Assembly (NCBI GenBank): GCA_027487485.1
Contig: JAIYDN010000049.1
Coordinates: forward strand, 124,001 to 188,000
DNA: 64,000 nucleotides
DNA from: Planctomycetaceae bacterium
GTDB lineage: Bacteria > Planctomycetota > Planctomycetia > Pirellulales > Pirellulaceae
Direction: 5' to 3'
The notes under the pieces: model-generated
Seen by the model: only the letters and a program-made list of their open reading frames with translations
Told to the model about the DNA's origin: nothing
The model's database searches: none
Shown: in pieces, positions 1 through 64,000 of the stretch
How positions within the stretch are numbered: the stretch's first letter is position 1
Layout: each line of letters opens with the position of its first letter
Program-made: the position numbers and the translations under genes

Positions 1-1361
1 AAAATCTTTTGGATGCATATACCCCGTTGGCTCCTAGAATCTCTGACAAGCCAGGGGAGATGCAAGCGGCGATAGAGCAATTGCAATTCGATGCCGATCG
101 CATTCGAGCCCGAAGCCCGCTTGCCGTAATTCCACCCTTGTTCACACCGCCCACGGAACCAGGGCAAAAAGCTCCGCCGGCGAAATGGGAAGGTTTTGGG
201 ACCGCTTTGTTCGAAACCGTCAAGCTGAAGTCGATGGGTATCAACTCGAAAGCCGATTCCGTTTTAAGCTTCATGCAATTGGTGGAAGCATGCTCCGAAG
301 AAACAAGGAAACCATCCAAAGTCAATGGACTGGTCGAAGAGTTCAAGTCGAACGTCCAAAAAGAGTTTGGAGAGACAATTCGAATTGGGAAGGTTCCTTT
401 CGAAGCGTGGTACGAACACTTCGATCCTATTGTCTTGGCAAGCCGTTTGTATTTGGTGTGTGGAATTCTTGCCTTGCTGAGCTTCCTATTCGCACGCGGG
501 CCGCTTCGCAGCACTTCCTTTTGGCTGTGCATTTTGGCACTGGTCGTTCACACGGTCGCCATCAGTAGCCGAGTCTACATTTCAGAACGTCCGCCGGTGG
601 TGACTCTTTACTCGGCAGCGGTCTTTATTGGTTGGGCGATGGTTCTGTTCTGTGCCGTGACCGAGTTGCTGTTCCCGATCTCCATCTCTGTGCTGGTCGC
701 TTCGGTTGCGGGATACCTGACCCTGAGCGTTGCGTATGGATTGGATATCGGGGATTCCATGCCGGTGCTAGAAGCAGTTCTGGACACTCAGTTTTGGTTG
801 TCGACCCACGTGATTAGTGTTTCCTTGGGGTATAGCGCTACGTTCGTGTCAGGCTTTGTGGGAATTGGAATTGTGATCGCGATGTGGATTGCAAAGATTG
901 CAACCAAGAAATCCGCCTTGCAAGTAGAAGCAACCAATTCCATCCCTATCCTGTATCGAATCTGCTACGGTGTCGTTTGCTTTGGACTGTTCTTCAGTTT
1001 TGTTGGAACGGTTCTGGGCGGTTTGTGGGGCGATGATAGCTGGGGTCGGTTCTGGGGTTGGGATCCGAAAGAAAACGGAGCCATGATGATCGTGTTGTGG
1101 AATGCGTTGCTGTTGCATGCCAAATGGGACAAGATGATCGCGGCGCTTGGGTTCGGAATCTTAGCCATCTTCGGCAACATCATCACCGCGTGGTCGATGT
1201 TCGGCACAAATCTTCTAGGGGTTGGCCTGCACAGCTACGGCTTCAATTCAACCACTTTCTATTACTTAGTTGGGTTTGCATTGAGCCAACTGTTGATGAT
1301 CTTGGTTGGTTTCGCATTGGTGATGGCGGGTGGCTTGAAGAACAAGGTGGAAGCAGAATGA
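1..1361 (+). CDS. CcsA/ResC-type cytochrome c assembly protein, 5' end outside the window
   Basis: This is a polytopic membrane protein for cytochrome c maturation (system II haem delivery and ligation). The reading frame is open to the first base, so the gene begins upstream; a TTG at position 9 is only the first possible start inside the window. The visible part has about 140 hydrophilic residues and then roughly eight hydrophobic segments from about position 430 onward. The diagnostic tryptophan-rich haem-handling motif WGRFWGWDPKENGA lies at about 1045-1081, followed by LWNALLLHAKW. Conserved histidines occur in STHVISVSLGYS and in the C-terminal GLHSYGF. The hydrophilic N-terminal part suggests a ResB-ResC type fusion, which is inference because that part is missing. 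The stop overlaps the next start as ATGA, so the two genes are probably translationally coupled. Confidence 0.85.
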   Translation, partial: NLLDAYTPLAPRISDKPGEMQAAIEQLQFDADRIRARSPLAVIPPLFTPPTEPGQKAPPAKWEGFGTALFETVKLKSMGINSKADSVLSFMQLVEACSEETRKPSKVNGLVEEFKSNVQKEFGETIRIGKVPFEAWYEHFDPIVLASRLYLVCGILALLSFLFARGPLRSTSFWLCILALVVHTVAISSRVYISERPPVVTLYSAAVFIGWAMVLFCAVTELLFPISISVLVASVAGYLTLSVAYGLDIGDSMPVLEAVLDTQFWLSTHVISVSLGYSATFVSGFVGIGIVIAMWIAKIATKKSALQVEATNSIPILYRICYGVVCFGLFFSFVGTVLGGLWGDDSWGRFWGWDPKENGAMMIVLWNALLLHAKWDKMIAALGFGILAIFGNIITAWSMFGTNLLGVGLHSYGFNSTTFYYLVGFALSQLLMILVGFALVMAGGLKNKVEAE

Positions 1362-2230
1362 GCGTCGAGACCTTGGAGCCGAATTGCAGGCCGGCATTTG
1401 AGTTTGTCGAAGCCAGCATTGAAAAGCATCGGCCGATTGCCAAAGACACGTGTCAGTTAACGTTCGCAGCTCCCAATCTAGCCTCGAGAGCGGTCCCTGG
1501 TCAGTTTTTCATGGTTCGAATCGCGGGTCAAAACGATCCTTTGATAGGCCGGGCCTTGGCCATGTACGACATGCACCGCGATGCTGCAGGGCAACCGCAC
1601 AGCGTGTCGGTGGTTTACACGGTGAAGGGCAAATTCACGCAGGCTCTTGCCCGGCGGAATGCGGGCGATCGCGTTGAAGTTTGGGGTCCGTTGGGAAATG
1701 GGTTCTCCACGGAGCCAATCGATCATTTGATTCTGGTAGCAGGTGGCGTTGGCCAGACCCCCATGTTGACTCTTGCGTCAGCGGCTTTGGGGTTGGCAGC
1801 CTATGGTGAAAAGCAGGTCAGCACGCCGTTTGCCAAGAAGGTCACCCTTTGTTACGGTGCAAGAACGCGAGAGTACTTGGCTGGGCTCGATGATTTCGAG
1901 CGGGTTTGCAGCGAGGTTCGGATTGCGACCGACGACGGATCGCTGGGTCATCACGGGCGGGTCACCGACATCTTGAAGGACGTTTTGAGTGGTTCCAATT
2001 CGAGGTGCCGGATCGCATGCTGCGGCCCCGAACCGATGATGGAGGCCGTCAGCGAAGTCGCCAGTTCTTTTGGCGTAGCATGTGAAGTTTCATTAGAGAC
2101 CCCCATGGCCTGCGGGATCGGCATCTGCTTCACCTGTGTGGCCAAGGTCAAGCAGGAAGATGGCCAATGGGACTATCAACGGACTTGCATAGAAGGTCCG
2201 GTTTTCGCGGCGGACAAAATCTTTTGGTGA
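1358..2230 (+). CDS. pyrK: PyrK-like dihydroorotate dehydrogenase electron transfer subunit
   Basis: A 290-residue FAD/[2Fe-2S] reductase subunit. In class 1B dihydroorotate dehydrogenase, PyrK passes electrons from dihydroorotate oxidation to NAD+. The N-terminal half is a ferredoxin-reductase FAD-binding barrel with PGQFFMVRI and an RALAMYD flavin motif. It is followed by an NAD-binding fold (LILVAGGVGQTPM, then CCGPEPMM). The C-terminus carries the PyrK-type cysteine cluster CGIGICFTC with a fourth cysteine in RTCIEGPVF. I chose the ATG at 1358, which overlaps the upstream stop (ATGA) and starts just before the homologous region; an in-frame ATG at 1058 would bury the start inside the upstream gene. 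No pyrD is visible, so a related flavoprotein role is possible. Confidence 0.85.
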   Translation: MSVETLEPNCRPAFEFVEASIEKHRPIAKDTCQLTFAAPNLASRAVPGQFFMVRIAGQNDPLIGRALAMYDMHRDAAGQPHSVSVVYTVKGKFTQALARRNAGDRVEVWGPLGNGFSTEPIDHLILVAGGVGQTPMLTLASAALGLAAYGEKQVSTPFAKKVTLCYGARTREYLAGLDDFERVCSEVRIATDDGSLGHHGRVTDILKDVLSGSNSRCRIACCGPEPMMEAVSEVASSFGVACEVSLETPMACGIGICFTCVAKVKQEDGQWDYQRTCIEGPVFAADKIFW

Positions 2231-2248
2231 GCCTCTGGGAAGAGGCTC
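2229..2248. terminator. Hairpin at the convergent end of pyrK and msrB
   Basis: GAGCCTCT-GGGA-AGAGGCTC is a perfect 8-bp stem with a four-base loop that begins on the pyrK stop codon. It sits between two convergent genes. There is no clear T-run on either side, so intrinsic termination is only a guess. Confidence 0.4.
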
Positions 2249-2287
2249 TACCATTGCCTTGCTTTCGCCGTTACCCAGCTTCTTGAA

Positions 2288-2992
2288 CTACTTCTTTTCG
2301 CCCGGTCCAGCAGAGGAAGCCGAGTCTGATTTTGAACCGGGCTTTTCCTTGGACTCGTCGGGTTTTGCATCCTCGGATTCTTTCCCTTCGTCATCCTTTT
2401 TGATGACCTTGGGCAGATCCTTGCCTTTTGCAATGAATTTCATGGAAATGCTATTCACGCAGTGGCGGATGTTTTTGGCGGTGTAGCGTTCCCCTTCAAA
2501 AACGTGGCCCAAGTGACCACCACAGTTTTGGCACAAAATTTCGACGCGGATGCCGTCGGCATCTAATTCTCGGGTGACAGCATCCTTGATTTCGTCATCG
2601 AAGCTTGGCCAACCGCAATGGCTTTCGAATTTATGCGTGCTATTGTAGAGCGGGGCGTTGCATCGTTTGCAGATGTAGGTCCCCTCTGCTTTGTGGTCGG
2701 TGTATTTGCCAACGCCCGGCCGTTCGGTTCCTTTGCGAAGGATGACGTATTGCTCTTCAAGGGACAGTTTGTTGAATGGATCGTCAGACATCTTTTTCGA
2801 TTTGGCCTTGGAAGTAGTGGATTTCGTCTTGCCGGAGGCATCCGCGGAGGACTTCTTTTCCTCTGCTGGGGCCCCTTTTTTGTCACCTGACTTGTCGGAG
2901 CCGGTCGGAGGCTCGTAGGCGAAGGAATAAATGGAGATACCTAAAACGAAGATGGTGGAAAGAGCAATCGCGGTTCGGTAGGATCTTTTCAT
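2288..2992 (-). CDS. msrB: Exported peptide-methionine (R)-S-oxide reductase MsrB
   Basis: A 234-residue protein that repairs methionine-R-sulfoxide. Residues 1-25 form a signal peptide or membrane anchor ([20 protein letters not shown]), followed by a charged Lys/Ser/Asp-rich linker to about residue 68 and then a complete MsrB domain. Two CxxC zinc pairs are visible (C108/C111 and C154/C157), plus [19 protein letters not shown] and the catalytic RHCVNS with C178. C126 in SHCGWPSF may be the resolving cysteine. A Lys/Asp/Ser-rich tail follows the domain. The export signal implies repair of envelope proteins outside the cytoplasm rather than a cytosolic role. It is convergent with pyrK. Confidence 0.92.
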
Positions 2993-3080
2993 GTTTGCCT
3001 CAAACGATTTTGGGTAGGTATGGACTGCTAGATTATAGCCAAAGGGAAATGGCGAATTAAGACGGAAAACGGGTATTGGC

Positions 3081-3109
3081 TTGACCGAAACAGGCTTTGC
3101 GGATAACTT
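3081..3109 (+). promoter_or_regulatory. Candidate sigma-70 promoter for tRNA-Leu
   Basis: TTGACC at 3081-3086 and TAACTT at 3104-3109 are separated by 17 bp. Transcription would begin about 40 bp before the tRNA. The -35 box is good and the -10 box is weak. Confidence 0.4.
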
Positions 3110-3155
3110 TTTTGGGATATCGGCTTGAAATAGGTGCCAGCTTGTCGATTGTGAA

Positions 3156-3245
3156 GCGGATGTGGCGGAATTGGCAGACGCGCTAGACTCAGGATCTAGT
3201 GACTAAATACATACGGTCGTGGAGGTTCGATTCCTCTCATCCGCA
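3156..3245 (+). tRNA. tRNA-Leu (anticodon CAG)
   Basis: Acceptor stem GCGGATG (3156-3162) pairs perfectly with CATCCGC (3238-3244), followed by discriminator A. The anticodon stem CTAGA/TCTAG encloses the loop CTCAGGA, giving anticodon CAG, which reads CUG. The T arm is GGAGG-TTCGATT-CCTCT. The long variable arm between the anticodon and T arms is the type II form expected for leucine. No 3' CCA is encoded. Confidence 0.95.
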
Positions 3246-3280
3246 CTTTCATTTACCGATTGAATTGACTTTCTTTTAGT

Positions 3281-4718
<1,438 letters not shown>

Positions 4719-4720
<2 letters not shown>

Positions 4721-4760
4721 AATCCCCGGAATCAAGAATCCCCAGCATCAAGAATCATTG
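4719..4760. repeat. Short tandem repeat of about 16 bp
   Basis: AGAATCCCCGGAATCA, then AGAATCCCCAGCATCA, then a partial AGAATCATTG run head to tail, starting at the stop codon of the oxidoreductase gene. There are two full copies and one partial copy. Confidence 0.6.
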
Positions 4761-4858
4761 TACGATTGCAGAAATCGGAACTACAATAGGAAACCATCCA
4801 AGCTGTTCCCTCCACGAATCCCCATCCTTTCCGCTCTTTCCGAATTGAAACAAGCAGT

Positions 4859-5311
4859 ATGACCACACGTCGACGTGCCCGAGAAGTATCCCTTCAAGTT
4901 TTGTATGAAGAGGACATTCACCCTCTTCGCGAGCTTTCGATCGCGGATGAATTCTTGGCGAAACGAATGCTCCATAACAAGCCGTTAATCGCATTTGCAC
5001 AAGAACTGCTTGCTGGGGTTCGTCAGTACCGTGACGAGCTGGATAAGATCTTGACCAAGCATGCATCGAATTGGTCGGTAAAGAGAATGACCACCATCGA
5101 TCGCAATATCCTGCGTATGTCAACGTACGAGATGGTTTATGGGAGCGTTCCTGGACGAGTCTCCATTAACGAGGCAATTGAGCTTGCGAAACGGTACGGC
5201 AGCAAGAACTCGGGCCAGTTCGTCAACGGAATTCTAGATCGCGTTTTGCGTGAGCATACCGAAAGCAAAAAAGAAGCAGCGTCCAAGGAACCAGCACCTG
5301 TGGGAAGCTAG
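4859..5311 (+). CDS. nusB: Transcription antitermination factor NusB
   Basis: A 150-residue all-helical RNA-binding protein that joins NusE (ribosomal protein S10) on boxA RNA to support rRNA antitermination. It begins RRRAREVSLQVLYE, the typical basic first helix. Other family marks are LAGVRQYRDELDKIL, the strongly conserved NWSVKRMTTIDRNILRMSTYEM and the C-terminal SINEAIELAKRYGSKNSGQFVNGILD. The length is normal apart from a short Lys/Glu/Ala-rich tail. It stands alone, with no ribosomal or riboflavin genes next to it, and is convergent with the next gene. Confidence 0.93.
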   Translation: MTTRRRAREVSLQVLYEEDIHPLRELSIADEFLAKRMLHNKPLIAFAQELLAGVRQYRDELDKILTKHASNWSVKRMTTIDRNILRMSTYEMVYGSVPGRVSINEAIELAKRYGSKNSGQFVNGILDRVLREHTESKKEAASKEPAPVGS

Positions 5312-5325
5312 CCGGTGAGCTGGGT

Positions 5326-5733
5326 TCAGGGTGAGCTCGGCACGACCGAACCCTGTCGAATCCGCGAAAAGACTTCTACCAAACCCCATTCCACTTCGAT
5401 GTTTTTATCGTGAGCGAGCTGGATAGCCTGCTCTTCAATCTGTTTTGCAGTTCGGCCTTGAAGTGGCTTGGTGAATGTGGAGACCGTCTGCACGACGGGA
5501 ACCAGCAGGCAGGCGACAATGACAAGTGCCCAAACCCACTCCAAATAAGCTCGTTCTGAGCGACGGTCGGAAAATTGCTCACGCGCCGTGTGAAGAACTT
5601 GTCCGCGGAGCTTGTCGGAAGGGACAACATAATGGGAAGCGGAACGAATCAGCGCTTCCAATGCAAGTTGATCGTCAGCATTCAATGCATCGTCGTTAGG
5701 TTGGCTTTCAGAAGGATTTAGGCTATGACCCAT
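5326..5733 (-). CDS. Single-pass membrane protein coupled to an ECF sigma factor, probable anti-sigma factor
   Basis: A 135-residue protein with an acidic N-terminal cytoplasmic part of about 75 residues. It has one transmembrane segment (WVWALVIVACLLVPVVQTV) and a C-terminal part of about 45 residues (KQIEEQAIQLAHDKNIEVEWGLVEVF). I chose the ATG at 5733: it overlaps the sigma-factor stop by 11 bp and has a purine-rich GGAAGAGG just upstream. A start 30 bp earlier would add a very basic MKRRKRKRRN leader. Position and topology fit an anti-sigma factor, but no ZAS/HxxxCxxC motif is present, so the role is inferred from context. Confidence 0.6.
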   Translation of the reverse strand: MGHSLNPSESQPNDDALNADDQLALEALIRSASHYVVPSDKLRGQVLHTAREQFSDRRSERAYLEWVWALVIVACLLVPVVQTVSTFTKPLQGRTAKQIEEQAIQLAHDKNIEVEWGLVEVFSRIRQGSVVPSSP

Positions 5734-6307
5734 GTTTCGCCTCTTCCTTTTGCGTCTCTTCAAACAACGAACGCAACGGCCCCGCTAGCTTGCTAAGCGC
5801 GTATCGGTATCTGCTTGCGACGGTGGCCAAAGGCATGTCAAGCAACTGAGCAATTTGGGCGAAAGTAAGGTCTTCCCAAATCTTGAGAACAACCACTTCG
5901 CGTTGCTCAATGGGCAGGGTTCTCAGCGCTAGCCAGACTTGGCGAAAGGTATCCTCCTGTTGCAGCTGGTCCACCGTGCGCCGGGTAACCAGATCGGTTA
6001 GGTTGTCGATCAAGGACCAACGCTTCTTTTTTCGCAGCACGACCAGTGCTTCGTTACGAACCATGCGTAGCAAATAATGCCAGGGCTGGTCCGACTGAAG
6101 CAGCAAATGGACGTGCGTGGCGACTCGGATCAAGGCTGCTTGAACCGCATCTTCGGCATCATGCTGATTTCGTGTTATGGTTACAGCGAATCGGACCAAC
6201 CGCATCGATGCTAGATCGTACAGTCCAGACAGAGCTGGAGCGCCGCTCTCCGCGATTCGCTGAGCGCACAGACGTACTTTATTGGACATGGAGTCGGAGG
6301 TTGTCAT
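5723..6307 (-). CDS. ECF-type RNA polymerase sigma factor
   Basis: A 194-residue extracytoplasmic-function sigma factor that directs RNA polymerase to a dedicated promoter set. Region 2 spans about residues 28-95 (ASMRLVRFAVTITRNQHDAEDAVQAAL, then WHYLLRMVRNEAL). Region 4 spans about 126-175 (ALRTLPIEQREVVVLKIW, then a helix-turn-helix FAQIAQLLDMPLATVASRYR). Regions 1.1 and 3 are absent, as usual for this class. Its 3' end overlaps the one-TM gene, giving a sigma/anti-sigma arrangement. It is divergent from the secretion operon starting at 6529, so that operon and the sigma gene itself are natural candidate targets; this is inference. Confidence 0.9.
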   Translation of the reverse strand: MTTSDSMSNKVRLCAQRIAESGAPALSGLYDLASMRLVRFAVTITRNQHDAEDAVQAALIRVATHVHLLLQSDQPWHYLLRMVRNEALVVLRKKKRWSLIDNLTDLVTRRTVDQLQQEDTFRQVWLALRTLPIEQREVVVLKIWEDLTFAQIAQLLDMPLATVASRYRYALSKLAGPLRSLFEETQKEEAKHGS

Positions 6308-6415
6308 GGTTAAAGCTTAGGATGCGCGAGTCGCCGGCAATTGTCTAACCAAATTTTCATTTTTCCCCGCCTTGAATTCGCGGTTTCGGAGCCTTTGGTT
6401 TGGAACGAACATAAA

Positions 6416-6437
6416 TTTCACAAGATTTGTTGTGAAA
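6416..6437. promoter_or_regulatory. Operator-like palindrome between the sigma factor and the secretion operon
   Basis: TTTCACAA-N6-TTGTGAAA is a perfect 8-bp inverted repeat with a 6-bp spacer in the 221-bp divergent intergenic region. Its size and symmetry suit a dimeric regulator, and the TTCACA/TGTGAA halves recall Crp/Fnr-class sites in inverted order. The regulator is unknown. Confidence 0.5.
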
Positions 6438-6528
6438 AATGGCTGGGCGATTGCCGATTTAGCTCAATAATGCTGTTCAAAATGATTCCGGGTTGTCTGC
6501 GTCGGACCCCTTGTGACTTGTAACTTTA

Positions 6529-8751
6529 GTGAAATGTTCGGAAATGTTGCGTCAAGCGCCTGATTCGCGGACCGGAGATTCCCTCAAGGATGTGCTTCGT
6601 GGAATGCTTGCAGAATTGTCCATTCGACTGGACGTTCCTGTGGAGAGTTCCCGAATTCAGCAAGCTTTGAACGACGCGTTTATTGATTTAAGTCCCGATT
6701 CGCAGGACGGGTTGACCGTCGCATTGATGCGAGCCGCTCAGAGCATTGGAATTCGACTGGCACCGGTCGAGATCAACGACAACGGTATTTGGCAATTGCT
6801 GTTGGACGAGTTTTCGATTGCCATGGTCCAGCGCAACCCGTCCAGCCCTTCGGCTTGGGTATTTTCCCACGTCTCAGCTCGGCATTCAGAGTCTGCAAAG
6901 ATCGATCCTAGCGGGAAGGTGACGGACTCGGTTTCGAAAGCAGCATTGAAGCAAGTGGTTTCGAAGGCGGAGACGCCGATATTCTTTGTTGCCGAACCAA
7001 CGTTGGTTTGCCAAACGATATCGTCGCATCACCAACCGGAAAACGACAAGATTCATCGCGTCACCAATCAGCACGGGCAAGGGCATGGCCATGGGCACGA
7101 CCACCATCACGATCATATTTCGCCGCAGCGCAGGATGCTTCGTTTTTTGAAGTTTGAGACGCGAGATATTTGGTCGCTGTGTATTTTTGGTTTTGTGGTT
7201 GCGGTTTTGGATCTTGCGACACCGTTGGCGGTGGAGCAAATGGTGACCACCATCGGATTCGCGAGTTTGACACAGCCCCTGATCTGGCTAGCCGTTGCTG
7301 TTTTTGCGATCCTAACGTTGTCGGCGGTCATCAAAGCATTGCAGTTTTTCATCGTCGAAATTCTTCAGCGACGCATCTTCGTCCGAGTGGTTGGGGATTT
7401 AGCAGAACGTTTGCCTCGTTTGCAGCGTGAATCGATGGATGGGATTCACGGACCAGAAATGGCCAACCGCTTTTTTGATGTGATGACGGTACAAAAGGCC
7501 ACTGCTTCGCTGTTGGTGGAAGGCTTATCTTTGATTATTCAGACGCTAACAGGTCTTTTACTGTTAGCACTTTATAGCCCATTTTTGCTAGCGTTTGATA
7601 TTGTTTTGGTCATGGCCATGACCGTGCTGCTGTATTTCTTAGGACGCAATGCGGTTCGAACTGCGATCGAAGAATCGTTGGTGAAATATCGTGTGGCGCA
7701 TTGGTTGCAAGATGTGATTGGAAATCCGATCGCATTTCAAGTGCATGGCGGTGGCGAGTTGGTGGTCGATAGGTCGAACCGATTGACGGTGGAGTATCTG
7801 GCGGCTCGCCGAAAGCATTTTGTGGTTTTGATGCGTCAGACCCTTTTTGCGTTGATGTTGTACGCGGTTTCGATATCCGCGATCTTGGCATTGGGAGTTT
7901 GGCTGGTTCTGTCCGATAGTCTTTCGATGGGGCAGCTGGTCGCGAGCGTGTCGGTGGTGGTCGTGGTGGTTGGCGCATTTTCCAAAATTGGAAAGTCGCT
8001 TGAGTCTTTCTATGACTTGATGTCAGCAGTCGACAAAGTCGGTCACCTCATCGATTTGCCAACTTTGCCACCCTCGCGTTCGTTGGATGCAGGTGTCGGT
8101 CCGGTGGACGTCCGCTTTCAATCGCTGGAAATCCAAGGGCGCGGGCATCATGGAATCACGATTGGCGATCTGAAAATCGAAAGTGGACATCGATTTGCGA
8201 TTACTGGCGAGGGAGAGTGTGGCAAGTCTGTTCTCATGCACACCTTGTGCGGGTTGCGTGCGCCTTTAAGTGGGGCGGCCGAGATCGGTGGAATAGATTC
8301 GCGCGAGGTCAACCGCTTTGCGGATGGATCGATGGTTTCTTTTGCGTCCGATATCGAAATCTTTCACGGTACTTTTCTTGAAAATATTTCTCTCAATCGC
8401 ATCTCAGTCACCTCCGTGGAGGTTCGCGACGCGCTGCAATTGGTCGAGATGTGGGACGAATCGCTTGGGCTTCCTAACGGCCTGGAGACGATGCTTCAAA
8501 GTGGTGGCTTTCCCTTGAGTGGAAGCCAAGCTGCACGATTGATGATTGCTAGGGCAGTTGCGACCCGCCCTCGGCTGCTGTTGATTGACGGAACGCTCGA
8601 TCGCTTGCCGCCCAAGATGCGATCTAATATCTGGAAAAATCTTAGCAATCGCAAGCAACCTTGGACGCTCATTGTGGCGACTCACGACCGAGAGATTATC
8701 GACCTGTGCGACGGGCACAAAGACTTGCTCGCTACTAGTTCAGGACACTAA
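6529..8751 (+). CDS. ABC exporter of a type I secretion-like system with a C39-like N-terminus, His-rich linker and degenerate ATPase site
   Basis: A 740-residue half-transporter. Residues about 20-118 resemble a C39 peptidase-like domain (LAELSIRLDVPV, then LMRAAQSIGIRLAPV) but have no catalytic Cys, as in non-cleaving type I exporters. Residues 182-196 are HGQGHGHGHDHHHDH, eight His in fifteen. The membrane domain covers about 210-500 with five or six hydrophobic segments. In the ATPase domain the Walker A is intact (GEGECGKS, K566), the signature is LSGSQ and the H-loop is VATHD. However, the Q-loop glutamine is replaced by serine (SDIEIF, S607) and the Walker B glutamate by glycine (LLLIDG, D687-G688). 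The adaptor gene follows after 3 bp. The substrate is unknown. Confidence 0.85.
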   Translation: MKCSEMLRQAPDSRTGDSLKDVLRGMLAELSIRLDVPVESSRIQQALNDAFIDLSPDSQDGLTVALMRAAQSIGIRLAPVEINDNGIWQLLLDEFSIAMVQRNPSSPSAWVFSHVSARHSESAKIDPSGKVTDSVSKAALKQVVSKAETPIFFVAEPTLVCQTISSHHQPENDKIHRVTNQHGQGHGHGHDHHHDHISPQRRMLRFLKFETRDIWSLCIFGFVVAVLDLATPLAVEQMVTTIGFASLTQPLIWLAVAVFAILTLSAVIKALQFFIVEILQRRIFVRVVGDLAERLPRLQRESMDGIHGPEMANRFFDVMTVQKATASLLVEGLSLIIQTLTGLLLLALYSPFLLAFDIVLVMAMTVLLYFLGRNAVRTAIEESLVKYRVAHWLQDVIGNPIAFQVHGGGELVVDRSNRLTVEYLAARRKHFVVLMRQTLFALMLYAVSISAILALGVWLVLSDSLSMGQLVASVSVVVVVVGAFSKIGKSLESFYDLMSAVDKVGHLIDLPTLPPSRSLDAGVGPVDVRFQSLEIQGRGHHGITIGDLKIESGHRFAITGEGECGKSVLMHTLCGLRAPLSGAAEIGGIDSREVNRFADGSMVSFASDIEIFHGTFLENISLNRISVTSVEVRDALQLVEMWDESLGLPNGLETMLQSGGFPLSGSQAARLMIARAVATRPRLLLIDGTLDRLPPKMRSNIWKNLSNRKQPWTLIVATHDREIIDLCDGHKDLLATSSGH

Positions 8752-8754
8752 AAA

Positions 8755-10164
8755 ATGATTACTGAAACACAATCCAGCCCCGAAACCAAAACAAACGATT
8801 CGCATCCTATTCCCAAGCGAATGATCCGACTTCGCCCCACTCAAAGTCTGGGTGAGCGATTTCCTGCTATGCATTTGGTTCGCTCCAGTTGGTTCGCAAG
8901 GATGCTGTCGCGATTGATGTTCATTATCCTTATTGGCTTGATCTTGGCAGGTATCTTTCTTCCTTGGCAACAAACTTCTAGATGCGAAGGGGAAGTCGTT
9001 GCACGACTTCCTCAGCTTCGTAGCCAAAGCGTTCAAAGCGGAACCAAAGGCGTTATCAAGAAGCTTATGGAAGGTCTCCGAGAAGGAATGCCTGTCCAGG
9101 AGGGTGATCTCATCATGGAAATCGAACCTTATTCAAAGAACCAGTTCTTGCAGCTTGAAACGCAAAAATTAGGATACGAAAACCAACTGAGATTTAGCAA
9201 AGAACAGCTCCAGAATACAAAAGACCAACTTGTAACCGAGAAGGAACGATTGGATCTAGAGATTGAAGCTCAGGATGCCAAGATCCGATCGGCCAAAGAG
9301 AAAGTCAAGCAACGAGAAGCAGACCAAAAAGGTCAAAAAAGCAAATGGAATCAGTCTCAAAACGAAGTCAACTCGATGATCAATTTGCGAGGAAAGACAG
9401 TCACGGAAATCGAATTTCAAGAAGCTGAGAACAACCAGATCAACGAATATCAAGAGCTAGTCTCGGCCGAAGCGGCTGTTATCGAAGCCTTGGAATTGGT
9501 CCAGCAAGAGGAAAAAGCACGTGAAAGTAAAATAAAAGATATTCAGACCAAACTGACCGACCTAGAAAGCAAGATCTTCAAAGCCAGTGATGAGGTTCAA
9601 AAGTACGAGAACAATTTAAGCGAGCTCCAAGTCAAGCTAGACGAGGCTCAACAGCTCAAGATAGTTAGCCCCAGCACAGGCATTATTCAAGCAATCTTCG
9701 GTCAAGCTGGGGCCAACAACGTGAAAGAGGGTGACAAACTTTTCGAAGTGATTCCCGATACCTCGGACCTGGCGGTTGAGCTTATCGTGCGAGGAAACGA
9801 CTATCCCTTGATCAGCGTTGGAGACAACGTGCGGTTGCAGTTCGAGGGATGGCCAGCTATTCAGTTCGTCGGTTGGCCGAGTGTTGCAGTGGGCACCTTC
9901 GGAGGGAACGTGATTGCGAAAAACCCATCCGTCGATAGCAAAGGGGACTTCAAGATCATCGTTTCACCCGACCCAAACCAGCCTGAGTGGCCTGATAGCG
10001 AGACCCTCCGACAAGGCATTCGTGCAAATGGTTGGGTCATTCTTAGAACGGTGCCTCTTGGGTTTGAAGTTTGGCGACAATTGAATGGATTCCCACCCGG
10101 AAAATCCGAGCCGGGAACAGCTAAGGAGAAAGAAAAAGACCCCAAGCTGCCAAAATTCAAGTAA
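8755..10164 (+). CDS. HlyD-family periplasmic adaptor (membrane fusion protein)
   Basis: A 469-residue membrane fusion protein linking an inner-membrane ABC exporter to a TolC-type channel. There is a short cytoplasmic N-terminus and one membrane segment at about residues 49-66 (RLMFIILIGLILAGIFLPW). A lipoyl/barrel half follows (QSVQSGTKGVIKKLMEGLRE, then GMPVQEGDLIMEIEP). A long charged coiled-coil hairpin covers about 125-300, then the second lipoyl half (LKIVSPSTGIIQAIFGQ) and a beta-barrel with DNVRLQFEGWPAIQF. The tail is Lys/Pro-rich. It lies 3 bp after the exporter gene, so the two are surely co-transcribed. Confidence 0.9.
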   Translation: MITETQSSPETKTNDSHPIPKRMIRLRPTQSLGERFPAMHLVRSSWFARMLSRLMFIILIGLILAGIFLPWQQTSRCEGEVVARLPQLRSQSVQSGTKGVIKKLMEGLREGMPVQEGDLIMEIEPYSKNQFLQLETQKLGYENQLRFSKEQLQNTKDQLVTEKERLDLEIEAQDAKIRSAKEKVKQREADQKGQKSKWNQSQNEVNSMINLRGKTVTEIEFQEAENNQINEYQELVSAEAAVIEALELVQQEEKARESKIKDIQTKLTDLESKIFKASDEVQKYENNLSELQVKLDEAQQLKIVSPSTGIIQAIFGQAGANNVKEGDKLFEVIPDTSDLAVELIVRGNDYPLISVGDNVRLQFEGWPAIQFVGWPSVAVGTFGGNVIAKNPSVDSKGDFKIIVSPDPNQPEWPDSETLRQGIRANGWVILRTVPLGFEVWRQLNGFPPGKSEPGTAKEKEKDPKLPKFK

Positions 10165-10180
10165 CAAAACAATCCAATAA

Positions 10181-10293
10181 GGCGAGCGGCAGGATAAAAC
10201 CTACCAATCCTAACTCGAAACGTGAGTGAGGGACCTGCGGAATTGGCCCCTCGCTCACGCGTCGGGTTGGGATAACGTAGGCTGCCGCTCGCC
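10181..10293. repeat. 113-bp nested palindromic element
   Basis: The outer arms GGCGAGCGGCAG (10181-10192) and CTGCCGCTCGCC (10282-10293) are perfectly complementary over 12 bp. Inside, TCCTAACTCGA pairs with TCGGGTTGGGA using only G-U wobbles as exceptions. The inner CGTGAGTGAGGG (10221-10232) pairs with CCCTCGCTCACG (10248-10259) with one wobble. The whole element folds as one long hairpin. From memory, the CTCGCTCACG...CGGGTTG core is a common intergenic palindrome in Pirellulaceae, so this may be a REP/MITE-like unit; it could also act as a terminator or mRNA stabiliser between the adaptor and tolC genes. Confidence 0.75.
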
Positions 10294-10590
10294 TAAAAGC
10301 AGCGCATATCCACCGGTAACGGGTCTAGCGACAGGTCCCTTCTAACACAACGTTTGCATGCCAGCTTCTCTGCGCAGACGACCTAACGGAATTGCTTGAC
10401 TATTCCGTTCGTGACGAACGTTCCCAAGGTTCGTTGCCCGCCGACCGATAAGCTTGATAAGAATTAGCTGTGACAACGACAAGAAGGTTCGGCCCGAAAT
10501 AAGTATTGTTTGCTAGCTAGATCTAATCTATTCCCCAGGTTTGGGCGAATTGAAGAATTCTCACTTTATTGCCGACCGAGTTGGTAGTCC
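10294..10590 (+). other. Gene-free leader upstream of the TolC-type gene
   Basis: About 300 bp without a credible gene. It contains a small palindrome GTTCG-TGA-CGAAC near 10408-10420 followed by a related GTTCG half-site near 10431, which could be regulator sites. No confident -35/-10 pair was found. The gap suggests the TolC-type gene may have its own promoter. Confidence 0.35.
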
Positions 10591-12342
10591 ATGAAACGGA
10601 TTAAGACTAAAAAGGAATCGAGACGGTCAGTTTGGTGTATCTTTCTGATTGGAACTTCGAGCTTTTTGACTTCTATCGAGAATACGCTCGCTCAAACCAA
10701 AGCGGAATTTGTTCCAGAAGATCGATCGGTTTTGCTTGAATCGAAGCTTCGCGAAAGCTTGCCGGGAACGGATCAGAAGCTACCCGATCCAACCTTTCGA
10801 AAAGATGGAGTCATTAAGGCACCTCCAATCGACACGGAAGGCCAATCTCGTCCATTAGGCCCTGGCTCCCAACCACCCCTAGGTGAAGGTGGCAACCGCA
10901 ACGATCGCGCCGGCATCAACGACCCTACCGTCGTGGAAGCGATGCCGATCCCGGTACCTAACGCAGAAGCCTTGGGGCAAAATCTTCAGTTATCGGACGT
11001 CATCGCTTCAACGTATCGGGCATTTCCTTTGTTGGAGATCGCTCGACTTCAATCGGGCGTTGCTGCGGGGCAACAGGTTTCTGCTTGGGGGGCTTACGAT
11101 ACGAAGCTGGAATACTATTCGCTGAATCAGCCGGTGGGCTTCTACGAAACATATCGAAATGGGATTGGCGTGGCACGCCAGCTATGGTGGGGTGGATATG
11201 CAAGCGCTGGTTATACAGTGGGTCGCGGAAGTTTCGAACCGTGGTATCGAGAACGCCAAACGGATTCAGGGGGAGAGTTCAAGGTAGGATTAGTACAGCC
11301 ATTACTTCAAGGACGCGCCATTGACCCGCAGCGGGTTGAGTTGTTTCAAGCCAATCTACAACGACAAGCAGTTGAACCGGAGATTCAGCATCAAGTTTTG
11401 GTCGCTGGTCGTGAAGCGTCCATCGCTTATTGGATGTGGGTCGAAATCGGAAACGTTCTCAAGACACAAGAAAGATTGTTAGATATCGCGGTCAAAAGAG
11501 GAGAACAGCTGGAGCTAAAGCTTGCGAACAAACGATCAACTCGATTGGATGTTGCTCAGAATGCACAACTCATCGAGGAACGTATTCTGAAGGTAAACGA
11601 AACCAAACTGAAATTTCGAGACACTGCATTCAAGTTATCGATGTTCCTTCGCGACGAGCAAGGAGCACCACGTCTTCCTCCGCCAGAGTGGTTGCCCATT
11701 GATTTTCCTGCAATTACTGAGATCCCACCCGGCAACTTTGAGCAAGACTTCCAAAATGCAATGGCCAGTCGACCTGAATTGCTACTCATCAATCTGGATA
11801 TGCAAAGCTTGCGATTGGACCTGTCGCTCGCACGCAATCAAACGCTGCCGAATGTCGATATGACCCTTCGCGCGTCGCAGGATATGGGACTCCAAACGAG
11901 TCAAACCAACGACAAAGAAGAATTTCAGTTAGAGGCGGGAATCATTGGTGACGTGCCTATCCAGCGACGCAAAGCGTTTGGAAAGATTCAAAAGACCCAA
12001 GCGAAAATGGCTCAGATTTCACAGAAGTATGAGTTTCAGCGCAATAAGATCGGGGTCGAACTACAGTCCGCTCGCAATGCTCTCGACATCGCCCAGCAAA
12101 ACGTAGTCGCTGCCAGGGAGTTGCTGAAATTGGCGAATGAAACACTCGACCTTTTCCGACTTGAATTCGATGCAAACCGTCGCGACGTCTTTTTCCTGTT
12201 AGGTCAGGAAGTGAAGGTAAACGACAGCGAAGTCAAGTTGCTGGAAGCCGAACGCGATTTTTACATTGCTTTAGCAAGCATGCAAGCAGCACTGGGCCTC
12301 GATCCCTTGGAGCAATCCACACTTCTCACCCCTCTTCCATAA
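10591..12342 (+). CDS. TolC-family outer-membrane channel protein
   Basis: A 583-residue outer-membrane efflux protein that would complete the secretion route. The N-terminus is a basic signal peptide (RRSVWCIFLIGTSSFLTSIE), then a low-complexity Pro/Gly/Asp region to about residue 120. Two long alpha-helical hairpin halves follow, each with typical OEP features. The first half has LSDVIASTYRAFPLLEIARLQ and QQVSAWGAYDTKLEYYS; the second has RPELLLINLDMQSLRLDLSLARNQTLPNVDMTLRASQD. The ending, FYIALASMQAALGLDP, is typical of the family. It lies downstream of the adaptor gene on the same strand and 12 bp before a small exported protein gene. Confidence 0.88.
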   Translation: MKRIKTKKESRRSVWCIFLIGTSSFLTSIENTLAQTKAEFVPEDRSVLLESKLRESLPGTDQKLPDPTFRKDGVIKAPPIDTEGQSRPLGPGSQPPLGEGGNRNDRAGINDPTVVEAMPIPVPNAEALGQNLQLSDVIASTYRAFPLLEIARLQSGVAAGQQVSAWGAYDTKLEYYSLNQPVGFYETYRNGIGVARQLWWGGYASAGYTVGRGSFEPWYRERQTDSGGEFKVGLVQPLLQGRAIDPQRVELFQANLQRQAVEPEIQHQVLVAGREASIAYWMWVEIGNVLKTQERLLDIAVKRGEQLELKLANKRSTRLDVAQNAQLIEERILKVNETKLKFRDTAFKLSMFLRDEQGAPRLPPPEWLPIDFPAITEIPPGNFEQDFQNAMASRPELLLINLDMQSLRLDLSLARNQTLPNVDMTLRASQDMGLQTSQTNDKEEFQLEAGIIGDVPIQRRKAFGKIQKTQAKMAQISQKYEFQRNKIGVELQSARNALDIAQQNVVAARELLKLANETLDLFRLEFDANRRDVFFLLGQEVKVNDSEVKLLEAERDFYIALASMQAALGLDPLEQSTLLTPLP

Positions 12343-12354
12343 GGTCTGTTCTCG

Positions 12355-12771
12355 ATGCGAGTCTTACGAGTACTCCGTTCGCCAGCGTTTTGGGTGATCC
12401 TTATCTCGATGGCGATCGCAACTGTCGTTAACGTCGGGGAGCAGAGCGGATATTGGAGCAGCTCCTCCTCCAGCGCCAACGCAGGCGATCGACCTGCACT
12501 TGTGAAAATGGCGACGGAGCCCACCATTATGCGGGAAGGGGCTGCCATGAACGAAATCAAAGGCAAGTTCCGAAAGGTTGGTGATCGATATTGCTTCACC
12601 GAAGATGGAAGCAACGTAACCTACAAGTGTTTGGAAAACATTGCTTTGCAACGAGTCGCAGCCTCCATCCAAAATGAAGATCGGAAGCTCGTTTGGCTGA
12701 TTACGGCCAAGGTTACCGAGTTCAACGAAGAGAATTTCTTGCTTCTCGAAAAGGCAGTGCGGACGCGTTAA
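12355..12771 (+). CDS. Small exported protein of unknown function, last gene of the secretion cluster
   Basis: I do not recognise a family. The 138-residue product has an N-terminal hydrophobic segment (AFWVILISMAIATVVNVG) that could be a signal peptide or an anchor, then a serine run of six residues. A compact C-terminal domain of about 80 residues follows (GKFRKVGDRYCFTEDGSNVTYKCLENIALQRV). It contains two cysteines and a predicted beta-rich core. The gene begins 12 bp after the tolC-type stop, so it is probably co-transcribed and may be an accessory envelope component of the exporter. That role is inference from position only. Confidence 0.65.
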   Translation: MRVLRVLRSPAFWVILISMAIATVVNVGEQSGYWSSSSSSANAGDRPALVKMATEPTIMREGAAMNEIKGKFRKVGDRYCFTEDGSNVTYKCLENIALQRVAASIQNEDRKLVWLITAKVTEFNEENFLLLEKAVRTR

Positions 12772-12800
12772 ACACGACTAGACGAGTATTTCAGGTCAAT

Positions 12801-12867
12801 GTAGCCGTTGGGCGATAGCCCCGGTTTTCTTCTAACGCTTTGCGTTCAACCAACAACCGAGGCTAAA
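12801..12867. repeat. Degenerate REP-like palindrome
   Basis: AGCCCCGGTT pairs with AACCGAGGCT (one mismatch) around an inner AACGC-TTT-GCGTT hairpin. From memory, GCCGTTGGGC...AGCCCCGGTT palindromes are scattered between genes in Pirellulaceae; this looks like a decayed copy. Confidence 0.55.
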
Positions 12868-12954
12868 AGATTGTTTTACCCAAAGATTTGTGCAGACGTG
12901 CTTAGAAGACCGATTTCAATCGGTATCGCGTCATAAAAAACCGTAACCTGTCAT

Positions 12955-12984
12955 AAAAAAGCCTCTTCGCTTGGAAGAGGCTTG
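12955..12984 (-). terminator. Intrinsic terminator of the FliS-like gene
   Basis: On the minus strand GCCTCTTC-CAAGC-GAAGAGGC forms a perfect 8-bp stem followed by six T residues. It lies about 35 bp beyond the stop codon at 13019. The sequence GTCATAAAAAA occurs twice just beyond it. Confidence 0.8.
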
Positions 12985-13018
12985 AGGTTTATTTGAGTTG
13001 TGTGTGGCGTGCAGCGAA

Positions 13019-13459
13019 CTATGCTTCCAGGCTGAATGGAACATAAGCATCGGATTCACTCGCAGAGCCCACCGATGCCGTCGAAGCGGCATCGTTGGCC
13101 AGACTTCTACGAGCGAGCATACCCCATGTGTCCTTCTCGATCTCCAGAATCTCGCGAACACTGTTCAGTGCTTGCAGATCTTGAGTCTGGTCGGCTAAGA
13201 CAACAAGCTTCAGCAAGAAGATAATCAGGTCGGACTGTTGCTTCGCCAATTCGTGTTTTGGATCGACGATCCCGTCGAGCAGTTCGCCAAAAATTTCTTG
13301 GATGCGAATCACCCACTGGCGGGATTCGGAAACTTGCCCTTTTTGCCACTGATCGCGAACAATTTCAGTCAAACCATGAGCCTTTTGCAACAACAGCCAG
13401 CGCAACTTGGCGGGCGTGGCAGACTCTACCTCTTGGCGAAGAAATGCTTCTGAATCCAT
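13019..13459 (-). CDS. fliS: FliS-like flagellar secretion chaperone
   Basis: A 146-residue helical protein resembling FliS, the cytoplasmic chaperone that keeps flagellin unpolymerised before export. The N-terminal EVESATPAKLRWLLLQKAHGL corresponds to the conserved V-x-T-A-S-P-x-x-L-x-x-M-L-Y-D helix of FliS. RIQEIFGELLDGIVDP matches the A-x-x-I-L-x-E-L-x-x-S-L-D segment, and REILEIEKDTWGML matches the closing helix with its tryptophan. The MLYD motif itself is not conserved (WLLLQKA). No other flagellar gene is nearby. A Ser/Ala-rich tail of about 25 residues follows. Confidence 0.6.
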   Translation of the reverse strand: MDSEAFLRQEVESATPAKLRWLLLQKAHGLTEIVRDQWQKGQVSESRQWVIRIQEIFGELLDGIVDPKHELAKQQSDLIIFLLKLVVLADQTQDLQALNSVREILEIEKDTWGMLARRSLANDAASTASVGSASESDAYVPFSLEA

Positions 13460-13633
13460 CGTGATGTCTCAAGGTACGTAAGCGGATCGATGACTGCATT
13501 GGTTAGCGGCCGATTAAATGCTACCAGTAAGTCGGCACGGGAAACCGCCATGCGTTGGGCAATCAGTCTTGGATGCTTGACCTCGCGTGCAACGAGCCGC
13601 TGCAATCGTTACATTCGATTCTGTTTACAGCAT

Positions 13634-14491
13634 CTAGATCTTGGGGAACGAGTACCCCATCAGGACGCCAGCCAGAATTGCGTTCACAAACAGAATCGTG
13701 ATCGCTGTCCCAAGCCGATAGGTCCGCATCCTCGAAAACATGTAGTATAGGATGTAAAAAGGAACAAACATGCAAAGCAAACCTTGCTTCCATGACTCCT
13801 TGAAGGCCGTGAACAGGATCGCAAGTTGGGCAATATTTGAAATCAGCATACAGCCCAAACCGGCCGAGGCTGCCATCACCGTCAGGATGTGCGCCTTTTG
13901 AATTTTTGCGATGGTGGGATTGCCAGAAATCTGCCCGGACGTGGTAGCATCCATCTTAACCAGCGCCCCCGCAATGAGCACAACCACCCCAGTCAAGAAC
14001 GCAAACAAAAACCACCACGGGGAACCCGATTTTAAAAGACGAGCTTCGGTATCCGATTCTCGGGCCATCATGTCGATAGCCGCATTAAGATCCTTATTGC
14101 CAAATCGCTTGGTGGATGCCGTCTTATGTGCCTCCAGCTTGGTTCCCTCTGCAAAATTGAATCCGCACTTAATACACAAAACCGCTCCTGCTTGAACGGG
14201 TGCGTCGCAAGCGGGGCAATATTTCCCCTGCCGCTGAGTCAAACCGGCCGATTCCAACAGCCCGTCCAACGCATTGGGGGCAACCGAAGCCATGGGCGAT
14301 TCAGCTTTTTTCGGACCTGCCGAGGACTTGGAGTCGGAGGAGGTCCCGGCCGAAGTGCCCTTCGCGGACGAGGCTGAAGCCCCTGGAACTTTGATGACTT
14401 GCTGGCACTTGGGGCATTTCCCTGACTTTCCAGCCATGCTGTCCGGAGCATTCAGGCTGTATCCACATTGGCAGGTGACTTGGATCGGCAT
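13634..14491 (-). CDS. Zinc-ribbon multi-pass membrane protein of unknown function
   Basis: A 285-residue protein with no function I can name. It begins with a zinc ribbon (TCQCGYSLNAPDSMAGKSGK, then CPKCQQ), then a Ser/Ala/Lys linker. A second ribbon lies near residues 100-125 (CPACDAPVQAGAVLCIKCGF). The C-terminal half has about four transmembrane segments (WWFLFAFLTGVVVLIAGALV; GLGCMLISNIAQLAILFTAF; LLCMFVPFYILYYMF; AITILFVNAILAGVLMGYSF). I chose the ATG at 14491, directly before the first ribbon; an in-frame start 81 bp further upstream adds no conserved-looking sequence. Proteins of this design are common in planctomycetes. Confidence 0.75.
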   Translation of the reverse strand: MPIQVTCQCGYSLNAPDSMAGKSGKCPKCQQVIKVPGASASSAKGTSAGTSSDSKSSAGPKKAESPMASVAPNALDGLLESAGLTQRQGKYCPACDAPVQAGAVLCIKCGFNFAEGTKLEAHKTASTKRFGNKDLNAAIDMMARESDTEARLLKSGSPWWFLFAFLTGVVVLIAGALVKMDATTSGQISGNPTIAKIQKAHILTVMAASAGLGCMLISNIAQLAILFTAFKESWKQGLLCMFVPFYILYYMFSRMRTYRLGTAITILFVNAILAGVLMGYSFPKI

Positions 14492-14624
14492 ACGTGTTTC
14501 TTTTCTCGGCGACGGAGTCAGATGAAATTCCCATCCCATTTTGGATCGAGCACGGCCAAGAAACAACGCCATTCCTTAGTTTTTCCAACTCTTCAACTTT
14601 CGCCCCCTTTCCGACGACAGCTTG

Positions 14625-14640
14625 TGGCACGGAAATTGCT
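14625..14640 (+). promoter_or_regulatory. Sigma-54 (RpoN) promoter of groESL
   Basis: TGGCAC-GGAAA-TTGCT matches the -24/-12 consensus of sigma-54 promoters (TGGCAC-N5-TTGCW) at every defined position. Transcription would start near 14652, about 87 bp before the groES start. No CIRCE element (TTAGCACTC-N9-GAGTGCTAA) was found in the upstream region. The match is exact; activity is inferred. Confidence 0.7.
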
Positions 14641-14738
14641 CCATGGGGCGATCCTCACCCGTGTTGTGCCTTTTTGGCGTAATTGCACGAAACAATTAGA
14701 AACCAAATCATTACCTCAATTAGATGGAGTTCCGTTCA

Positions 14739-15056
14739 ATGGCTGCCGCAACCAAAGAAAAGACTAAGGTGAAGCTCGTTCCTCTCGGCGATCGAATCGT
14801 CGTTCAGCGTGAAGAACTCAAGGAAAAGACCAGCGGTGGGATTTTCTTGCCAGATTCGGCAAAGGATCGACCAACTCGCGGTAAGGTGATCAGTGTTGGC
14901 GATGGACGGGTCCTAGAAAATGGAAACCGATCCACATTCCAACTGAAGGCCGGAGACAAGGTCTTGTTCACGAGCTATGCCGGCGAGAACATCGAAATTG
15001 ACGGCGAAGAGTTTTTGCTGATGAGCGAAAGCGAAGTCCTAGCTGTTTTGGGCTAA
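14739..15056 (+). CDS. groES: Co-chaperonin GroES
   Basis: A 105-residue Hsp10 that caps the GroEL folding chamber. It shows the family pattern PLGDRIVVQREELKEKTSGGIFLPDSA, including the mobile loop KTSGGIFLP that docks on GroEL. GDKVLFTSYAGENIEIDGEEFLLMSESEVLAVLG makes up the C-terminal half. I chose the ATG at 14739, preceded by GGAG at a suitable distance; an upstream ATG at 14724 would add five residues (MEFRS). It is followed 111 bp later by groEL, and a consensus sigma-54 promoter lies upstream. Confidence 0.95.
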   Translation: MAAATKEKTKVKLVPLGDRIVVQREELKEKTSGGIFLPDSAKDRPTRGKVISVGDGRVLENGNRSTFQLKAGDKVLFTSYAGENIEIDGEEFLLMSESEVLAVLG

Positions 15057-15146
15057 ACCGGTCGACTGCGAACTTCCGCAGCGGGTTGCCAACGCGGGTT
15101 TTTCGCTCAAGACTTTTTTCAAAACTAACAACCAACATTCACTTAA

Positions 15147-16802
<1,656 letters not shown>

Positions 16803-16831
16803 GCCAACTAGGCTCGTACGATAGAAGAAAC

Positions 16832-16865
16832 AAAAAACCTCGGCGGAAACGTCGAGGTTTTTTTA
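16832..16865. terminator. Bidirectional terminator between groEL and larB
   Basis: The stem CCTCGGCG and CGTCGAGG closes a GAAA tetraloop, with one G-U pair. It is flanked by a run of A on the left and a run of seven T on the right. It can end groEL on the plus strand and larB on the minus strand. Confidence 0.85.
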
Positions 16866-16933
16866 TTTGCCCCGAAGATCGCTTTTGAGAACATGCCGTA
16901 ACCAAGCCGCAATAGCCACTTGTTGGTCGTTGG

Positions 16934-17773
16934 TTATCGAATTGTTCCCAAGGCATGACCGTTGGCGATCAAGCCAGCCATGTACCCACCTTTGAAGCCC
17001 GCATCGATGTTGACGACAGCGACATTGGAAGCACAGCAATTGAGCATGCTAAGCAAAGCCGATAGGCCTGCAAAATTGGCCCCGTAACCCACACTGGTTG
17101 GGACCGCAATGACCGGGCAGGCCACATGCCCCCCCAAGACGCTTGGCAACGCCCCTTCCATACCAGCCACACACACGATCGCAGACATCTTTTGCAAAAG
17201 GGGTACTTGGGACATCAGCCGGTACGGCCCCGCCACGCCAACATCTTGAATCAAGACGGTGGGTACACCCATCCATGCAAGAGTTTCTTGCGCCTCAACC
17301 GCCACGGATTCGTCCGTGGTTCCAGCGCTCACCACAGCAACACAAGTAGATTTTGGTCGTGGGTCGCCCTCGGGAATGCAAACTTCTTCTGGGGCAATCG
17401 GAGCCCGCAGCTTGCCGATCCGCAGCGTTTTCCCAACATGGTTCCATCGATGAAAATCGAACCAGTCCGAAAGAGTCCGCACCTGCTCTGGCGAAACTCG
17501 AGTGACCAAAATCTCTTCATTGGCCTCGAAAAGAACTTCGGTGACCTTTCGAATGGCATCAGGTGATTTACCAAGTCCGTAGATAACTTCCGGGTAACCG
17601 CATCGACGCTTGCGATCGGTATCGGGTGTGACGGAGCCTTGGGTCGCGACCGCTAGCTCCAATATTCGTTGTCCAAGTTCAATCGCCGTGGATTCACCCG
17701 ATTGAAATTGAGAAAGGAGCTTCGCGATATCGTCATTCAAAGGAAGCATGTTCAAATTGGAGCCAAATGCCAT
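16934..17773 (-). CDS. larB: LarB-like pyridinium-3,5-biscarboxylic acid mononucleotide synthase
   Basis: A 279-residue PurE-like enzyme. LarB carboxylates and hydrolyses nicotinic acid adenine dinucleotide in the first step of making the nickel-pincer nucleotide cofactor of lactate racemase. Its own N-terminal region includes DRKRRCGYPEVIYGLGKSPDAI. The C-terminal AIR-carboxylase-like fold shows VVSAGTTDESVAVEAQETL, AGMEGALPSVLGGHVACPVI, AVPTSVGYGANFAGLSALLSM and VVNIDAGFKGG. The start is the ATG at 17773; an internal Met eight residues later is an alternative. The upstream peptidase gene ends 1 bp before it, so they form an operon. No larC, larE or larA is in the window. Confidence 0.88.
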   Translation of the reverse strand: MAFGSNLNMLPLNDDIAKLLSQFQSGESTAIELGQRILELAVATQGSVTPDTDRKRRCGYPEVIYGLGKSPDAIRKVTEVLFEANEEILVTRVSPEQVRTLSDWFDFHRWNHVGKTLRIGKLRAPIAPEEVCIPEGDPRPKSTCVAVVSAGTTDESVAVEAQETLAWMGVPTVLIQDVGVAGPYRLMSQVPLLQKMSAIVCVAGMEGALPSVLGGHVACPVIAVPTSVGYGANFAGLSALLSMLNCCASNVAVVNIDAGFKGGYMAGLIANGHALGTIR

Positions 17774-17774
17774 G

Positions 17775-18392
17775 TTAAGCGAGATAGTTTGATCGATTCC
17801 ATTCTAGAATCAAACCAACCATCTTGGCAATTGCATCGGCCGATTGTTCGCGCGGCATCGATGGAAGATCTTTATGGCTATGCAGAACTTGCTCGGGGGT
17901 GAGTGGCAGATGAACAAATCCGATGGAACATTTTCTCTTACGAGTTTCATGCCAGTGATGCGAAAGGTACATGATCGCATTGCAAAGATAGGTACCCGCA
18001 TGATAGGAAACCGAGCAAGGGATTCCGCTGGCTCGAAGTTCCTGATTCCACTGCCCTAATGGAAATGTCGTTCGGTACGCAATAGGTGCTCCTTCGATGA
18101 GAGGTCCAAAAAAATCACCGGGCGCATCTGTCATGCCGGCAACGTTCAGTGCAATCGCTTCCATCTGGACGCGACTGATTCCTGGAGCTTGGCCAAGATG
18201 CAGAATCGCATCATAGCCAGTTTCTAGGTCTTTATCCAAACGCGCTTTTAGCAAGGCAAGATCCACAGGGTAGCGTCGCGTAGTAACGCCTGGCGTTATC
18301 CCATGTTGATGGAGATAAGCAATCAGTGCTTCCCAGCTGGAGTTCTGTTCCCAGATATCATATGGCTCGAAGGCCGACAACAAGACTCGCAA
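17775..18392 (-). CDS. Pyroglutamyl-peptidase I-like protein (peptidase family C15)
   Basis: A 205-residue cysteine peptidase of the type that removes N-terminal pyroglutamate from peptides. The fold and catalytic triad are visible: LHLGQAPGISRVQMEAIALN supplies Glu78, SYHAGTYLCNAIMY supplies Cys137, and FVHLPLTPEQ supplies His161. The N-terminal LLSAFEPYDIWEQNSSWEAL matches the family's GFxPFGxxxxNPSWE motif. The length is close to the usual 200-215. It lies immediately upstream of larB with a 1-bp gap. The substrate may differ from the classical enzyme because several flanking motifs are diverged. Confidence 0.85.
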   Translation of the reverse strand: MRVLLSAFEPYDIWEQNSSWEALIAYLHQHGITPGVTTRRYPVDLALLKARLDKDLETGYDAILHLGQAPGISRVQMEAIALNVAGMTDAPGDFFGPLIEGAPIAYRTTFPLGQWNQELRASGIPCSVSYHAGTYLCNAIMYLSHHWHETRKRKCSIGFVHLPLTPEQVLHSHKDLPSMPREQSADAIAKMVGLILEWNRSNYLA

Positions 18393-18446
18393 TGGATTTC
18401 CCTTGAGTGAAAACGCTGCATTGACATTTGGACGAACACCGTAGGT

Positions 18447-18788
18447 TTAGACCAGAATATCAATGCTCAAAAGTGGACCTGATGGTTGTGGGGGTGATTC
18501 TTTGGAAGGTGTATTTGGATTTTCAAAGGCTCCCAATCGGTCGAATTGGGTTCCCGCAGAGCCGCAGAACTCACGTCCACATGCTCCACAGCTTCTCGAA
18601 TGGTTCAGTTCATCATACGAATCGCGATGATGATTGTAGGCGATAACACTTTCGACATGGTCCCGACTTGGATTCAGTTGCTTCAGTTGGGAGGAGTTTC
18701 GTTTCGGCTGATTTGCAGCTTGAAAATCCTTCCAGACGATTGGCAATCCAGGAAGTGTGGACGCGGCGGCAGTTGTCAAAATGCTCAT
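18447..18788 (-). CDS. Possible small hypothetical protein
   Basis: An open frame of 113 codons with codon choices like its neighbours, between the peptidase gene and the divergent EF-G gene. The product starts with a weakly hydrophobic stretch (LTTAAASTLPGLPIVW). It has a cysteine-containing centre (SRSCGACGREFCG) that might bind metal, and a Pro/Ser-rich end. I recognise no family and see no good ribosome-binding site. It may not be real; codon use and the absence of a competing frame are the only support. Confidence 0.35.
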   Translation of the reverse strand: MSILTTAAASTLPGLPIVWKDFQAANQPKRNSSQLKQLNPSRDHVESVIAYNHHRDSYDELNHSRSCGACGREFCGSAGTQFDRLGAFENPNTPSKESPPQPSGPLLSIDILV

Positions 18789-19027
18789 TCAAAACCTCGC
18801 AAAGTCAAGGAAATTAGTCGAGAATCGTGTGATCACTACAACCTCAAGACTAGGTCACAATTCCCCTGGAGGCAAAAAGAAAATGAATTTTGGCGTAAAT
18901 GCCCGAATATCACACAGGCGGGATCCTAACGAAGGTAGCCCTAGGCTTTGACGGACTTAGAAGTTACATTTCATCCATCCTTTTTATTGCAAAACGTGGG
19001 TTTGCCCACACTCCAGCCCCTCAGATC

Positions 19028-21121
19028 ATGGCTCGCGAACTAACAACCCTACGAAACATTGGCATCATCGCTCACATTGATGCTGGCAAGACGACCGTTA
19101 CGGAACAAATGCTTTACATGAGCGGTGCCAAGCACCGCGCGGGAGCCGTGGATTCGGGCACGACCGAAACCGATGACGATCCCGAAGAGCAGCAACGTGG
19201 CATCACGATTTTCGCTGCTTGCGTGACGTTCCGCTGGAAAGATTGCACCGTCAACTTGCTCGACACTCCAGGCCACGTCGACTTCACCGCCGAAGTCGAA
19301 AGGTGCTTGCGGGTCCTGGACGGCGCCGTGGTGGTATTCAGCGCTCGTGAAGGGGTGGAAGCTCAAAGCGAAACCGTCTGGCGGCAGGCCAACAAGTACG
19401 GCGTGCCTCGCATTGTCTTCATCAACAAACTGGACCGCGAAGGAGCGGATTTCTATCGCGTTTTGGAAGAAATTGGACCGCGGTTGAATGCAGATCCTGT
19501 CGCAATCCAAATTCCGGTGGGGCAAGGCCCAAGTCACTCTCGCGAACCTTTCGAAGGCATCATCGATCTGATCGACCTCAAACTGCTGCGATTCAATCCG
19601 GAAGATCAAGGGAAGACGGTGGTCGTTGAAGAGATTCCCGAAGCGTTGATGCCCGATGCATTAGATTGGCGAGGGGTTATGCTCGAAAAGCTCTATCTCC
19701 ATAATTCAGACATGATGGAGTTGGCTTTGGAAGAGAAACCCATTCCCAACGAACTGGTTCGCAAGGCCCTTCGCGAGGCATGTATTGCTCTGAAGATCCA
19801 ACCCGTCTTATGCGGGTCTGCTCTGCACGGTGCTGGCGTGCAACCGTTGCTTGATGGCGTCGCGTCGTACCTGCCTTGCCCGTTGGATAGGCCACCTGTT
19901 TCTGGTACCGACCCCAAAAAACCCGATAAGATCTTAGCTCGTAAGCCCGACCCGAAAGAGCCTTTTTGCGCTCTCGTGTTCAAGATCTTACCAGCGAAAA
20001 CCGGTGACATGTTTTGGATCCGTGTCTATTCAGGGAAGCTGGATAGCAATTCGCGAGTCTACAATCCCAATCGAGACAAAAAAGAAAACGTTGCACAGCT
20101 TTGGCAGATCCATGCAACCAAACGTGAACGGCAAGGACAAATCGATACCCTGGAGTGTGGCGACATCGCCTGTACGATCGGGCCACGTGACTCCATTACG
20201 GGCGACACCTTGTGCGACACTCGCGACATGATTCAGCTCCCCTCCATTCAGTTCGCTCAGTCGGTGATCTCGATGGCAATTGAACCGGAAAACACGACCG
20301 AGCGCAAGAAGCTAGCAGAAGTGCTCGACATGCTGAAGCGACAAGACCCAACCTTCCACGCTTCGGAAAACTCGGAGTCGGGACAAACACTGATCAGCGG
20401 GATGGGGGAACTGCACTTGGAGGTCATTAAGAATCGGCTCGTTCGGGATTTTCATCTGAACGTCAAGTTCTACAAGCCACGAGTCAGCTACCGCGAAACC
20501 ATTGCGGGAGTCGCTGAAGTGACGGGGCAATGCAATCGACAAGTGGGCTCGCAACAAATGTTTGCTCGTCTCCAAGTCCGGTTTGAACCGTTGGAGGACC
20601 TGTCCGCGAAAGTGATCGTGCTGGATCGCACACCCATCGAAAAGATGTTGCCGGACAACTTACGTCAAGCAGCGTTGGAAGAACTGAAAAACCGATCGGA
20701 AGGTGGTGGAATGATCGGTTCGTTCCCGTTGACGGGCATGCGAATCAGTATCTTGGGTTCGGAAGTGGCTGAAGTCGGTTCGGACGAAGTCGCATTCCGC
20801 ATCGCAGCCAACGACGCCTTTGACGAAGGTTTGAAGCTGGGTGGCCCATCGCTATTGGAGCCAGTCATGAAAATGGAAATCACCACACCCGCCGACTACC
20901 TAGGCGAATTGGTGGGCGACTTGCAGCAACGGCGTGGCATCATCGAACGAACGGAAGCTCGCGGAGCCATTACCAGCGTGACCGCCTTGGCACCTTTGAA
21001 AGAACTGTTTGGATACTCGAGCGCCATTCGTTCGCTAAGCCAAGGTCGCGCGAGTTGCTCCATGGAACCGAACGGTTATCAAACCGCACCGAAAGAAGAT
21101 GCGGAAGGGTTTGCTCTGTAG
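19028..21121 (+). CDS. fusA: Elongation factor G-family translational GTPase
   Basis: A 697-residue EF-G that drives ribosome translocation or, in some paralogues, recycling. The GTPase motifs are intact: AHIDAGKTT (G1, residues 15-23), EQQRGITI (switch I), DTPGH (G3) and NKLD (G4). Domains II to V follow at normal length, with GMGELHLEVIKNRL marking domain III and the domain IV region RPVS-like KFYKPRVSYRETI. I chose the ATG at 19028, just before RNIGIIAHID; the frame opens 43 codons earlier without conserved sequence. It has no neighbouring rpsL, rpsG or tuf, so it may be one of the extra EF-G paralogues known in planctomycetes. It overlaps tmk by 1 bp. Confidence 0.9.
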   Translation: MARELTTLRNIGIIAHIDAGKTTVTEQMLYMSGAKHRAGAVDSGTTETDDDPEEQQRGITIFAACVTFRWKDCTVNLLDTPGHVDFTAEVERCLRVLDGAVVVFSAREGVEAQSETVWRQANKYGVPRIVFINKLDREGADFYRVLEEIGPRLNADPVAIQIPVGQGPSHSREPFEGIIDLIDLKLLRFNPEDQGKTVVVEEIPEALMPDALDWRGVMLEKLYLHNSDMMELALEEKPIPNELVRKALREACIALKIQPVLCGSALHGAGVQPLLDGVASYLPCPLDRPPVSGTDPKKPDKILARKPDPKEPFCALVFKILPAKTGDMFWIRVYSGKLDSNSRVYNPNRDKKENVAQLWQIHATKRERQGQIDTLECGDIACTIGPRDSITGDTLCDTRDMIQLPSIQFAQSVISMAIEPENTTERKKLAEVLDMLKRQDPTFHASENSESGQTLISGMGELHLEVIKNRLVRDFHLNVKFYKPRVSYRETIAGVAEVTGQCNRQVGSQQMFARLQVRFEPLEDLSAKVIVLDRTPIEKMLPDNLRQAALEELKNRSEGGGMIGSFPLTGMRISILGSEVAEVGSDEVAFRIAANDAFDEGLKLGGPSLLEPVMKMEITTPADYLGELVGDLQQRRGIIERTEARGAITSVTALAPLKELFGYSSAIRSLSQGRASCSMEPNGYQTAPKEDAEGFAL

Positions 21122-21732
21122 TGTTCATTTCTCTCGACGGAATCGACGGTGCGGGCAAATCGACTCAGATCGATCTGCTTCGCGCTCACCTGGAATCCCA
21201 GGGCCAAACGGTCGCCTGCTTTCGAGATCCCGGATCCACCAAGCTGGGTGAAGCGATTCGCGAAATCCTGTTGCATCGAGAGGATATCCCGCTCGCTGGC
21301 ACAGCCGAGATGCTTTTGTACATGGCCGCACGGGCTCAGCTGGTTGCAGACCAAATACGGCCCGCATTAGACTCCGGCGCAACCGTGATCTGCGATCGCT
21401 TTCTATTAGCGAACGTCGTTTACCAAGGGGTTGCGGGCGGTTTGAACGTCGATGATTTATGGTCCGTAGGGCGATGCGCAACGGGAGGACTCTCGCCGGA
21501 TGTGACCGTGATTCTTGACCTAGAGCCCGAAGCAGCTGCCACCCGCATCCAACGCGGTGCCGATCGATTGGAAAAACGCGGTATCGAGTACTTCAAGAAA
21601 GTGCGACTTGGTTTCCTAGAGCAAGTACAACGTGCCAGTTCGAAAAGTCTTGTAGTGGACGCTTCGGGATCGATCGACACCATCCATTCGTTGATACGCA
21701 CATTTGTGGATGCACAGCAAGTAAACCGTTAA
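21121..21732 (+). CDS. tmk: Thymidylate kinase
   Basis: A 203-residue dTMP kinase that makes dTDP for DNA synthesis. The P-loop GIDGAGKST is at residues 7-15. Other marks are FRDPGSTKLGEAIRE (dTMP-binding DPG motif), CDRFLLANVVYQG (DR motif) and the lid region RIQRGADRLEKRGIEYFKKV. I chose the GTG at 21121: it shares its first base with the TAG stop of the EF-G gene and puts the P-loop at the usual distance from the N-terminus. An in-frame ATG at 21055 would lie inside the EF-G gene. Confidence 0.92.
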   Translation: MFISLDGIDGAGKSTQIDLLRAHLESQGQTVACFRDPGSTKLGEAIREILLHREDIPLAGTAEMLLYMAARAQLVADQIRPALDSGATVICDRFLLANVVYQGVAGGLNVDDLWSVGRCATGGLSPDVTVILDLEPEAAATRIQRGADRLEKRGIEYFKKVRLGFLEQVQRASSKSLVVDASGSIDTIHSLIRTFVDAQQVNR

Positions 21733-21788
21733 CGCTGTATCACGAGAACCAACGCACTTCCCCTCATCATTCCATTGGGATCCCCGAC

Positions 21789-23690
21789 TTGAACACGTCA
21801 GCCGCACTCGATACCTACCGTTCCCAGAGTCAATCGCTGGAGCAACAGATCGCGATCCGAAAGTTGTTGATGCAGCGACTCGTATGGGTTCGGCTTGGTC
21901 TAGCGTTGCCAGGCATCGGCTTGATTCTGTTCGGAATGTTGGAAAAAACGGCCAGCAATTGGACCTGGATTGCAGGCACTGCCTTGATGTTTGGTTTCTT
22001 GGCCGCTGCAACCTGGCACGAGAATAACCTGTGGGCGATTTCGCAGTTGCAACAACGTCTCTTTGGTTATAAGCGGCTATTGGCTCGTTGCGATCGACAA
22101 TGGGCCTCCCTTCTGCCTCTGCCAACCGAGACATGCACGCTTGCCTACTTGTCCGATCTAAGTCGGGACATCGACTTGTTCGGCGAACGAAGCCTGTTTC
22201 GATGGCTGTCGCTTGCGATGACCAACTCAGGCGCAAACACCATTTGCAAATGGATGACCCAGTGGGCGGAACCAGCCACTATGGTGGAACGTCAAGTTGC
22301 GGTCCGTGCTCTTGCATCGGATCGATCCTGGCGAATGCAATTTTTTGAGACAGCTTGCAACTACCGCAGCCAGCAACTGGGACCGGAAGGGATCGTCGAA
22401 TGGTCGCAATCCGGAAATCATTTTGCTGGCAAGAAATGGCTTCATGCATTGACTTGGCTCAGCCCGATCGCAGTCGTTGCAGGGGTCGTTGGAATTGTCA
22501 TCGCCAAGGCAGCCGATTTCGAACTTGGGCAAGTGATCGGGTTAGTTTGTGTCTTGACTGGCGCTGCAATCAACTTTCTTTTGACGATGCTGATTGTTGG
22601 ACCGATCCATGACATCTTCGTGAAGATTGGAGCAGCCAATCGCGAGCTCCAGTCGTTGGTCGAGATGATTCGTGCAATCAAGAGCCTCCCGTCGCAAGGA
22701 AAACTTCTTTCAGAGATCCAAGCCAAGCTCCAAGACCAGCACCACTCCTCCGACGCTGCGCTGGGCCGATTGCAAAGAATCATGGCGTTGGCAGGCATGC
22801 AACGCAGTCCGCTTTTGTTTATCCCCTACCTGTTGTTGCAAGTTTGCTTCCTTTGGGACGTTCGCATTCTGGAGTTGCTCGAAGGCTGGAAAAAGATCTT
22901 CGGCTCCAAAGCCCAGGGATGGATCGATGCCATCGGAATGATGGAAGCTTTAAGTTCTGCAGCTGCAATTGCAGACGAATATCCAGCCTGGACGACACCC
23001 GATCTTCTTACCAAAGAAGCCATGGTCGCTGGACAGCAACCTTTGCTGGAAGCCAACGACGTCGCTCATCCATTGCTCAAGGATATCAGCCGAGTTCCCA
23101 ACAGCCTTTGCGTTCGTCAAAACCAACCGCTATTGTTGGTCACCGGAAGCAACATGGCTGGCAAGTCAACGTTGCTTCGGTCCGTAGGGGTGAATGCAAT
23201 TCTTGCTCGAGTTGGTGCACCTGTTTGCGCTTCGCATTGGCAAGGAGCTTCTTATGAATTGGCCTCTAGCATTCAAGTGCAAGACAGTTTGCAAGATGGC
23301 GTCTCCTTCTTCATGGCCGAACTGAAGCGATTGCGTTCAGTAGTCGATATGGCTCAACAACAGCATCACCATCAAGGCAAACAAATGCTGGTGTTGTTGG
23401 ACGAAATCTTACAAGGCACCAACTCGCGAGAGAGGCAGATCGCAGTCGAACATGTTTTGGATAAGCTGGTCGAATTTGGTTGTCTCGTTTTGACCAGTAC
23501 GCACGACCTTGAAATGGCGGGAAACCAACGTATCCAAAAGATCGCACAAGTCGTTCACTTTCGCGAACACTTTGAAACGGTCGAAGGCCGCGAAATCATG
23601 CGATTTGATTACGTGATGCATCCCGGAGTGACACCAACGACCAATGCGCTGAAGTTGTTAGAGATGGTGGGTTTGCGCGTTCAGCAATAA
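21789..23690 (+). CDS. Membrane-anchored MutS-like ATPase
   Basis: A 633-residue protein combining two pairs of membrane segments with a MutS-type ATPase. Hydrophobic pairs lie at about residues 32-76 (LGLALPGIGLILFGML; WIAGTALMFGFLAAATW) and about 222-275 (SPIAVVAGVVGIVIA; LVCVLTGAAINFLLTMLIVG). The C-terminal domain has Walker A GSNMAGKST (453-461), Walker B VLLDEILQGTNSRERQIA and the STHD switch. The mismatch-recognition and connector domains of MutS are absent. It belongs to the group of short MutS-domain proteins whose role is not settled, and is probably not in mismatch repair. The start is TTG at 21789; it lies 56 bp after tmk. Confidence 0.82.
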   Translation: MNTSAALDTYRSQSQSLEQQIAIRKLLMQRLVWVRLGLALPGIGLILFGMLEKTASNWTWIAGTALMFGFLAAATWHENNLWAISQLQQRLFGYKRLLARCDRQWASLLPLPTETCTLAYLSDLSRDIDLFGERSLFRWLSLAMTNSGANTICKWMTQWAEPATMVERQVAVRALASDRSWRMQFFETACNYRSQQLGPEGIVEWSQSGNHFAGKKWLHALTWLSPIAVVAGVVGIVIAKAADFELGQVIGLVCVLTGAAINFLLTMLIVGPIHDIFVKIGAANRELQSLVEMIRAIKSLPSQGKLLSEIQAKLQDQHHSSDAALGRLQRIMALAGMQRSPLLFIPYLLLQVCFLWDVRILELLEGWKKIFGSKAQGWIDAIGMMEALSSAAAIADEYPAWTTPDLLTKEAMVAGQQPLLEANDVAHPLLKDISRVPNSLCVRQNQPLLLVTGSNMAGKSTLLRSVGVNAILARVGAPVCASHWQGASYELASSIQVQDSLQDGVSFFMAELKRLRSVVDMAQQQHHHQGKQMLVLLDEILQGTNSRERQIAVEHVLDKLVEFGCLVLTSTHDLEMAGNQRIQKIAQVVHFREHFETVEGREIMRFDYVMHPGVTPTTNALKLLEMVGLRVQQ

Positions 23691-23730
23691 CAAGTCAGCG
23701 ATTTTGTCGGGACAGCGTTCTCGTGTTGGT

Positions 23731-25203
23731 CTAACCGAGAATGCCATGAATGATATGGCCTTTCACGTCGGTAAGACGCATGTCGCGCCCTCCGAATCGG
23801 AAGGTAGAACGTGTGTGATCCACACCCATCAAGTGCAATATGGTTGCATGCAGATCATGGATCTCGGTTCGATTTTCTATGGACTTGTAGCCCCATTCGT
23901 CGGTAGCGCCGTAGACGGTGCCTGGTTTCACACCGCCGCCAGCCAGCCAGACGGTGAAACCATATTGATTATGATCTCGCCCGTTTTCTCCCTGCGCAAA
24001 AGGAGTACGCCCAAATTCACCCGCCCAAACGACGAGCGTCTCGTCTAACAATCCTCGTTGCCGAAGGTCTTTGAGCAAACCTGCGATCGGTTGATCGACT
24101 GCTTTGGCATTGTTTTCATGTCCATTCTTCAAGTCAGAATGCTGATCCCAACGATCGGTTCCAACGTTGGGGCAAGTCAATTCGATGAACCGAACCCCTT
24201 TTTCAATCATACGTCTGGCAATAAGGCATTGAGCGCCGTAGGTACGAGTGGGCTCGTACGCGGAATCCATTCCATAGAGCTGTCGAATATGGGCCGGTTC
24301 GTCTTGAAGCGACATCACTTCCGGTACAGCCATTTGCATTGCATACGCGAGTTCGTAGTTGTGGATCGCTGATTCCAAGCTGTCATGCTTGCCGAATTGG
24401 TCTACCGCGAAACCGTCGAGCTGCCTAATCAAATCTAACTTGGACCGCTGTCGTTGCGCGGATGGTTCCGTTCGCTCGATATTGGCGACTCCGCTACCCG
24501 TCGGCTTAAAGACCGAACCTTGGAAGCTGGCAGGCAAGAATCCACTTCCAAAGCAATCGAGCCCTCCCGGTGGAATCAGGCCACCATTGATGACTACGAA
24601 TCCTGGCAGGTTCTGGCATACGCTTCCAAGTCCATAGTTCACCCAAGCTCCCATACTGGGTCGTCCTTGCAAGCCGCTCCCTGTGTGGAGAAAGTAGTTG
24701 GCAAAGGTATGCTCAGGAAATTCCGATACCATCGATCGAATGATCGCTAGTTCGTCAACGCACGTTGCGATTTGCGGAAACAAATCGCTGACAGGAATCC
24801 CCGATTCGCCATATTGCTGAAACTTCCACGGACTAGCAAGAACGTTTCCATTGTTGTTGAACTGAGTTGGTTCTACGCTAAAAAGCTTGCCCGGGCTCTG
24901 TCCGTTGTACTTATCGAGAAGCGGCTTCGGATCAAACGTATCGATCTGGGAAGGCCCACCATCCATGTAAAGGAAGATAACGTTTTTCGCTTTAACGGCA
25001 TGATGAGGGCCATGACCGGCCGCTCCCAGATCCGAAAGCTGTCCTTCGCTTTTCTTGGCTTCGTCGTAACCGAACGCTGGGTCGAGCCGAAGCGCAGCGA
25101 GCGCGAGCGCACCAAAACCACTTCCGCATCGGTGAAGCATTTCACGGCGCGTTGTTGGGCGAGGCTTATACTGTTGGCATGGATATCCTGAATGAATCGT
25201 CAT
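23731..25203 (-). CDS. DUF1501 domain protein (alkaline-phosphatase/sulfatase-like superfamily)
   Basis: A 490-residue exported protein typical of planctomycetes. The N-terminus carries a Tat-like signal (TTRREMLHRCGSGFGALALAAL). The DUF1501 core follows, with KNVIFLYMDGGPSQIDTFDPKP, GIPVSDLFPQIA, HTFANYFLHTGSGLQGRPSMG, ETLVVWAGEFGRTP and GRDHNQYGFTVWLAGGGVKPG. These residues resemble the metal-binding sites of the alkaline-phosphatase fold, but no substrate is known. I chose the ATG at 25203, which overlaps the upstream stop as ATGA. That coupling to a PSCyt1/DUF1549/DUF1553 partner is the usual arrangement for this family. Confidence 0.92.
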   Translation of the reverse strand: MTIHSGYPCQQYKPRPTTRREMLHRCGSGFGALALAALRLDPAFGYDEAKKSEGQLSDLGAAGHGPHHAVKAKNVIFLYMDGGPSQIDTFDPKPLLDKYNGQSPGKLFSVEPTQFNNNGNVLASPWKFQQYGESGIPVSDLFPQIATCVDELAIIRSMVSEFPEHTFANYFLHTGSGLQGRPSMGAWVNYGLGSVCQNLPGFVVINGGLIPPGGLDCFGSGFLPASFQGSVFKPTGSGVANIERTEPSAQRQRSKLDLIRQLDGFAVDQFGKHDSLESAIHNYELAYAMQMAVPEVMSLQDEPAHIRQLYGMDSAYEPTRTYGAQCLIARRMIEKGVRFIELTCPNVGTDRWDQHSDLKNGHENNAKAVDQPIAGLLKDLRQRGLLDETLVVWAGEFGRTPFAQGENGRDHNQYGFTVWLAGGGVKPGTVYGATDEWGYKSIENRTEIHDLHATILHLMGVDHTRSTFRFGGRDMRLTDVKGHIIHGILG

Positions 25204-28200
25204 GGCAAGAATATAAACTCCTTCGTATTGATCAGCGAATGAGCGAAGTCGGCCCAAGTTGAAACCGGAATGCTGCCCCCATCCTTCGTACCTGCAGATT
25301 CCGTAAGAAAGTCCATTGCAACCGTCTTCTCCCCTTCGCTGGGAAGACGTGCGAATGCGAGCCTGTACATTTGATCTACTTTCGATTCGGTCGAAACAGG
25401 TTCAGCAGAAATCTTCTCAGCCCACTTCATCGCCTGTTCCACCACGAATGGGTCGTTCATCAAAATGAGTGCCTGAGCAGGCACGTTCGAAACGTTGCGT
25501 CGCCCCATCGAACTGAACGGTGATGGCGTGTCGAAAGCGAGCATGAATGGAGACAAGAAGTTACGCCGAACCGCCAAATAAATAGATCGCCTTCCTGCAC
25601 CATCCAGCGGACCACCTTTGGCTGGGCGTCCTCGTCCATCCATGAATCCAGTTAGATGAATGGGCACAGGTTCGCCGAAGGACGTTAAGTTGATTTGCCC
25701 CGAGAGCATCAAGATCGAATCGCGGATTGCCTCCCCCTCCAATCGCTTCGGTGGACGGTAATGCCATAATTCGTTTTTGGGGTCCGCTTCCAAAGCCATG
25801 GGCTGAGCTTGGCTGGAGACTTGATAGGCTCGCGATAAAACAATCGTGCGGATCATGCGTTTGATGCTTTGGCCATCTGCTAGAAATTGCGATGCCAAAT
25901 GGTCAAGCAGCTCAGGGTTGGTCGGTCGTTGGCCCAGCACACCGAAGTCATCCGTGGTCGGCACAATCCCACGACCCATCAAGTGATGCCAAATTCGATT
26001 TACGATCACACGGCTTGTCAGCGGGTTGGTAGCTGCATTGATCTGCTTGGCAAGCTCCAGTCGGCCACTTCCCATTTCGATCGGCATCGGTTCATTGCCC
26101 GCGATCGCGGTTAGAAAATGCCGAGGTTCCAAATTGCCGGGTTTAGACGAGTTTCCGCGGATGAGAACATGATCATCCTCGCTGGTGCCATCCAACATCG
26201 CCATGGCCAGTTTCGATTGCAACATGACTTGGCTTTGCAGTTTGGTTCTTTCATCGGCCCAAGCAACAACAAGATCACGGACCTTTCCTTCCACGGTTGG
26301 CTTCGCGGACTCAGCAAACTGCTTCAGCAAGTTTTCGTTGGCCAGCTCCTGTTGAATCCACTGATCTCGCGCTTCGCGTGAGGAACCATCGGTCACCAGG
26401 GTAATCTCAAGCTGTGACCCAACATCCGGCGTGAATTCAAGGTGGACGCGATGTCCTTGATAGCGACGCAGATCCAGCTCGACCCAATCCTCTCCAGCCC
26501 TGATCGGTTTGATCGTCTCACCATGCAGAGGTCCAGCAATTAAGCGATGCGAATCGACGCAAGCAACCACATAGCCCGACCCGCGGGTACGGCAAGCAAC
26601 CACGCCATTCTCAAGAACGAAGGATGGTGTGCGCAAGGTTCGCCCGCTGCGAGGTAAACTGGCGAGTCGGCCTTGGTCCTGTGCGACTTTTTCTGAAATG
26701 GCTTCAAGGGCGTTCCAAAAAGGATCGCTGGTTGCAGAAGAACGAACAGCGAATCGAAGAACGGGAGCTCCTTCGACCCATTCAAGATAGGGAGCCCCAA
26801 TCATGCGAGGACCAGCTCCAAAGATGAATCCGTCTTGAATGTAATCTCTTGAGTTGATCTTGCTATAGTCGACCAAGATCGACGGCTGTTGCTTCTCACT
26901 TATCGTTTCGATGTTGGGTAGACTGAACCCAGCTTCAGCCAGCTGATCCAAAATCTTCTGTCGATATCTATGGTCCAGTACGGCCAAAGATTCGGAGATT
27001 GCTCGGTTGTGCTCGAGTGACTCAAAAGGAACCTGTCGAAAGTCGCTACTTTGCAGAAACCCTGACAGTGAGTAATAGTCGGCGGTGGAGATCGCGTCGA
27101 ACTTGTGATCGTGGCATCGCGCGCAAGCAACCGTGACACCAAGAAACGTTTTGGACATGACGTCAATCATGTTATCAAAGCGGTCGGATTCGTCCTTTCG
27201 AGTGTCAACCGGCGAATGGACCCATTCCCCGAGGAACCAGAATCCAGTTCCCAAGATCGACTCGTTGAATCCTTTTTCTGGATGGAGCCGTGGTGGATTG
27301 ATAAGATCGCCCGCAATGTGTTCCGCGACAAATTGATCGTAGGGAACGTCCGCATTCAAAGCGCGAATCACGTAATCGCGATATTGGAACGCATTGGGTG
27401 CATCGTTGTCGAATTCATGCCCTCGCGATTCGGCATATCGTACCAGGTCTAGCCAATGGCGCCCCCATCGCTCACCAAAGCGAGGTGACTTCAGAAGTTC
27501 ATCTACCAAGCGTTCCGTCGCTTGTGGAGAAGTGTCTTCAAGAAATCGCTGGGATTGTTCGAGCGTTGGAGGTAGGCCAATGAGATCGAAATACAGACGC
27601 CTGAGCAGTGCCGATCGCGAAGCATCGGGCGAGGGCGTTAGGTTGGCCGCTTCAAGTCTCGCAAGAAGGAACGAGTCTAAACTGGACTTAGGCCATGATT
27701 GATTCTTGACCTCAGGCACAGACGCTGCTTGAACGGGTTGCCAGACCCAATGCTCTGATTTTCGTTTTAGGAGATCAAACTTGGGTCTCGCGTTTTTCGA
27801 ATCGTCATCGCCCGTTCCAGTGGAGGCTTCTTCGGGCCAAGGTGCATCCATCGCGACCCAACGTTCCAAGATTTCGATTTCTTGAGCTGGCAGTTTGCCC
27901 TTGGGAGGCATCTGATAGGAATCGTAGCGTACCGAGCTGATGAGTAGACTATTCTCCACATCGCCGGGGGCGATGGCTGGTCCGGATTCGCCCCCCTGTA
28001 GCATCGCGGAACGACTGTCGAGCATCAAACCCGCTTGCAGCTTTTCCGACTTGGAACTGTGGCACGAGTAGCAATGGTCGACCAACAATGGCCGAACCTG
28101 CTTCTCAAAGAACTCCAGCTTTTCACTTGCGTTCAACTCGCTTGGATTCAATGGCTGATCGGCAATTGCGGTAAATGCCGGAGCAACAACCAAGCTTGCA

Positions 28201-28289
28201 AGACATGCTATCCAAGTTCGAATCAAAGGTCTGCCGTTTGGAGTCATCAAGGTTCTTGAACCGAATGGAAACAGGATCAATTGCGACAT
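25200..28289 (-). CDS. PSCyt1-DUF1549-DUF1553 (PSD1) planctomycete cytochrome-type protein
   Basis: A 1029-residue exported protein. A signal peptide is followed by a planctomycete cytochrome c-like domain with a CxxCH haem-binding motif (HCYSCH, C73-C76-H77) and a likely distal methionine in YQMPPKG (M127). DUF1549 follows at about residues 170-420 (LLRRLYFDLIGLPPT, GERWGRHWLDLVRYAES). DUF1553 lies at about 690-960 (TSRVIVNRIWHHLMGRGIV, DFGVLGQRPTNPELLDHLA, RRSIYLAVRRN). The first ATG has a plausible AAGG upstream; an alternative at 28247 gives a more conventional signal peptide. It is coupled to the DUF1501 gene. Such pairs are numerous in planctomycetes and of unproven function. Confidence 0.92.
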   Translation of the reverse strand: MSQLILFPFGSRTLMTPNGRPLIRTWIACLASLVVAPAFTAIADQPLNPSELNASEKLEFFEKQVRPLLVDHCYSCHSSKSEKLQAGLMLDSRSAMLQGGESGPAIAPGDVENSLLISSVRYDSYQMPPKGKLPAQEIEILERWVAMDAPWPEEASTGTGDDDSKNARPKFDLLKRKSEHWVWQPVQAASVPEVKNQSWPKSSLDSFLLARLEAANLTPSPDASRSALLRRLYFDLIGLPPTLEQSQRFLEDTSPQATERLVDELLKSPRFGERWGRHWLDLVRYAESRGHEFDNDAPNAFQYRDYVIRALNADVPYDQFVAEHIAGDLINPPRLHPEKGFNESILGTGFWFLGEWVHSPVDTRKDESDRFDNMIDVMSKTFLGVTVACARCHDHKFDAISTADYYSLSGFLQSSDFRQVPFESLEHNRAISESLAVLDHRYRQKILDQLAEAGFSLPNIETISEKQQPSILVDYSKINSRDYIQDGFIFGAGPRMIGAPYLEWVEGAPVLRFAVRSSATSDPFWNALEAISEKVAQDQGRLASLPRSGRTLRTPSFVLENGVVACRTRGSGYVVACVDSHRLIAGPLHGETIKPIRAGEDWVELDLRRYQGHRVHLEFTPDVGSQLEITLVTDGSSREARDQWIQQELANENLLKQFAESAKPTVEGKVRDLVVAWADERTKLQSQVMLQSKLAMAMLDGTSEDDHVLIRGNSSKPGNLEPRHFLTAIAGNEPMPIEMGSGRLELAKQINAATNPLTSRVIVNRIWHHLMGRGIVPTTDDFGVLGQRPTNPELLDHLASQFLADGQSIKRMIRTIVLSRAYQVSSQAQPMALEADPKNELWHYRPPKRLEGEAIRDSILMLSGQINLTSFGEPVPIHLTGFMDGRGRPAKGGPLDGAGRRSIYLAVRRNFLSPFMLAFDTPSPFSSMGRRNVSNVPAQALILMNDPFVVEQAMKWAEKISAEPVSTESKVDQMYRLAFARLPSEGEKTVAMDFLTESAGTKDGGSIPVSTWADFAHSLINTKEFIFLP

Positions 28290-28425
28290 AAGGCGAATCC
28301 ATCCCTTACGTGTATTTCCCTAATTATCACCGACACCCTAGCTGTGTCGAGCACATTATAGCCGATTGGCTACGCCAAGTGATCAAGGCCGCAGAGCAAC
28401 TCGGATAAACACCGGTGTTCAGCGC

Positions 28426-28454
28426 AAAAAAAAGCGCATGCCGTGGCATGCGCT
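28426..28454 (-). terminator. Terminator after the first giant gene
   Basis: On the minus strand AGCGCATGCC and GGCATGCGCT form a perfect 10-bp palindromic stem followed by a run of T (28426-28432). It lies about 40 bp beyond the stop codon at 28492. Confidence 0.88.
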
Positions 28455-28491
28455 ATCGATTCCAATCAGTCCTTACAAACGCTAGCTAAGA

Positions 28492-31400
28492 CTATTCCCA
28501 GTCCTCACCTGCGAATACTGAATCCAACGGCGAGAATTGTTCATTCTCCTTAACGTTACTCCATCGAGCGAGATAAGTCTCAAGCGATTCTACCAAGTCC
28601 AAATCTTGATCATCGATGATCGGGAGCATTGGACCATAAAGCATCGAATCAGCCTCGGAAGAAACGATGAGGTCAACGCCTTCTTCTACCGCAAGTTGCA
28701 GTTGGGCATCGCGATTCACTTTCAGAACCTCGATCATTGGCATCATGACAACATCGATCTGACTGGCTCCGGACGAATCGAAACCTTCACCTTCACCTTC
28801 ACCTTCACCTTCGGAGCCTGCACCTGCCCCGCCGCGGCTATTGATGAAGTTAATCAGTTCTAGAACGTCAAGCGGCCCAACTCCTTGGTCTCCGTCCACA
28901 TCCAAATACGGAGGTGTTGCGAGACCGTTAGGAAGCATTCGCGCTCCATTGAAGTTAATATCATTCACCACAATCAAAACATCGATTGGGGAAATAAACG
29001 TATCAGCATTGACGTCCAGATTGTTCACCGGATTTTGGTAAACCGAACGCACCACATTGATAGTGACATCGGCAATATTGCTGGCCAGTCCATCGTTATC
29101 GGAAACGATGTACTGGAAGGTCGCCAAACCAAGGAACTGTGAATTGGCCGTGAAGGACACCGTACCATTTGCCTGAACCGTAGCTACTCCGGAATCCGGT
29201 CCACCTACGATTCTGACGGAGCTTGGGTTTAAGGTACCATCGCGATCCGAATCATTTCGCAAAACATCAATCACTACCGTTTGACCGCGTCCAGCGACAG
29301 CGGAATCTGGCAACGCAACAGGCGCCGAGTTCACCGTGATGCGAACTCGCCCTTCATTGGAAGCTCGTCCTAACACATCTCGTACTCGGTAGGTGAATGT
29401 ATCCAATCCTCGGTAGTCTGTGTTTGGCCGATACTCTACTTGTCCATTAGCCAAAACGGTGATCGAACCGAAAATCGGAAGCTCACCAATTTCAATGGTT
29501 GCTGGGTTGATAGCGTTGTCCACGTCGGAGTCATTGGCCAGAACGCTGATTACCCTTGGTGTATTGACGGGTACGTTTACCACATCATCAACAGCAACAG
29601 GTGCGTCGTTCACGCCCGTTACCGTTACCGTCACTGTTGCAACTCCACTGACGGCGCCTAATCGATCTCGTACGGTGTACGTGAACGTATCATTGGCAGT
29701 TGCACCACCCAAAAGGCGCTGTAGTTCGACCGCAGCCAATGGGTTGTATGTCAACTGCCCGTTCGAAGCAACCGATACGGCCGCTCCAAGGCTGCTGACG
29801 CTCGAATTGCCATTGATCGATAGCACGTCGTCTGGAAGATCAACATCTTGGTCGTTGATAAGCAACCCTGGTCCAGGGACTGTCAGCACAACATCTTCAC
29901 TAACAGTGTATTGATCTGCCACGGCAACCGGCGCGTCATTGACGGATGTTACCGCAAGTGTAACCGTATGGATCCGCGAGAACGAACCTGTAGGACCGTT
30001 CGGTGCACTTCCCAAACCACTTTGATCGTTGATCTGGAAGGTGATGATCGCTGGACTTCCAACAGGAGTATTCGCGTTCGGTGCAAGCGTGAATTCGATT
30101 TCACCCCTGCCATTGGCCAACTTGTTAACCCTAGGTCCTCCCGTTGCGGTAAACAAAAATTGGTCTTGAGGCCGAACGGTAACAATGAAGTCCGTTGGCT
30201 GAGCAGGCAAACCATTCACCAAACCAAGTTCGTCGTTCGCCAACGCGGGAGCAGGGGCGATACCATCGAAAATTGCAATCTTCGGTGTAGGAGTATCTTC
30301 GTCAATGGTCACGGTCAACGACATCGATCCCGTCGTCGAATTGGTCGTAGGTGCATTGGTGATCGGTGCCACTTGGACCAAGTTAAAGACTGGCGAGTCG
30401 TTCACTGGATCAATGGTAATGGTCAAGGTACTAACAGACGTTTGAACAACACCTTGATCACCAACATCCAACGAATCACGAACGTCTAGGGCTACCAGAA
30501 CATTGCCAGCAATAATGCGATTGTAGTTGGTGCCAGGGGTGTAAACGATTCTTCCATTGGAGACCGACACGCTTTGGCCAGGCCATGTTGGAGAGATAAT
30601 TCTCGCAGCGACAATACTCAGCGTTTGGGCACTTTCGTTGGGTGGACCCACAGTATCGTTCGCAAGGAAGTCAGCTTGAGGCCAAGATTGTGCAACATCC
30701 TCGATGATGGTTCGGGAATCATTGCCGACCACTGGTGGATCATTAACCGGCCGAATGTTAATCGTGACGGTATGAACTAAGGATGTGGAACCTGTGGGTC
30801 CATTCGGGAAGACACCAGCCCCACCGCGATCGTCCATTTGGAACGTTACGACAGCGGGTCCAGATGCCAAGGAATTCACATCCGCACTGAGAGTGAACTC
30901 AAGCTCGGCGGCGCCGCCTGCCAATACATTCACCCGAGGCTGACCAGCCGAAGTGAACAATCCAACATCCTGCGGACGTAGACTAACGATGAAATTGGTT
31001 GGTTGTCCAGGCAGGTTCGAAACTAATCCCAATTCATCCAATGCAGTCGATGGAGCAACGGCAACACCACTAAATATCCTCAAGTTCTGAGTCGGTGCAT
31101 CTTCGTTAATATTGATCGTCATCGACATTTCACCTGTCCCCGCATCGGTTACAGGAGCTGTCGAAATCGGTGGAAGCTCTGCCAAGCTAAAGGATGGAGA
31201 ATCGTTCTCCTCCGTGATCGTCAACGTCAGTATACTCGTTCGAGTTTGGACCGTCCCTTGGTCACCCACATCGAGCGTATCGCGAACATCAAGCTCGATC
31301 AATACATTCCCACCGATCAAACGGTTATAGTTCGGTGCCGGTGTATAGCTGATGACACCATTAACCAAACTCAGGACTTCCCCTGTTCTTGGTGTAACCA

Positions 31401-34400
31401 ATCGAGCATCCGCGATCGACAGTGTTTGTCGATTTTCGTTTGCCGGTCCCGTAACATCGTTCGCTAAAAACTCCGATTGGAGCCAAGTTTGTGCGACATC
31501 TTCGCGGAATGTTCTGCTGTCATCACCTAAAATAGGCGCGTCATTTACCGGTCGAGCGACAATGGTTACCGTGTGCATTCGAGACAACGGGCCTGTCGGA
31601 CCATTGGGCGCCGCTCCTGGCCCACCTTGATCGTCTAGTTGGAAAGTTACAATTGCAGGACCCAACAGCAAAGTGTTGGCGTTTGGTGCAAGTGTAAACT
31701 CCAGCTCAGCTTGACCATTCGCTTGACGATTTACGACTCTCGGACGCCCTGTTGCAGTAAACAAATAGTTGTCCTGAGGCCGTACATTTACGTTCAGGTT
31801 AACAACCTGACCTGGCAATCCCGAAACCAAACCAATTTCATCCACAGCAGTAGCAGGGCCTGCGGTGATTCCACTGAAGATTGCAAGAGTCTGCGTCGGG
31901 GAATCTTCATTGACATTCACCGACATCGACATTTCGCCAAGTGCATTGATGGTCGGCACCGTCGTTGTGGTTGGCAAAGCCGGTGGAGTACTTGGTTGAA
32001 CCAAACTGAAGCTTGGCGAATCGTTGATCGCGTCGATGTTGATCGTCAAGATGCTGAACGAATTCTTAAAATCTGCAGCGGCAGGGAATCCGGAAACACC
32101 ATTGTCCAAAATCTCTAGCTCAACAAAAACCGGACCCGCGATGGAATTGTTGTAGTTGGTGCCCGGGGTGTAAGTGATCACGTTACCTACGACCGAGATA
32201 CTTTCTCCCGCTCGATCTGGTCTCGTTGTAACCCTATCTGCAAGCACAAATCTTGCATTGACTACGGTCAATGTCTGACTTTCTTCGTTCGCAATCGACG
32301 TGGGAGGAACAGTCGTTGTTGCGCCCTTGAAATCATTGCTCGTGAAACGACTTCCGGCCCAAACCGTGACCGTATCTTCATTGATGCGTTCCAAATCGTC
32401 GAACGCAAGCGGAGCATCGTTCAAAGGATTCACCGTGATCGTTACGGTCGCAATGTTGTTACTCACCAATCGCGGATCGGTGACTCGATAGGCGAACGTA
32501 TCCTGACCAAAGAAATCGGTGTTTGGGGTATATGTAAACGAACCGTCAAGATTCAAAATCAACGAACCATTTGCAGGTCCTCGCACTGGCTGCACACCCG
32601 GCAGCAGCAAGTTTTCGTCCTTAACTTGAAGCAGTTCGGCTGGAACATCCACATCGGTATCATTGAACAGAATTCCATCCCCAACAAGAACGTTCAGCAC
32701 GCCTTCCTCGTTGACACGGTATTGCGCCAACTTGGTGGGGTCTGGATCGTTAACCGCGACGGGTGGATGACCGGGTAGTACCTCGATCGAGTAATCTTCC
32801 ACCTCTCCACCAATCGCAACGCCGAAATCTGGCACGCCCGACTTGGAGCTCAACCGGAATCGAGCCGTCGTGAAGCCTGGAGTGGCTCCCGCGGGTGCTT
32901 GCTGCTGGAACGTGAACGTTCCGTTGCTGACACCGACACTGGTCAAAACTTGCTCGCCTGCGTCCGTGTAATCACCGTCAATGTTCCAATCGAACCAAGC
33001 ATCCAAATAACCATCGCCATTGACGATTACAGCAACCGTCACCGCTGGAATTACGTGCTCGTTGAATACGCCCGTAAAGGTCACGCCGTCTTCATCGTTG
33101 AGAACCAATCCACTTGGGCTAAGCTGCCCGACAAGATCGTCTGAGTTAGCAAGCGGGCCAGGCACTCCGTCTGCTTCCGAGTCCACACGAGTACCCAAGA
33201 AAAGTCTGGTAGTATCACTTGGAAAAATCGCATTGCGTGCTCCGTCATCGGCATACAACGTTCGATTCGGCCCATCACCAAAATCCAAACCAACTTCCGG
33301 CATCACAATCGTGAATTGCGTCAAGGTGTTCGGTCGGTTAGCCTGCAACGGATTCGCTGCCATGTCTTCAATCGGAACCAGGCTAACGAACGGTAAACCA
33401 GTAACGCTGGTAACTCCCTCCAACAACAAGACGTCGCTTCCCAGGGCAGTCACTGTTGCCCCACCACCAATGGCGCGAATAGCTCGGAAAATCTGAACCG
33501 AAATCGATTCGCTGGAGGAGGCCGTCGTGAACAAGATCGGCACGTTTCCACTCGCCACAGTTCCGTTGCTATCAAACTCCATGGTAAGAGTCGTAGTACC
33601 CACAACCACGGTTGCAAGCGCACCATCGGTCAATGATCTTCCCGACGGAACGTTCAATTGCAACGCTCGCCGGTTGCTCAGCGTAATCTCGTAAATGCTG
33701 TCGTTTCGCCAGAAGCCTGCCAAAGGAGTCAACCGAATCGTTCGGCTATTCGCACTAAAGCCGAAGACATAATCCGAGCCTTCCACCAATCGACGACCAT
33801 TTTCAGTCAAGATGACGGATTCTGGAGTAATCGTTAATGGATCGGTGCCGGTTCCGGTACGCTCGTCCAACAGAATCTCAAAGAAGTCGAGATTGCCCAC
33901 TTCCAGTTGAAGGTAAGTGCTGGAAGTGTCATCATCGATACCGAGTGAGTCGTTATCGAGAGGTTTTTGGATAATCGCGATAGGCCCGATAAAGTCAACA
34001 CGATCGATAGCACCGCGATCGATAAAGACGTTTCCACCTTGCCCTGCAGGAGTCGAAACGTCCGGATCATCCGAACGACGCAATCCATTCACATCAAAAG
34101 TCGGCGCTAGAATGGAGCTAACAGGCAGCCCCACCCCGTCTTTCACTTGTTCTAGACTCGTGCGATTCTCGAGCGATGCTATGCTGGAATCGATCGCTTG
34201 GGACAGAGCATCTGGGTAGTAACGTCGCCGAGCCTGATCAATGAACAAAGGATCTGCGGGTTGCAAGAATATTTCAAAAGAATCCGTGAGCGTTGCTGGG
34301 ATTCGAGGTGTTGTATTTTGCTTGTACAAGTTTCCACCCAGCACGATCGATGGGGCGCCGATGCCCGATGCCGAGATACCGGTGGAATGTCCAGCGAGAA

Positions 34401-37400
34401 TGTTGTTGATAATTGTTGGTGAAGCTCTTTCTGTAACTTCGATCCCAACACTTCCCGTCAAAGCCCCCGCTCCAACAATCGTATTGTTCAACACTCGGGC
34501 AACACCAATTGGTCCTTCAACTGCGGTAGGTAATACCGCTCCTGGTGCTCCACTGATTCGAATTCCACCTCGACGGTTGTTTTCGATCACATTGTTCGCA
34601 ATGACTACCCCCGGAGCGACGTCCGAAGAATTGAGCGTGACCAAATTCCGAGCGACGCCAGGGAACGGACGCGGATCTGTTCCGGAGTTGGCCGCACTGA
34701 TGTTGATTCCGAACTCAGCAGAGTCCCGAACAACGCTCGAAGATACGATGAACTGCCCTTGTTCACGTCGTCGATTCGAATCGCCAAGATCTTCGCCGAA
34801 TCCAGTATCTGGGCCAAAGACGATGGCAACCGGAGCTCCACCGACCCCGAATCCGCTCAGCCCACCAAGGACATCGTTTGAAACATTACCGGCGATATCG
34901 ATGATGCTTGCTCGCGGCAATCTGGAATTTGGAGTCCCGCCAGGAGTATCTCCGCGCGTGGACGCAATAAACTTCAAGCTAGCTTGGGATGCTGTGCTAT
35001 TGATTGCATCTCGTATGGCAGCGGCAATTTGCACCGTTGTCGCGTTCGGAGCAATTCGAATCGGAACATTTCCTGGAGTAACACCTGTTGCAGGATCTGC
35101 GGTCGATGTCGTGACATCGAACTCAAAACGCAGCGTGTTATTCCCGTCGCTAAGAGTGAACGAACTTCCATCAACAATCGAGCTTGTATCGGTTACGGCA
35201 AGAGAAATCGTCTTGGTTAAGCGGTCATTCGTTCCAAACGTGCGTCCGGTAGGCAGCAACGTTGCAGGATCGATCCAAAGCAAATCACCTTGTCGATTGG
35301 ATACCCCGTAATCCGCTGCGGTACGAATTTCCACTTGGTAGGAGCCTTCTTCCACTTCGTTTTGAGGTGGCTGGCCTGGTGCCAATACCGGTTCGTAGTT
35401 TGGCGTAGCGACGATAGCAGGACGAAGCTGTGCGCCGGCGCTACCATTAAAAACCTGTTCTCCACGTTCAGCAAAGCCGATGATGATGTCGTCGATCTGA
35501 AGTCCTCCAACGAGTCCACCGATTCCGTTATTACGCCCCGAAAGCGATGCGGAAGTGAACCGATTTCCGCCAGCGTCGATTGGACCAAAGATGTCCCCTA
35601 CACGTGAACCGCTGGTAACAACAACTCCTCGACTATTGGTCCGAGCGTTAATATTGTTCGTAAAGGTCAAAGCGTTCGAATCATGCAACAGAATTGAGTT
35701 TCCGCGTACTCGGAAAACTTCTACATTGGTCTCTTGTCCAGGTAGGTTAAGAGCTTGAGCTAAACCGGCCCGAATCACATCACGCACTTCCACCGCAGTC
35801 ATCGCATTCGTGATGGCCAACGGTGTGTTCGCTCCCACAACACCTGGCTCCCCAGCGATGATCGCAGGATCCGCACCAAAAATGGCATAGTCATCGGGGA
35901 GAAGAGCCGGAGTTAATGGCAAACCACCCAAAGCGGTCACATTGAGAAGATTGCTTGTCAACGAACTTGCCACAACGGTGTAGCCATTTGCTTGCAAAAC
36001 CGCAGACACCTTCCCGGCTAGGACCGCAGGGGAATCACCAACGGCAAATGGTATGTCAAATCCCCCACCTGCATTGGAGAAGGTAAATATGTCTGCTCCA
36101 ATCTTGATTCGATTACCCGTATTTACACTTCGACCACTTGGAATGTTGAGCACAAGTCCAAGATCAAACTCGAACGTTTGACCGCCAACGGTGAAGTTAT
36201 CTCCATCCTGAATCCGTTCTCCAGGAACAGCCAGCAATTCAAGACCGCCACGCGTCGCATCTGCGGTTCGGAAATCTCCGCTCGTCGAAAACTCAAATCG
36301 CAGACGGACATCTTGCTTCCCAGCAAAGTTAGCAAGACTAACCCGTGCTTGCCTCCATCCCGCAGTATTGTCGAACAACGGTGTTGTTATATTATGGCGG
36401 AGGAAGGCATCCTGATTTCGCGAGTTCGCCACATCAAACTCATCGGAACCAGCGCCTCCAGCAGCACCATTGAAATTGGTTCGCGTAGGTGTGTATCCAC
36501 CAGCTCCTGTTGTCCCGTTGTTGGTAGCCAACAACACTTCAACACCATCAGCACCACGTCCGTAAACTCGGAACGTATCAAGCGCCGCAACATCATCAAT
36601 CGGGTTCTCAACGTCTTCTGTATTCAACCGGTAGTTGAAGTACAAGTAAGGTTGATCATCAGGGGAATAGCTTCGCAAATCAAAAAGCCCAGATTCAATA
36701 GCACCTCTGGCCCCGCCTGGACCAGCATACGTATTGAACAGCTCTGGAACCCGGAAAATGTCATTGGCTTCGTTCGGTTGTGTTCCGACCCCTTGGTTGG
36801 GGTCAGCATAGGCGAACCGGATTGAGCGATTATTACCTGTTTGCAGATCGCTCGAATTGTTAAAGGCCTGTTGGCGACCATGGCCGGCCGTTGCTGCGGC
36901 ACCCGTACCCTCACGAGTGCTAAGGTGGAATAAATTGGAATCGAGCGACGAGAAGTTGATTCCGCGTGAGCCAATCAATGATGTAGCACCATCAATGAAA
37001 GATGCCCCGCGCGGGAAGATGTTTGCGGGGTCACCATTTGTATCAAAAGCATACATTCGCCCCGCTGCCGATACCCCGAACAAAATTTGGGAGTAATTGA
37101 ACGCACCATCTTGCAGGCTACGCGGCCCAGCAGTTAATCCCGAAAAGGCAATAGGTTGATTGGTTTCTGGATCTAACAATACACGGTAGGTGTCTGAGAA
37201 AACATGCCGTTGCGAATCGCTGGGGGTCATCCCCATCAGTTCACCACGTTCCGTCACAGCAAACAGACGGTTTCCGACGGATGCAAGACCTGAAACCGTA
37301 CCAAGTGCTTCTACGACACTGACGTTGCTATTCGCATTGGTGAAGCCGGACCGAACAAAGAATCCATGTGCCATAACTCTTGTTCCAGCACCCCAACCTC

Positions 37401-40400
37401 GCTCGTTGCCGTCCAAGTTGGTTCCAATAGGATCAAGGGCCGTTCCAACCGTCCCATCATAAGAACTGAGCCGATATAGCGCATTCTTGTTGACAACAGC
37501 CAGTCCGACTCCAATTGGATTGTAGGCTCCGTTGGCATCTATCCCCATAATGGGCTGACGAGCATTCGTGTTCGAATAACGCGAGGCAACTCCCCAAAGA
37601 CTTGCGATGTTATTTCCACCAACGTTCGTTGCGAAATTACTCGAATAAGTAAAACCGTCGAATCCCATACCAACGCCAACATTGGCACCATTAACTGGTA
37701 CCTGTATTACCTCGAAAGTAGCAGGATTGGAGTTAGGTGTTTGGCGTGTTGTTAACGTGCTAAGCCCACTGGCTCCAGTCGCATCCGAGCCGTTACCAAA
37801 GTCGAGCCCTATGAACTGACCGGAATTGGCATCCGAAGTCGTTCCATTCGGGTCTTGAAAACCCACTCCTTTACCAGCTGGTGAAACAGCCAGATCGGTG
37901 ATCGAGTTGTTATTCACTCCGTAATCGATCGGGTTAGTCCCGTCCGCACTCATTCTCGACTCGAGCGCTCCTGTCAGCGCGTTGGCCGTATTGACACGCC
38001 GCCCACTAACGCTGAACATGGCCACGTCCGACAAATTGTATGGGACTGCTGATGTCAACAGTCCTCCTGCAACAAACAAGTCTGTGCGCTCGGCAGGAGC
38101 GGCGGTCGTTGGCCGCAATGCCGGCATCGTGTCGAATCGATCTTCTGCAATTCGCAAGACCGAATCAATTGGCTCAAACCTTGAATCACCCACTCCCGAG
38201 ACAGAGTACTTATCGACCAATTCAGCAACGGATTGCGATTTGTTGAAAATAGCCAGGATGTAATCGCCAGCCGGTAATTCAATTGGTCCTAAGAAAGCAT
38301 CACGTTTCCCAAACGATCCGCGGGACAAATCAGATGTGTTGCCCTCTTGTGTCGGTACAACCTGGTCATCATGGATGTTCGAATCATCCGCGATAAGAAC
38401 CAGTTGTCCTGCCGCTGTGTAAACGGCAAGTTGCGTATTAGCACGTCCAAGTCCGTCCGCGTAGTCGATATCAATGATGACTGAGATATGGCTATCGGCG
38501 GTGGTGCTGACTTGTTGAATCCCTTGTCTTGCAACGGTGAAGCGATACGTGTCCACGTCCTGCGCTGAAGTCAAACGACCGGCAATCGAAACGGCGCCTC
38601 GATCAGTTGCTACAACATTACCCACGGGCTGAGCGTTGAGAGAAAACCCTTGTCCTTCATTGGGATCTGCTTCACCAACTTCACCTACCAGCATCGAATG
38701 CATGGGCTGGCCTGACACATCCAAACCACGGGTGGCGAAGCGAATGTCTGCGAATCGAACCGTGGAACCGGACACTTCTTGAGTTTGTTGCAATCGAACT
38801 TGAAGTTTGTAAAGCCCAACCGAGATACCCTCACGAACCAACGCAGGATCGGTAAGGCTTGCCAATGGATTTACTGTTGTGGGCGTAACGTTACTGCTTC
38901 GAACGCGAATAAAGTAATCGTTGATGCTGTTGGCAGATCCAGGCAGCGAAACTCGGAAGCCTGCATCCAACGGATTGGTGCTCAAGAAATCCACTTGGGC
39001 AGTGCTTAAAGCATTGCGTTTGGCAGATGCCAGCTGATCCATTGGAAAGGTGCGATTGATCGGAATCTGACCCTGATCCGAAAAGACCGAACCCGCGATA
39101 GACTCATCCACAGAATTATCGCTCAGCGCAATGATTTGCCCATTCCCATCGATCAGTTCTACCACCGAATCCAAAGAACCAGACGTCTGATCAATATCGA
39201 TCCAAACCATCGTTCCTGCAGTACCCGTAAATCGGTAAACGTCGATATCACTCGGGGAGGCAATCGACCCGGTAAGAGTCATACCAAGGCGTATGTTTTC
39301 GTCACCCGCATTGATGTTGGACGCAATCTGACCAAGTTCTTGAGCGTCGTCGGGGAAATCGTTAACGCCTTGATTGGAGATAAGGTCCGCTTCACGTTCG
39401 TATGCTTGATCCACATTTCGGTCATTGGAGAATGCGTCAATACGGATTGATCGCCAATCACCGACGATACCTTGGGAACTGCCATTATTGTTGGTGTCCA
39501 ATAGCGAACGACCGTCAAACCCAAACCCAGCACCGATGGAATCGTCGCTTAGGCTAGTAAGCACGACAGGGAAGCCCGGCGAGCCCAAAAGTTGCACCGA
39601 TCCACCAATGCGGTCAATGATATCCAACGGTTGCCCGGTTGCTGTAAACCCAGCATTGGTACCCGAAAGCTTGACGACCAAGCTTTCGTTCGACTTGCTC
39701 GTCAACCTTAATCCGCCATAGGTGTGGAAGTCCGGTACAACGATCTCGCTCTGCAGAATATGAACAATGTCCGTATCATCCCAAACGCTTTCGGTCGTTA
39801 ACGTAGTTCCGCGAACTCGCATTCCATTCAGAGCATTACCGCCAAGACGATTATTCGTCACCAAGGGACCAAAATTGCCGAGACCGATGCTTTCACGTTC
39901 GTTGGGCCCTGTCGAGCGACCATAATCGACAACTCGCTTCGTATTCATTGCATTCGCGTCAATGCTGATCGCTGCAGTATCCGCGACAGCGTTGTTTCGA
40001 ATCGCATTATTGAGAATGACCGGTTGGCTCGAGAGCACGAAGATCACCGCCTCTTCATTCACCCCACGGGCGTCCCGATTCGTCGTTCCTGGTCGAGCAG
40101 CACCCGAACCGTTATTTTCAATCACCGAGTTTGTTAGTCGAAGCGATGACTGGTACGCTTCAATCGCATTAAACGATGCGAAACCGCCGGGAATCCGCGA
40201 CTCGCCACCACCAAAGGTAATGACTGCGTTGTCGATGCTTAACTCGCCCAAGTGACGAGAAATAATACCGGCCCAATTTCCTGCATCCCCCACCGATGCG
40301 GAACCGTCATTGTTGGTATCGTAACCCTCACGCGCTTCGGCAAGACTCGCAAGACTGCCCGCTGCACCATAGCGATCATCTCGCCTAGAGGTAAACACGA

Positions 40401-43400
40401 TGGGTTTGGCAACAGTTCCTTCAGCCAACATGGTGGCCCCAATGCCGACCTCAATCCGTCCCCCTTGGCTCTTGATAACGACGCCTGGATCAATCACTAA
40501 GCTGGCGTCGCGTCGCGCTCTTCGTAAATCAGTTTGCCCCAAGGTTTGCATCGAGCCATTGATGAATCGCCCATTATCAACAAAGACCGTGTCGTCTTTG
40601 TTGATGGTCGTTACTAACAAGAAAGAACCTGCATTGTTTTCACGGCGATAAATCTTGCGCGACACATAATCTAGCGTTGCGCTCGGAAGATTCGCTAACT
40701 GAACCGACCGATTGATCTGCACAGACGTAATCAGCACCGTACTCGGCAAGCTCTCTTGTCCGAATCGATCTACATAAGTTATGACGTACTCTAAACCGGT
40801 CGCCGCTGCAAAGCCCGTGCTTCCACCTGTAGGCAAAACTTCATTGAGTGTAACCAACGAGACTTCAGGACCTATTATCTCACCCAGAGATCCACCAGGA
40901 GTTCCTTCGATGATTACGTTTTCACCCATCACGATGGTGATCTCAGAATCGTTAATGCGAGCAGGAACATTCAGCGATTTCAAGCCCGAACCCGCGAGCG
41001 TATCAATGCGTACGAAGAGACCGTTCGTGGAGTTATCGAGAAGCGTGTTGGACCGAATGTCAGGTCCAATCCGTGTGTAATCTGGAATGAAGCTACCACC
41101 ATTTTGATAACGGGGTTCGGTGAACAGTGTCTCTTCGAAGCTATTTGGATCAGCGCTCATCGCTGCATCAGCACTGAACGAAATTCGATTTCCGATAATC
41201 AGCGGCCGAGCCTCCGACAAGTCAATCGGATTGACTGTCTTTGCCAACGCCCCAACACCGACCAATCCTCCACCAAATCGCATGTCTGCATTGGAGATCG
41301 TATTTAGGAAGATACCTTCGCGTTCGCGATCAAACCGTCCTTGTGCCCGATCAAAATCATTGCGAATTTCAATTCCGCCCCAGTTTCCTGGCGCTGGAGT
41401 TGTGGTTTGAAGATTTGCATCTCGACCTAAGCTTTCATCGGAATAGCTTGTGAAGAAAACAGGTCTTTGTGGAGTACCCAAGACCTGAATCGCAGCACCG
41501 CTGCGGTCCGTTGTACTGTCATTGCTACCAACCAAAATACGGCTGCCACCGAACTTAAGAATGGCACCCGAATCGATCATCAACGTGACCCCTCGAGGAA
41601 CGTTTAACGTCGATCCATCGTCCAGGGTTCCAACCGAACCAACGCCAACACCAATTTCATACGCAGCATCATCTCTTAAATTGTTGGGAGTTCGATTGTC
41701 ACCCACCAAGCGAATGATGTCGCCACGTCGTGCGACCGCTGTGGCTTCCACAATTCGATTGAATGGATTAGCCAAAGAACCATTGCGGGTCGCACCTGTA
41801 AAGGCCTTGTCCACAAACAAAGTCCGTGTCGTTGGGTTTGTAGCAGGCGTGAATGCGGTCGCAGCCCGGAACCAAAAATCAAAACTACCCCCAGCTAGAC
41901 CATCTCCATCTCCATCCAAGGCGGTCTTCGGCAAACTTGTGTTGGTGGAGTGGCTTTCAGATAAACCGCTTGCAACAGAACTCTTGAAATCAAGGCGAAG
42001 TTGGTACTGCCCCTGACTTGCCCCACCACTACCTGAATTGGCAATCAGCGGATTGTTGTCTTCGTTGCCCCTGGCAGTAACCGACAAGAAGTACTCGCCC
42101 GGTTCCAAATTCGCCATCACCAAAGAGTCTTCGCTGAAATAATTGTTGTTGGCAGCAACAATGGTCAACGTTCCATTGATCTCACGCTTCATCAACGACA
42201 AATAGGTGTCCAGATTGCTGGCGTTGTTTAACCGCTCCGCAATCGTTTCGGCTCTCAATTCACCTCGTGTACCTGGCGCTACCGTAAATCGGTACAAGTC
42301 GACGTCTCGGTTATCCGGACGAAACATATGTTGCCCATGGACGACATCGTGATCGCCAGGGAATATCTGTTCGAGCGGATTGGCTGGGCTCCCAAGCGCC
42401 CCATTGCTGCCTTGCAGGGTTCCTGGTGGCAAATCGTAAGTGTGCCCCAGGCCCAACAAGTGTCCAATCTCATGGAATGAAGTTTCAAAGAAGCTCTGAG
42501 TTCCAGGAATGTTGGACCCATATCCGAATGTGTTGTCCCAAGCCTCCGAACCGTCCATGATTGCCAATTCGCCACCTAAAGCGGCCAAACCGATCACATC
42601 GCCGGGTCCGCTCTCGCCGCCGTTAGGGGCTAAGTCACCCACGACAATTTTCTTGATTCCATCCCCATCTACCGTCGGACCGAGATGTTCAACTACATCG
42701 ATTCCAAGTTGAGCTGAATAGAACTCAAAAACTTCTCGAACACGTTGCTTCTGCTCCGGAGTGATCGAACTAAACACCGGTCGGTTAGCAATGTCTCTTC
42801 CATAAGACTGGTTATCCATGAAACTGTAGAACACCGTCGTGATCTCAGGATCCGCATCTGCAAATGGGCCGGATTCCGCGCCCAAATGCGTCTCGTCTTG
42901 AATGTCCCGATGTCCAGGTTCAAAATTCGAACCAGGGAAGTCAACAATCAATGGATTAACGGATCGGATTTCTTGCGAAATCACCGTCGAAAACGATCCA
43001 TTCACTGACCCAAGATCTCGCGCTGCGCTCAACACCCCACCTGGATCGTTCGCAACCGTCAGCAAATCAAGATTCGTTGGTGAAACCGGATTAAGCCGAG
43101 TGGCAACAGGATTGTTGGAACCAACTCGCAATCGAAATGTACCAGACCCTTTAATCGTCGGTAGCTGATCCAAATCCTGCTGGAACGTTAGAGTTGCTCT
43201 TCGAAGCACCGAATCATACGTGATGGTCGTTGGCTGAAAGGACTCATCGTCGTTTGTTCCGATGGATTCATTCGTGAAGATCAGATTGTAAAACTGGGGA
43301 TCCACCACCGGCGGATTGGGATTGGAGAATCCCGTTGTCACCGTCTGGTTAAACAACTCGCCGTCATTAAAGTAAACTTCAATGTCTCTGCTGCGCTGGG

Positions 43401-43998
43401 TCAAAACCCCGCTAACGCTTCGATCGATAGGCTGTGGAACAACGGCACTGATCTTGGTGCCAATTTCAAGATCGAATTGGTAGGTGACTTTGCCGCTACC
43501 GCCTGTCAAAAGTGTCAGGCCACGCGTGTCGCGGATTGGTGACCCGCCATCTACCGCTGCCCCAAAGATCTCCACATTGTAAAGATCGTCAGGCAATGGC
43601 TGGGAGAATCTCGCCGCCACAATGCGCTGATTCGTAGGATCAGGAAAACTCAAAAAGGCTGGTGGTATAACAACGTCAGGAATGACGTTCAGGACTGAAG
43701 TTCCCAGTACGCCATCCCCGCCTGAACGACTAATACGTATTCCATTCTGGAGGGTCGCTGGAGCAATCGCAGAATCGAATCGCAAGACCAATTCGCGAGG
43801 CGACTCGTCCAACGTGTTGGGACTGGTCGTCGAAAATATTTCACCCGAATTCGGAGCGATCGACAACAATCGAGGCCCATCGATCGCCATCAGCTCGCGG
43901 CGTTCGAGAGTCTCACACAGAAGCGAGCGAAGTTGATTCCGGCGCGCTTGGATTGTTGCTCGATTGCGATAGGTCGATTTGGATGCGTCAATTCCCAT
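28492..43998 (-). CDS. Giant exported multidomain protein with an intact metzincin-type protease motif (5168 residues)
   Basis: It starts with a basic leader and a LEPR-XLL-type motif (RSLLCETLERRELMA, about residues 23-38) used by planctomycete surface proteins. In approximate order it has an SbsA-like Ig domain; a metzincin-type domain with HEIGHLLGLGH at 509-519; a PPC-like domain (555-700); beta-helix regions with a YVDxxG module at 1056-1146; and two more PPC-like domains (1530-1920). Then come a propeller-like stretch (2000-2320), 'FEF' modules, another beta-helix (3085-3300), GEVED (3570-3745) and Ig/cadherin-like (tandem-95 type) repeats to 4980. It ends with a dockerin-like segment with two Ca-loop motifs (NADTFISPIDVL, DGDQGVGPLDVL), a Gly-Glu run and an acidic tail. 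Apart from C in the leader I noticed no cysteine. Probably a surface adhesin or matrix protease; the substrate is unknown. Confidence 0.9.
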   Translation of the reverse strand: MGIDASKSTYRNRATIQARRNQLRSLLCETLERRELMAIDGPRLLSIAPNSGEIFSTTSPNTLDESPRELVLRFDSAIAPATLQNGIRISRSGGDGVLGTSVLNVIPDVVIPPAFLSFPDPTNQRIVAARFSQPLPDDLYNVEIFGAAVDGGSPIRDTRGLTLLTGGSGKVTYQFDLEIGTKISAVVPQPIDRSVSGVLTQRSRDIEVYFNDGELFNQTVTTGFSNPNPPVVDPQFYNLIFTNESIGTNDDESFQPTTITYDSVLRRATLTFQQDLDQLPTIKGSGTFRLRVGSNNPVATRLNPVSPTNLDLLTVANDPGGVLSAARDLGSVNGSFSTVISQEIRSVNPLIVDFPGSNFEPGHRDIQDETHLGAESGPFADADPEITTVFYSFMDNQSYGRDIANRPVFSSITPEQKQRVREVFEFYSAQLGIDVVEHLGPTVDGDGIKKIVVGDLAPNGGESGPGDVIGLAALGGELAIMDGSEAWDNTFGYGSNIPGTQSFFETSFHEIGHLLGLGHTYDLPPGTLQGSNGALGSPANPLEQIFPGDHDVVHGQHMFRPDNRDVDLYRFTVAPGTRGELRAETIAERLNNASNLDTYLSLMKREINGTLTIVAANNNYFSEDSLVMANLEPGEYFLSVTARGNEDNNPLIANSGSGGASQGQYQLRLDFKSSVASGLSESHSTNTSLPKTALDGDGDGLAGGSFDFWFRAATAFTPATNPTTRTLFVDKAFTGATRNGSLANPFNRIVEATAVARRGDIIRLVGDNRTPNNLRDDAAYEIGVGVGSVGTLDDGSTLNVPRGVTLMIDSGAILKFGGSRILVGSNDSTTDRSGAAIQVLGTPQRPVFFTSYSDESLGRDANLQTTTPAPGNWGGIEIRNDFDRAQGRFDREREGIFLNTISNADMRFGGGLVGVGALAKTVNPIDLSEARPLIIGNRISFSADAAMSADPNSFEETLFTEPRYQNGGSFIPDYTRIGPDIRSNTLLDNSTNGLFVRIDTLAGSGLKSLNVPARINDSEITIVMGENVIIEGTPGGSLGEIIGPEVSLVTLNEVLPTGGSTGFAAATGLEYVITYVDRFGQESLPSTVLITSVQINRSVQLANLPSATLDYVSRKIYRRENNAGSFLLVTTINKDDTVFVDNGRFINGSMQTLGQTDLRRARRDASLVIDPGVVIKSQGGRIEVGIGATMLAEGTVAKPIVFTSRRDDRYGAAGSLASLAEAREGYDTNNDGSASVGDAGNWAGIISRHLGELSIDNAVITFGGGESRIPGGFASFNAIEAYQSSLRLTNSVIENNGSGAARPGTTNRDARGVNEEAVIFVLSSQPVILNNAIRNNAVADTAAISIDANAMNTKRVVDYGRSTGPNERESIGLGNFGPLVTNNRLGGNALNGMRVRGTTLTTESVWDDTDIVHILQSEIVVPDFHTYGGLRLTSKSNESLVVKLSGTNAGFTATGQPLDIIDRIGGSVQLLGSPGFPVVLTSLSDDSIGAGFGFDGRSLLDTNNNGSSQGIVGDWRSIRIDAFSNDRNVDQAYEREADLISNQGVNDFPDDAQELGQIASNINAGDENIRLGMTLTGSIASPSDIDVYRFTGTAGTMVWIDIDQTSGSLDSVVELIDGNGQIIALSDNSVDESIAGSVFSDQGQIPINRTFPMDQLASAKRNALSTAQVDFLSTNPLDAGFRVSLPGSANSINDYFIRVRSSNVTPTTVNPLASLTDPALVREGISVGLYKLQVRLQQTQEVSGSTVRFADIRFATRGLDVSGQPMHSMLVGEVGEADPNEGQGFSLNAQPVGNVVATDRGAVSIAGRLTSAQDVDTYRFTVARQGIQQVSTTADSHISVIIDIDYADGLGRANTQLAVYTAAGQLVLIADDSNIHDDQVVPTQEGNTSDLSRGSFGKRDAFLGPIELPAGDYILAIFNKSQSVAELVDKYSVSGVGDSRFEPIDSVLRIAEDRFDTMPALRPTTAAPAERTDLFVAGGLLTSAVPYNLSDVAMFSVSGRRVNTANALTGALESRMSADGTNPIDYGVNNNSITDLAVSPAGKGVGFQDPNGTTSDANSGQFIGLDFGNGSDATGASGLSTLTTRQTPNSNPATFEVIQVPVNGANVGVGMGFDGFTYSSNFATNVGGNNIASLWGVASRYSNTNARQPIMGIDANGAYNPIGVGLAVVNKNALYRLSSYDGTVGTALDPIGTNLDGNERGWGAGTRVMAHGFFVRSGFTNANSNVSVVEALGTVSGLASVGNRLFAVTERGELMGMTPSDSQRHVFSDTYRVLLDPETNQPIAFSGLTAGPRSLQDGAFNYSQILFGVSAAGRMYAFDTNGDPANIFPRGASFIDGATSLIGSRGINFSSLDSNLFHLSTREGTGAAATAGHGRQQAFNNSSDLQTGNNRSIRFAYADPNQGVGTQPNEANDIFRVPELFNTYAGPGGARGAIESGLFDLRSYSPDDQPYLYFNYRLNTEDVENPIDDVAALDTFRVYGRGADGVEVLLATNNGTTGAGGYTPTRTNFNGAAGGAGSDEFDVANSRNQDAFLRHNITTPLFDNTAGWRQARVSLANFAGKQDVRLRFEFSTSGDFRTADATRGGLELLAVPGERIQDGDNFTVGGQTFEFDLGLVLNIPSGRSVNTGNRIKIGADIFTFSNAGGGFDIPFAVGDSPAVLAGKVSAVLQANGYTVVASSLTSNLLNVTALGGLPLTPALLPDDYAIFGADPAIIAGEPGVVGANTPLAITNAMTAVEVRDVIRAGLAQALNLPGQETNVEVFRVRGNSILLHDSNALTFTNNINARTNSRGVVVTSGSRVGDIFGPIDAGGNRFTSASLSGRNNGIGGLVGGLQIDDIIIGFAERGEQVFNGSAGAQLRPAIVATPNYEPVLAPGQPPQNEVEEGSYQVEIRTAADYGVSNRQGDLLWIDPATLLPTGRTFGTNDRLTKTISLAVTDTSSIVDGSSFTLSDGNNTLRFEFDVTTSTADPATGVTPGNVPIRIAPNATTVQIAAAIRDAINSTASQASLKFIASTRGDTPGGTPNSRLPRASIIDIAGNVSNDVLGGLSGFGVGGAPVAIVFGPDTGFGEDLGDSNRRREQGQFIVSSSVVRDSAEFGINISAANSGTDPRPFPGVARNLVTLNSSDVAPGVVIANNVIENNRRGGIRISGAPGAVLPTAVEGPIGVARVLNNTIVGAGALTGSVGIEVTERASPTIINNILAGHSTGISASGIGAPSIVLGGNLYKQNTTPRIPATLTDSFEIFLQPADPLFIDQARRRYYPDALSQAIDSSIASLENRTSLEQVKDGVGLPVSSILAPTFDVNGLRRSDDPDVSTPAGQGGNVFIDRGAIDRVDFIGPIAIIQKPLDNDSLGIDDDTSSTYLQLEVGNLDFFEILLDERTGTGTDPLTITPESVILTENGRRLVEGSDYVFGFSANSRTIRLTPLAGFWRNDSIYEITLSNRRALQLNVPSGRSLTDGALATVVVGTTTLTMEFDSNGTVASGNVPILFTTASSSESISVQIFRAIRAIGGGATVTALGSDVLLLEGVTSVTGLPFVSLVPIEDMAANPLQANRPNTLTQFTIVMPEVGLDFGDGPNRTLYADDGARNAIFPSDTTRLFLGTRVDSEADGVPGPLANSDDLVGQLSPSGLVLNDEDGVTFTGVFNEHVIPAVTVAVIVNGDGYLDAWFDWNIDGDYTDAGEQVLTSVGVSNGTFTFQQQAPAGATPGFTTARFRLSSKSGVPDFGVAIGGEVEDYSIEVLPGHPPVAVNDPDPTKLAQYRVNEEGVLNVLVGDGILFNDTDVDVPAELLQVKDENLLLPGVQPVRGPANGSLILNLDGSFTYTPNTDFFGQDTFAYRVTDPRLVSNNIATVTITVNPLNDAPLAFDDLERINEDTVTVWAGSRFTSNDFKGATTTVPPTSIANEESQTLTVVNARFVLADRVTTRPDRAGESISVVGNVITYTPGTNYNNSIAGPVFVELEILDNGVSGFPAAADFKNSFSILTINIDAINDSPSFSLVQPSTPPALPTTTTVPTINALGEMSMSVNVNEDSPTQTLAIFSGITAGPATAVDEIGLVSGLPGQVVNLNVNVRPQDNYLFTATGRPRVVNRQANGQAELEFTLAPNANTLLLGPAIVTFQLDDQGGPGAAPNGPTGPLSRMHTVTIVARPVNDAPILGDDSRTFREDVAQTWLQSEFLANDVTGPANENRQTLSIADARLVTPRTGEVLSLVNGVISYTPAPNYNRLIGGNVLIELDVRDTLDVGDQGTVQTRTSILTLTITEENDSPSFSLAELPPISTAPVTDAGTGEMSMTININEDAPTQNLRIFSGVAVAPSTALDELGLVSNLPGQPTNFIVSLRPQDVGLFTSAGQPRVNVLAGGAAELEFTLSADVNSLASGPAVVTFQMDDRGGAGVFPNGPTGSTSLVHTVTINIRPVNDPPVVGNDSRTIIEDVAQSWPQADFLANDTVGPPNESAQTLSIVAARIISPTWPGQSVSVSNGRIVYTPGTNYNRIIAGNVLVALDVRDSLDVGDQGVVQTSVSTLTITIDPVNDSPVFNLVQVAPITNAPTTNSTTGSMSLTVTIDEDTPTPKIAIFDGIAPAPALANDELGLVNGLPAQPTDFIVTVRPQDQFLFTATGGPRVNKLANGRGEIEFTLAPNANTPVGSPAIITFQINDQSGLGSAPNGPTGSFSRIHTVTLAVTSVNDAPVAVADQYTVSEDVVLTVPGPGLLINDQDVDLPDDVLSINGNSSVSSLGAAVSVASNGQLTYNPLAAVELQRLLGGATANDTFTYTVRDRLGAVSGVATVTVTVTGVNDAPVAVDDVVNVPVNTPRVISVLANDSDVDNAINPATIEIGELPIFGSITVLANGQVEYRPNTDYRGLDTFTYRVRDVLGRASNEGRVRITVNSAPVALPDSAVAGRGQTVVIDVLRNDSDRDGTLNPSSVRIVGGPDSGVATVQANGTVSFTANSQFLGLATFQYIVSDNDGLASNIADVTINVVRSVYQNPVNNLDVNADTFISPIDVLIVVNDINFNGARMLPNGLATPPYLDVDGDQGVGPLDVLELINFINSRGGAGAGSEGEGEGEGEGFDSSGASQIDVVMMPMIEVLKVNRDAQLQLAVEEGVDLIVSSEADSMLYGPMLPIIDDQDLDLVESLETYLARWSNVKENEQFSPLDSVFAGEDWE
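28784..28812. repeat. Hexanucleotide repeat (CCTTCA)n encoding a Gly-Glu linker
   Basis: Four full CCTTCA units plus CCTTC, read on the minus strand as a run of alternating Gly and Glu (residues about 5062-5071) after the dockerin-like segment. Changes in copy number would stay in frame. The upstream paralogue has a shorter imperfect Gly-Glu tract near 44446-44467. Confidence 0.85.
29940..32430 (-). repeat. Three tandem copies of a two-domain unit of about 270 residues
   Basis: Within the first giant gene, a pair of domains occurs three times in a row. The first half has a DxxRTxxEDVAQxWxQxxFLAND-like pattern and the second begins NDSPxFxL and contains MSxTVxxxED and RPQDxxLFT. The NDSP positions are near 32020, 31200 and 30396, a spacing of about 820 and 804 bp. 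Confidence 0.8.
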
Positions 43999-44107
43999 AT
44001 TGGATGAACCTTAGAGACTTTGCAGACTGAGAAAAGAAAATGGGGTTGATTACTAGTTAGTTGGAGCCGGTACCTCTGTCGAGATACCGGCTTGAGCGAA
44101 ACACAAT
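43999..44107 (-). promoter_or_regulatory. Spacer between the two giant genes with a hairpin
   Basis: The 109-bp gap holds AGCCGGTA (44065-44072) and TACCGGCT (44085-44092), an 8-bp perfect stem extended by an inner CTC/GAG pair. No T-run follows on the minus strand and I see no clear promoter. The two genes may be co-transcribed, with the hairpin as a partial terminator, processing site or stabiliser. AAGG lies about 9 bp before the downstream ATG. Confidence 0.5.
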
Positions 44108-47100
44108 CTATTGTCCGAATGCTTCCGCAAAGAAGGAATCTAACGATTCGTAGTCCTCTTTTGGTGATCCGGTGCCTACCAATTTGGCAATCCGTTCAGC
44201 CTCTTCTTCGGACTCATTTCCGAAGCTTGCTAGGTACTCTGCCAAGCTCGGTGTGGCCGCTATTTCGGGCTTACCAGTCCATGGCATCGCGGCATTTGCC
44301 AGTCGACCACCCTCAGCCACCACTTGCATAGTTGTACCAAGGACAGGGCCGCTTCGCATCACATCCGCGCTCCATCCCAGGGAACCCGAATTCACCAGAG
44401 GTGCCGCAACCGAAGTCGAATCGACGGTCAGCCCCACGTAAGAACTTCCTTCGCCTTCACCCTCGCCATTGCCGCGTGTGTTGATGTAGTTGATTAAGTC
44501 AAGCACATCAAGGGCATTGATCGAGTTGTCTCCGTTCACATCTCGGTATGGAGGTGGGTCCGGCAAACCAATCACCGAAATCGATGATTGACCACTGAAG
44601 TTGATAAAGTTAACAACTAACAACACATCGATCGGCGAAACAAAAGTGTCCGCGTTCACGTCTTGATTCAACTGCTGATTCTGGTGGCGAGCTGGTGGTG
44701 GTGCCGTGATCGTGATGTTCACTCGACCTGGCAAGCTAACCGCACCCAACGAATCCACAGCTTCGTACTCAAAGGAATCAATCGCACCCTGAACTGCATT
44801 CCGCGGCGAGTAGATGAAGGTTCCATCTGGATTGATCGTTACCGTTCCAAAGGCTGGAGCAGTCTTTAATCTTGCCGTAAAGGTATTGCCCTCAATGTCA
44901 GAATCATTGGCCAAAACACCATTGTCGTTTTGCACAGTCGTTGTCAGAGTTCCGCGAGCGTCCGTGGTTCGCAGATCCACCGTTTGACGTGTTTGGTAGA
45001 ACAAATCATTGACCACACGCGGAGCATCGTTGACCGCTTCAATGTTGACATCAAAGCTGTCTTCCACTGCGTTGCCATCAGCATCTACCGCTCGAACAGT
45101 AATCGTCGCGATACCCGACGCGTTCGGAACCAGTGTTAACCTTAACTGTCCATTTGCAATTGCTGCACTGACCAAGCCTTCATTGCTCGTGGTCACGCTA
45201 AAGGTGAGCGCATCACCGTTCAGAATATCCGGATCAAAGAAGTACTGAGGCGACAATGTGATTGGTGGAATCGTTGCGTCTTCATTGACGTTCAGATTCG
45301 GCAGTGGACTGACAAGCCTAGGATTATCATCCGCTTCCGAAACAATCACTGTCAAAGTATTGGTGATAAAGCGACCAGTATTGTCACGAGCTTCGAAGAC
45401 AATAACCGCCGTTCCATTTTGATCTGGCTTTGGCTGAATCGTTACATTTCCACCTGCCAGCGTTGGTTCAACCAAACCAGGATTGTTGTTGGATAGAATG
45501 CTATAGGTTAGCACCTCACCATTAGGAATCACGTCTGGATCGAAGAAGAAGTTGGCAAAGGACAACACGCGAGCGGGGGCATCTTCCACCATGTTCAAAG
45601 TGCCGAACTGGGCCGACACACGTGGGTTGTCTTCCACCGCACGTACCGTTACCGTCACGGTACCTCGAGACGACTGAGGGTCAGCTAGTCCCTGGCTGGT
45701 ACCGTTATCCGTAATCGTGTAATAGATTCTGTCCGTACCATTGAAGTCGGGAGCAGGTCGATAAGTAATCTGACCATTGGCCAACGAAACGGTCCCTCCA
45801 AACTCACTTCGAGGCTCTACCGAAGTAAATGTGATGGTTTGTGCGTTCGGCGGCAACAGCTCAGGAGTTGGCCCAGCTGTATCGTTATTGATATAGAAAT
45901 TGGTTGACCGAACGTCCGATTCGTCTTCATCGATTGCAAAGGACTTAGGAGTCACAATCGGAGCATCGTTTTTATCGCGAACCGTGATTGTTACGGTTCG
46001 AGTGATGCTCAGCGGATCGAAGTTCGTGCCTGTTAGCCCATTGTCGGTCAAGGTAAACGTGAACGTATCTTCACCACTAAAATCCTGCTGAGGCGTGTAC
46101 AGGATGGCACCATTGACGATGCTAACCGTTCCACCTTGAGTCGACGCTCCGGAAGGCAGCGACAAGCTCAGCAGTTGATTGGATTCGTTTGCTGGACCTG
46201 GCAATGCGGTGCTGAGTGCAATCACTTGCTGCGTTGTCAGGGTCAATGGAACGTCTTCATCAATGATCTGGCTGAAGTTGCTAGCGGTTGGCACGTCGTT
46301 CACCGGTCGAATGGTAAACGTAACCGTTGTTGGCACCAAGGATTCGATAATCTCGTTCTCGGCTAGGTCAATGTTGACATAGCTCAAGTAAACAAACGTG
46401 TCCTGGCCAAAATAATGAGGCGTCGGTACGTAGGTAAAGGTTCCATCCGGATTGAACACGAACGAGTTTGCAACAACATTTTGGGGCGGAGTTAAAACTC
46501 GTGCAAGCAAGGGACGTCCATCCCGGCTCAAATCGTTCGCCAGAACTCCGTTGTCAACGCTGTTTAGTGGAGTAACGGTGCCAAACGCGTCGGTAGTTAC
46601 ATAGCCACCGGCTTGATCCTCATTCATGGAGTAGCTATCCGAGGTACCAACCGGCGGAATGCCAGGAACAATTCGAACCAAGTAATCTTCGACTTCACCA
46701 TCTAGAGCCAAACCTGTTGGCAGGGTGTTTCCTGCGGTAGAGGCTCGGAAACGTGCGAACGAATTCGTGCTCACTGTAGGCACGGGCGCGTTCGCTGGAA
46801 CTCGAATCTGGAACGTTTGCGACAAAGTCGACTCTGTAAAGACGATACCGCTTAGGACATTCTCGCCCGCATCGGTCCAATCGCCGTCTGCATTAAAGTC
46901 GATCCATCCATCCACAATCCCAGGCTGTGTCAATGTTACCGTAACTGTCGTGTCGACATTACGATTAAACAAAGGCTTGCTGGAACCTTGGAATTGGAAC
47001 GTCACGCCGTCATCACCCACGTCCGCATCCGCCTTGGGAGTCGGCGAACCATCCAGCTCGGAACTAATTGTTGGACCAAGCCGTAGAGCCGTTGCGTTCG

Positions 47101-50100
47101 ATACGTGTCGTGCACCATCGAAAGCAAGGGAGGTTGGATATCGGCCTGGAGTGGTGGTTACAGGGTCAGGAGTATCGCCAAAATCTAGCAAGACACCAGG
47201 CATCAAGATGGTGAATTGAGTTTCATTGTTGATGCGGTTGCTCTTCAAGAAATTGTCTGCATTATCTTGAATGCCCCGCAAGAAGAAGCTGCTTACACCA
47301 GCACTGATCGTGGTAGCGTTTTCAACAAACAACGTCGAACCGCCACGCAACTTGGACTGCAAGGTTGTTCGTCCGTCTCGTTGCGCTTGATTGATCGCAT
47401 CGATAATCGCTTTTCGCATCTGCTCTGGTGTGAACGATGCATCTTGAACAAAGCGAATCGGCACTGATCCCCCAGCCACACCTGTCAGACTTAAGCTAGG
47501 AGCGTTTGCAATGGTCGTTGTGAACATCGGGGTATCCAGCAAACGAATACCAGTGGCTGAAACTTCTGTTTGCAGCCCTAATGTCGACGATTCTATTGCC
47601 GCTTTCATAGCCAGAAACACATCGTTCTTTGAGCTCTGGTCGTTGTAACGAACAGGCACTCGTGATGGGTCTCTGCCGTTACCAAGACTTAAATTCTCGA
47701 ATTCAAAAGTGACCGTTACCAGTCCATTGCTGATGATAAAGAACTCTCCATCATTCACGTTGGACCTGCCCGTGGTCAATCTGGAATTCAAGACCGCTAC
47801 GGAGGAACTTGGAAGCAAACCAAGGTCGATTCGCCCGTTACCAATATTGCGAGGTACGATTCCTAGCCCAGCATTCTGAATGATCGGCAACATGACTGTG
47901 GCTAGCTGGTCCGCCGATTGAGCTGCCGTAAATGGAATCACTCGACTGTTCGGTACTGTCGAACCACTTAAGTCTCCATCGAACTCAAAGACAACTGTTC
48001 TACCGTTGTTTGTGATCGAGAAGGTGCTGTCTTCTACCATCACAGAACCCCCGAGGATCGGCAGTTGTAGCAACAAGGTGTCCAGAATATCCAAGGTCGT
48101 GTTACCCTGAACACCTGGCGCCCCAAACAATCCCATGGTAGGAGCGTTTGCTACCGAAATGGTGTGTTCCGTGGTGCCACCAATAGAGATGTTGCCATCA
48201 CCCACATGCACCGGATTCAAGTTCAATCCTGCATTTCGAATCGCATCGGCAACTTTTTGCCCCACTTCCATTTGACTGTCTGTCGGAAGCAGCGATACCA
48301 AAGTGCTGTTCTGTACCGAGCTCACACCGTTGAAATCCAATTCAAACGTGCGGCTGGTTACCACGGACCCGACGGTCCTGGTGATGACAAAGGACTGTCC
48401 ATCCGAAAGCATTCTTGAAACACCGATGGCGAGCAAACCAGAGTTGCCCACAGCTACACTGCCCGTTTTTGGCAATCCAAGGTATACCTTGTTGGAATCA
48501 ACCACTTGCGACGTCAATCTCAACGCAGTCCCATCCAAAGCAGCCTTGATCAAGAGTGCTACCTGAGCTGCCGTTGTTAACTGTGCCACATTAATGCGCA
48601 CGTTCCCATTCGGGTTCGGTGCCGTCGCATTCCGATGGAACTCGAAAACAACCGATAGATTTCCATCGCTCACTTGGAACGTACGTCCGTCGATGATGGA
48701 GCTCGGTGCGGGAACTAATAGCCCCGTGTTCGCCAAAGGTTGCGTCAGAGTTCCCGAATTGCTTGTATCCAACCAAGCACCAGCTCGTGCATTGATCAAC
48801 AATCGTCCCGACGGAGCATCGATCTTCGCTTGGACGTTCGGCACCACGGAAACTGCATTGAGGATCGCGGTTGCGATCTCCGTTCTTGACGACAGAGTTG
48901 TGAATGGAATTCGGGTCGTTCCAGAAATCGTGTTGCTGTTACTGTCAAACTCGAATGTAAAGCTGGTTGTTCCATTGTTCAAGACGAACCTATCGCCATC
49001 AGCGATACCACCCGCGCCGCCACCGGCAAGGGGTACATTGAGCTCTAAGCTCTTCGGAATCTGAAGCCGGTATCCGCTCTCGTATTCAAAGGTGACGTTT
49101 CCACCACCACTATCTCGAACCGTGAAGGTATCTCCATCACGAACATCGTCTCCTGCGGCCGCATCAATTACAAAGCGGTCTTTGTTATTGAGCGTGATGT
49201 CGTAAACTCGCTCGTTCTTCCAAATACCTGCCAACGGCTTCAAAATGATCTCGTTGGTGGTGCGGTTGTACGAGAATACGTAATCAATGCCTTCGGTTAA
49301 AAGTCGACCATTCTCAGTGATGGTGAGAACCGAACCTGGCAAGCGATTACCTCCATCGCGACCGACGATCGAATCATCGTCGATTCCAGTTCCTGCTTGC
49401 AGGTTGGACGACTCGAAGCCATCCTTCAGCTGGATTCGGAACTCAGGATAAACTCCTGAACTCAATCGCAACACCGAAGCCGTTGCATCGATATCAACTC
49501 GCTCCGCATCGTTATCAATAGGATTGATCGTCACGGCCGTTGGCCCAACGAAGTCCGAGCGGTCTGTTGCACCACGGTCCTTGAACACGTTCCCACCCAA
49601 GCCGCTTGGGGGAGCGATATTCGGATCATCGGAACGCAGTTGTCCGCTGTGGTCACGATCCGGAGCCAAGACCGGCGACGGAGCAATTCCTATTGCTTGT
49701 TTGACCGCACGGAATCCAGCACGTTCTGGCAACGAATCGATCGAGCTATCGATCACTTGTGAACTTGATCCTGGCAAGAACTGACCACCAGGTGCATCCA
49801 CAAACAACTTCTCGGTATTTCCAGCCGTGAAGTTAAAGTCAAGGCCGGTGTTTGGTACGTTCGTCGGCGAGCCTTCCACGCCCCGTCCCAGATAAGCAAA
49901 TGCAGCTCTTGTTTCAAAATACTGATACGTGTTTCCACCGACCACCACAGCAGATGGACGCACCGCGTCACCACCAGCCGTAGCTTCTTGAACAATCGGT
50001 GTCTGCACATTCAAGAAGACGTTATTCATGACGGTTGGCGTCGCGCCACCCAACACAAGAATACCACTCTCAGGCAGGATTTGATTGAGGTTGTTGTTCG

Positions 50101-53100
50101 CCCCTGTATCCTTATCGACCTGGATGCTTCCGTTGCTGGTAATGCTGGTCGCATTCCGAACAACGATATACTTTTCGGTCGTACCATTACCACGGGATGT
50201 GACAGGTCCACCATTCGTGCCGTCAAACGTCAGCGACATGGTTCGGTCATGACCCATGTTGCGTTGGAAGTGTCCTCGGAAGGTCGATGAGCCAATAAAT
50301 GCAATCACATCGAACGGCGACTGATCGTTGTTTTGTCCAGCGTCCGCAAACCCTCGATAGCGGCCCAAACCGGCTTGAACCTGAGCGCCACGAATGTTGC
50401 CCGAGTTGATTCCCAAGTCGCCATGCGAACCACCCCCAACATCCATGGTTGGATCGTGGCCGTTGATGCCACCCAAAGCGATCGCTGAAACAGGAGCCAG
50501 CGGATTGGCCAACCCAAAATCTCCATTGTCGAGATTCTGTACGTTCAACATACCAGCCGCATTGATGGCGCCAGCAATCGCCCGAGCCATATCGGTGTAA
50601 TTGTAGTTCGGCCCGATGTAAACAGGAACGTTCCCAGCTTGAACGACTCCAGACCGAGTAAACTCGAACGTTCTCGAGCGGCTGGTGCTGTTCGCAAAGT
50701 CCGCCACTTGATCGATGGTGAAGGTCTCGCCGTCTTGATAAGCAGCAGGGTCCTGGGCCGTGATTACAAAACTCTCAGGCTTCAAAACCTTCAAATTCAA
50801 TGTGTATGCACCGCTCGTTGCGCCGCGGCGTCGATCCGCAAGAGACAAGGGGTCATAGTTAGTGTTGCCGGAGGCACTGATGGCTGCATAGTAAACCCCT
50901 GCAACACTTGCCGTGAAATCAGCGTAGGCATCCCGAGCTTGATTCTCACCTGGTGCGTTTCGATCGTCCGAAGTCGTAGTGTCAGCGCCAGTGGATACAA
51001 TCTGAGCGCGACCAGAAGCATCGAACACCTTCAGGGCGGAATCCAAGGTCGAGGTTGCCGTAGTGTCCACGTCGATGAGAACACGATCTCCCACGTTCAA
51101 GTAAAACTTGTACAAGTCGACATCCGACGATCCGGTCGAAAGAGGATCGGCACGCAATTCCCCATCCACGGTGTAGGTCGCCGTATTGGTTCCCGTTCCC
51201 TGCCAGGTCTCAGCGGCACCTGCGATGGTATCGTTAGAATCCGAATCGATGCGTTCCGCATTAAAGGATGCCCGTCCATCGTTACCGATGATCGTGTTAT
51301 TGACCGCTCGCATGAACGGAGCTGCTTGGTATTCACCCAGTCGGACAATCTGAAGAGGATTTCCTGCTCGACCACGGTATTCAATGAATTGTGGACCTTC
51401 GATAATGATCGAATTCTCGCTTCCCCCGAAGTTCGCAGGATCGGTCGGAAGAACAAACCCGCCCTCTGGCTCAACCCAACTGCGTATAACTTGAGTCGTT
51501 CCGTTCGTTACCAAGGTACTTGCATGGATTGCGTCACGAATCGACTTGACCACTTCATCGGTCGAATATCCCGATGGAGTATCAGGCGTCCTTAGGTAAA
51601 GCTGGCCCGCGTCTTCGCGATAATGGATCGGCACATTGTTCGCACCCCAACCATTTCCACCAACCACGCCGCTTCCAAGAATTCCCCCGCCTGGGTCGGC
51701 GCCCGACAAATCCTCGAACTCAAAGGTGACTCGCTGCCGTCCGTAGTCCAGAACCAACAAGTCCCCATCCGCATGGAAGGACCCGGAATGGTCAGGGAAC
51801 GCTGGGAAATTTTCGTTCTTGGCTATGTCATCGTTCTTGCCAGGAAATGCCGTGATTCGCCAAATCGGGGTTTGCCCCGATACATGGATCCCACCTAAAC
51901 CAGACGAATCCAAAATGTTATTCACGACGACCAAGCCGGGTGCAACACCAGCTCTTTCAGCAACCGAACCGGAACCAACTCCGAATGGAACTGTGTTCAG
52001 TACCGGTAACTTACGTGCATATTGCCCGCCCAAGGACGGAGCTCCCGCTTGGTTCGACAAGAACGTCGGACCGCCGACCAGATACAACGGTTGTGCCGCT
52101 CGTCCATCGGCGTAGTACAAATCCGCAGGACCAGAAAAAATACCGTAGTCGCGAGCGTCCGAAACGGTGGAGGCATTGACGATGAACTGACCTTGGTCGC
52201 GATGAATATTCACATCGCCAATACCCGTAAACACCAACACGCTACCGACTCCGAACAAGTCAGCTCCGCTAACGAATTCGACGTCGCCAACAAAATTCAC
52301 AATGGTGCTGGTTGCAGCTACCGCTGGGAACACGATCGGTCCATCGGTGTTTGCTACTGTAACGCGGAACCTGTTCTGAGTGAACATGGTGTTCACAGCA
52401 TCGCGGAATGCATCTGCTATTTGAACGCGAGTGCTGGTTGCCGAGATCGGTACAGGAGTGTTTCCAAAATCGAAGGTTCCATCGTAAGTGAATTGGAACC
52501 GAACTCGGTTTGAGCCGTCACTCAGTTCAACGACGCTCTTATCAGGAATAACAAGTCCGTCGGAAATTTGAACGGAAGTGCTGTTGGATCCTCGGTACAC
52601 GCTTGAAGTGCTTCGAGTCGCGTTGTCCGACTTGCGGATTTCTACTTGGTAATCGCCATTTCCACCACTAATGACCAGTCGATATCGGCCACGTGCCAGC
52701 GAAACAGGACCAATGAACGGATCGCGTGCTCCCACCGATCCTCGACTCAAGTCCGACAAATCGGAGCCCTTCATCGGACCAGGACGGTCGTCGATGATGT
52801 TGCTATCCAACGATGTAGCAATAATGTTGCCGCCAGGGCCAAACAACGTTGCAGTCAAGTCAGGTCGATTGAGCCCATCGGCGTAATCAACATCGATCGA
52901 GATCGGATATCGCGAAGTTCCACTGGCTCGAATCAAATCGATATCGCCAATGTCGAAAGTCATCACATTGGGTCGACCACCCGAAATCGCACCTGCGACG
53001 CTGATCGCTCCACGGTCCGACATGTGTACATTGCCCACATGGGTAATGTTGTCATCCGTTCCATCGAACATGCTTGCATTGGCTTCACCCGTCAATGGTG

Positions 53101-56100
53101 AATGGAAAGGCAAGCCCGAAGTATAAACGCCGTTGGTTGCGTACCGAATGTCGGCAAACTGGACCGTCGATCCAGGATACTCTTGCTGGTCTCGCAAACG
53201 TACTTGAACCGTGTAAGATCCGCTCGTGAGTCCGGCAGACGAATTCTCGACATTCAAGCTCTTGCTTCGAACTCGGAAGAAATAGCTGCTGGTGCTGCCA
53301 GCAACGCCAGGCAAGAGAATTCGAACAGCCGCATCCTTAGGATTCGTTGTATTGTCGTCCTTGAGCAATCCGGATTCGTTACGACGCGAAGCTGCATTCA
53401 CACGTCGCACAATCGGGTTCGCATTTCGCGAATCGATCAGCGGTGTTGTAAAGATCGTATCCGTACCTGCTTGCTCGTCGGTGCTATCGTCGCTTCGCGC
53501 CAACAAGTCTCCGTTCGCATTCAAGATTTCGATCACGGTATCCAACGAATACCGAGTGCTATCGATGTCGAACCAAACTTCGGTTCCGGCCGTTGCAACA
53601 AAGCTATAAACGTCCTGGTCGTTCGGTTCGCTCAAAACGCCGTTAACGACGTAACCCAAAGGTAGGTTCTCATCGGTCGTGGACTCGTTCGGGGCAAGCG
53701 CACCGAGATACTGAGCAGTAACCGCTGAATCATTTGATCCAGGAGCGACGGTGTCTGGTGGCTCAATTTCCATCGCAACAACCACGTGCCGGTCATTGCT
53801 GAAGGAATCAAACAGCATGCTACGCCAATCCCCAGGTCGTGGAATCGATGCAATGCCGTCGTTGTTTGTATCCGTTTGCGGGCGACCATCTGGTTGTGTA
53901 CCCGAGCCTACGGCGTCGTCACGTAAGCTGGTCAAAACCACAGGGAAGCCTGGCTGACCGATGACTTGAACTGTTCCCCCAACGCGATCGCTAACGCTGC
54001 TCAAACGTCCGGTGGCAGTAAAGCCCGTGCCCCGCTCCTTATCGAAATTGGAGCCCTGGCCTTCCATCTTGATCACCAACGACTCGTTGATAGCGCTTTG
54101 CAATCGAAGCCCACCGCTGTGCTCAAGATTCGAAACGGTGATCGAATCGAACAGAACGTGAACGATGTCGGTGTCATCCCAAACACTTTCGGTCGTCAGA
54201 ACATTTCGCTGAAGATCTCGAACAGCAAGAACTGTTTCATCGCGATTATTGGTGCTGGCGTCACCGCGCACTTCAAGTCCATTGATGCTGTTATTGAACA
54301 ACCGATTCTCTCGGAACAATGGACCACGGTTGGATTCCAAGGTCAAATTCTGATCAACATCGCCACTCTGCCGACCCGAATCGCCACGCAACTTGGCGTC
54401 CATCGAATTAGCATCAATCGTCAACGCACTTCCCGCATTGTTCTGGAAGACGTTTCCAATCACGATAGGCTGAGCACCTCGGATGAACACGGTGGAACCA
54501 CGGCTGGCGTTGTTCCCCAATGGGTAGTTCTCATTGGCTGGCCGACCCAATCGATCGATTGGTCCTTGACCGCCCATTCCATTTGCGTTGTTTTCGAAGG
54601 TCGTATGCGCTAGGCGACTTGTTGCCTGTTGCAGCTCAATCGTGCTGAACGCTTTGAAAGTACCTTCGATTCGGGATGAACCACCGGCGTATGCGACAAC
54701 GCCATGATCCAATTGCAAACTCGAACCAGGTGACGCATAGATACCGCTCCAGTCGCCCGGATTCGCATCCCGATCTTCGTTGAGCCCATTGTTGTTGGTA
54801 TCAAACGTACCGCCAATCCCAAACCGATCATCTTGCTTGCTGGTAAAGACCACACGGCCGCCATCAACACCCTCAGCAAGCAGTTGGGCACTGTGGCCGA
54901 TTTCGATTCTCGCACCTTCTAGCTTAATAATGGTTCCTGGATCGATTGCTAAGGATGCATCCAAGCGAGCTCGAGTGGTTCCCAACGAAGCAAGCTGAAG
55001 CGTACCCGTCAAGTTGGTACCATTATCGATGTAGCTAGTTGCAGACGCATCTTGGATGTCCGCAATAAGACGGAACGGTCCTGAACCGTTGCTTGCGCTT
55101 CGATAAATTCGGCGCGAAGCATAACCTGGCTGCAAGGCTGGAAGGTTGTTCAGATTGATCGAGCGATTTCCTGAAGCATTCGTAATCACGCTGGTTGGTG
55201 ACGAAGCCAAGCTCTCCCGTCCTGCCTCGTCCACCATCACAATCCGATAGGTGTAGCTGCCTGAAGGAAGAACATTCCCGGCGACTAGAGAAGTTGTTAC
55301 GCCGCGAACATCCGGACGATCGCGGAACAATCCCGCTTTGCTATCGCTCGTGGACGAAAGGGTTACTCCCAAATCCTCATAGCTAAAGCTATTGCCATCG
55401 AGCTCAGCCGCCAATACATAAGGCCCGGAACCACTGGCATTACTTCGGTACAGACGTCGACTTACAAACTCGCCCGTTACTCCCGGTAGACCCGTGATGC
55501 TAATCGCAGTCTGTGTTCCGGTCAAAACGACGTTTTGGGTCGGCTCGCTCGGTGGTGTTTCATACCCATTACTATCGACATAAGTAAGCTTGTAGTTGTA
55601 AGTACCAACTGCAAGAATACCACCTGTTCGACCTCGCATCGAAATCAAATTCGATGGCAACGTTGTTTCGTCCAACAAGGAAGCACCTGGCACACCTTGA
55701 ATCACGATGTTTTCGGATACTACGTGAACAATATCCACGTCATCGAATCGACCTGGAACTGTTAGCTCTCGCAATTCACCGCCAGCCACAGTGCTAACTC
55801 GAACGAACAGACCGTTGATCGAGTTCCTGGTCAAAATGTTATCATGGATCCTTGGACCGACCCGGTCGTAATCTGGAGTGAACGATCCTTTGCGCTGATA
55901 CGCTGGTTCGCTGAACAGTGTTTCACGGAAGCTGTCGGGGGTAGCACTCATGGCCGCATCAGCACCCAACGAAATCTTGTTGTAAGAAATCGTGGGTCGC
56001 ATGTCAGCGATCTGGATTGAATTAACAGTTTGTTGAACCGCGTCTACCACAACCGCACTAGAACCACCGTAGCGAATGTCAGCATGATTGACATACTGGC

Positions 56101-59100
56101 GGAAAATTCCTTCATCTTCTAAATCGAATCGACCTGCAGCAGCATCCAGATCTCTCTTGAACAACAATCCGCCCCAATTACCGGCTGCAGGTGTTGTTCT
56201 AGGCGAGTAATTATCGAAACCAATCGTTTCGTCCAACCAGGAAGTAAAGAACACACTTCCCGAAGCCATAGTTCCATCATTCATCTTGATCGCATTGCCT
56301 GCGCGATCCAGCAAAATGGGAGCCCCTAGAACCTGCAACGCACCGCCACTTCGGTCCACGCTCAACGATGAACTACCGACCCCAATTCGGGAGCGATTCA
56401 TCTTAAAGATCGCACCGGCATCGATCATCACGGTAACGCCCTTTGGCACATCCATGGTCGCACCGTCCGACAGCACTTCCCCATTCAACAAGCCAAAACC
56501 AATTTCATAGGCAAGGTTATCAGCGACTGTCTCAAGTCGATTGTCGGAGCCACTATTTCCAACAATACGAACGATGTCACCAGGCACAGCCGCAGCAAAC
56601 GCGTTCGCCACACCAGAACCAGCGATATTGTTAAACGGTCGAGCCAACGAACCGTCTGCGTTTGGACCAGCGGACTTGTCGACAAAAATGGTCTTGCCGG
56701 AAAGATCCACGATCGTCAAACCGGAAGATAGCTGAATGAGTCGCTCGCCTTGCAGAACAATTCTCGCACCATTCACCGTGGCTGTCACCCCAAGCTCGGT
56801 ACGGCTTGCGATAGCGGCTGCCAAGTTAGTAGCAAGCTCGGAAGCCGTGCTGGTAAGTGTGTACGGAATACGGGTGTTTCCGATTCCTACCGTCGAATCA
56901 ACGCTGAATTCAAAACGAACTTCCGCTCCGTTGGCACCACGAATGGTGATGAGCCTTTGCTCGAGATCTGCCGATCCACCTGCGTTGAAATTCAAAGCTC
57001 GATCAAGCGGCCGTGTTTGGAACCAGAAGTTATAAACACCACCAACCACTCCGTCCGAGTCTCCGTCCAATGCCAACGAAACATCGCCGCCAGGACCAGA
57101 AACATCTTGAAGAGAATCGCTGCTATCGGTTTGTGCACGGAACGTTAATCGTAAGTCGTACTTGCCTTCCGTACGTCCGCCAGTTCCAGTGCCCTGAATG
57201 GTAGCATCGTAATCGTCGTTTCCTGTCGACGTGACACCCAAATAATAAACACCCGATGACAAAGTCGTTCGGATCAACGAGTCATCACTGAAGTAGTTGT
57301 CATTCTGCGAGATTAATTCGAGCTCACCACCATTCAAGGTGATTGGCGAATAGGTGATATCTCTGTTCCCGAGGATTGTTGTCTCCGAACCAGATATGCG
57401 TGTGACCTTTACCAAAGATCGAGCAGCGGCGTTGTTGTCGATCGCGGTAAGCATTTGCACCAAAGTAGTCTCACTACCCACGGTGGAATTCAAATCGATC
57501 GTAATCGCATTCGGGAAAGCATTGACGATCGGCAAAGCACCAATCCCTCGATTGCTTCGCGTCACGAACACTTGCAAGTTATTCCCAAGCTTACCAGGCC
57601 GTACGGCTTCGAACTTCACTTGGACCCCTTGTCCAACGCCTAAGTTCGAAAGGGCCGAAGCTTGAACTTGCTTGTATAAAGCAAGTCGGCTATCCAAGGT
57701 GCTACTGTCGGCCAACCGTTCGGCAATCGTCTCGGCAACGAACACACCCGTTCGAGACGCGCCAGTGGCTCCGAAATCGATATCGAAGCGATACAAGTCG
57801 ATGTCGCTTCCTTCAGGTCGATGCAGGTATTGACCATGGATGATGTCTTGGTTGCCTGGGAAAACCGGCTCAAAATTTCGATCCGCGCTGGTCGGGAAAT
57901 TGATGAAACCATTATCCAATCGCAACAACTGAGATGGATCTAAGTTGCCAGCTCGCGACAGGCCCAACATAAAACCAATGCTTGCTGCTGCTGCACGAGT
58001 TAGGTTCTCGCCGTAGTTGTCATTCCAAATATTATTCGCAGAGAACACCGCCAAACTATTTTGATAGGTTGGGTCGATGCGTACACCCCATTGACCATGG
58101 ATCTCAACGTTAGGTCCTGTTCCCAGAGCGTTGACGGTGCCCAAGGCAACCGTGAGACCACTGTTGGCTGTTTCTACAAATTGAACGCCCAGTTGATTCG
58201 ACCAAAGGGTGAACGCTTCCCGGATTCGATCCTTTTGTTTTTCTGTGATCGCATTGAAAACAGGGGTCACACCGTCAAAGCCATAGTTTGCACGGAAATT
58301 GTAATAGACCGTTCGGATACCAGGGAAATCATCTCCGCCGAAGTCCGGATTGATGTGATTTTCCATCTGCTCCGGAACAATTCGTTGCGCTGGATCGTTG
58401 CTGGCGCCAGCAAGATCCAAATCATGAACTTCAGGATCAATCGTCGAACTCAACAACAAGCTTGTCAACGGAACATTTGCCGAGCCAATCGTTCCCAAAT
58501 TGGTTGCGGTATCGAAAGAACTGCCCATTCCGAACAAAGTTACTGGCGAGTAATTGATTGGCCGATTGCTAACCAATCGCGATCCATCACTGCCTGGTTC
58601 CAAAGTTGTCTTGATCAACGCCGAGGACGCTGGATTGGATTCCAACGCCAATATCAAATCATTGACCGTGACCGTGCTTCCACCGTAATTGACACGGATC
58701 GCTTGGCCTGTGACCGTAACGCTTGGAGTTGCCAACACGCCCGTATTGACAAACGATACCGAAATGCCTGAACCAGCTTCTCCAATCGCCTTCGAGGTAA
58801 ACCGGACCTTCGCAACGCCATTGGTGTTCAAATCGGAAATCGCGGTCGCTGTTGCTTCGGATCGAACCGGCGCCATCGGCGTAGTCTCGCGCGTTCCAAT
58901 ACGCAAGCGGAACGTGCTCGAAGGAACCGTTGGGCCTGGAAGCAAGTCGAGATCGTTCGCGAAGACCAACGTCGCTGTGTTGGCCGATGCGTTGTAGCGA
59001 ACGGAGACTGGCAAGAACGCTGGAAGATCGTCCGTGTTGCGGACCGTATCCGAAGTGTAGATCAGTTGGTAGAAAGCTGGATTCTCAACGCTTCGAGCGG

Positions 59101-60118
59101 TAGGCAAACCGTTCGATCCGTTCTCCACGAGCATTTTATCGTTGTCAAAGTACACAACGATCGTATCGCGCTGTTGCGATAGGGAACTGTTCGCCAAACG
59201 AACGATCGGCTGCGGAACTACCGAAGTAACCTGTGGACCAAGATCCAAACGGAAGTCAATGGTCTCCTGGCGAGTGTTTGGATTGGATGGAACAAAGAAC
59301 TCACCTCTTGTGTTTCTCAGTCCGCGAATGCCTCTGCCCGCATCATCAAAACCAAAGACCTCGAGACGGTACATGTCATCCGGAAGATTCTCCGCAAAAC
59401 GCAAAGTCACTTCGTTCTCATTGGGACGATCGCCAATCACAACCGCACCCGGAATGACCATCACGTCATTGCTGGCCGACAGACGCAATGTCCCTATGTT
59501 GGCTGGGTCTACAGCGTTCAAAGGTGTCGTTCCCAAACCACCATTGAGCTTGGCAGTTAATCGGTTTGTCGTCGCATTGGCGGTATTGATCAAATTGACC
59601 AAGCCTTGGGCCGTGACCTGTGCCGTCGGGTTGGAATTCAACGTGATCAAAAGATTATTGTTCGTCATGGCGAGCTGAGCCACGGAGAACGTTCCAAGGT
59701 CGGCTTTGACTACGTTGACCGTGATCGAATCGGCTGCATTCCGAGAGGTCAACTGGATGTCCGCACGACCCGACGTACCGAAGTCGCTAGACACGCTCGG
59801 CAAGGTGAATGTGCCGTCACCCCCAGCTCGTGTTACGCGAATGCCACCCACCGTGGCCTGATCAATGATTTGAGAATCATCAAACCGGAACGTCAGCTCC
59901 CGCGGGGCTATATTGCGAATCACCCCGTTCTCGATCAAATCACTGTTGTTCGGCTGTACACCGATCAACTGAGGACCGACCGCCATCAACTGGCGCGATT
60001 CTAGTGTTTCGAGTAAATGCTGGCGCAGTTGGCTACGTTTAGCCTTGCTGCCCTTTGCATTCTCTGGAGTGTTCGATTTGGTGTTGGAATTCGTGTTGCG
60101 AAGCCGGCGGATGGTCAT
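44108..60118 (-). CDS. Giant exported multidomain protein with a degenerate metzincin region (about 5336 residues)
   Basis: A paralogue of the downstream giant. I chose the ATG at 60118 with GAGGG six bases upstream; TTG 60124 and GTG 60121 are alternatives. A basic leader and ETLESRQLMA are followed by the same architecture. At 712-722 the metzincin site reads ASIGFMLGLSR, so all zinc ligands and the catalytic Glu are gone. It has features the other lacks: three copies of a module ending NRxIxYSP or a related form (about 110-210, 435-530, 825-930), two YVDxxG modules (1495-1590, 1605-1700) and about ten 'FEF' modules, six of them in tandem at 3650-4295. GEVED (4310-4480), about six Ig-like repeats (4490-5140), a dockerin-like segment (NADTFVSPIDVL, NGDNSINALDVL) and a Gly-Glu run follow. 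I noticed no cysteine. Likely a structural or adhesive partner. Confidence 0.9.
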   Translation of the reverse strand: MTIRRLRNTNSNTKSNTPENAKGSKAKRSQLRQHLLETLESRQLMAVGPQLIGVQPNNSDLIENGVIRNIAPRELTFRFDDSQIIDQATVGGIRVTRAGGDGTFTLPSVSSDFGTSGRADIQLTSRNAADSITVNVVKADLGTFSVAQLAMTNNNLLITLNSNPTAQVTAQGLVNLINTANATTNRLTAKLNGGLGTTPLNAVDPANIGTLRLSASNDVMVIPGAVVIGDRPNENEVTLRFAENLPDDMYRLEVFGFDDAGRGIRGLRNTRGEFFVPSNPNTRQETIDFRLDLGPQVTSVVPQPIVRLANSSLSQQRDTIVVYFDNDKMLVENGSNGLPTARSVENPAFYQLIYTSDTVRNTDDLPAFLPVSVRYNASANTATLVFANDLDLLPGPTVPSSTFRLRIGTRETTPMAPVRSEATATAISDLNTNGVAKVRFTSKAIGEAGSGISVSFVNTGVLATPSVTVTGQAIRVNYGGSTVTVNDLILALESNPASSALIKTTLEPGSDGSRLVSNRPINYSPVTLFGMGSSFDTATNLGTIGSANVPLTSLLLSSTIDPEVHDLDLAGASNDPAQRIVPEQMENHINPDFGGDDFPGIRTVYYNFRANYGFDGVTPVFNAITEKQKDRIREAFTLWSNQLGVQFVETANSGLTVALGTVNALGTGPNVEIHGQWGVRIDPTYQNSLAVFSANNIWNDNYGENLTRAAAASIGFMLGLSRAGNLDPSQLLRLDNGFINFPTSADRNFEPVFPGNQDIIHGQYLHRPEGSDIDLYRFDIDFGATGASRTGVFVAETIAERLADSSTLDSRLALYKQVQASALSNLGVGQGVQVKFEAVRPGKLGNNLQVFVTRSNRGIGALPIVNAFPNAITIDLNSTVGSETTLVQMLTAIDNNAAARSLVKVTRISGSETTILGNRDITYSPITLNGGELELISQNDNYFSDDSLIRTTLSSGVYYLGVTSTGNDDYDATIQGTGTGGRTEGKYDLRLTFRAQTDSSDSLQDVSGPGGDVSLALDGDSDGVVGGVYNFWFQTRPLDRALNFNAGGSADLEQRLITIRGANGAEVRFEFSVDSTVGIGNTRIPYTLTSTASELATNLAAAIASRTELGVTATVNGARIVLQGERLIQLSSGLTIVDLSGKTIFVDKSAGPNADGSLARPFNNIAGSGVANAFAAAVPGDIVRIVGNSGSDNRLETVADNLAYEIGFGLLNGEVLSDGATMDVPKGVTVMIDAGAIFKMNRSRIGVGSSSLSVDRSGGALQVLGAPILLDRAGNAIKMNDGTMASGSVFFTSWLDETIGFDNYSPRTTPAAGNWGGLLFKRDLDAAAGRFDLEDEGIFRQYVNHADIRYGGSSAVVVDAVQQTVNSIQIADMRPTISYNKISLGADAAMSATPDSFRETLFSEPAYQRKGSFTPDYDRVGPRIHDNILTRNSINGLFVRVSTVAGGELRELTVPGRFDDVDIVHVVSENIVIQGVPGASLLDETTLPSNLISMRGRTGGILAVGTYNYKLTYVDSNGYETPPSEPTQNVVLTGTQTAISITGLPGVTGEFVSRRLYRSNASGSGPYVLAAELDGNSFSYEDLGVTLSSTSDSKAGLFRDRPDVRGVTTSLVAGNVLPSGSYTYRIVMVDEAGRESLASSPTSVITNASGNRSINLNNLPALQPGYASRRIYRSASNGSGPFRLIADIQDASATSYIDNGTNLTGTLQLASLGTTRARLDASLAIDPGTIIKLEGARIEIGHSAQLLAEGVDGGRVVFTSKQDDRFGIGGTFDTNNNGLNEDRDANPGDWSGIYASPGSSLQLDHGVVAYAGGSSRIEGTFKAFSTIELQQATSRLAHTTFENNANGMGGQGPIDRLGRPANENYPLGNNASRGSTVFIRGAQPIVIGNVFQNNAGSALTIDANSMDAKLRGDSGRQSGDVDQNLTLESNRGPLFRENRLFNNSINGLEVRGDASTNNRDETVLAVRDLQRNVLTTESVWDDTDIVHVLFDSITVSNLEHSGGLRLQSAINESLVIKMEGQGSNFDKERGTGFTATGRLSSVSDRVGGTVQVIGQPGFPVVLTSLRDDAVGSGTQPDGRPQTDTNNDGIASIPRPGDWRSMLFDSFSNDRHVVVAMEIEPPDTVAPGSNDSAVTAQYLGALAPNESTTDENLPLGYVVNGVLSEPNDQDVYSFVATAGTEVWFDIDSTRYSLDTVIEILNANGDLLARSDDSTDEQAGTDTIFTTPLIDSRNANPIVRRVNAASRRNESGLLKDDNTTNPKDAAVRILLPGVAGSTSSYFFRVRSKSLNVENSSAGLTSGSYTVQVRLRDQQEYPGSTVQFADIRYATNGVYTSGLPFHSPLTGEANASMFDGTDDNITHVGNVHMSDRGAISVAGAISGGRPNVMTFDIGDIDLIRASGTSRYPISIDVDYADGLNRPDLTATLFGPGGNIIATSLDSNIIDDRPGPMKGSDLSDLSRGSVGARDPFIGPVSLARGRYRLVISGGNGDYQVEIRKSDNATRSTSSVYRGSNSTSVQISDGLVIPDKSVVELSDGSNRVRFQFTYDGTFDFGNTPVPISATSTRVQIADAFRDAVNTMFTQNRFRVTVANTDGPIVFPAVAATSTIVNFVGDVEFVSGADLFGVGSVLVFTGIGDVNIHRDQGQFIVNASTVSDARDYGIFSGPADLYYADGRAAQPLYLVGGPTFLSNQAGAPSLGGQYARKLPVLNTVPFGVGSGSVAERAGVAPGLVVVNNILDSSGLGGIHVSGQTPIWRITAFPGKNDDIAKNENFPAFPDHSGSFHADGDLLVLDYGRQRVTFEFEDLSGADPGGGILGSGVVGGNGWGANNVPIHYREDAGQLYLRTPDTPSGYSTDEVVKSIRDAIHASTLVTNGTTQVIRSWVEPEGGFVLPTDPANFGGSENSIIIEGPQFIEYRGRAGNPLQIVRLGEYQAAPFMRAVNNTIIGNDGRASFNAERIDSDSNDTIAGAAETWQGTGTNTATYTVDGELRADPLSTGSSDVDLYKFYLNVGDRVLIDVDTTATSTLDSALKVFDASGRAQIVSTGADTTTSDDRNAPGENQARDAYADFTASVAGVYYAAISASGNTNYDPLSLADRRRGATSGAYTLNLKVLKPESFVITAQDPAAYQDGETFTIDQVADFANSTSRSRTFEFTRSGVVQAGNVPVYIGPNYNYTDMARAIAGAINAAGMLNVQNLDNGDFGLANPLAPVSAIALGGINGHDPTMDVGGGSHGDLGINSGNIRGAQVQAGLGRYRGFADAGQNNDQSPFDVIAFIGSSTFRGHFQRNMGHDRTMSLTFDGTNGGPVTSRGNGTTEKYIVVRNATSITSNGSIQVDKDTGANNNLNQILPESGILVLGGATPTVMNNVFLNVQTPIVQEATAGGDAVRPSAVVVGGNTYQYFETRAAFAYLGRGVEGSPTNVPNTGLDFNFTAGNTEKLFVDAPGGQFLPGSSSQVIDSSIDSLPERAGFRAVKQAIGIAPSPVLAPDRDHSGQLRSDDPNIAPPSGLGGNVFKDRGATDRSDFVGPTAVTINPIDNDAERVDIDATASVLRLSSGVYPEFRIQLKDGFESSNLQAGTGIDDDSIVGRDGGNRLPGSVLTITENGRLLTEGIDYVFSYNRTTNEIILKPLAGIWKNERVYDITLNNKDRFVIDAAAGDDVRDGDTFTVRDSGGGNVTFEYESGYRLQIPKSLELNVPLAGGGAGGIADGDRFVLNNGTTSFTFEFDSNSNTISGTTRIPFTTLSSRTEIATAILNAVSVVPNVQAKIDAPSGRLLINARAGAWLDTSNSGTLTQPLANTGLLVPAPSSIIDGRTFQVSDGNLSVVFEFHRNATAPNPNGNVRINVAQLTTAAQVALLIKAALDGTALRLTSQVVDSNKVYLGLPKTGSVAVGNSGLLAIGVSRMLSDGQSFVITRTVGSVVTSRTFELDFNGVSSVQNSTLVSLLPTDSQMEVGQKVADAIRNAGLNLNPVHVGDGNISIGGTTEHTISVANAPTMGLFGAPGVQGNTTLDILDTLLLQLPILGGSVMVEDSTFSITNNGRTVVFEFDGDLSGSTVPNSRVIPFTAAQSADQLATVMLPIIQNAGLGIVPRNIGNGRIDLGLLPSSSVAVLNSRLTTGRSNVNDGEFFIISNGLVTVTFEFENLSLGNGRDPSRVPVRYNDQSSKNDVFLAMKAAIESSTLGLQTEVSATGIRLLDTPMFTTTIANAPSLSLTGVAGGSVPIRFVQDASFTPEQMRKAIIDAINQAQRDGRTTLQSKLRGGSTLFVENATTISAGVSSFFLRGIQDNADNFLKSNRINNETQFTILMPGVLLDFGDTPDPVTTTPGRYPTSLAFDGARHVSNATALRLGPTISSELDGSPTPKADADVGDDGVTFQFQGSSKPLFNRNVDTTVTVTLTQPGIVDGWIDFNADGDWTDAGENVLSGIVFTESTLSQTFQIRVPANAPVPTVSTNSFARFRASTAGNTLPTGLALDGEVEDYLVRIVPGIPPVGTSDSYSMNEDQAGGYVTTDAFGTVTPLNSVDNGVLANDLSRDGRPLLARVLTPPQNVVANSFVFNPDGTFTYVPTPHYFGQDTFVYLSYVNIDLAENEIIESLVPTTVTFTIRPVNDVPTASNFSQIIDEDVPLTLTTQQVIALSTALPGPANESNQLLSLSLPSGASTQGGTVSIVNGAILYTPQQDFSGEDTFTFTLTDNGLTGTNFDPLSITRTVTITVRDKNDAPIVTPKSFAIDEDESDVRSTNFYINNDTAGPTPELLPPNAQTITFTSVEPRSEFGGTVSLANGQITYRPAPDFNGTDRIYYTITDNGTSQGLADPQSSRGTVTVTVRAVEDNPRVSAQFGTLNMVEDAPARVLSFANFFFDPDVIPNGEVLTYSILSNNNPGLVEPTLAGGNVTIQPKPDQNGTAVIVFEARDNTGRFITNTLTVIVSEADDNPRLVSPLPNLNVNEDATIPPITLSPQYFFDPDILNGDALTFSVTTSNEGLVSAAIANGQLRLTLVPNASGIATITVRAVDADGNAVEDSFDVNIEAVNDAPRVVNDLFYQTRQTVDLRTTDARGTLTTTVQNDNGVLANDSDIEGNTFTARLKTAPAFGTVTINPDGTFIYSPRNAVQGAIDSFEYEAVDSLGAVSLPGRVNITITAPPPARHQNQQLNQDVNADTFVSPIDVLLVVNFINFSGQSSISVIGLPDPPPYRDVNGDNSINALDVLDLINYINTRGNGEGEGEGSSYVGLTVDSTSVAAPLVNSGSLGWSADVMRSGPVLGTTMQVVAEGGRLANAAMPWTGKPEIAATPSLAEYLASFGNESEEEAERIAKLVGTGSPKEDYESLDSFFAEAFGQ
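47240..49170 (-). repeat. Tandem block of about six 'FEF' modules in the second giant
   Basis: Each unit of roughly 100-130 residues follows the pattern DG-x2-F-x-[IV]-x-[ND]-G-x3-V-x-FEF[DE], then a Gly/Asn turn, a short strand such as IPF, and an A-x2-I-x2-A-[IA] helix. Clear starts encode DGDRFVLNNG, DGRTFQVSDG, DGQSFVI, EDSTFSITNNG and DGEFFIISNG. Further single copies occur elsewhere in both giants. Confidence 0.75.
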
Positions 60119-60207
60119 CACCAACCCTCAGTGCAAAGGTAGCCAGGAACCCCTCGCAGCAAACAATCGCTGCAAGGCTGTAAAAAAGGGCCTAGTCTCC
60201 AGGCATC

Positions 60208-60234
60208 TTTAATGGCGAAAAAACCGTCATTAAA
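60208..60234 (-). promoter_or_regulatory. Hairpin in the 5' leader of the giant gene
   Basis: TTTAATGGCG (60208-60217) and CGTCATTAAA (60225-60234) form a 10-bp stem with one wobble around an A-rich loop. It lies between the candidate start of transcription (about 60259) and the ATG at 60118. Confidence 0.5.
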
Positions 60235-60254
60235 TTCTGCGAACAGATCTAGAC

Positions 60255-60293
60255 ACTCGAAATCGAGTATAGTTGGGCAGGATTCGGATGCAA
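60255..60293 (-). promoter_or_regulatory. Candidate promoter of the giant-gene pair with an overlapping palindrome
   Basis: On the minus strand TTGCAT (60293-60288) and TATACT (60271-60266) are 16 bp apart, a reasonable sigma-70 pair. The perfect palindrome ACTCGAAATCGAGT (60255-60268) overlaps the -10 box and the expected start point, so a bound regulator would block transcription. The leader to the ATG would be about 140 nt. Confidence 0.45.
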
Positions 60294-60338
60294 ATTTACC
60301 TGTGCTCAGACGCCACTCTAAGCACTCAATCCGTCGTC

Positions 60339-60364
60339 GGGCGACCCACTAAGATGGGTTGCCC
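60339..60364. repeat. 10-bp stem palindrome
   Basis: GGGCGACCCA-CTAAGA-TGGGTTGCCC forms a 10-bp stem with one G-U pair and a six-base loop. No T-run follows. It may be a dispersed planctomycete intergenic palindrome. Confidence 0.6.
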
Positions 60365-60497
60365 AGGCTCTAAAGGCATCAAAATTGAAGGTCTATTTTT
60401 CCAAAACTACCCAAATACACACGTCGCAAACCACAGAACACGACGGTTCTACGGACTTTGACGCCGGTTTTGATGCTTCTTGGGTCGAAAGGTTCCG

Positions 60498-61034
60498 ATG
60501 ACCGCACTCGGAAATAGCCGTCTTGAAGATTTAAGAAAATTTTTAGATGGTTTTTGCTTTACCGTCCTCCACCACGCTCTTCCAGCCTCCTCCCAGCGAT
60601 CTTCACACTGGGACCTGCTGATGGAACACCCAAGTTTGGAGGCCGAAAAAATCCTCTGTTTCGAGGCCCTTAGCCCGGTTTCCTGCTGGGCTGCTCCCAC
60701 CAAACTCACCCGGCTACCCAACCACCGCAAAATGTATCTAACCTACGAAGGTCCCATCTCCGACGACCGCGGTCAGGTTACTCAAGTTGCGACCGGTGCC
60801 CTTACCTGGCTTCCAAGCCCTAATGGCTCCTTGTATGCACAATTATTGAGTATTGAAATAAAGAGTGGCTCATTCAACATAACCCCTAGCTGGGAAGAGT
60901 CACAACCTTTGCTGATTTTTCAACAAAATAGTGCTAATCCTGATCCATCTTTCAATCTCAACCACCCTTATCCGTGGAATGAGTCTTGGACCCTAGATAC
61001 CAAGGGTTGGCCCGTTCATAATCGGGGGACGTAA
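60498..61034 (+). CDS. Small protein resembling the LigD N-terminal (3'-phosphoesterase) domain
   Basis: A 178-residue protein. The sequence VLHHALPASSQRSSHWDLLM resembles the HWDLRLE region of the DNA ligase D N-terminal phosphoesterase domain. CWAAPTKLTRLPNHRKMYLT and YEGPISDDRGQVTQVATG match its later SWAVPKG and FEGxIPxGxYGxGxV segments. The catalytic histidine and Asp of HWD are present. Stand-alone LigD_N-like proteins occur in planctomycetes, but whether this one processes DNA 3' ends is not shown. I chose the ATG at 60498 with GAAAGG upstream; a TTG 18 bp earlier is the alternative. No ligase or polymerase domain is attached or adjacent. Confidence 0.65.
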   Translation: MTALGNSRLEDLRKFLDGFCFTVLHHALPASSQRSSHWDLLMEHPSLEAEKILCFEALSPVSCWAAPTKLTRLPNHRKMYLTYEGPISDDRGQVTQVATGALTWLPSPNGSLYAQLLSIEIKSGSFNITPSWEESQPLLIFQQNSANPDPSFNLNHPYPWNESWTLDTKGWPVHNRGT

Positions 61035-61095
61035 ACACGCCTCCGCATTTTTTGGTTCCCCCTTCCTCTTCCTCTACCCTGACTGAACATTTTTT

Positions 61096-61890
61096 ATGAA
61101 AAAACCATGCTTTTTGCAAGCGGCGCTCATGTCGGCAGCACTTTTTTTCGTCCCTTCCTTGAATGCCCAAGAGATTGTTTGGCAAGACGAATTCGACGGG
61201 AAAAGCTTGGATTATTCGAAATGGGAATGCGAACAAAATGCTTTCGGTGGCGGAAACAACGAGCTCCAGATGTACACCGATCGCCAACGCAACGTTCGCG
61301 TTGAGAATGGATTTTTGATCCTCGAAGCGCGAAAAGAAAAGACCGACATTGCTGGTACCGTTCGCGATTTTTCGTCCGCTCGAATCCGCTCCAAGAATCG
61401 CGGCGACTGGATGTACGGCAGGTTCGATATTCGTGCCAAGCTACCTGCGGGACAAGGGATTTGGCCAGCGATTTGGATGCTTCCTACCGACGAAAAGTAT
61501 GGCGATTGGGCTTCTTGCGGTGAAATCGACATCATGGAATTCAAAGGGCATGAACCTCGCAAGCTTCACACAACTTTGCATTTCGGCAGTCGGTGGCCCA
61601 ATAATCGTTTCAACACCAACGTTTTTGAAACCAAGAAAGACCTTACGCTTGATTTTCACACGTACAGTCTCGATTGGCGCAAGGAAAAGATAACTTGGTT
61701 TTTGGATGACCAAGAAGTCTATTCCACTTCCCGCTGGGAATCGGACAAAGGGCCCTATCCCGCACCGTTCGACCAACGATTTCATTTGCTGTTGAATGTT
61801 GCCGTGGGGGGTGGCTTTGGGGGTCCAGTTTCGGAATCTACCCCTTTTCCTGCTCAAATGCTGATCGACTTCATTCGCGTTTACAAATAG
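61096..61890 (+). CDS. Secreted glycoside hydrolase family 16 beta-glucanase
   Basis: A 264-residue enzyme with a signal peptide (LQAALMSAALFFVPSLNAQ) and a single GH16 domain. The catalytic motif GEIDIMEFKG supplies nucleophile E143, D145 and acid/base E148. Other marks are WQDEFDGKSLDYSKWE, NNELQMYT, WMYGRFDIRAKLPAGQGIWP, AIWMLP, HTYSLDW and the closing MLIDFIRVYK. This pattern fits laminarinase-like endo-beta-1,3-glucanases rather than agarases or carrageenases. Such an enzyme would degrade algal or microbial glucans outside the cell, in keeping with a polysaccharide-feeding planctomycete. It is monocistronic as far as can be seen and converges on the HAD gene, with a 10-bp overlap of 3' ends. 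Confidence 0.93.
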   Translation: MKKPCFLQAALMSAALFFVPSLNAQEIVWQDEFDGKSLDYSKWECEQNAFGGGNNELQMYTDRQRNVRVENGFLILEARKEKTDIAGTVRDFSSARIRSKNRGDWMYGRFDIRAKLPAGQGIWPAIWMLPTDEKYGDWASCGEIDIMEFKGHEPRKLHTTLHFGSRWPNNRFNTNVFETKKDLTLDFHTYSLDWRKEKITWFLDDQEVYSTSRWESDKGPYPAPFDQRFHLLLNVAVGGGFGGPVSESTPFPAQMLIDFIRVYK

Positions 61891-62651
61891 TGGGAAGATC
61901 TTGGTGAACCGTTGGTTCCCCTTTCACCTATTGACTCGGCTGCCCGTAAAAGTTCGTACAGTCGATTATCTCGCAAGGTGTCAGCTATCCATTGGCATCC
62001 ATGGAAGGACCCTTTTTTGGTGTGTTCGTTGGGTACCGAGACTACATAAGCCCCGGCGGACACGCCCGCTGCCGTCCCTTTCGGGCTATCCTCAAGAACC
62101 AGCATTTCTTCGACCGCGATGTTCATCCTAGAGGCAGCTTTCAAATAAATGTCCGGTTTAGGCTTTCCTTGTTCCACGTCCTCTGCGGTTATCACAAAAT
62201 CAAATGCTGACAACAGATTCAATTGCCCTAATGCTTTCCTAGCGAACGCGTGGGTCGAGCTTGTCGCCACGCACTTAGGTAGTTTTAACCGGTCGACTTC
62301 TTGGACGAATTCTTCCAGCCCTGGCATGGCTCGCAACTGACTCGGCAATATTTCTTCGAAGATGCTGTCTGTTTCTTTTTGAAGATCCTGCCAAGTTTCG
62401 ACAAGCATCTCTTCTCGTATCAATATTTCAAATGCGTGTTTCGCTTGCAACCCTATCATCTGTTGCCTTACCTCTTCTCGGTATACTCGCCCCCTTCTCT
62501 CCATCAAGATCGTCCCAACTTGATCGTAGAGATCCTCGGTGTTCAATATCAGCCCATCCATGTCAAACGCGACTGCTCGAATCTTCGTGGCTAGGCTTCG
62601 CTCCAATTTTGGGGATAAACTGTTAGCTTTTGGTTGTGTATCGTTGTTCAT
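61881..62651 (-). CDS. HAD-superfamily phosphatase, beta-phosphoglucomutase-like
   Basis: A 256-residue haloacid-dehalogenase hydrolase. The catalytic DxD is in VAFDMDGLILNTE (D30 and D32 from the chosen start). The cap domain follows, then motif II (CVATSST), the motif III lysine in GKPKPDIYLKAA and motif IV LVLEDSPKGTAAGVSAGA. This pattern is shared by beta-phosphoglucomutases and broad sugar-phosphate phosphatases, and the substrate cannot be assigned. I chose the ATG at 62651, about 25 residues before the DxD. The frame stays open 60 codons further upstream to 62831, but that extension has no conserved-looking sequence. Its 3' end overlaps the convergent GH16 gene slightly. Confidence 0.85.
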   Translation of the reverse strand: MNNDTQPKANSLSPKLERSLATKIRAVAFDMDGLILNTEDLYDQVGTILMERRGRVYREEVRQQMIGLQAKHAFEILIREEMLVETWQDLQKETDSIFEEILPSQLRAMPGLEEFVQEVDRLKLPKCVATSSTHAFARKALGQLNLLSAFDFVITAEDVEQGKPKPDIYLKAASRMNIAVEEMLVLEDSPKGTAAGVSAGAYVVSVPNEHTKKGSFHGCQWIADTLRDNRLYELLRAAESIGERGTNGSPRSSHYL

Positions 62652-63056
62652 TGCTGGCTCTACCAACGCTGCTCTTTGGAGTGTTCGTAACCTTCCTACT
62701 ATCGCACACTTTGGGTGTACCTTTTTCTTCCTTTCATGAACCGCTTTTCCACCGTCGGTAGGTGCTTGGTTCATCAAGGAATTCCTTGTCATTGCCTCGT
62801 ACTTTAACCAGTTATCGACGTTTTGGGCCAACCCTCAACAAATACAACAAAGATAGAATTCTATTAAGCTTAGAGACTTCCGTACGTCCACCGCGAAGAA
62901 TCGAACACCGCGGAGAATCGAATGTTGAATGTCCTCAAACCATGGCGGTAAGCTTGATACAAAAAAGCCAACTGACGTTACAATTCGTTTTCAAAGCGAA
63001 GGGGACCCCCAACCCGACGTGACGCATAACCACTTTGCAGCGGAGAACACGTTACC
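62652..63056. other. Intergenic region upstream of DUF2237 and kbl
   Basis: About 400 bp between divergent genes, partly covered by a doubtful N-terminal extension of the HAD frame. It contains a 17-bp tandem repeat (62889-62922) and a weak promoter candidate for DUF2237 (TTGATA at 62954 and TACAAT at 62979, spacer 19 bp, longer than usual). Confidence 0.4.
62889..62922. repeat. Tandem 17-bp direct repeat
   Basis: CACCGCGAAGAATCGAA is followed at once by CACCGCGGAGAATCGAA, one difference in 17. It lies in the divergent region and could be a tandem regulator site. Confidence 0.65.
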
Positions 63057-63419
63057 GTGTCAGATGCCAAAAACGTTCTAGGATTGCCAATGCAAGTTTG
63101 TTCGAACGATCCACCCACGGGATTCTTTCGAGACGGTTGTTGCCGGTCCGGAGCAGAAGACTATGGTCTGCATTTGGTGTGTGCGGAAATGAATCAAGAG
63201 TTCCTAGAGTTTTCGAAAGAGCGTGGGAACGATTTGATTACGCCAGTACCAGCCTTCCACTTTCCTGGGCTCAAGCCGGGGGACAGATGGTGTCTGTGTG
63301 TCCAACGTTGGAAGGAAGCTTTGATAGCTGGTATTGCACCTAAAGTCGATTTGAACGCAACCCACATCTCTACCCTTGAGTTCGTGGATCTATCCGATTT
63401 AGAACAGCATTCGCTCTAG
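63057..63419 (+). CDS. DUF2237 family protein
   Basis: A 120-residue protein closely matching the DUF2237 (COG3651) family of unknown function. The pattern is KNVLGLPMQVC, DPPTGFFRDGCC, DYGLHLVCAEM, EFLEFSKERGNDLITPVP and FPGLKPGDRWCLCVQRWKEA. Six conserved cysteines (C15, C28, C29, C42, and the two in WCLC) suggest metal binding or redox chemistry, but no function is known. The start is GTG at 63057. It precedes kbl by 12 bp, so the two are probably one operon. Confidence 0.93.
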   Translation: MSDAKNVLGLPMQVCSNDPPTGFFRDGCCRSGAEDYGLHLVCAEMNQEFLEFSKERGNDLITPVPAFHFPGLKPGDRWCLCVQRWKEALIAGIAPKVDLNATHISTLEFVDLSDLEQHSL

Positions 63420-63431
63420 GAATCCAAATCC

Positions 63432-64000
63432 ATGAACGCACAATTCTTAGAACACCTGGAGCAAGCTAACCAAGCGATGAAGCAGGCAGGGACGTTTAAA
63501 ACCGAGCGGGTCATTGATACCATGCAAGGGACCCTGGTGAAGCTTGCTGACGGCAAAGAATTGCTGAACATGTGTGCCAACAATTATTTAGGGCTGGCAC
63601 AGCATCCAGCCGTTCAAGCCGCCGCAGAACGTGGACTTCAACGTTGGGGCTACGGCATGGCTTCGGTACGATTTATTTGTGGCACGCAAACCATCCACAA
63701 AGAACTCGAGAACAGACTAAGCAAGTTCTTGGGCATGCAGGATACGATCCTCTATAACTCCTGTTGGGATGCGAATGGTGGACTGTTTGAAACCATCCTT
63801 GGTCCCGAGGATGCCATTATTTCCGATGAGCTCAATCACGCCAGCATCATCGACGGCATAAGGCTTTGCAAGGCGAAGCGTTTCAGGTACCGAAACAACG
63901 ATATGCAGGATCTGCAGGCCAAACTGGAAGAAGCGAAAACTTCGCGATTCAAGCTGATTGCCACGGACGGTGTTTTCTCGATGGATGGCACGATTGCTGA
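63432..64000 (+). CDS. kbl: Glycine C-acetyltransferase (2-amino-3-ketobutyrate CoA ligase), 3' end outside the window
   Basis: A PLP-dependent alpha-oxoamine synthase. It cleaves 2-amino-3-ketobutyrate with CoA to glycine and acetyl-CoA in threonine breakdown. The visible 189 codons contain the family N-terminus ([28 protein letters not shown]), [20 protein letters not shown], the PLP-stacking region [34 protein letters not shown] and the start of [12 protein letters not shown]. The PLP lysine would lie beyond the window edge. SVRFICGTQ distinguishes it from 8-amino-7-oxononanoate synthase. It follows DUF2237 by 12 bp. Confidence 0.93.

Follow-up and report, generated by a model that had tools for sequence, protein, structure and literature searches.

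Gene B, which precedes gene A in a tandem pair of giant planctomycete genes, probably belongs to an old lineage whose protease domain lost its zinc site, kept its metzincin fold for a non-catalytic use and stands first in a tandem array. Both genes lie in the window, i.e., the whole stretch of 64,000 nucleotides that was analyzed, and their features are collected in Table 1. The source of the pair is a freshwater Pirellula-like bacterium. On our reading, A and B belong to a large planctomycete family of giant, presumably exported proteins. Their layout is an N-terminal export motif, a matrix metalloprotease (MMP)-like metzincin domain, a PPC-like sandwich, a long stretch of repeats, cadherin/Ig repeats, GEVED and dockerin. 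The zinc site of the B lineage would have been lost before the genera split, and the fold kept under strong purifying selection since. B heads an old tandem array, and the next gene (here A) is a family member that is active-looking or dead depending on the lineage.

Table 1. Coordinates of genes A and B and of their domains and sites in the window.
Feature	Position	Strand	Basis
Gene A, giant exported protein with intact zinc motif	28492..43998	-	ORF, 5168 aa
Dockerin type I segment of A	28840..29016	-	27.5 bits, cut-off 22.9
A residues 311-700, metzincin-like domain and PPC-like beta-sandwich	41899..43068	-	Model, pLDDT 78.6
A residue 529, Gln at Met-turn position	42412..42414	-	Alignment
A residues 509-519, HEIGHLLGLGH	42442..42474	-	Sequence and alignments
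Spacing from B stop to A start, 109 bases	43999..44107	-	ORF ends
Gene B, giant exported protein with dead zinc site	44108..60118	-	ORF from ATG
Dockerin type I segment of B, partial span	44459..44548	-	46.4 bits, cut-off 22.9
B residues 526-1040, pseudo-metzincin, inserted repeat module and PPC-like domain	57005..58549	-	Model, pLDDT 76.0
B residues 714-724 (from TTG), ASIGFMLGLSR	57953..57985	-	Sequence and alignments

Domain layout, zinc sites and predicted folds of A and B

The open reading frames and coordinates proposed for A and B from the letters alone were recovered unchanged. The longest frame of B spans 44108-60124 (minus strand) and starts with TTG, with an ATG two codons later at 60118. 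When the two proteins were compared by blastp, their main segments were collinear between A4/B14 and A5055/B5217, with identities of about 30-44%, and extra weak, out-of-order segments appeared among the repeats. The proposed common domain order therefore holds for the order itself but not for every part, because both proteins carry long private insertions (about 1917-2852 in A; about 2750-3354 and about 3761-4216 in B). Pfam matches to GEVED, cadherin/Ig repeats and dockerin were common to both, with Dockerin_1 above its curated score in each. PPC exceeded its cut-off in A only and gave a weaker match in B. The planctomycete export motif gave a sub-threshold Pfam match in B only and was seen by eye in A. 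Together, the motif, the dockerin and the repeats suggest that both products are exported and positioned at the surface. A module of ~100 residues was present in 10 copies in B (residues 1049-4249) and 2 copies in A (2931-3522), partly inserted in loops, and Pfam reported no family there.

As originally read, HEIGHLLGLGH stands at A509-519 and ASIGFMLGLSR at B714-724 (B712-722 when counted from the ATG), and the shared PGxxDxxHGQ follows at A547-556 and B756-765. The catalytic letters H, E, H, H of A thus read A, S, F, R in B, and the zinc motif HExxHxxGxxH is present in A and absent from B. A profile of 17 B-type sequences matched the A-type profile with a probability of 100 and an E value of 2.9e-77, and the B helix aligned on the HEIGH of A free of gaps. 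A and B are homologous paralogues, as had been supposed. When the profile of A and its relatives was searched against solved structures, it matched MMP-1 (E 2.4e-8); a B-only profile gave no match to solved structures even at E 10. The matrixin score of A itself (Pfam M10; 21.0-21.4) was under the cut-off of 24, and 33 of 41 relatives matched M10. B-type sequences also share invariant positions of their own, e.g., W427, Q434 and G448 (A numbering).

The Met-turn methionine is missing from A, where the aligned residue is Q529; among 110 aligned domains with an intact motif (see below), this residue was M in 71 and Q in 33. Because of Q529, we call A metzincin-like rather than file it as a certain metzincin, and its own zinc-dependent peptidase activity is uncertain. 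The earlier description of A as protease-competent goes further than its zinc motif and predicted fold allow.

The fold was modeled with AlphaFold2 for A residues 311-700 (pLDDT 78.6, pTM 0.67) and B residues 526-1040 (pLDDT 76.0, pTM 0.64). The strand and helix order of metzincins was seen in both models, and the matrix metalloprotease fold is predicted to be kept in both domains. In Foldseek, the best matches of the A model included MMP-8 (4.4e-6) and karilysin (2.1e-5), and the top matches of the B model were karilysin (1.5e-5), MMP-12 and MMP-13. VIA-align superposed the B model on MMP12 with Z 13.5 and rmsd 2.9 over 142 residues; about 7/33 rows of the alignment behind the B model were B-type, so its fold leans on A-type rows. 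The fold-library matches of the PPC-like part, the Clostridium enterotoxin and the ColG collagen-binding domains, are taken to show no more than a common sandwich fold. The MMP-1 profile match and the predicted fold agree with the metzincin-like domain of the original prediction. Its view of B is likewise supported, in that the zinc site is gone and the fold is predicted to be retained.

Distribution and tandem order

With A as query, the domain was found in 193/241 genomes of the bacterial family, and with B as query at a stricter cut-off in 185/241. Among 392 genomes sampled evenly across the phylum, 20 carried the full-length domain, all in the same class. We aligned 287 domains at loci taken from among the matches listed, with each gene counted once (L001, L003, L004, L034, L061, L332-L337, and L355 were dropped as second copies). 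A motif was scored as intact when positions 509, 510, and 513 were H, E, and H and position 519 was H or D, and otherwise as dead. This gave 110 intact and 177 dead rows, which is not a population frequency, as domains entered the sample through their similarity to A or B. Homologues without a conserved HEIGH, named in the original prediction as evidence against it, were plentiful (177 of the 287 rows). 'Metalloprotease' labels on such genes may be misleading in over half of the copies examined here. Another dead type, RGxGxxxGIG[ND], formed a clade of its own (16 rows) and was located directly after B in several genera; it was seen in G150, G151, G152, G153, G155, G157, G161, G170, G172, G190, and others.

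Tandem order was read from the listed places of B-type and other members on one contig. B was followed by another giant of the family on the same strand in 54 of 58 judgeable genomes. This order was found in 13/13 genomes of the genus, in 17 genomes outside it (G001, G006, G009, G011, G012, G013, G015, G017, G074, G109, G142, G143, G146, G162, G206, G212, and G239), in 23/24 genomes of a further set, with the other copy upstream in the exception (G196), and in G225. No partner was found after B in G066 and G189 (the B type of G189 was not placed in the tree), nor in G181, with only ~6 kb of contig left; the remaining B contigs in the set with these four genomes were too short to judge. The spacing from B to its partner was 16-26 kb, which equals one giant gene. 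When full spans were read in G082, G006, and G206, each held two long open reading frames, separated by 103, 341, and 287 bases, respectively. In addition, the gene before the A-type domain carried the C-terminus of B in 15 named loci, including one of 'Candidatus Laterigemmans baculatus' (L269). Three family members in a row were observed in G108, G145, G147, G166-G168, and G216.

B was dead in all 53 of the 54 ordered genomes in which it was read (the B of G011 was left out). The motif of the partner was intact in 31 and dead in 22 of 53 genomes read (all but G225). These counts bear on the possibility that A is an active surface metalloprotease, with B regulating it, presenting its substrate or forming a heteromer with it. 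Such a pairing would agree with the common orientation of the two genes, with their spacing of 109 bases, in which no promoter- or terminator-like site was found, with the age of the gene order, with the match of the A-type profile to MMPs and with the 31 partners that have the motif. However, these 31 include cases found by similarity to A and are biased to intact partners, and the 22 dead ones include three genomes of this genus (G091, G099, and G105) in which B is kept. In genus g50, moreover, B was followed by a dead copy in 7/7 sampled genomes, and A of the window has Gln at the Met-turn. Because the partner is dead in 22/53 genomes, an obligatory protease/pseudoprotease pair appears unlikely, and the fixed enzyme/pseudoenzyme pair of the original prediction does not hold as a rule. 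We consider this explanation as a whole improbable. The synteny of B and its partner may stem from shared regulation and not from physical contact.

Age of the loss and constraint on the dead domain

The preferred explanation, an old and dead B clade with the fold retained, was examined on trees computed with the motif columns left out. The B-type clade comprised 96 rows from 21 genera, and 0/96 kept the zinc motif. Its support was 99 with 248 rows, 86 with 287 rows and 100/100 in a 57-row mixture-model tree with 22 B rows. The loss of the zinc site in the B lineage probably predates the divergence of the genera of the family. A single loss for B, C (a third paralogue) and D together was only weakly rejected (p-AU 0.033). 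The losses within the A lineage (G090/G099; G091/G104/G105) occupied positions on the tree separate from B, C, and D, and catalysis appears to have been lost independently there as well, in 5/23 genomes of the genus.

Within the genus, A-position copies were found in 23/27 genomes, of which 18 were intact and 5 dead (HEIGQSLGLDN in G091, G104, and G105; REIGHLLGLGD in G090 and G099). This count includes G096 and G107, where the copy counted as A belongs to another lineage (46% and 45% identity). The genomes without A (G089, G092, G093, and G094) are 76-82% complete. B was found in 26/27 genomes and intact in none; in G084, which is without B, the N-terminal part of B would fall beyond the end of the contig of A. 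C was found in 27/27 genomes and was likewise intact in none. In the genome of the window, C lies on another contig (G000:C15:223650-224810, L002) in a 4802-aa frame and reads RGIGVLLGLGN. One A copy (G088:C198:22867-23726, L065) was split over two frames in the domain, reflecting a frameshift or a sequencing error.

The dN/dS ratios of the domain were calculated by the Nei-Gojobori method for 19 pairs, with some synonymous distances near saturation. Between the genome of the window and its nearest relative (G101), the ratios were 0.044 for A, 0.018 for B and 0.048 for C. They ranged from 0.018 to 0.104 in 10 B pairs, from 0.033 to 0.065 in 6 A pairs (0.033, 0.058, and 0.065 in the three dead-A pairs) and from 0.014 to 0.073 in 3 C pairs. 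Mean identities over 190 genome pairs with all three paralogues were 59.6 (A), 63.6 (B), and 76.1 (C). The apparently better conservation of B than of A was due to G096 and G107, with their A copy of another lineage; in the 153 pairs without them, A and B were equal (64.5 and 64.0), with C at 75.9. C was the best conserved of the three in the genus, and its identity was above that of A in 141/153 genome pairs. Judging from the dN/dS ratios and mean identities, the dead domains are at least as constrained as the intact one, and the dead domain of B is under strong purifying selection. This argues that its fold does a non-catalytic job. Selection would thus keep a non-catalytic function of the B domain, and does not by itself tell which.

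The same data bear on the idea of a generic structural spacer in all members, intact ones included, with the zinc motif as a freely lost relic. Conservation is about the same in dead and intact copies, B does not require an intact copy beside it, and at least 16 changes between the intact and dead states occurred on the 287-row tree, all as expected of a spacer. However, all four catalytic letters were kept in 110/287 rows, and 16 changes are far below the 81-98 needed in 20 label shuffles. Inheritance or selection has therefore preserved the motif for long spans, and we regard a mere spacer as improbable, too. The history originally proposed, in which one copy lost catalysis after a tandem duplication, has, if recent, next to no chance of being correct: A and B are adjacent paralogues with the same domain order, but they are only 30-44% identical, forcing the A and B of the genus together cost 268 log-likelihood units (p-AU 2.7e-39), which rules out B as a recent tandem copy that decayed, and the B clade is wholly dead across 21 genera, with a dN/dS of 0.018 in the dead domain.

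Probable non-catalytic use, related systems and genomic surroundings

The explanation that fits best is that the fold is conserved for a use other than catalysis, whether binding or structural. Near the N-terminus of the extracellular giant, the B domain would most likely act as a module for binding or structure. The original suggestion of a binding or structural partner still stands; a binding role of this domain is likely, and the B and A products may meet. In a broader reading, on which our judgment is evenly divided, the MMP fold is a standing binding module of the giant surface proteins of the Pirellulaceae: the first gene of the array is a pseudo-metzincin in every genome read, losses recur elsewhere, and dead copies are conserved as well as living ones. 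If true, this would make it the equivalent in bacteria of the pseudopeptidase ADAMs. With its known fold, lost active site and dN/dS near 0.02, the B domain offers a cloneable piece of ~300 residues for binding tests. Hardly any functions of giant planctomycete proteins have been described. The tree, with its repeated changes of state, makes it possible to study at what point and for what reason a protease fold outlives catalysis.

The closest likeness is to the matrixins (M10) and karilysin, with which the domain shares the zinc motif in A, the MMP-1 profile match, the Pfam M10 matches among relatives and the predicted fold of A and B. Unlike these, it lies inside a 5,000-residue dockerin protein; A is under the M10 cut-off (21.4 vs 24) and has the Gln at its Met-turn, and B is without zinc ligands. 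In ADAM22, ADAM23, ADAM2, and others, the zinc residues are lost and the metzincin fold is kept for binding without catalysis, in a family that also has active members (PMC11266112). These are animal M12 proteins, whereas the A/B family is bacterial, MMP-like, giant and in tandem arrays, and its binding role is proposed here. Giant genes or huge proteins of planctomycetes resemble A and B in size, taxon, dockerin and Big_9/Cadherin repeats (PMC5177795 and PMC11573180); the available portions of these two papers name no metzincin domain, loss or tandem order. Searches of the open-licence literature on metzincin pseudoproteases, giant dockerin proteins, and planctomycete pseudoenzymes or metzincins gave no description of the A/B family.

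A hypothetical 'planctosome', i.e., a cohesin/dockerin complex with M12B and M14 peptidases, also joins dockerin with a metalloprotease-type domain in planctomycetes (PMC6461901). There, separate peptidases dock onto cohesins, whereas in A and B the domain is built into the giant. Cohesin exceeded the cut-off in 5/27 genomes of the genus, the genome of the window being among those with matches, and none was found at E 0.01 in the single-contig genome G082. Cohesin docking as a general mechanism is not supported across the genus. The cohesin matches in the genome of the window (G000:C67:53045-54025 and G000:C41:1075-2064) lie in frames of 11,482 and 11,829 residues.

A PSCyt1/DUF1549/DUF1553 gene and a DUF1501 gene are located just downstream of A (23731-28289, minus strand). 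A common operon with them was rejected, since the closest DUF1501 copies were far from the pair in G082, G142, G162, G206, and G209, in a comparison that scored six candidates per genome and could miss a weaker neighboring copy. Upstream of B are a GH16-type glycoside hydrolase (61096-61890, plus strand) and a HAD-like hydrolase (61881-62831, minus strand). A short acidic tail after the dockerin is common to several giants; a universal C-terminal tail was dismissed, as its motif matched 1 of the 28 tails read among the 30 dockerin loci of the genome. Dockerin matches were also present in the first 450 bases of six contigs of G000 (C36, C48, C49, C63, C75, and C82), as if the assembly had broken at near-identical dockerin-coding repeats.
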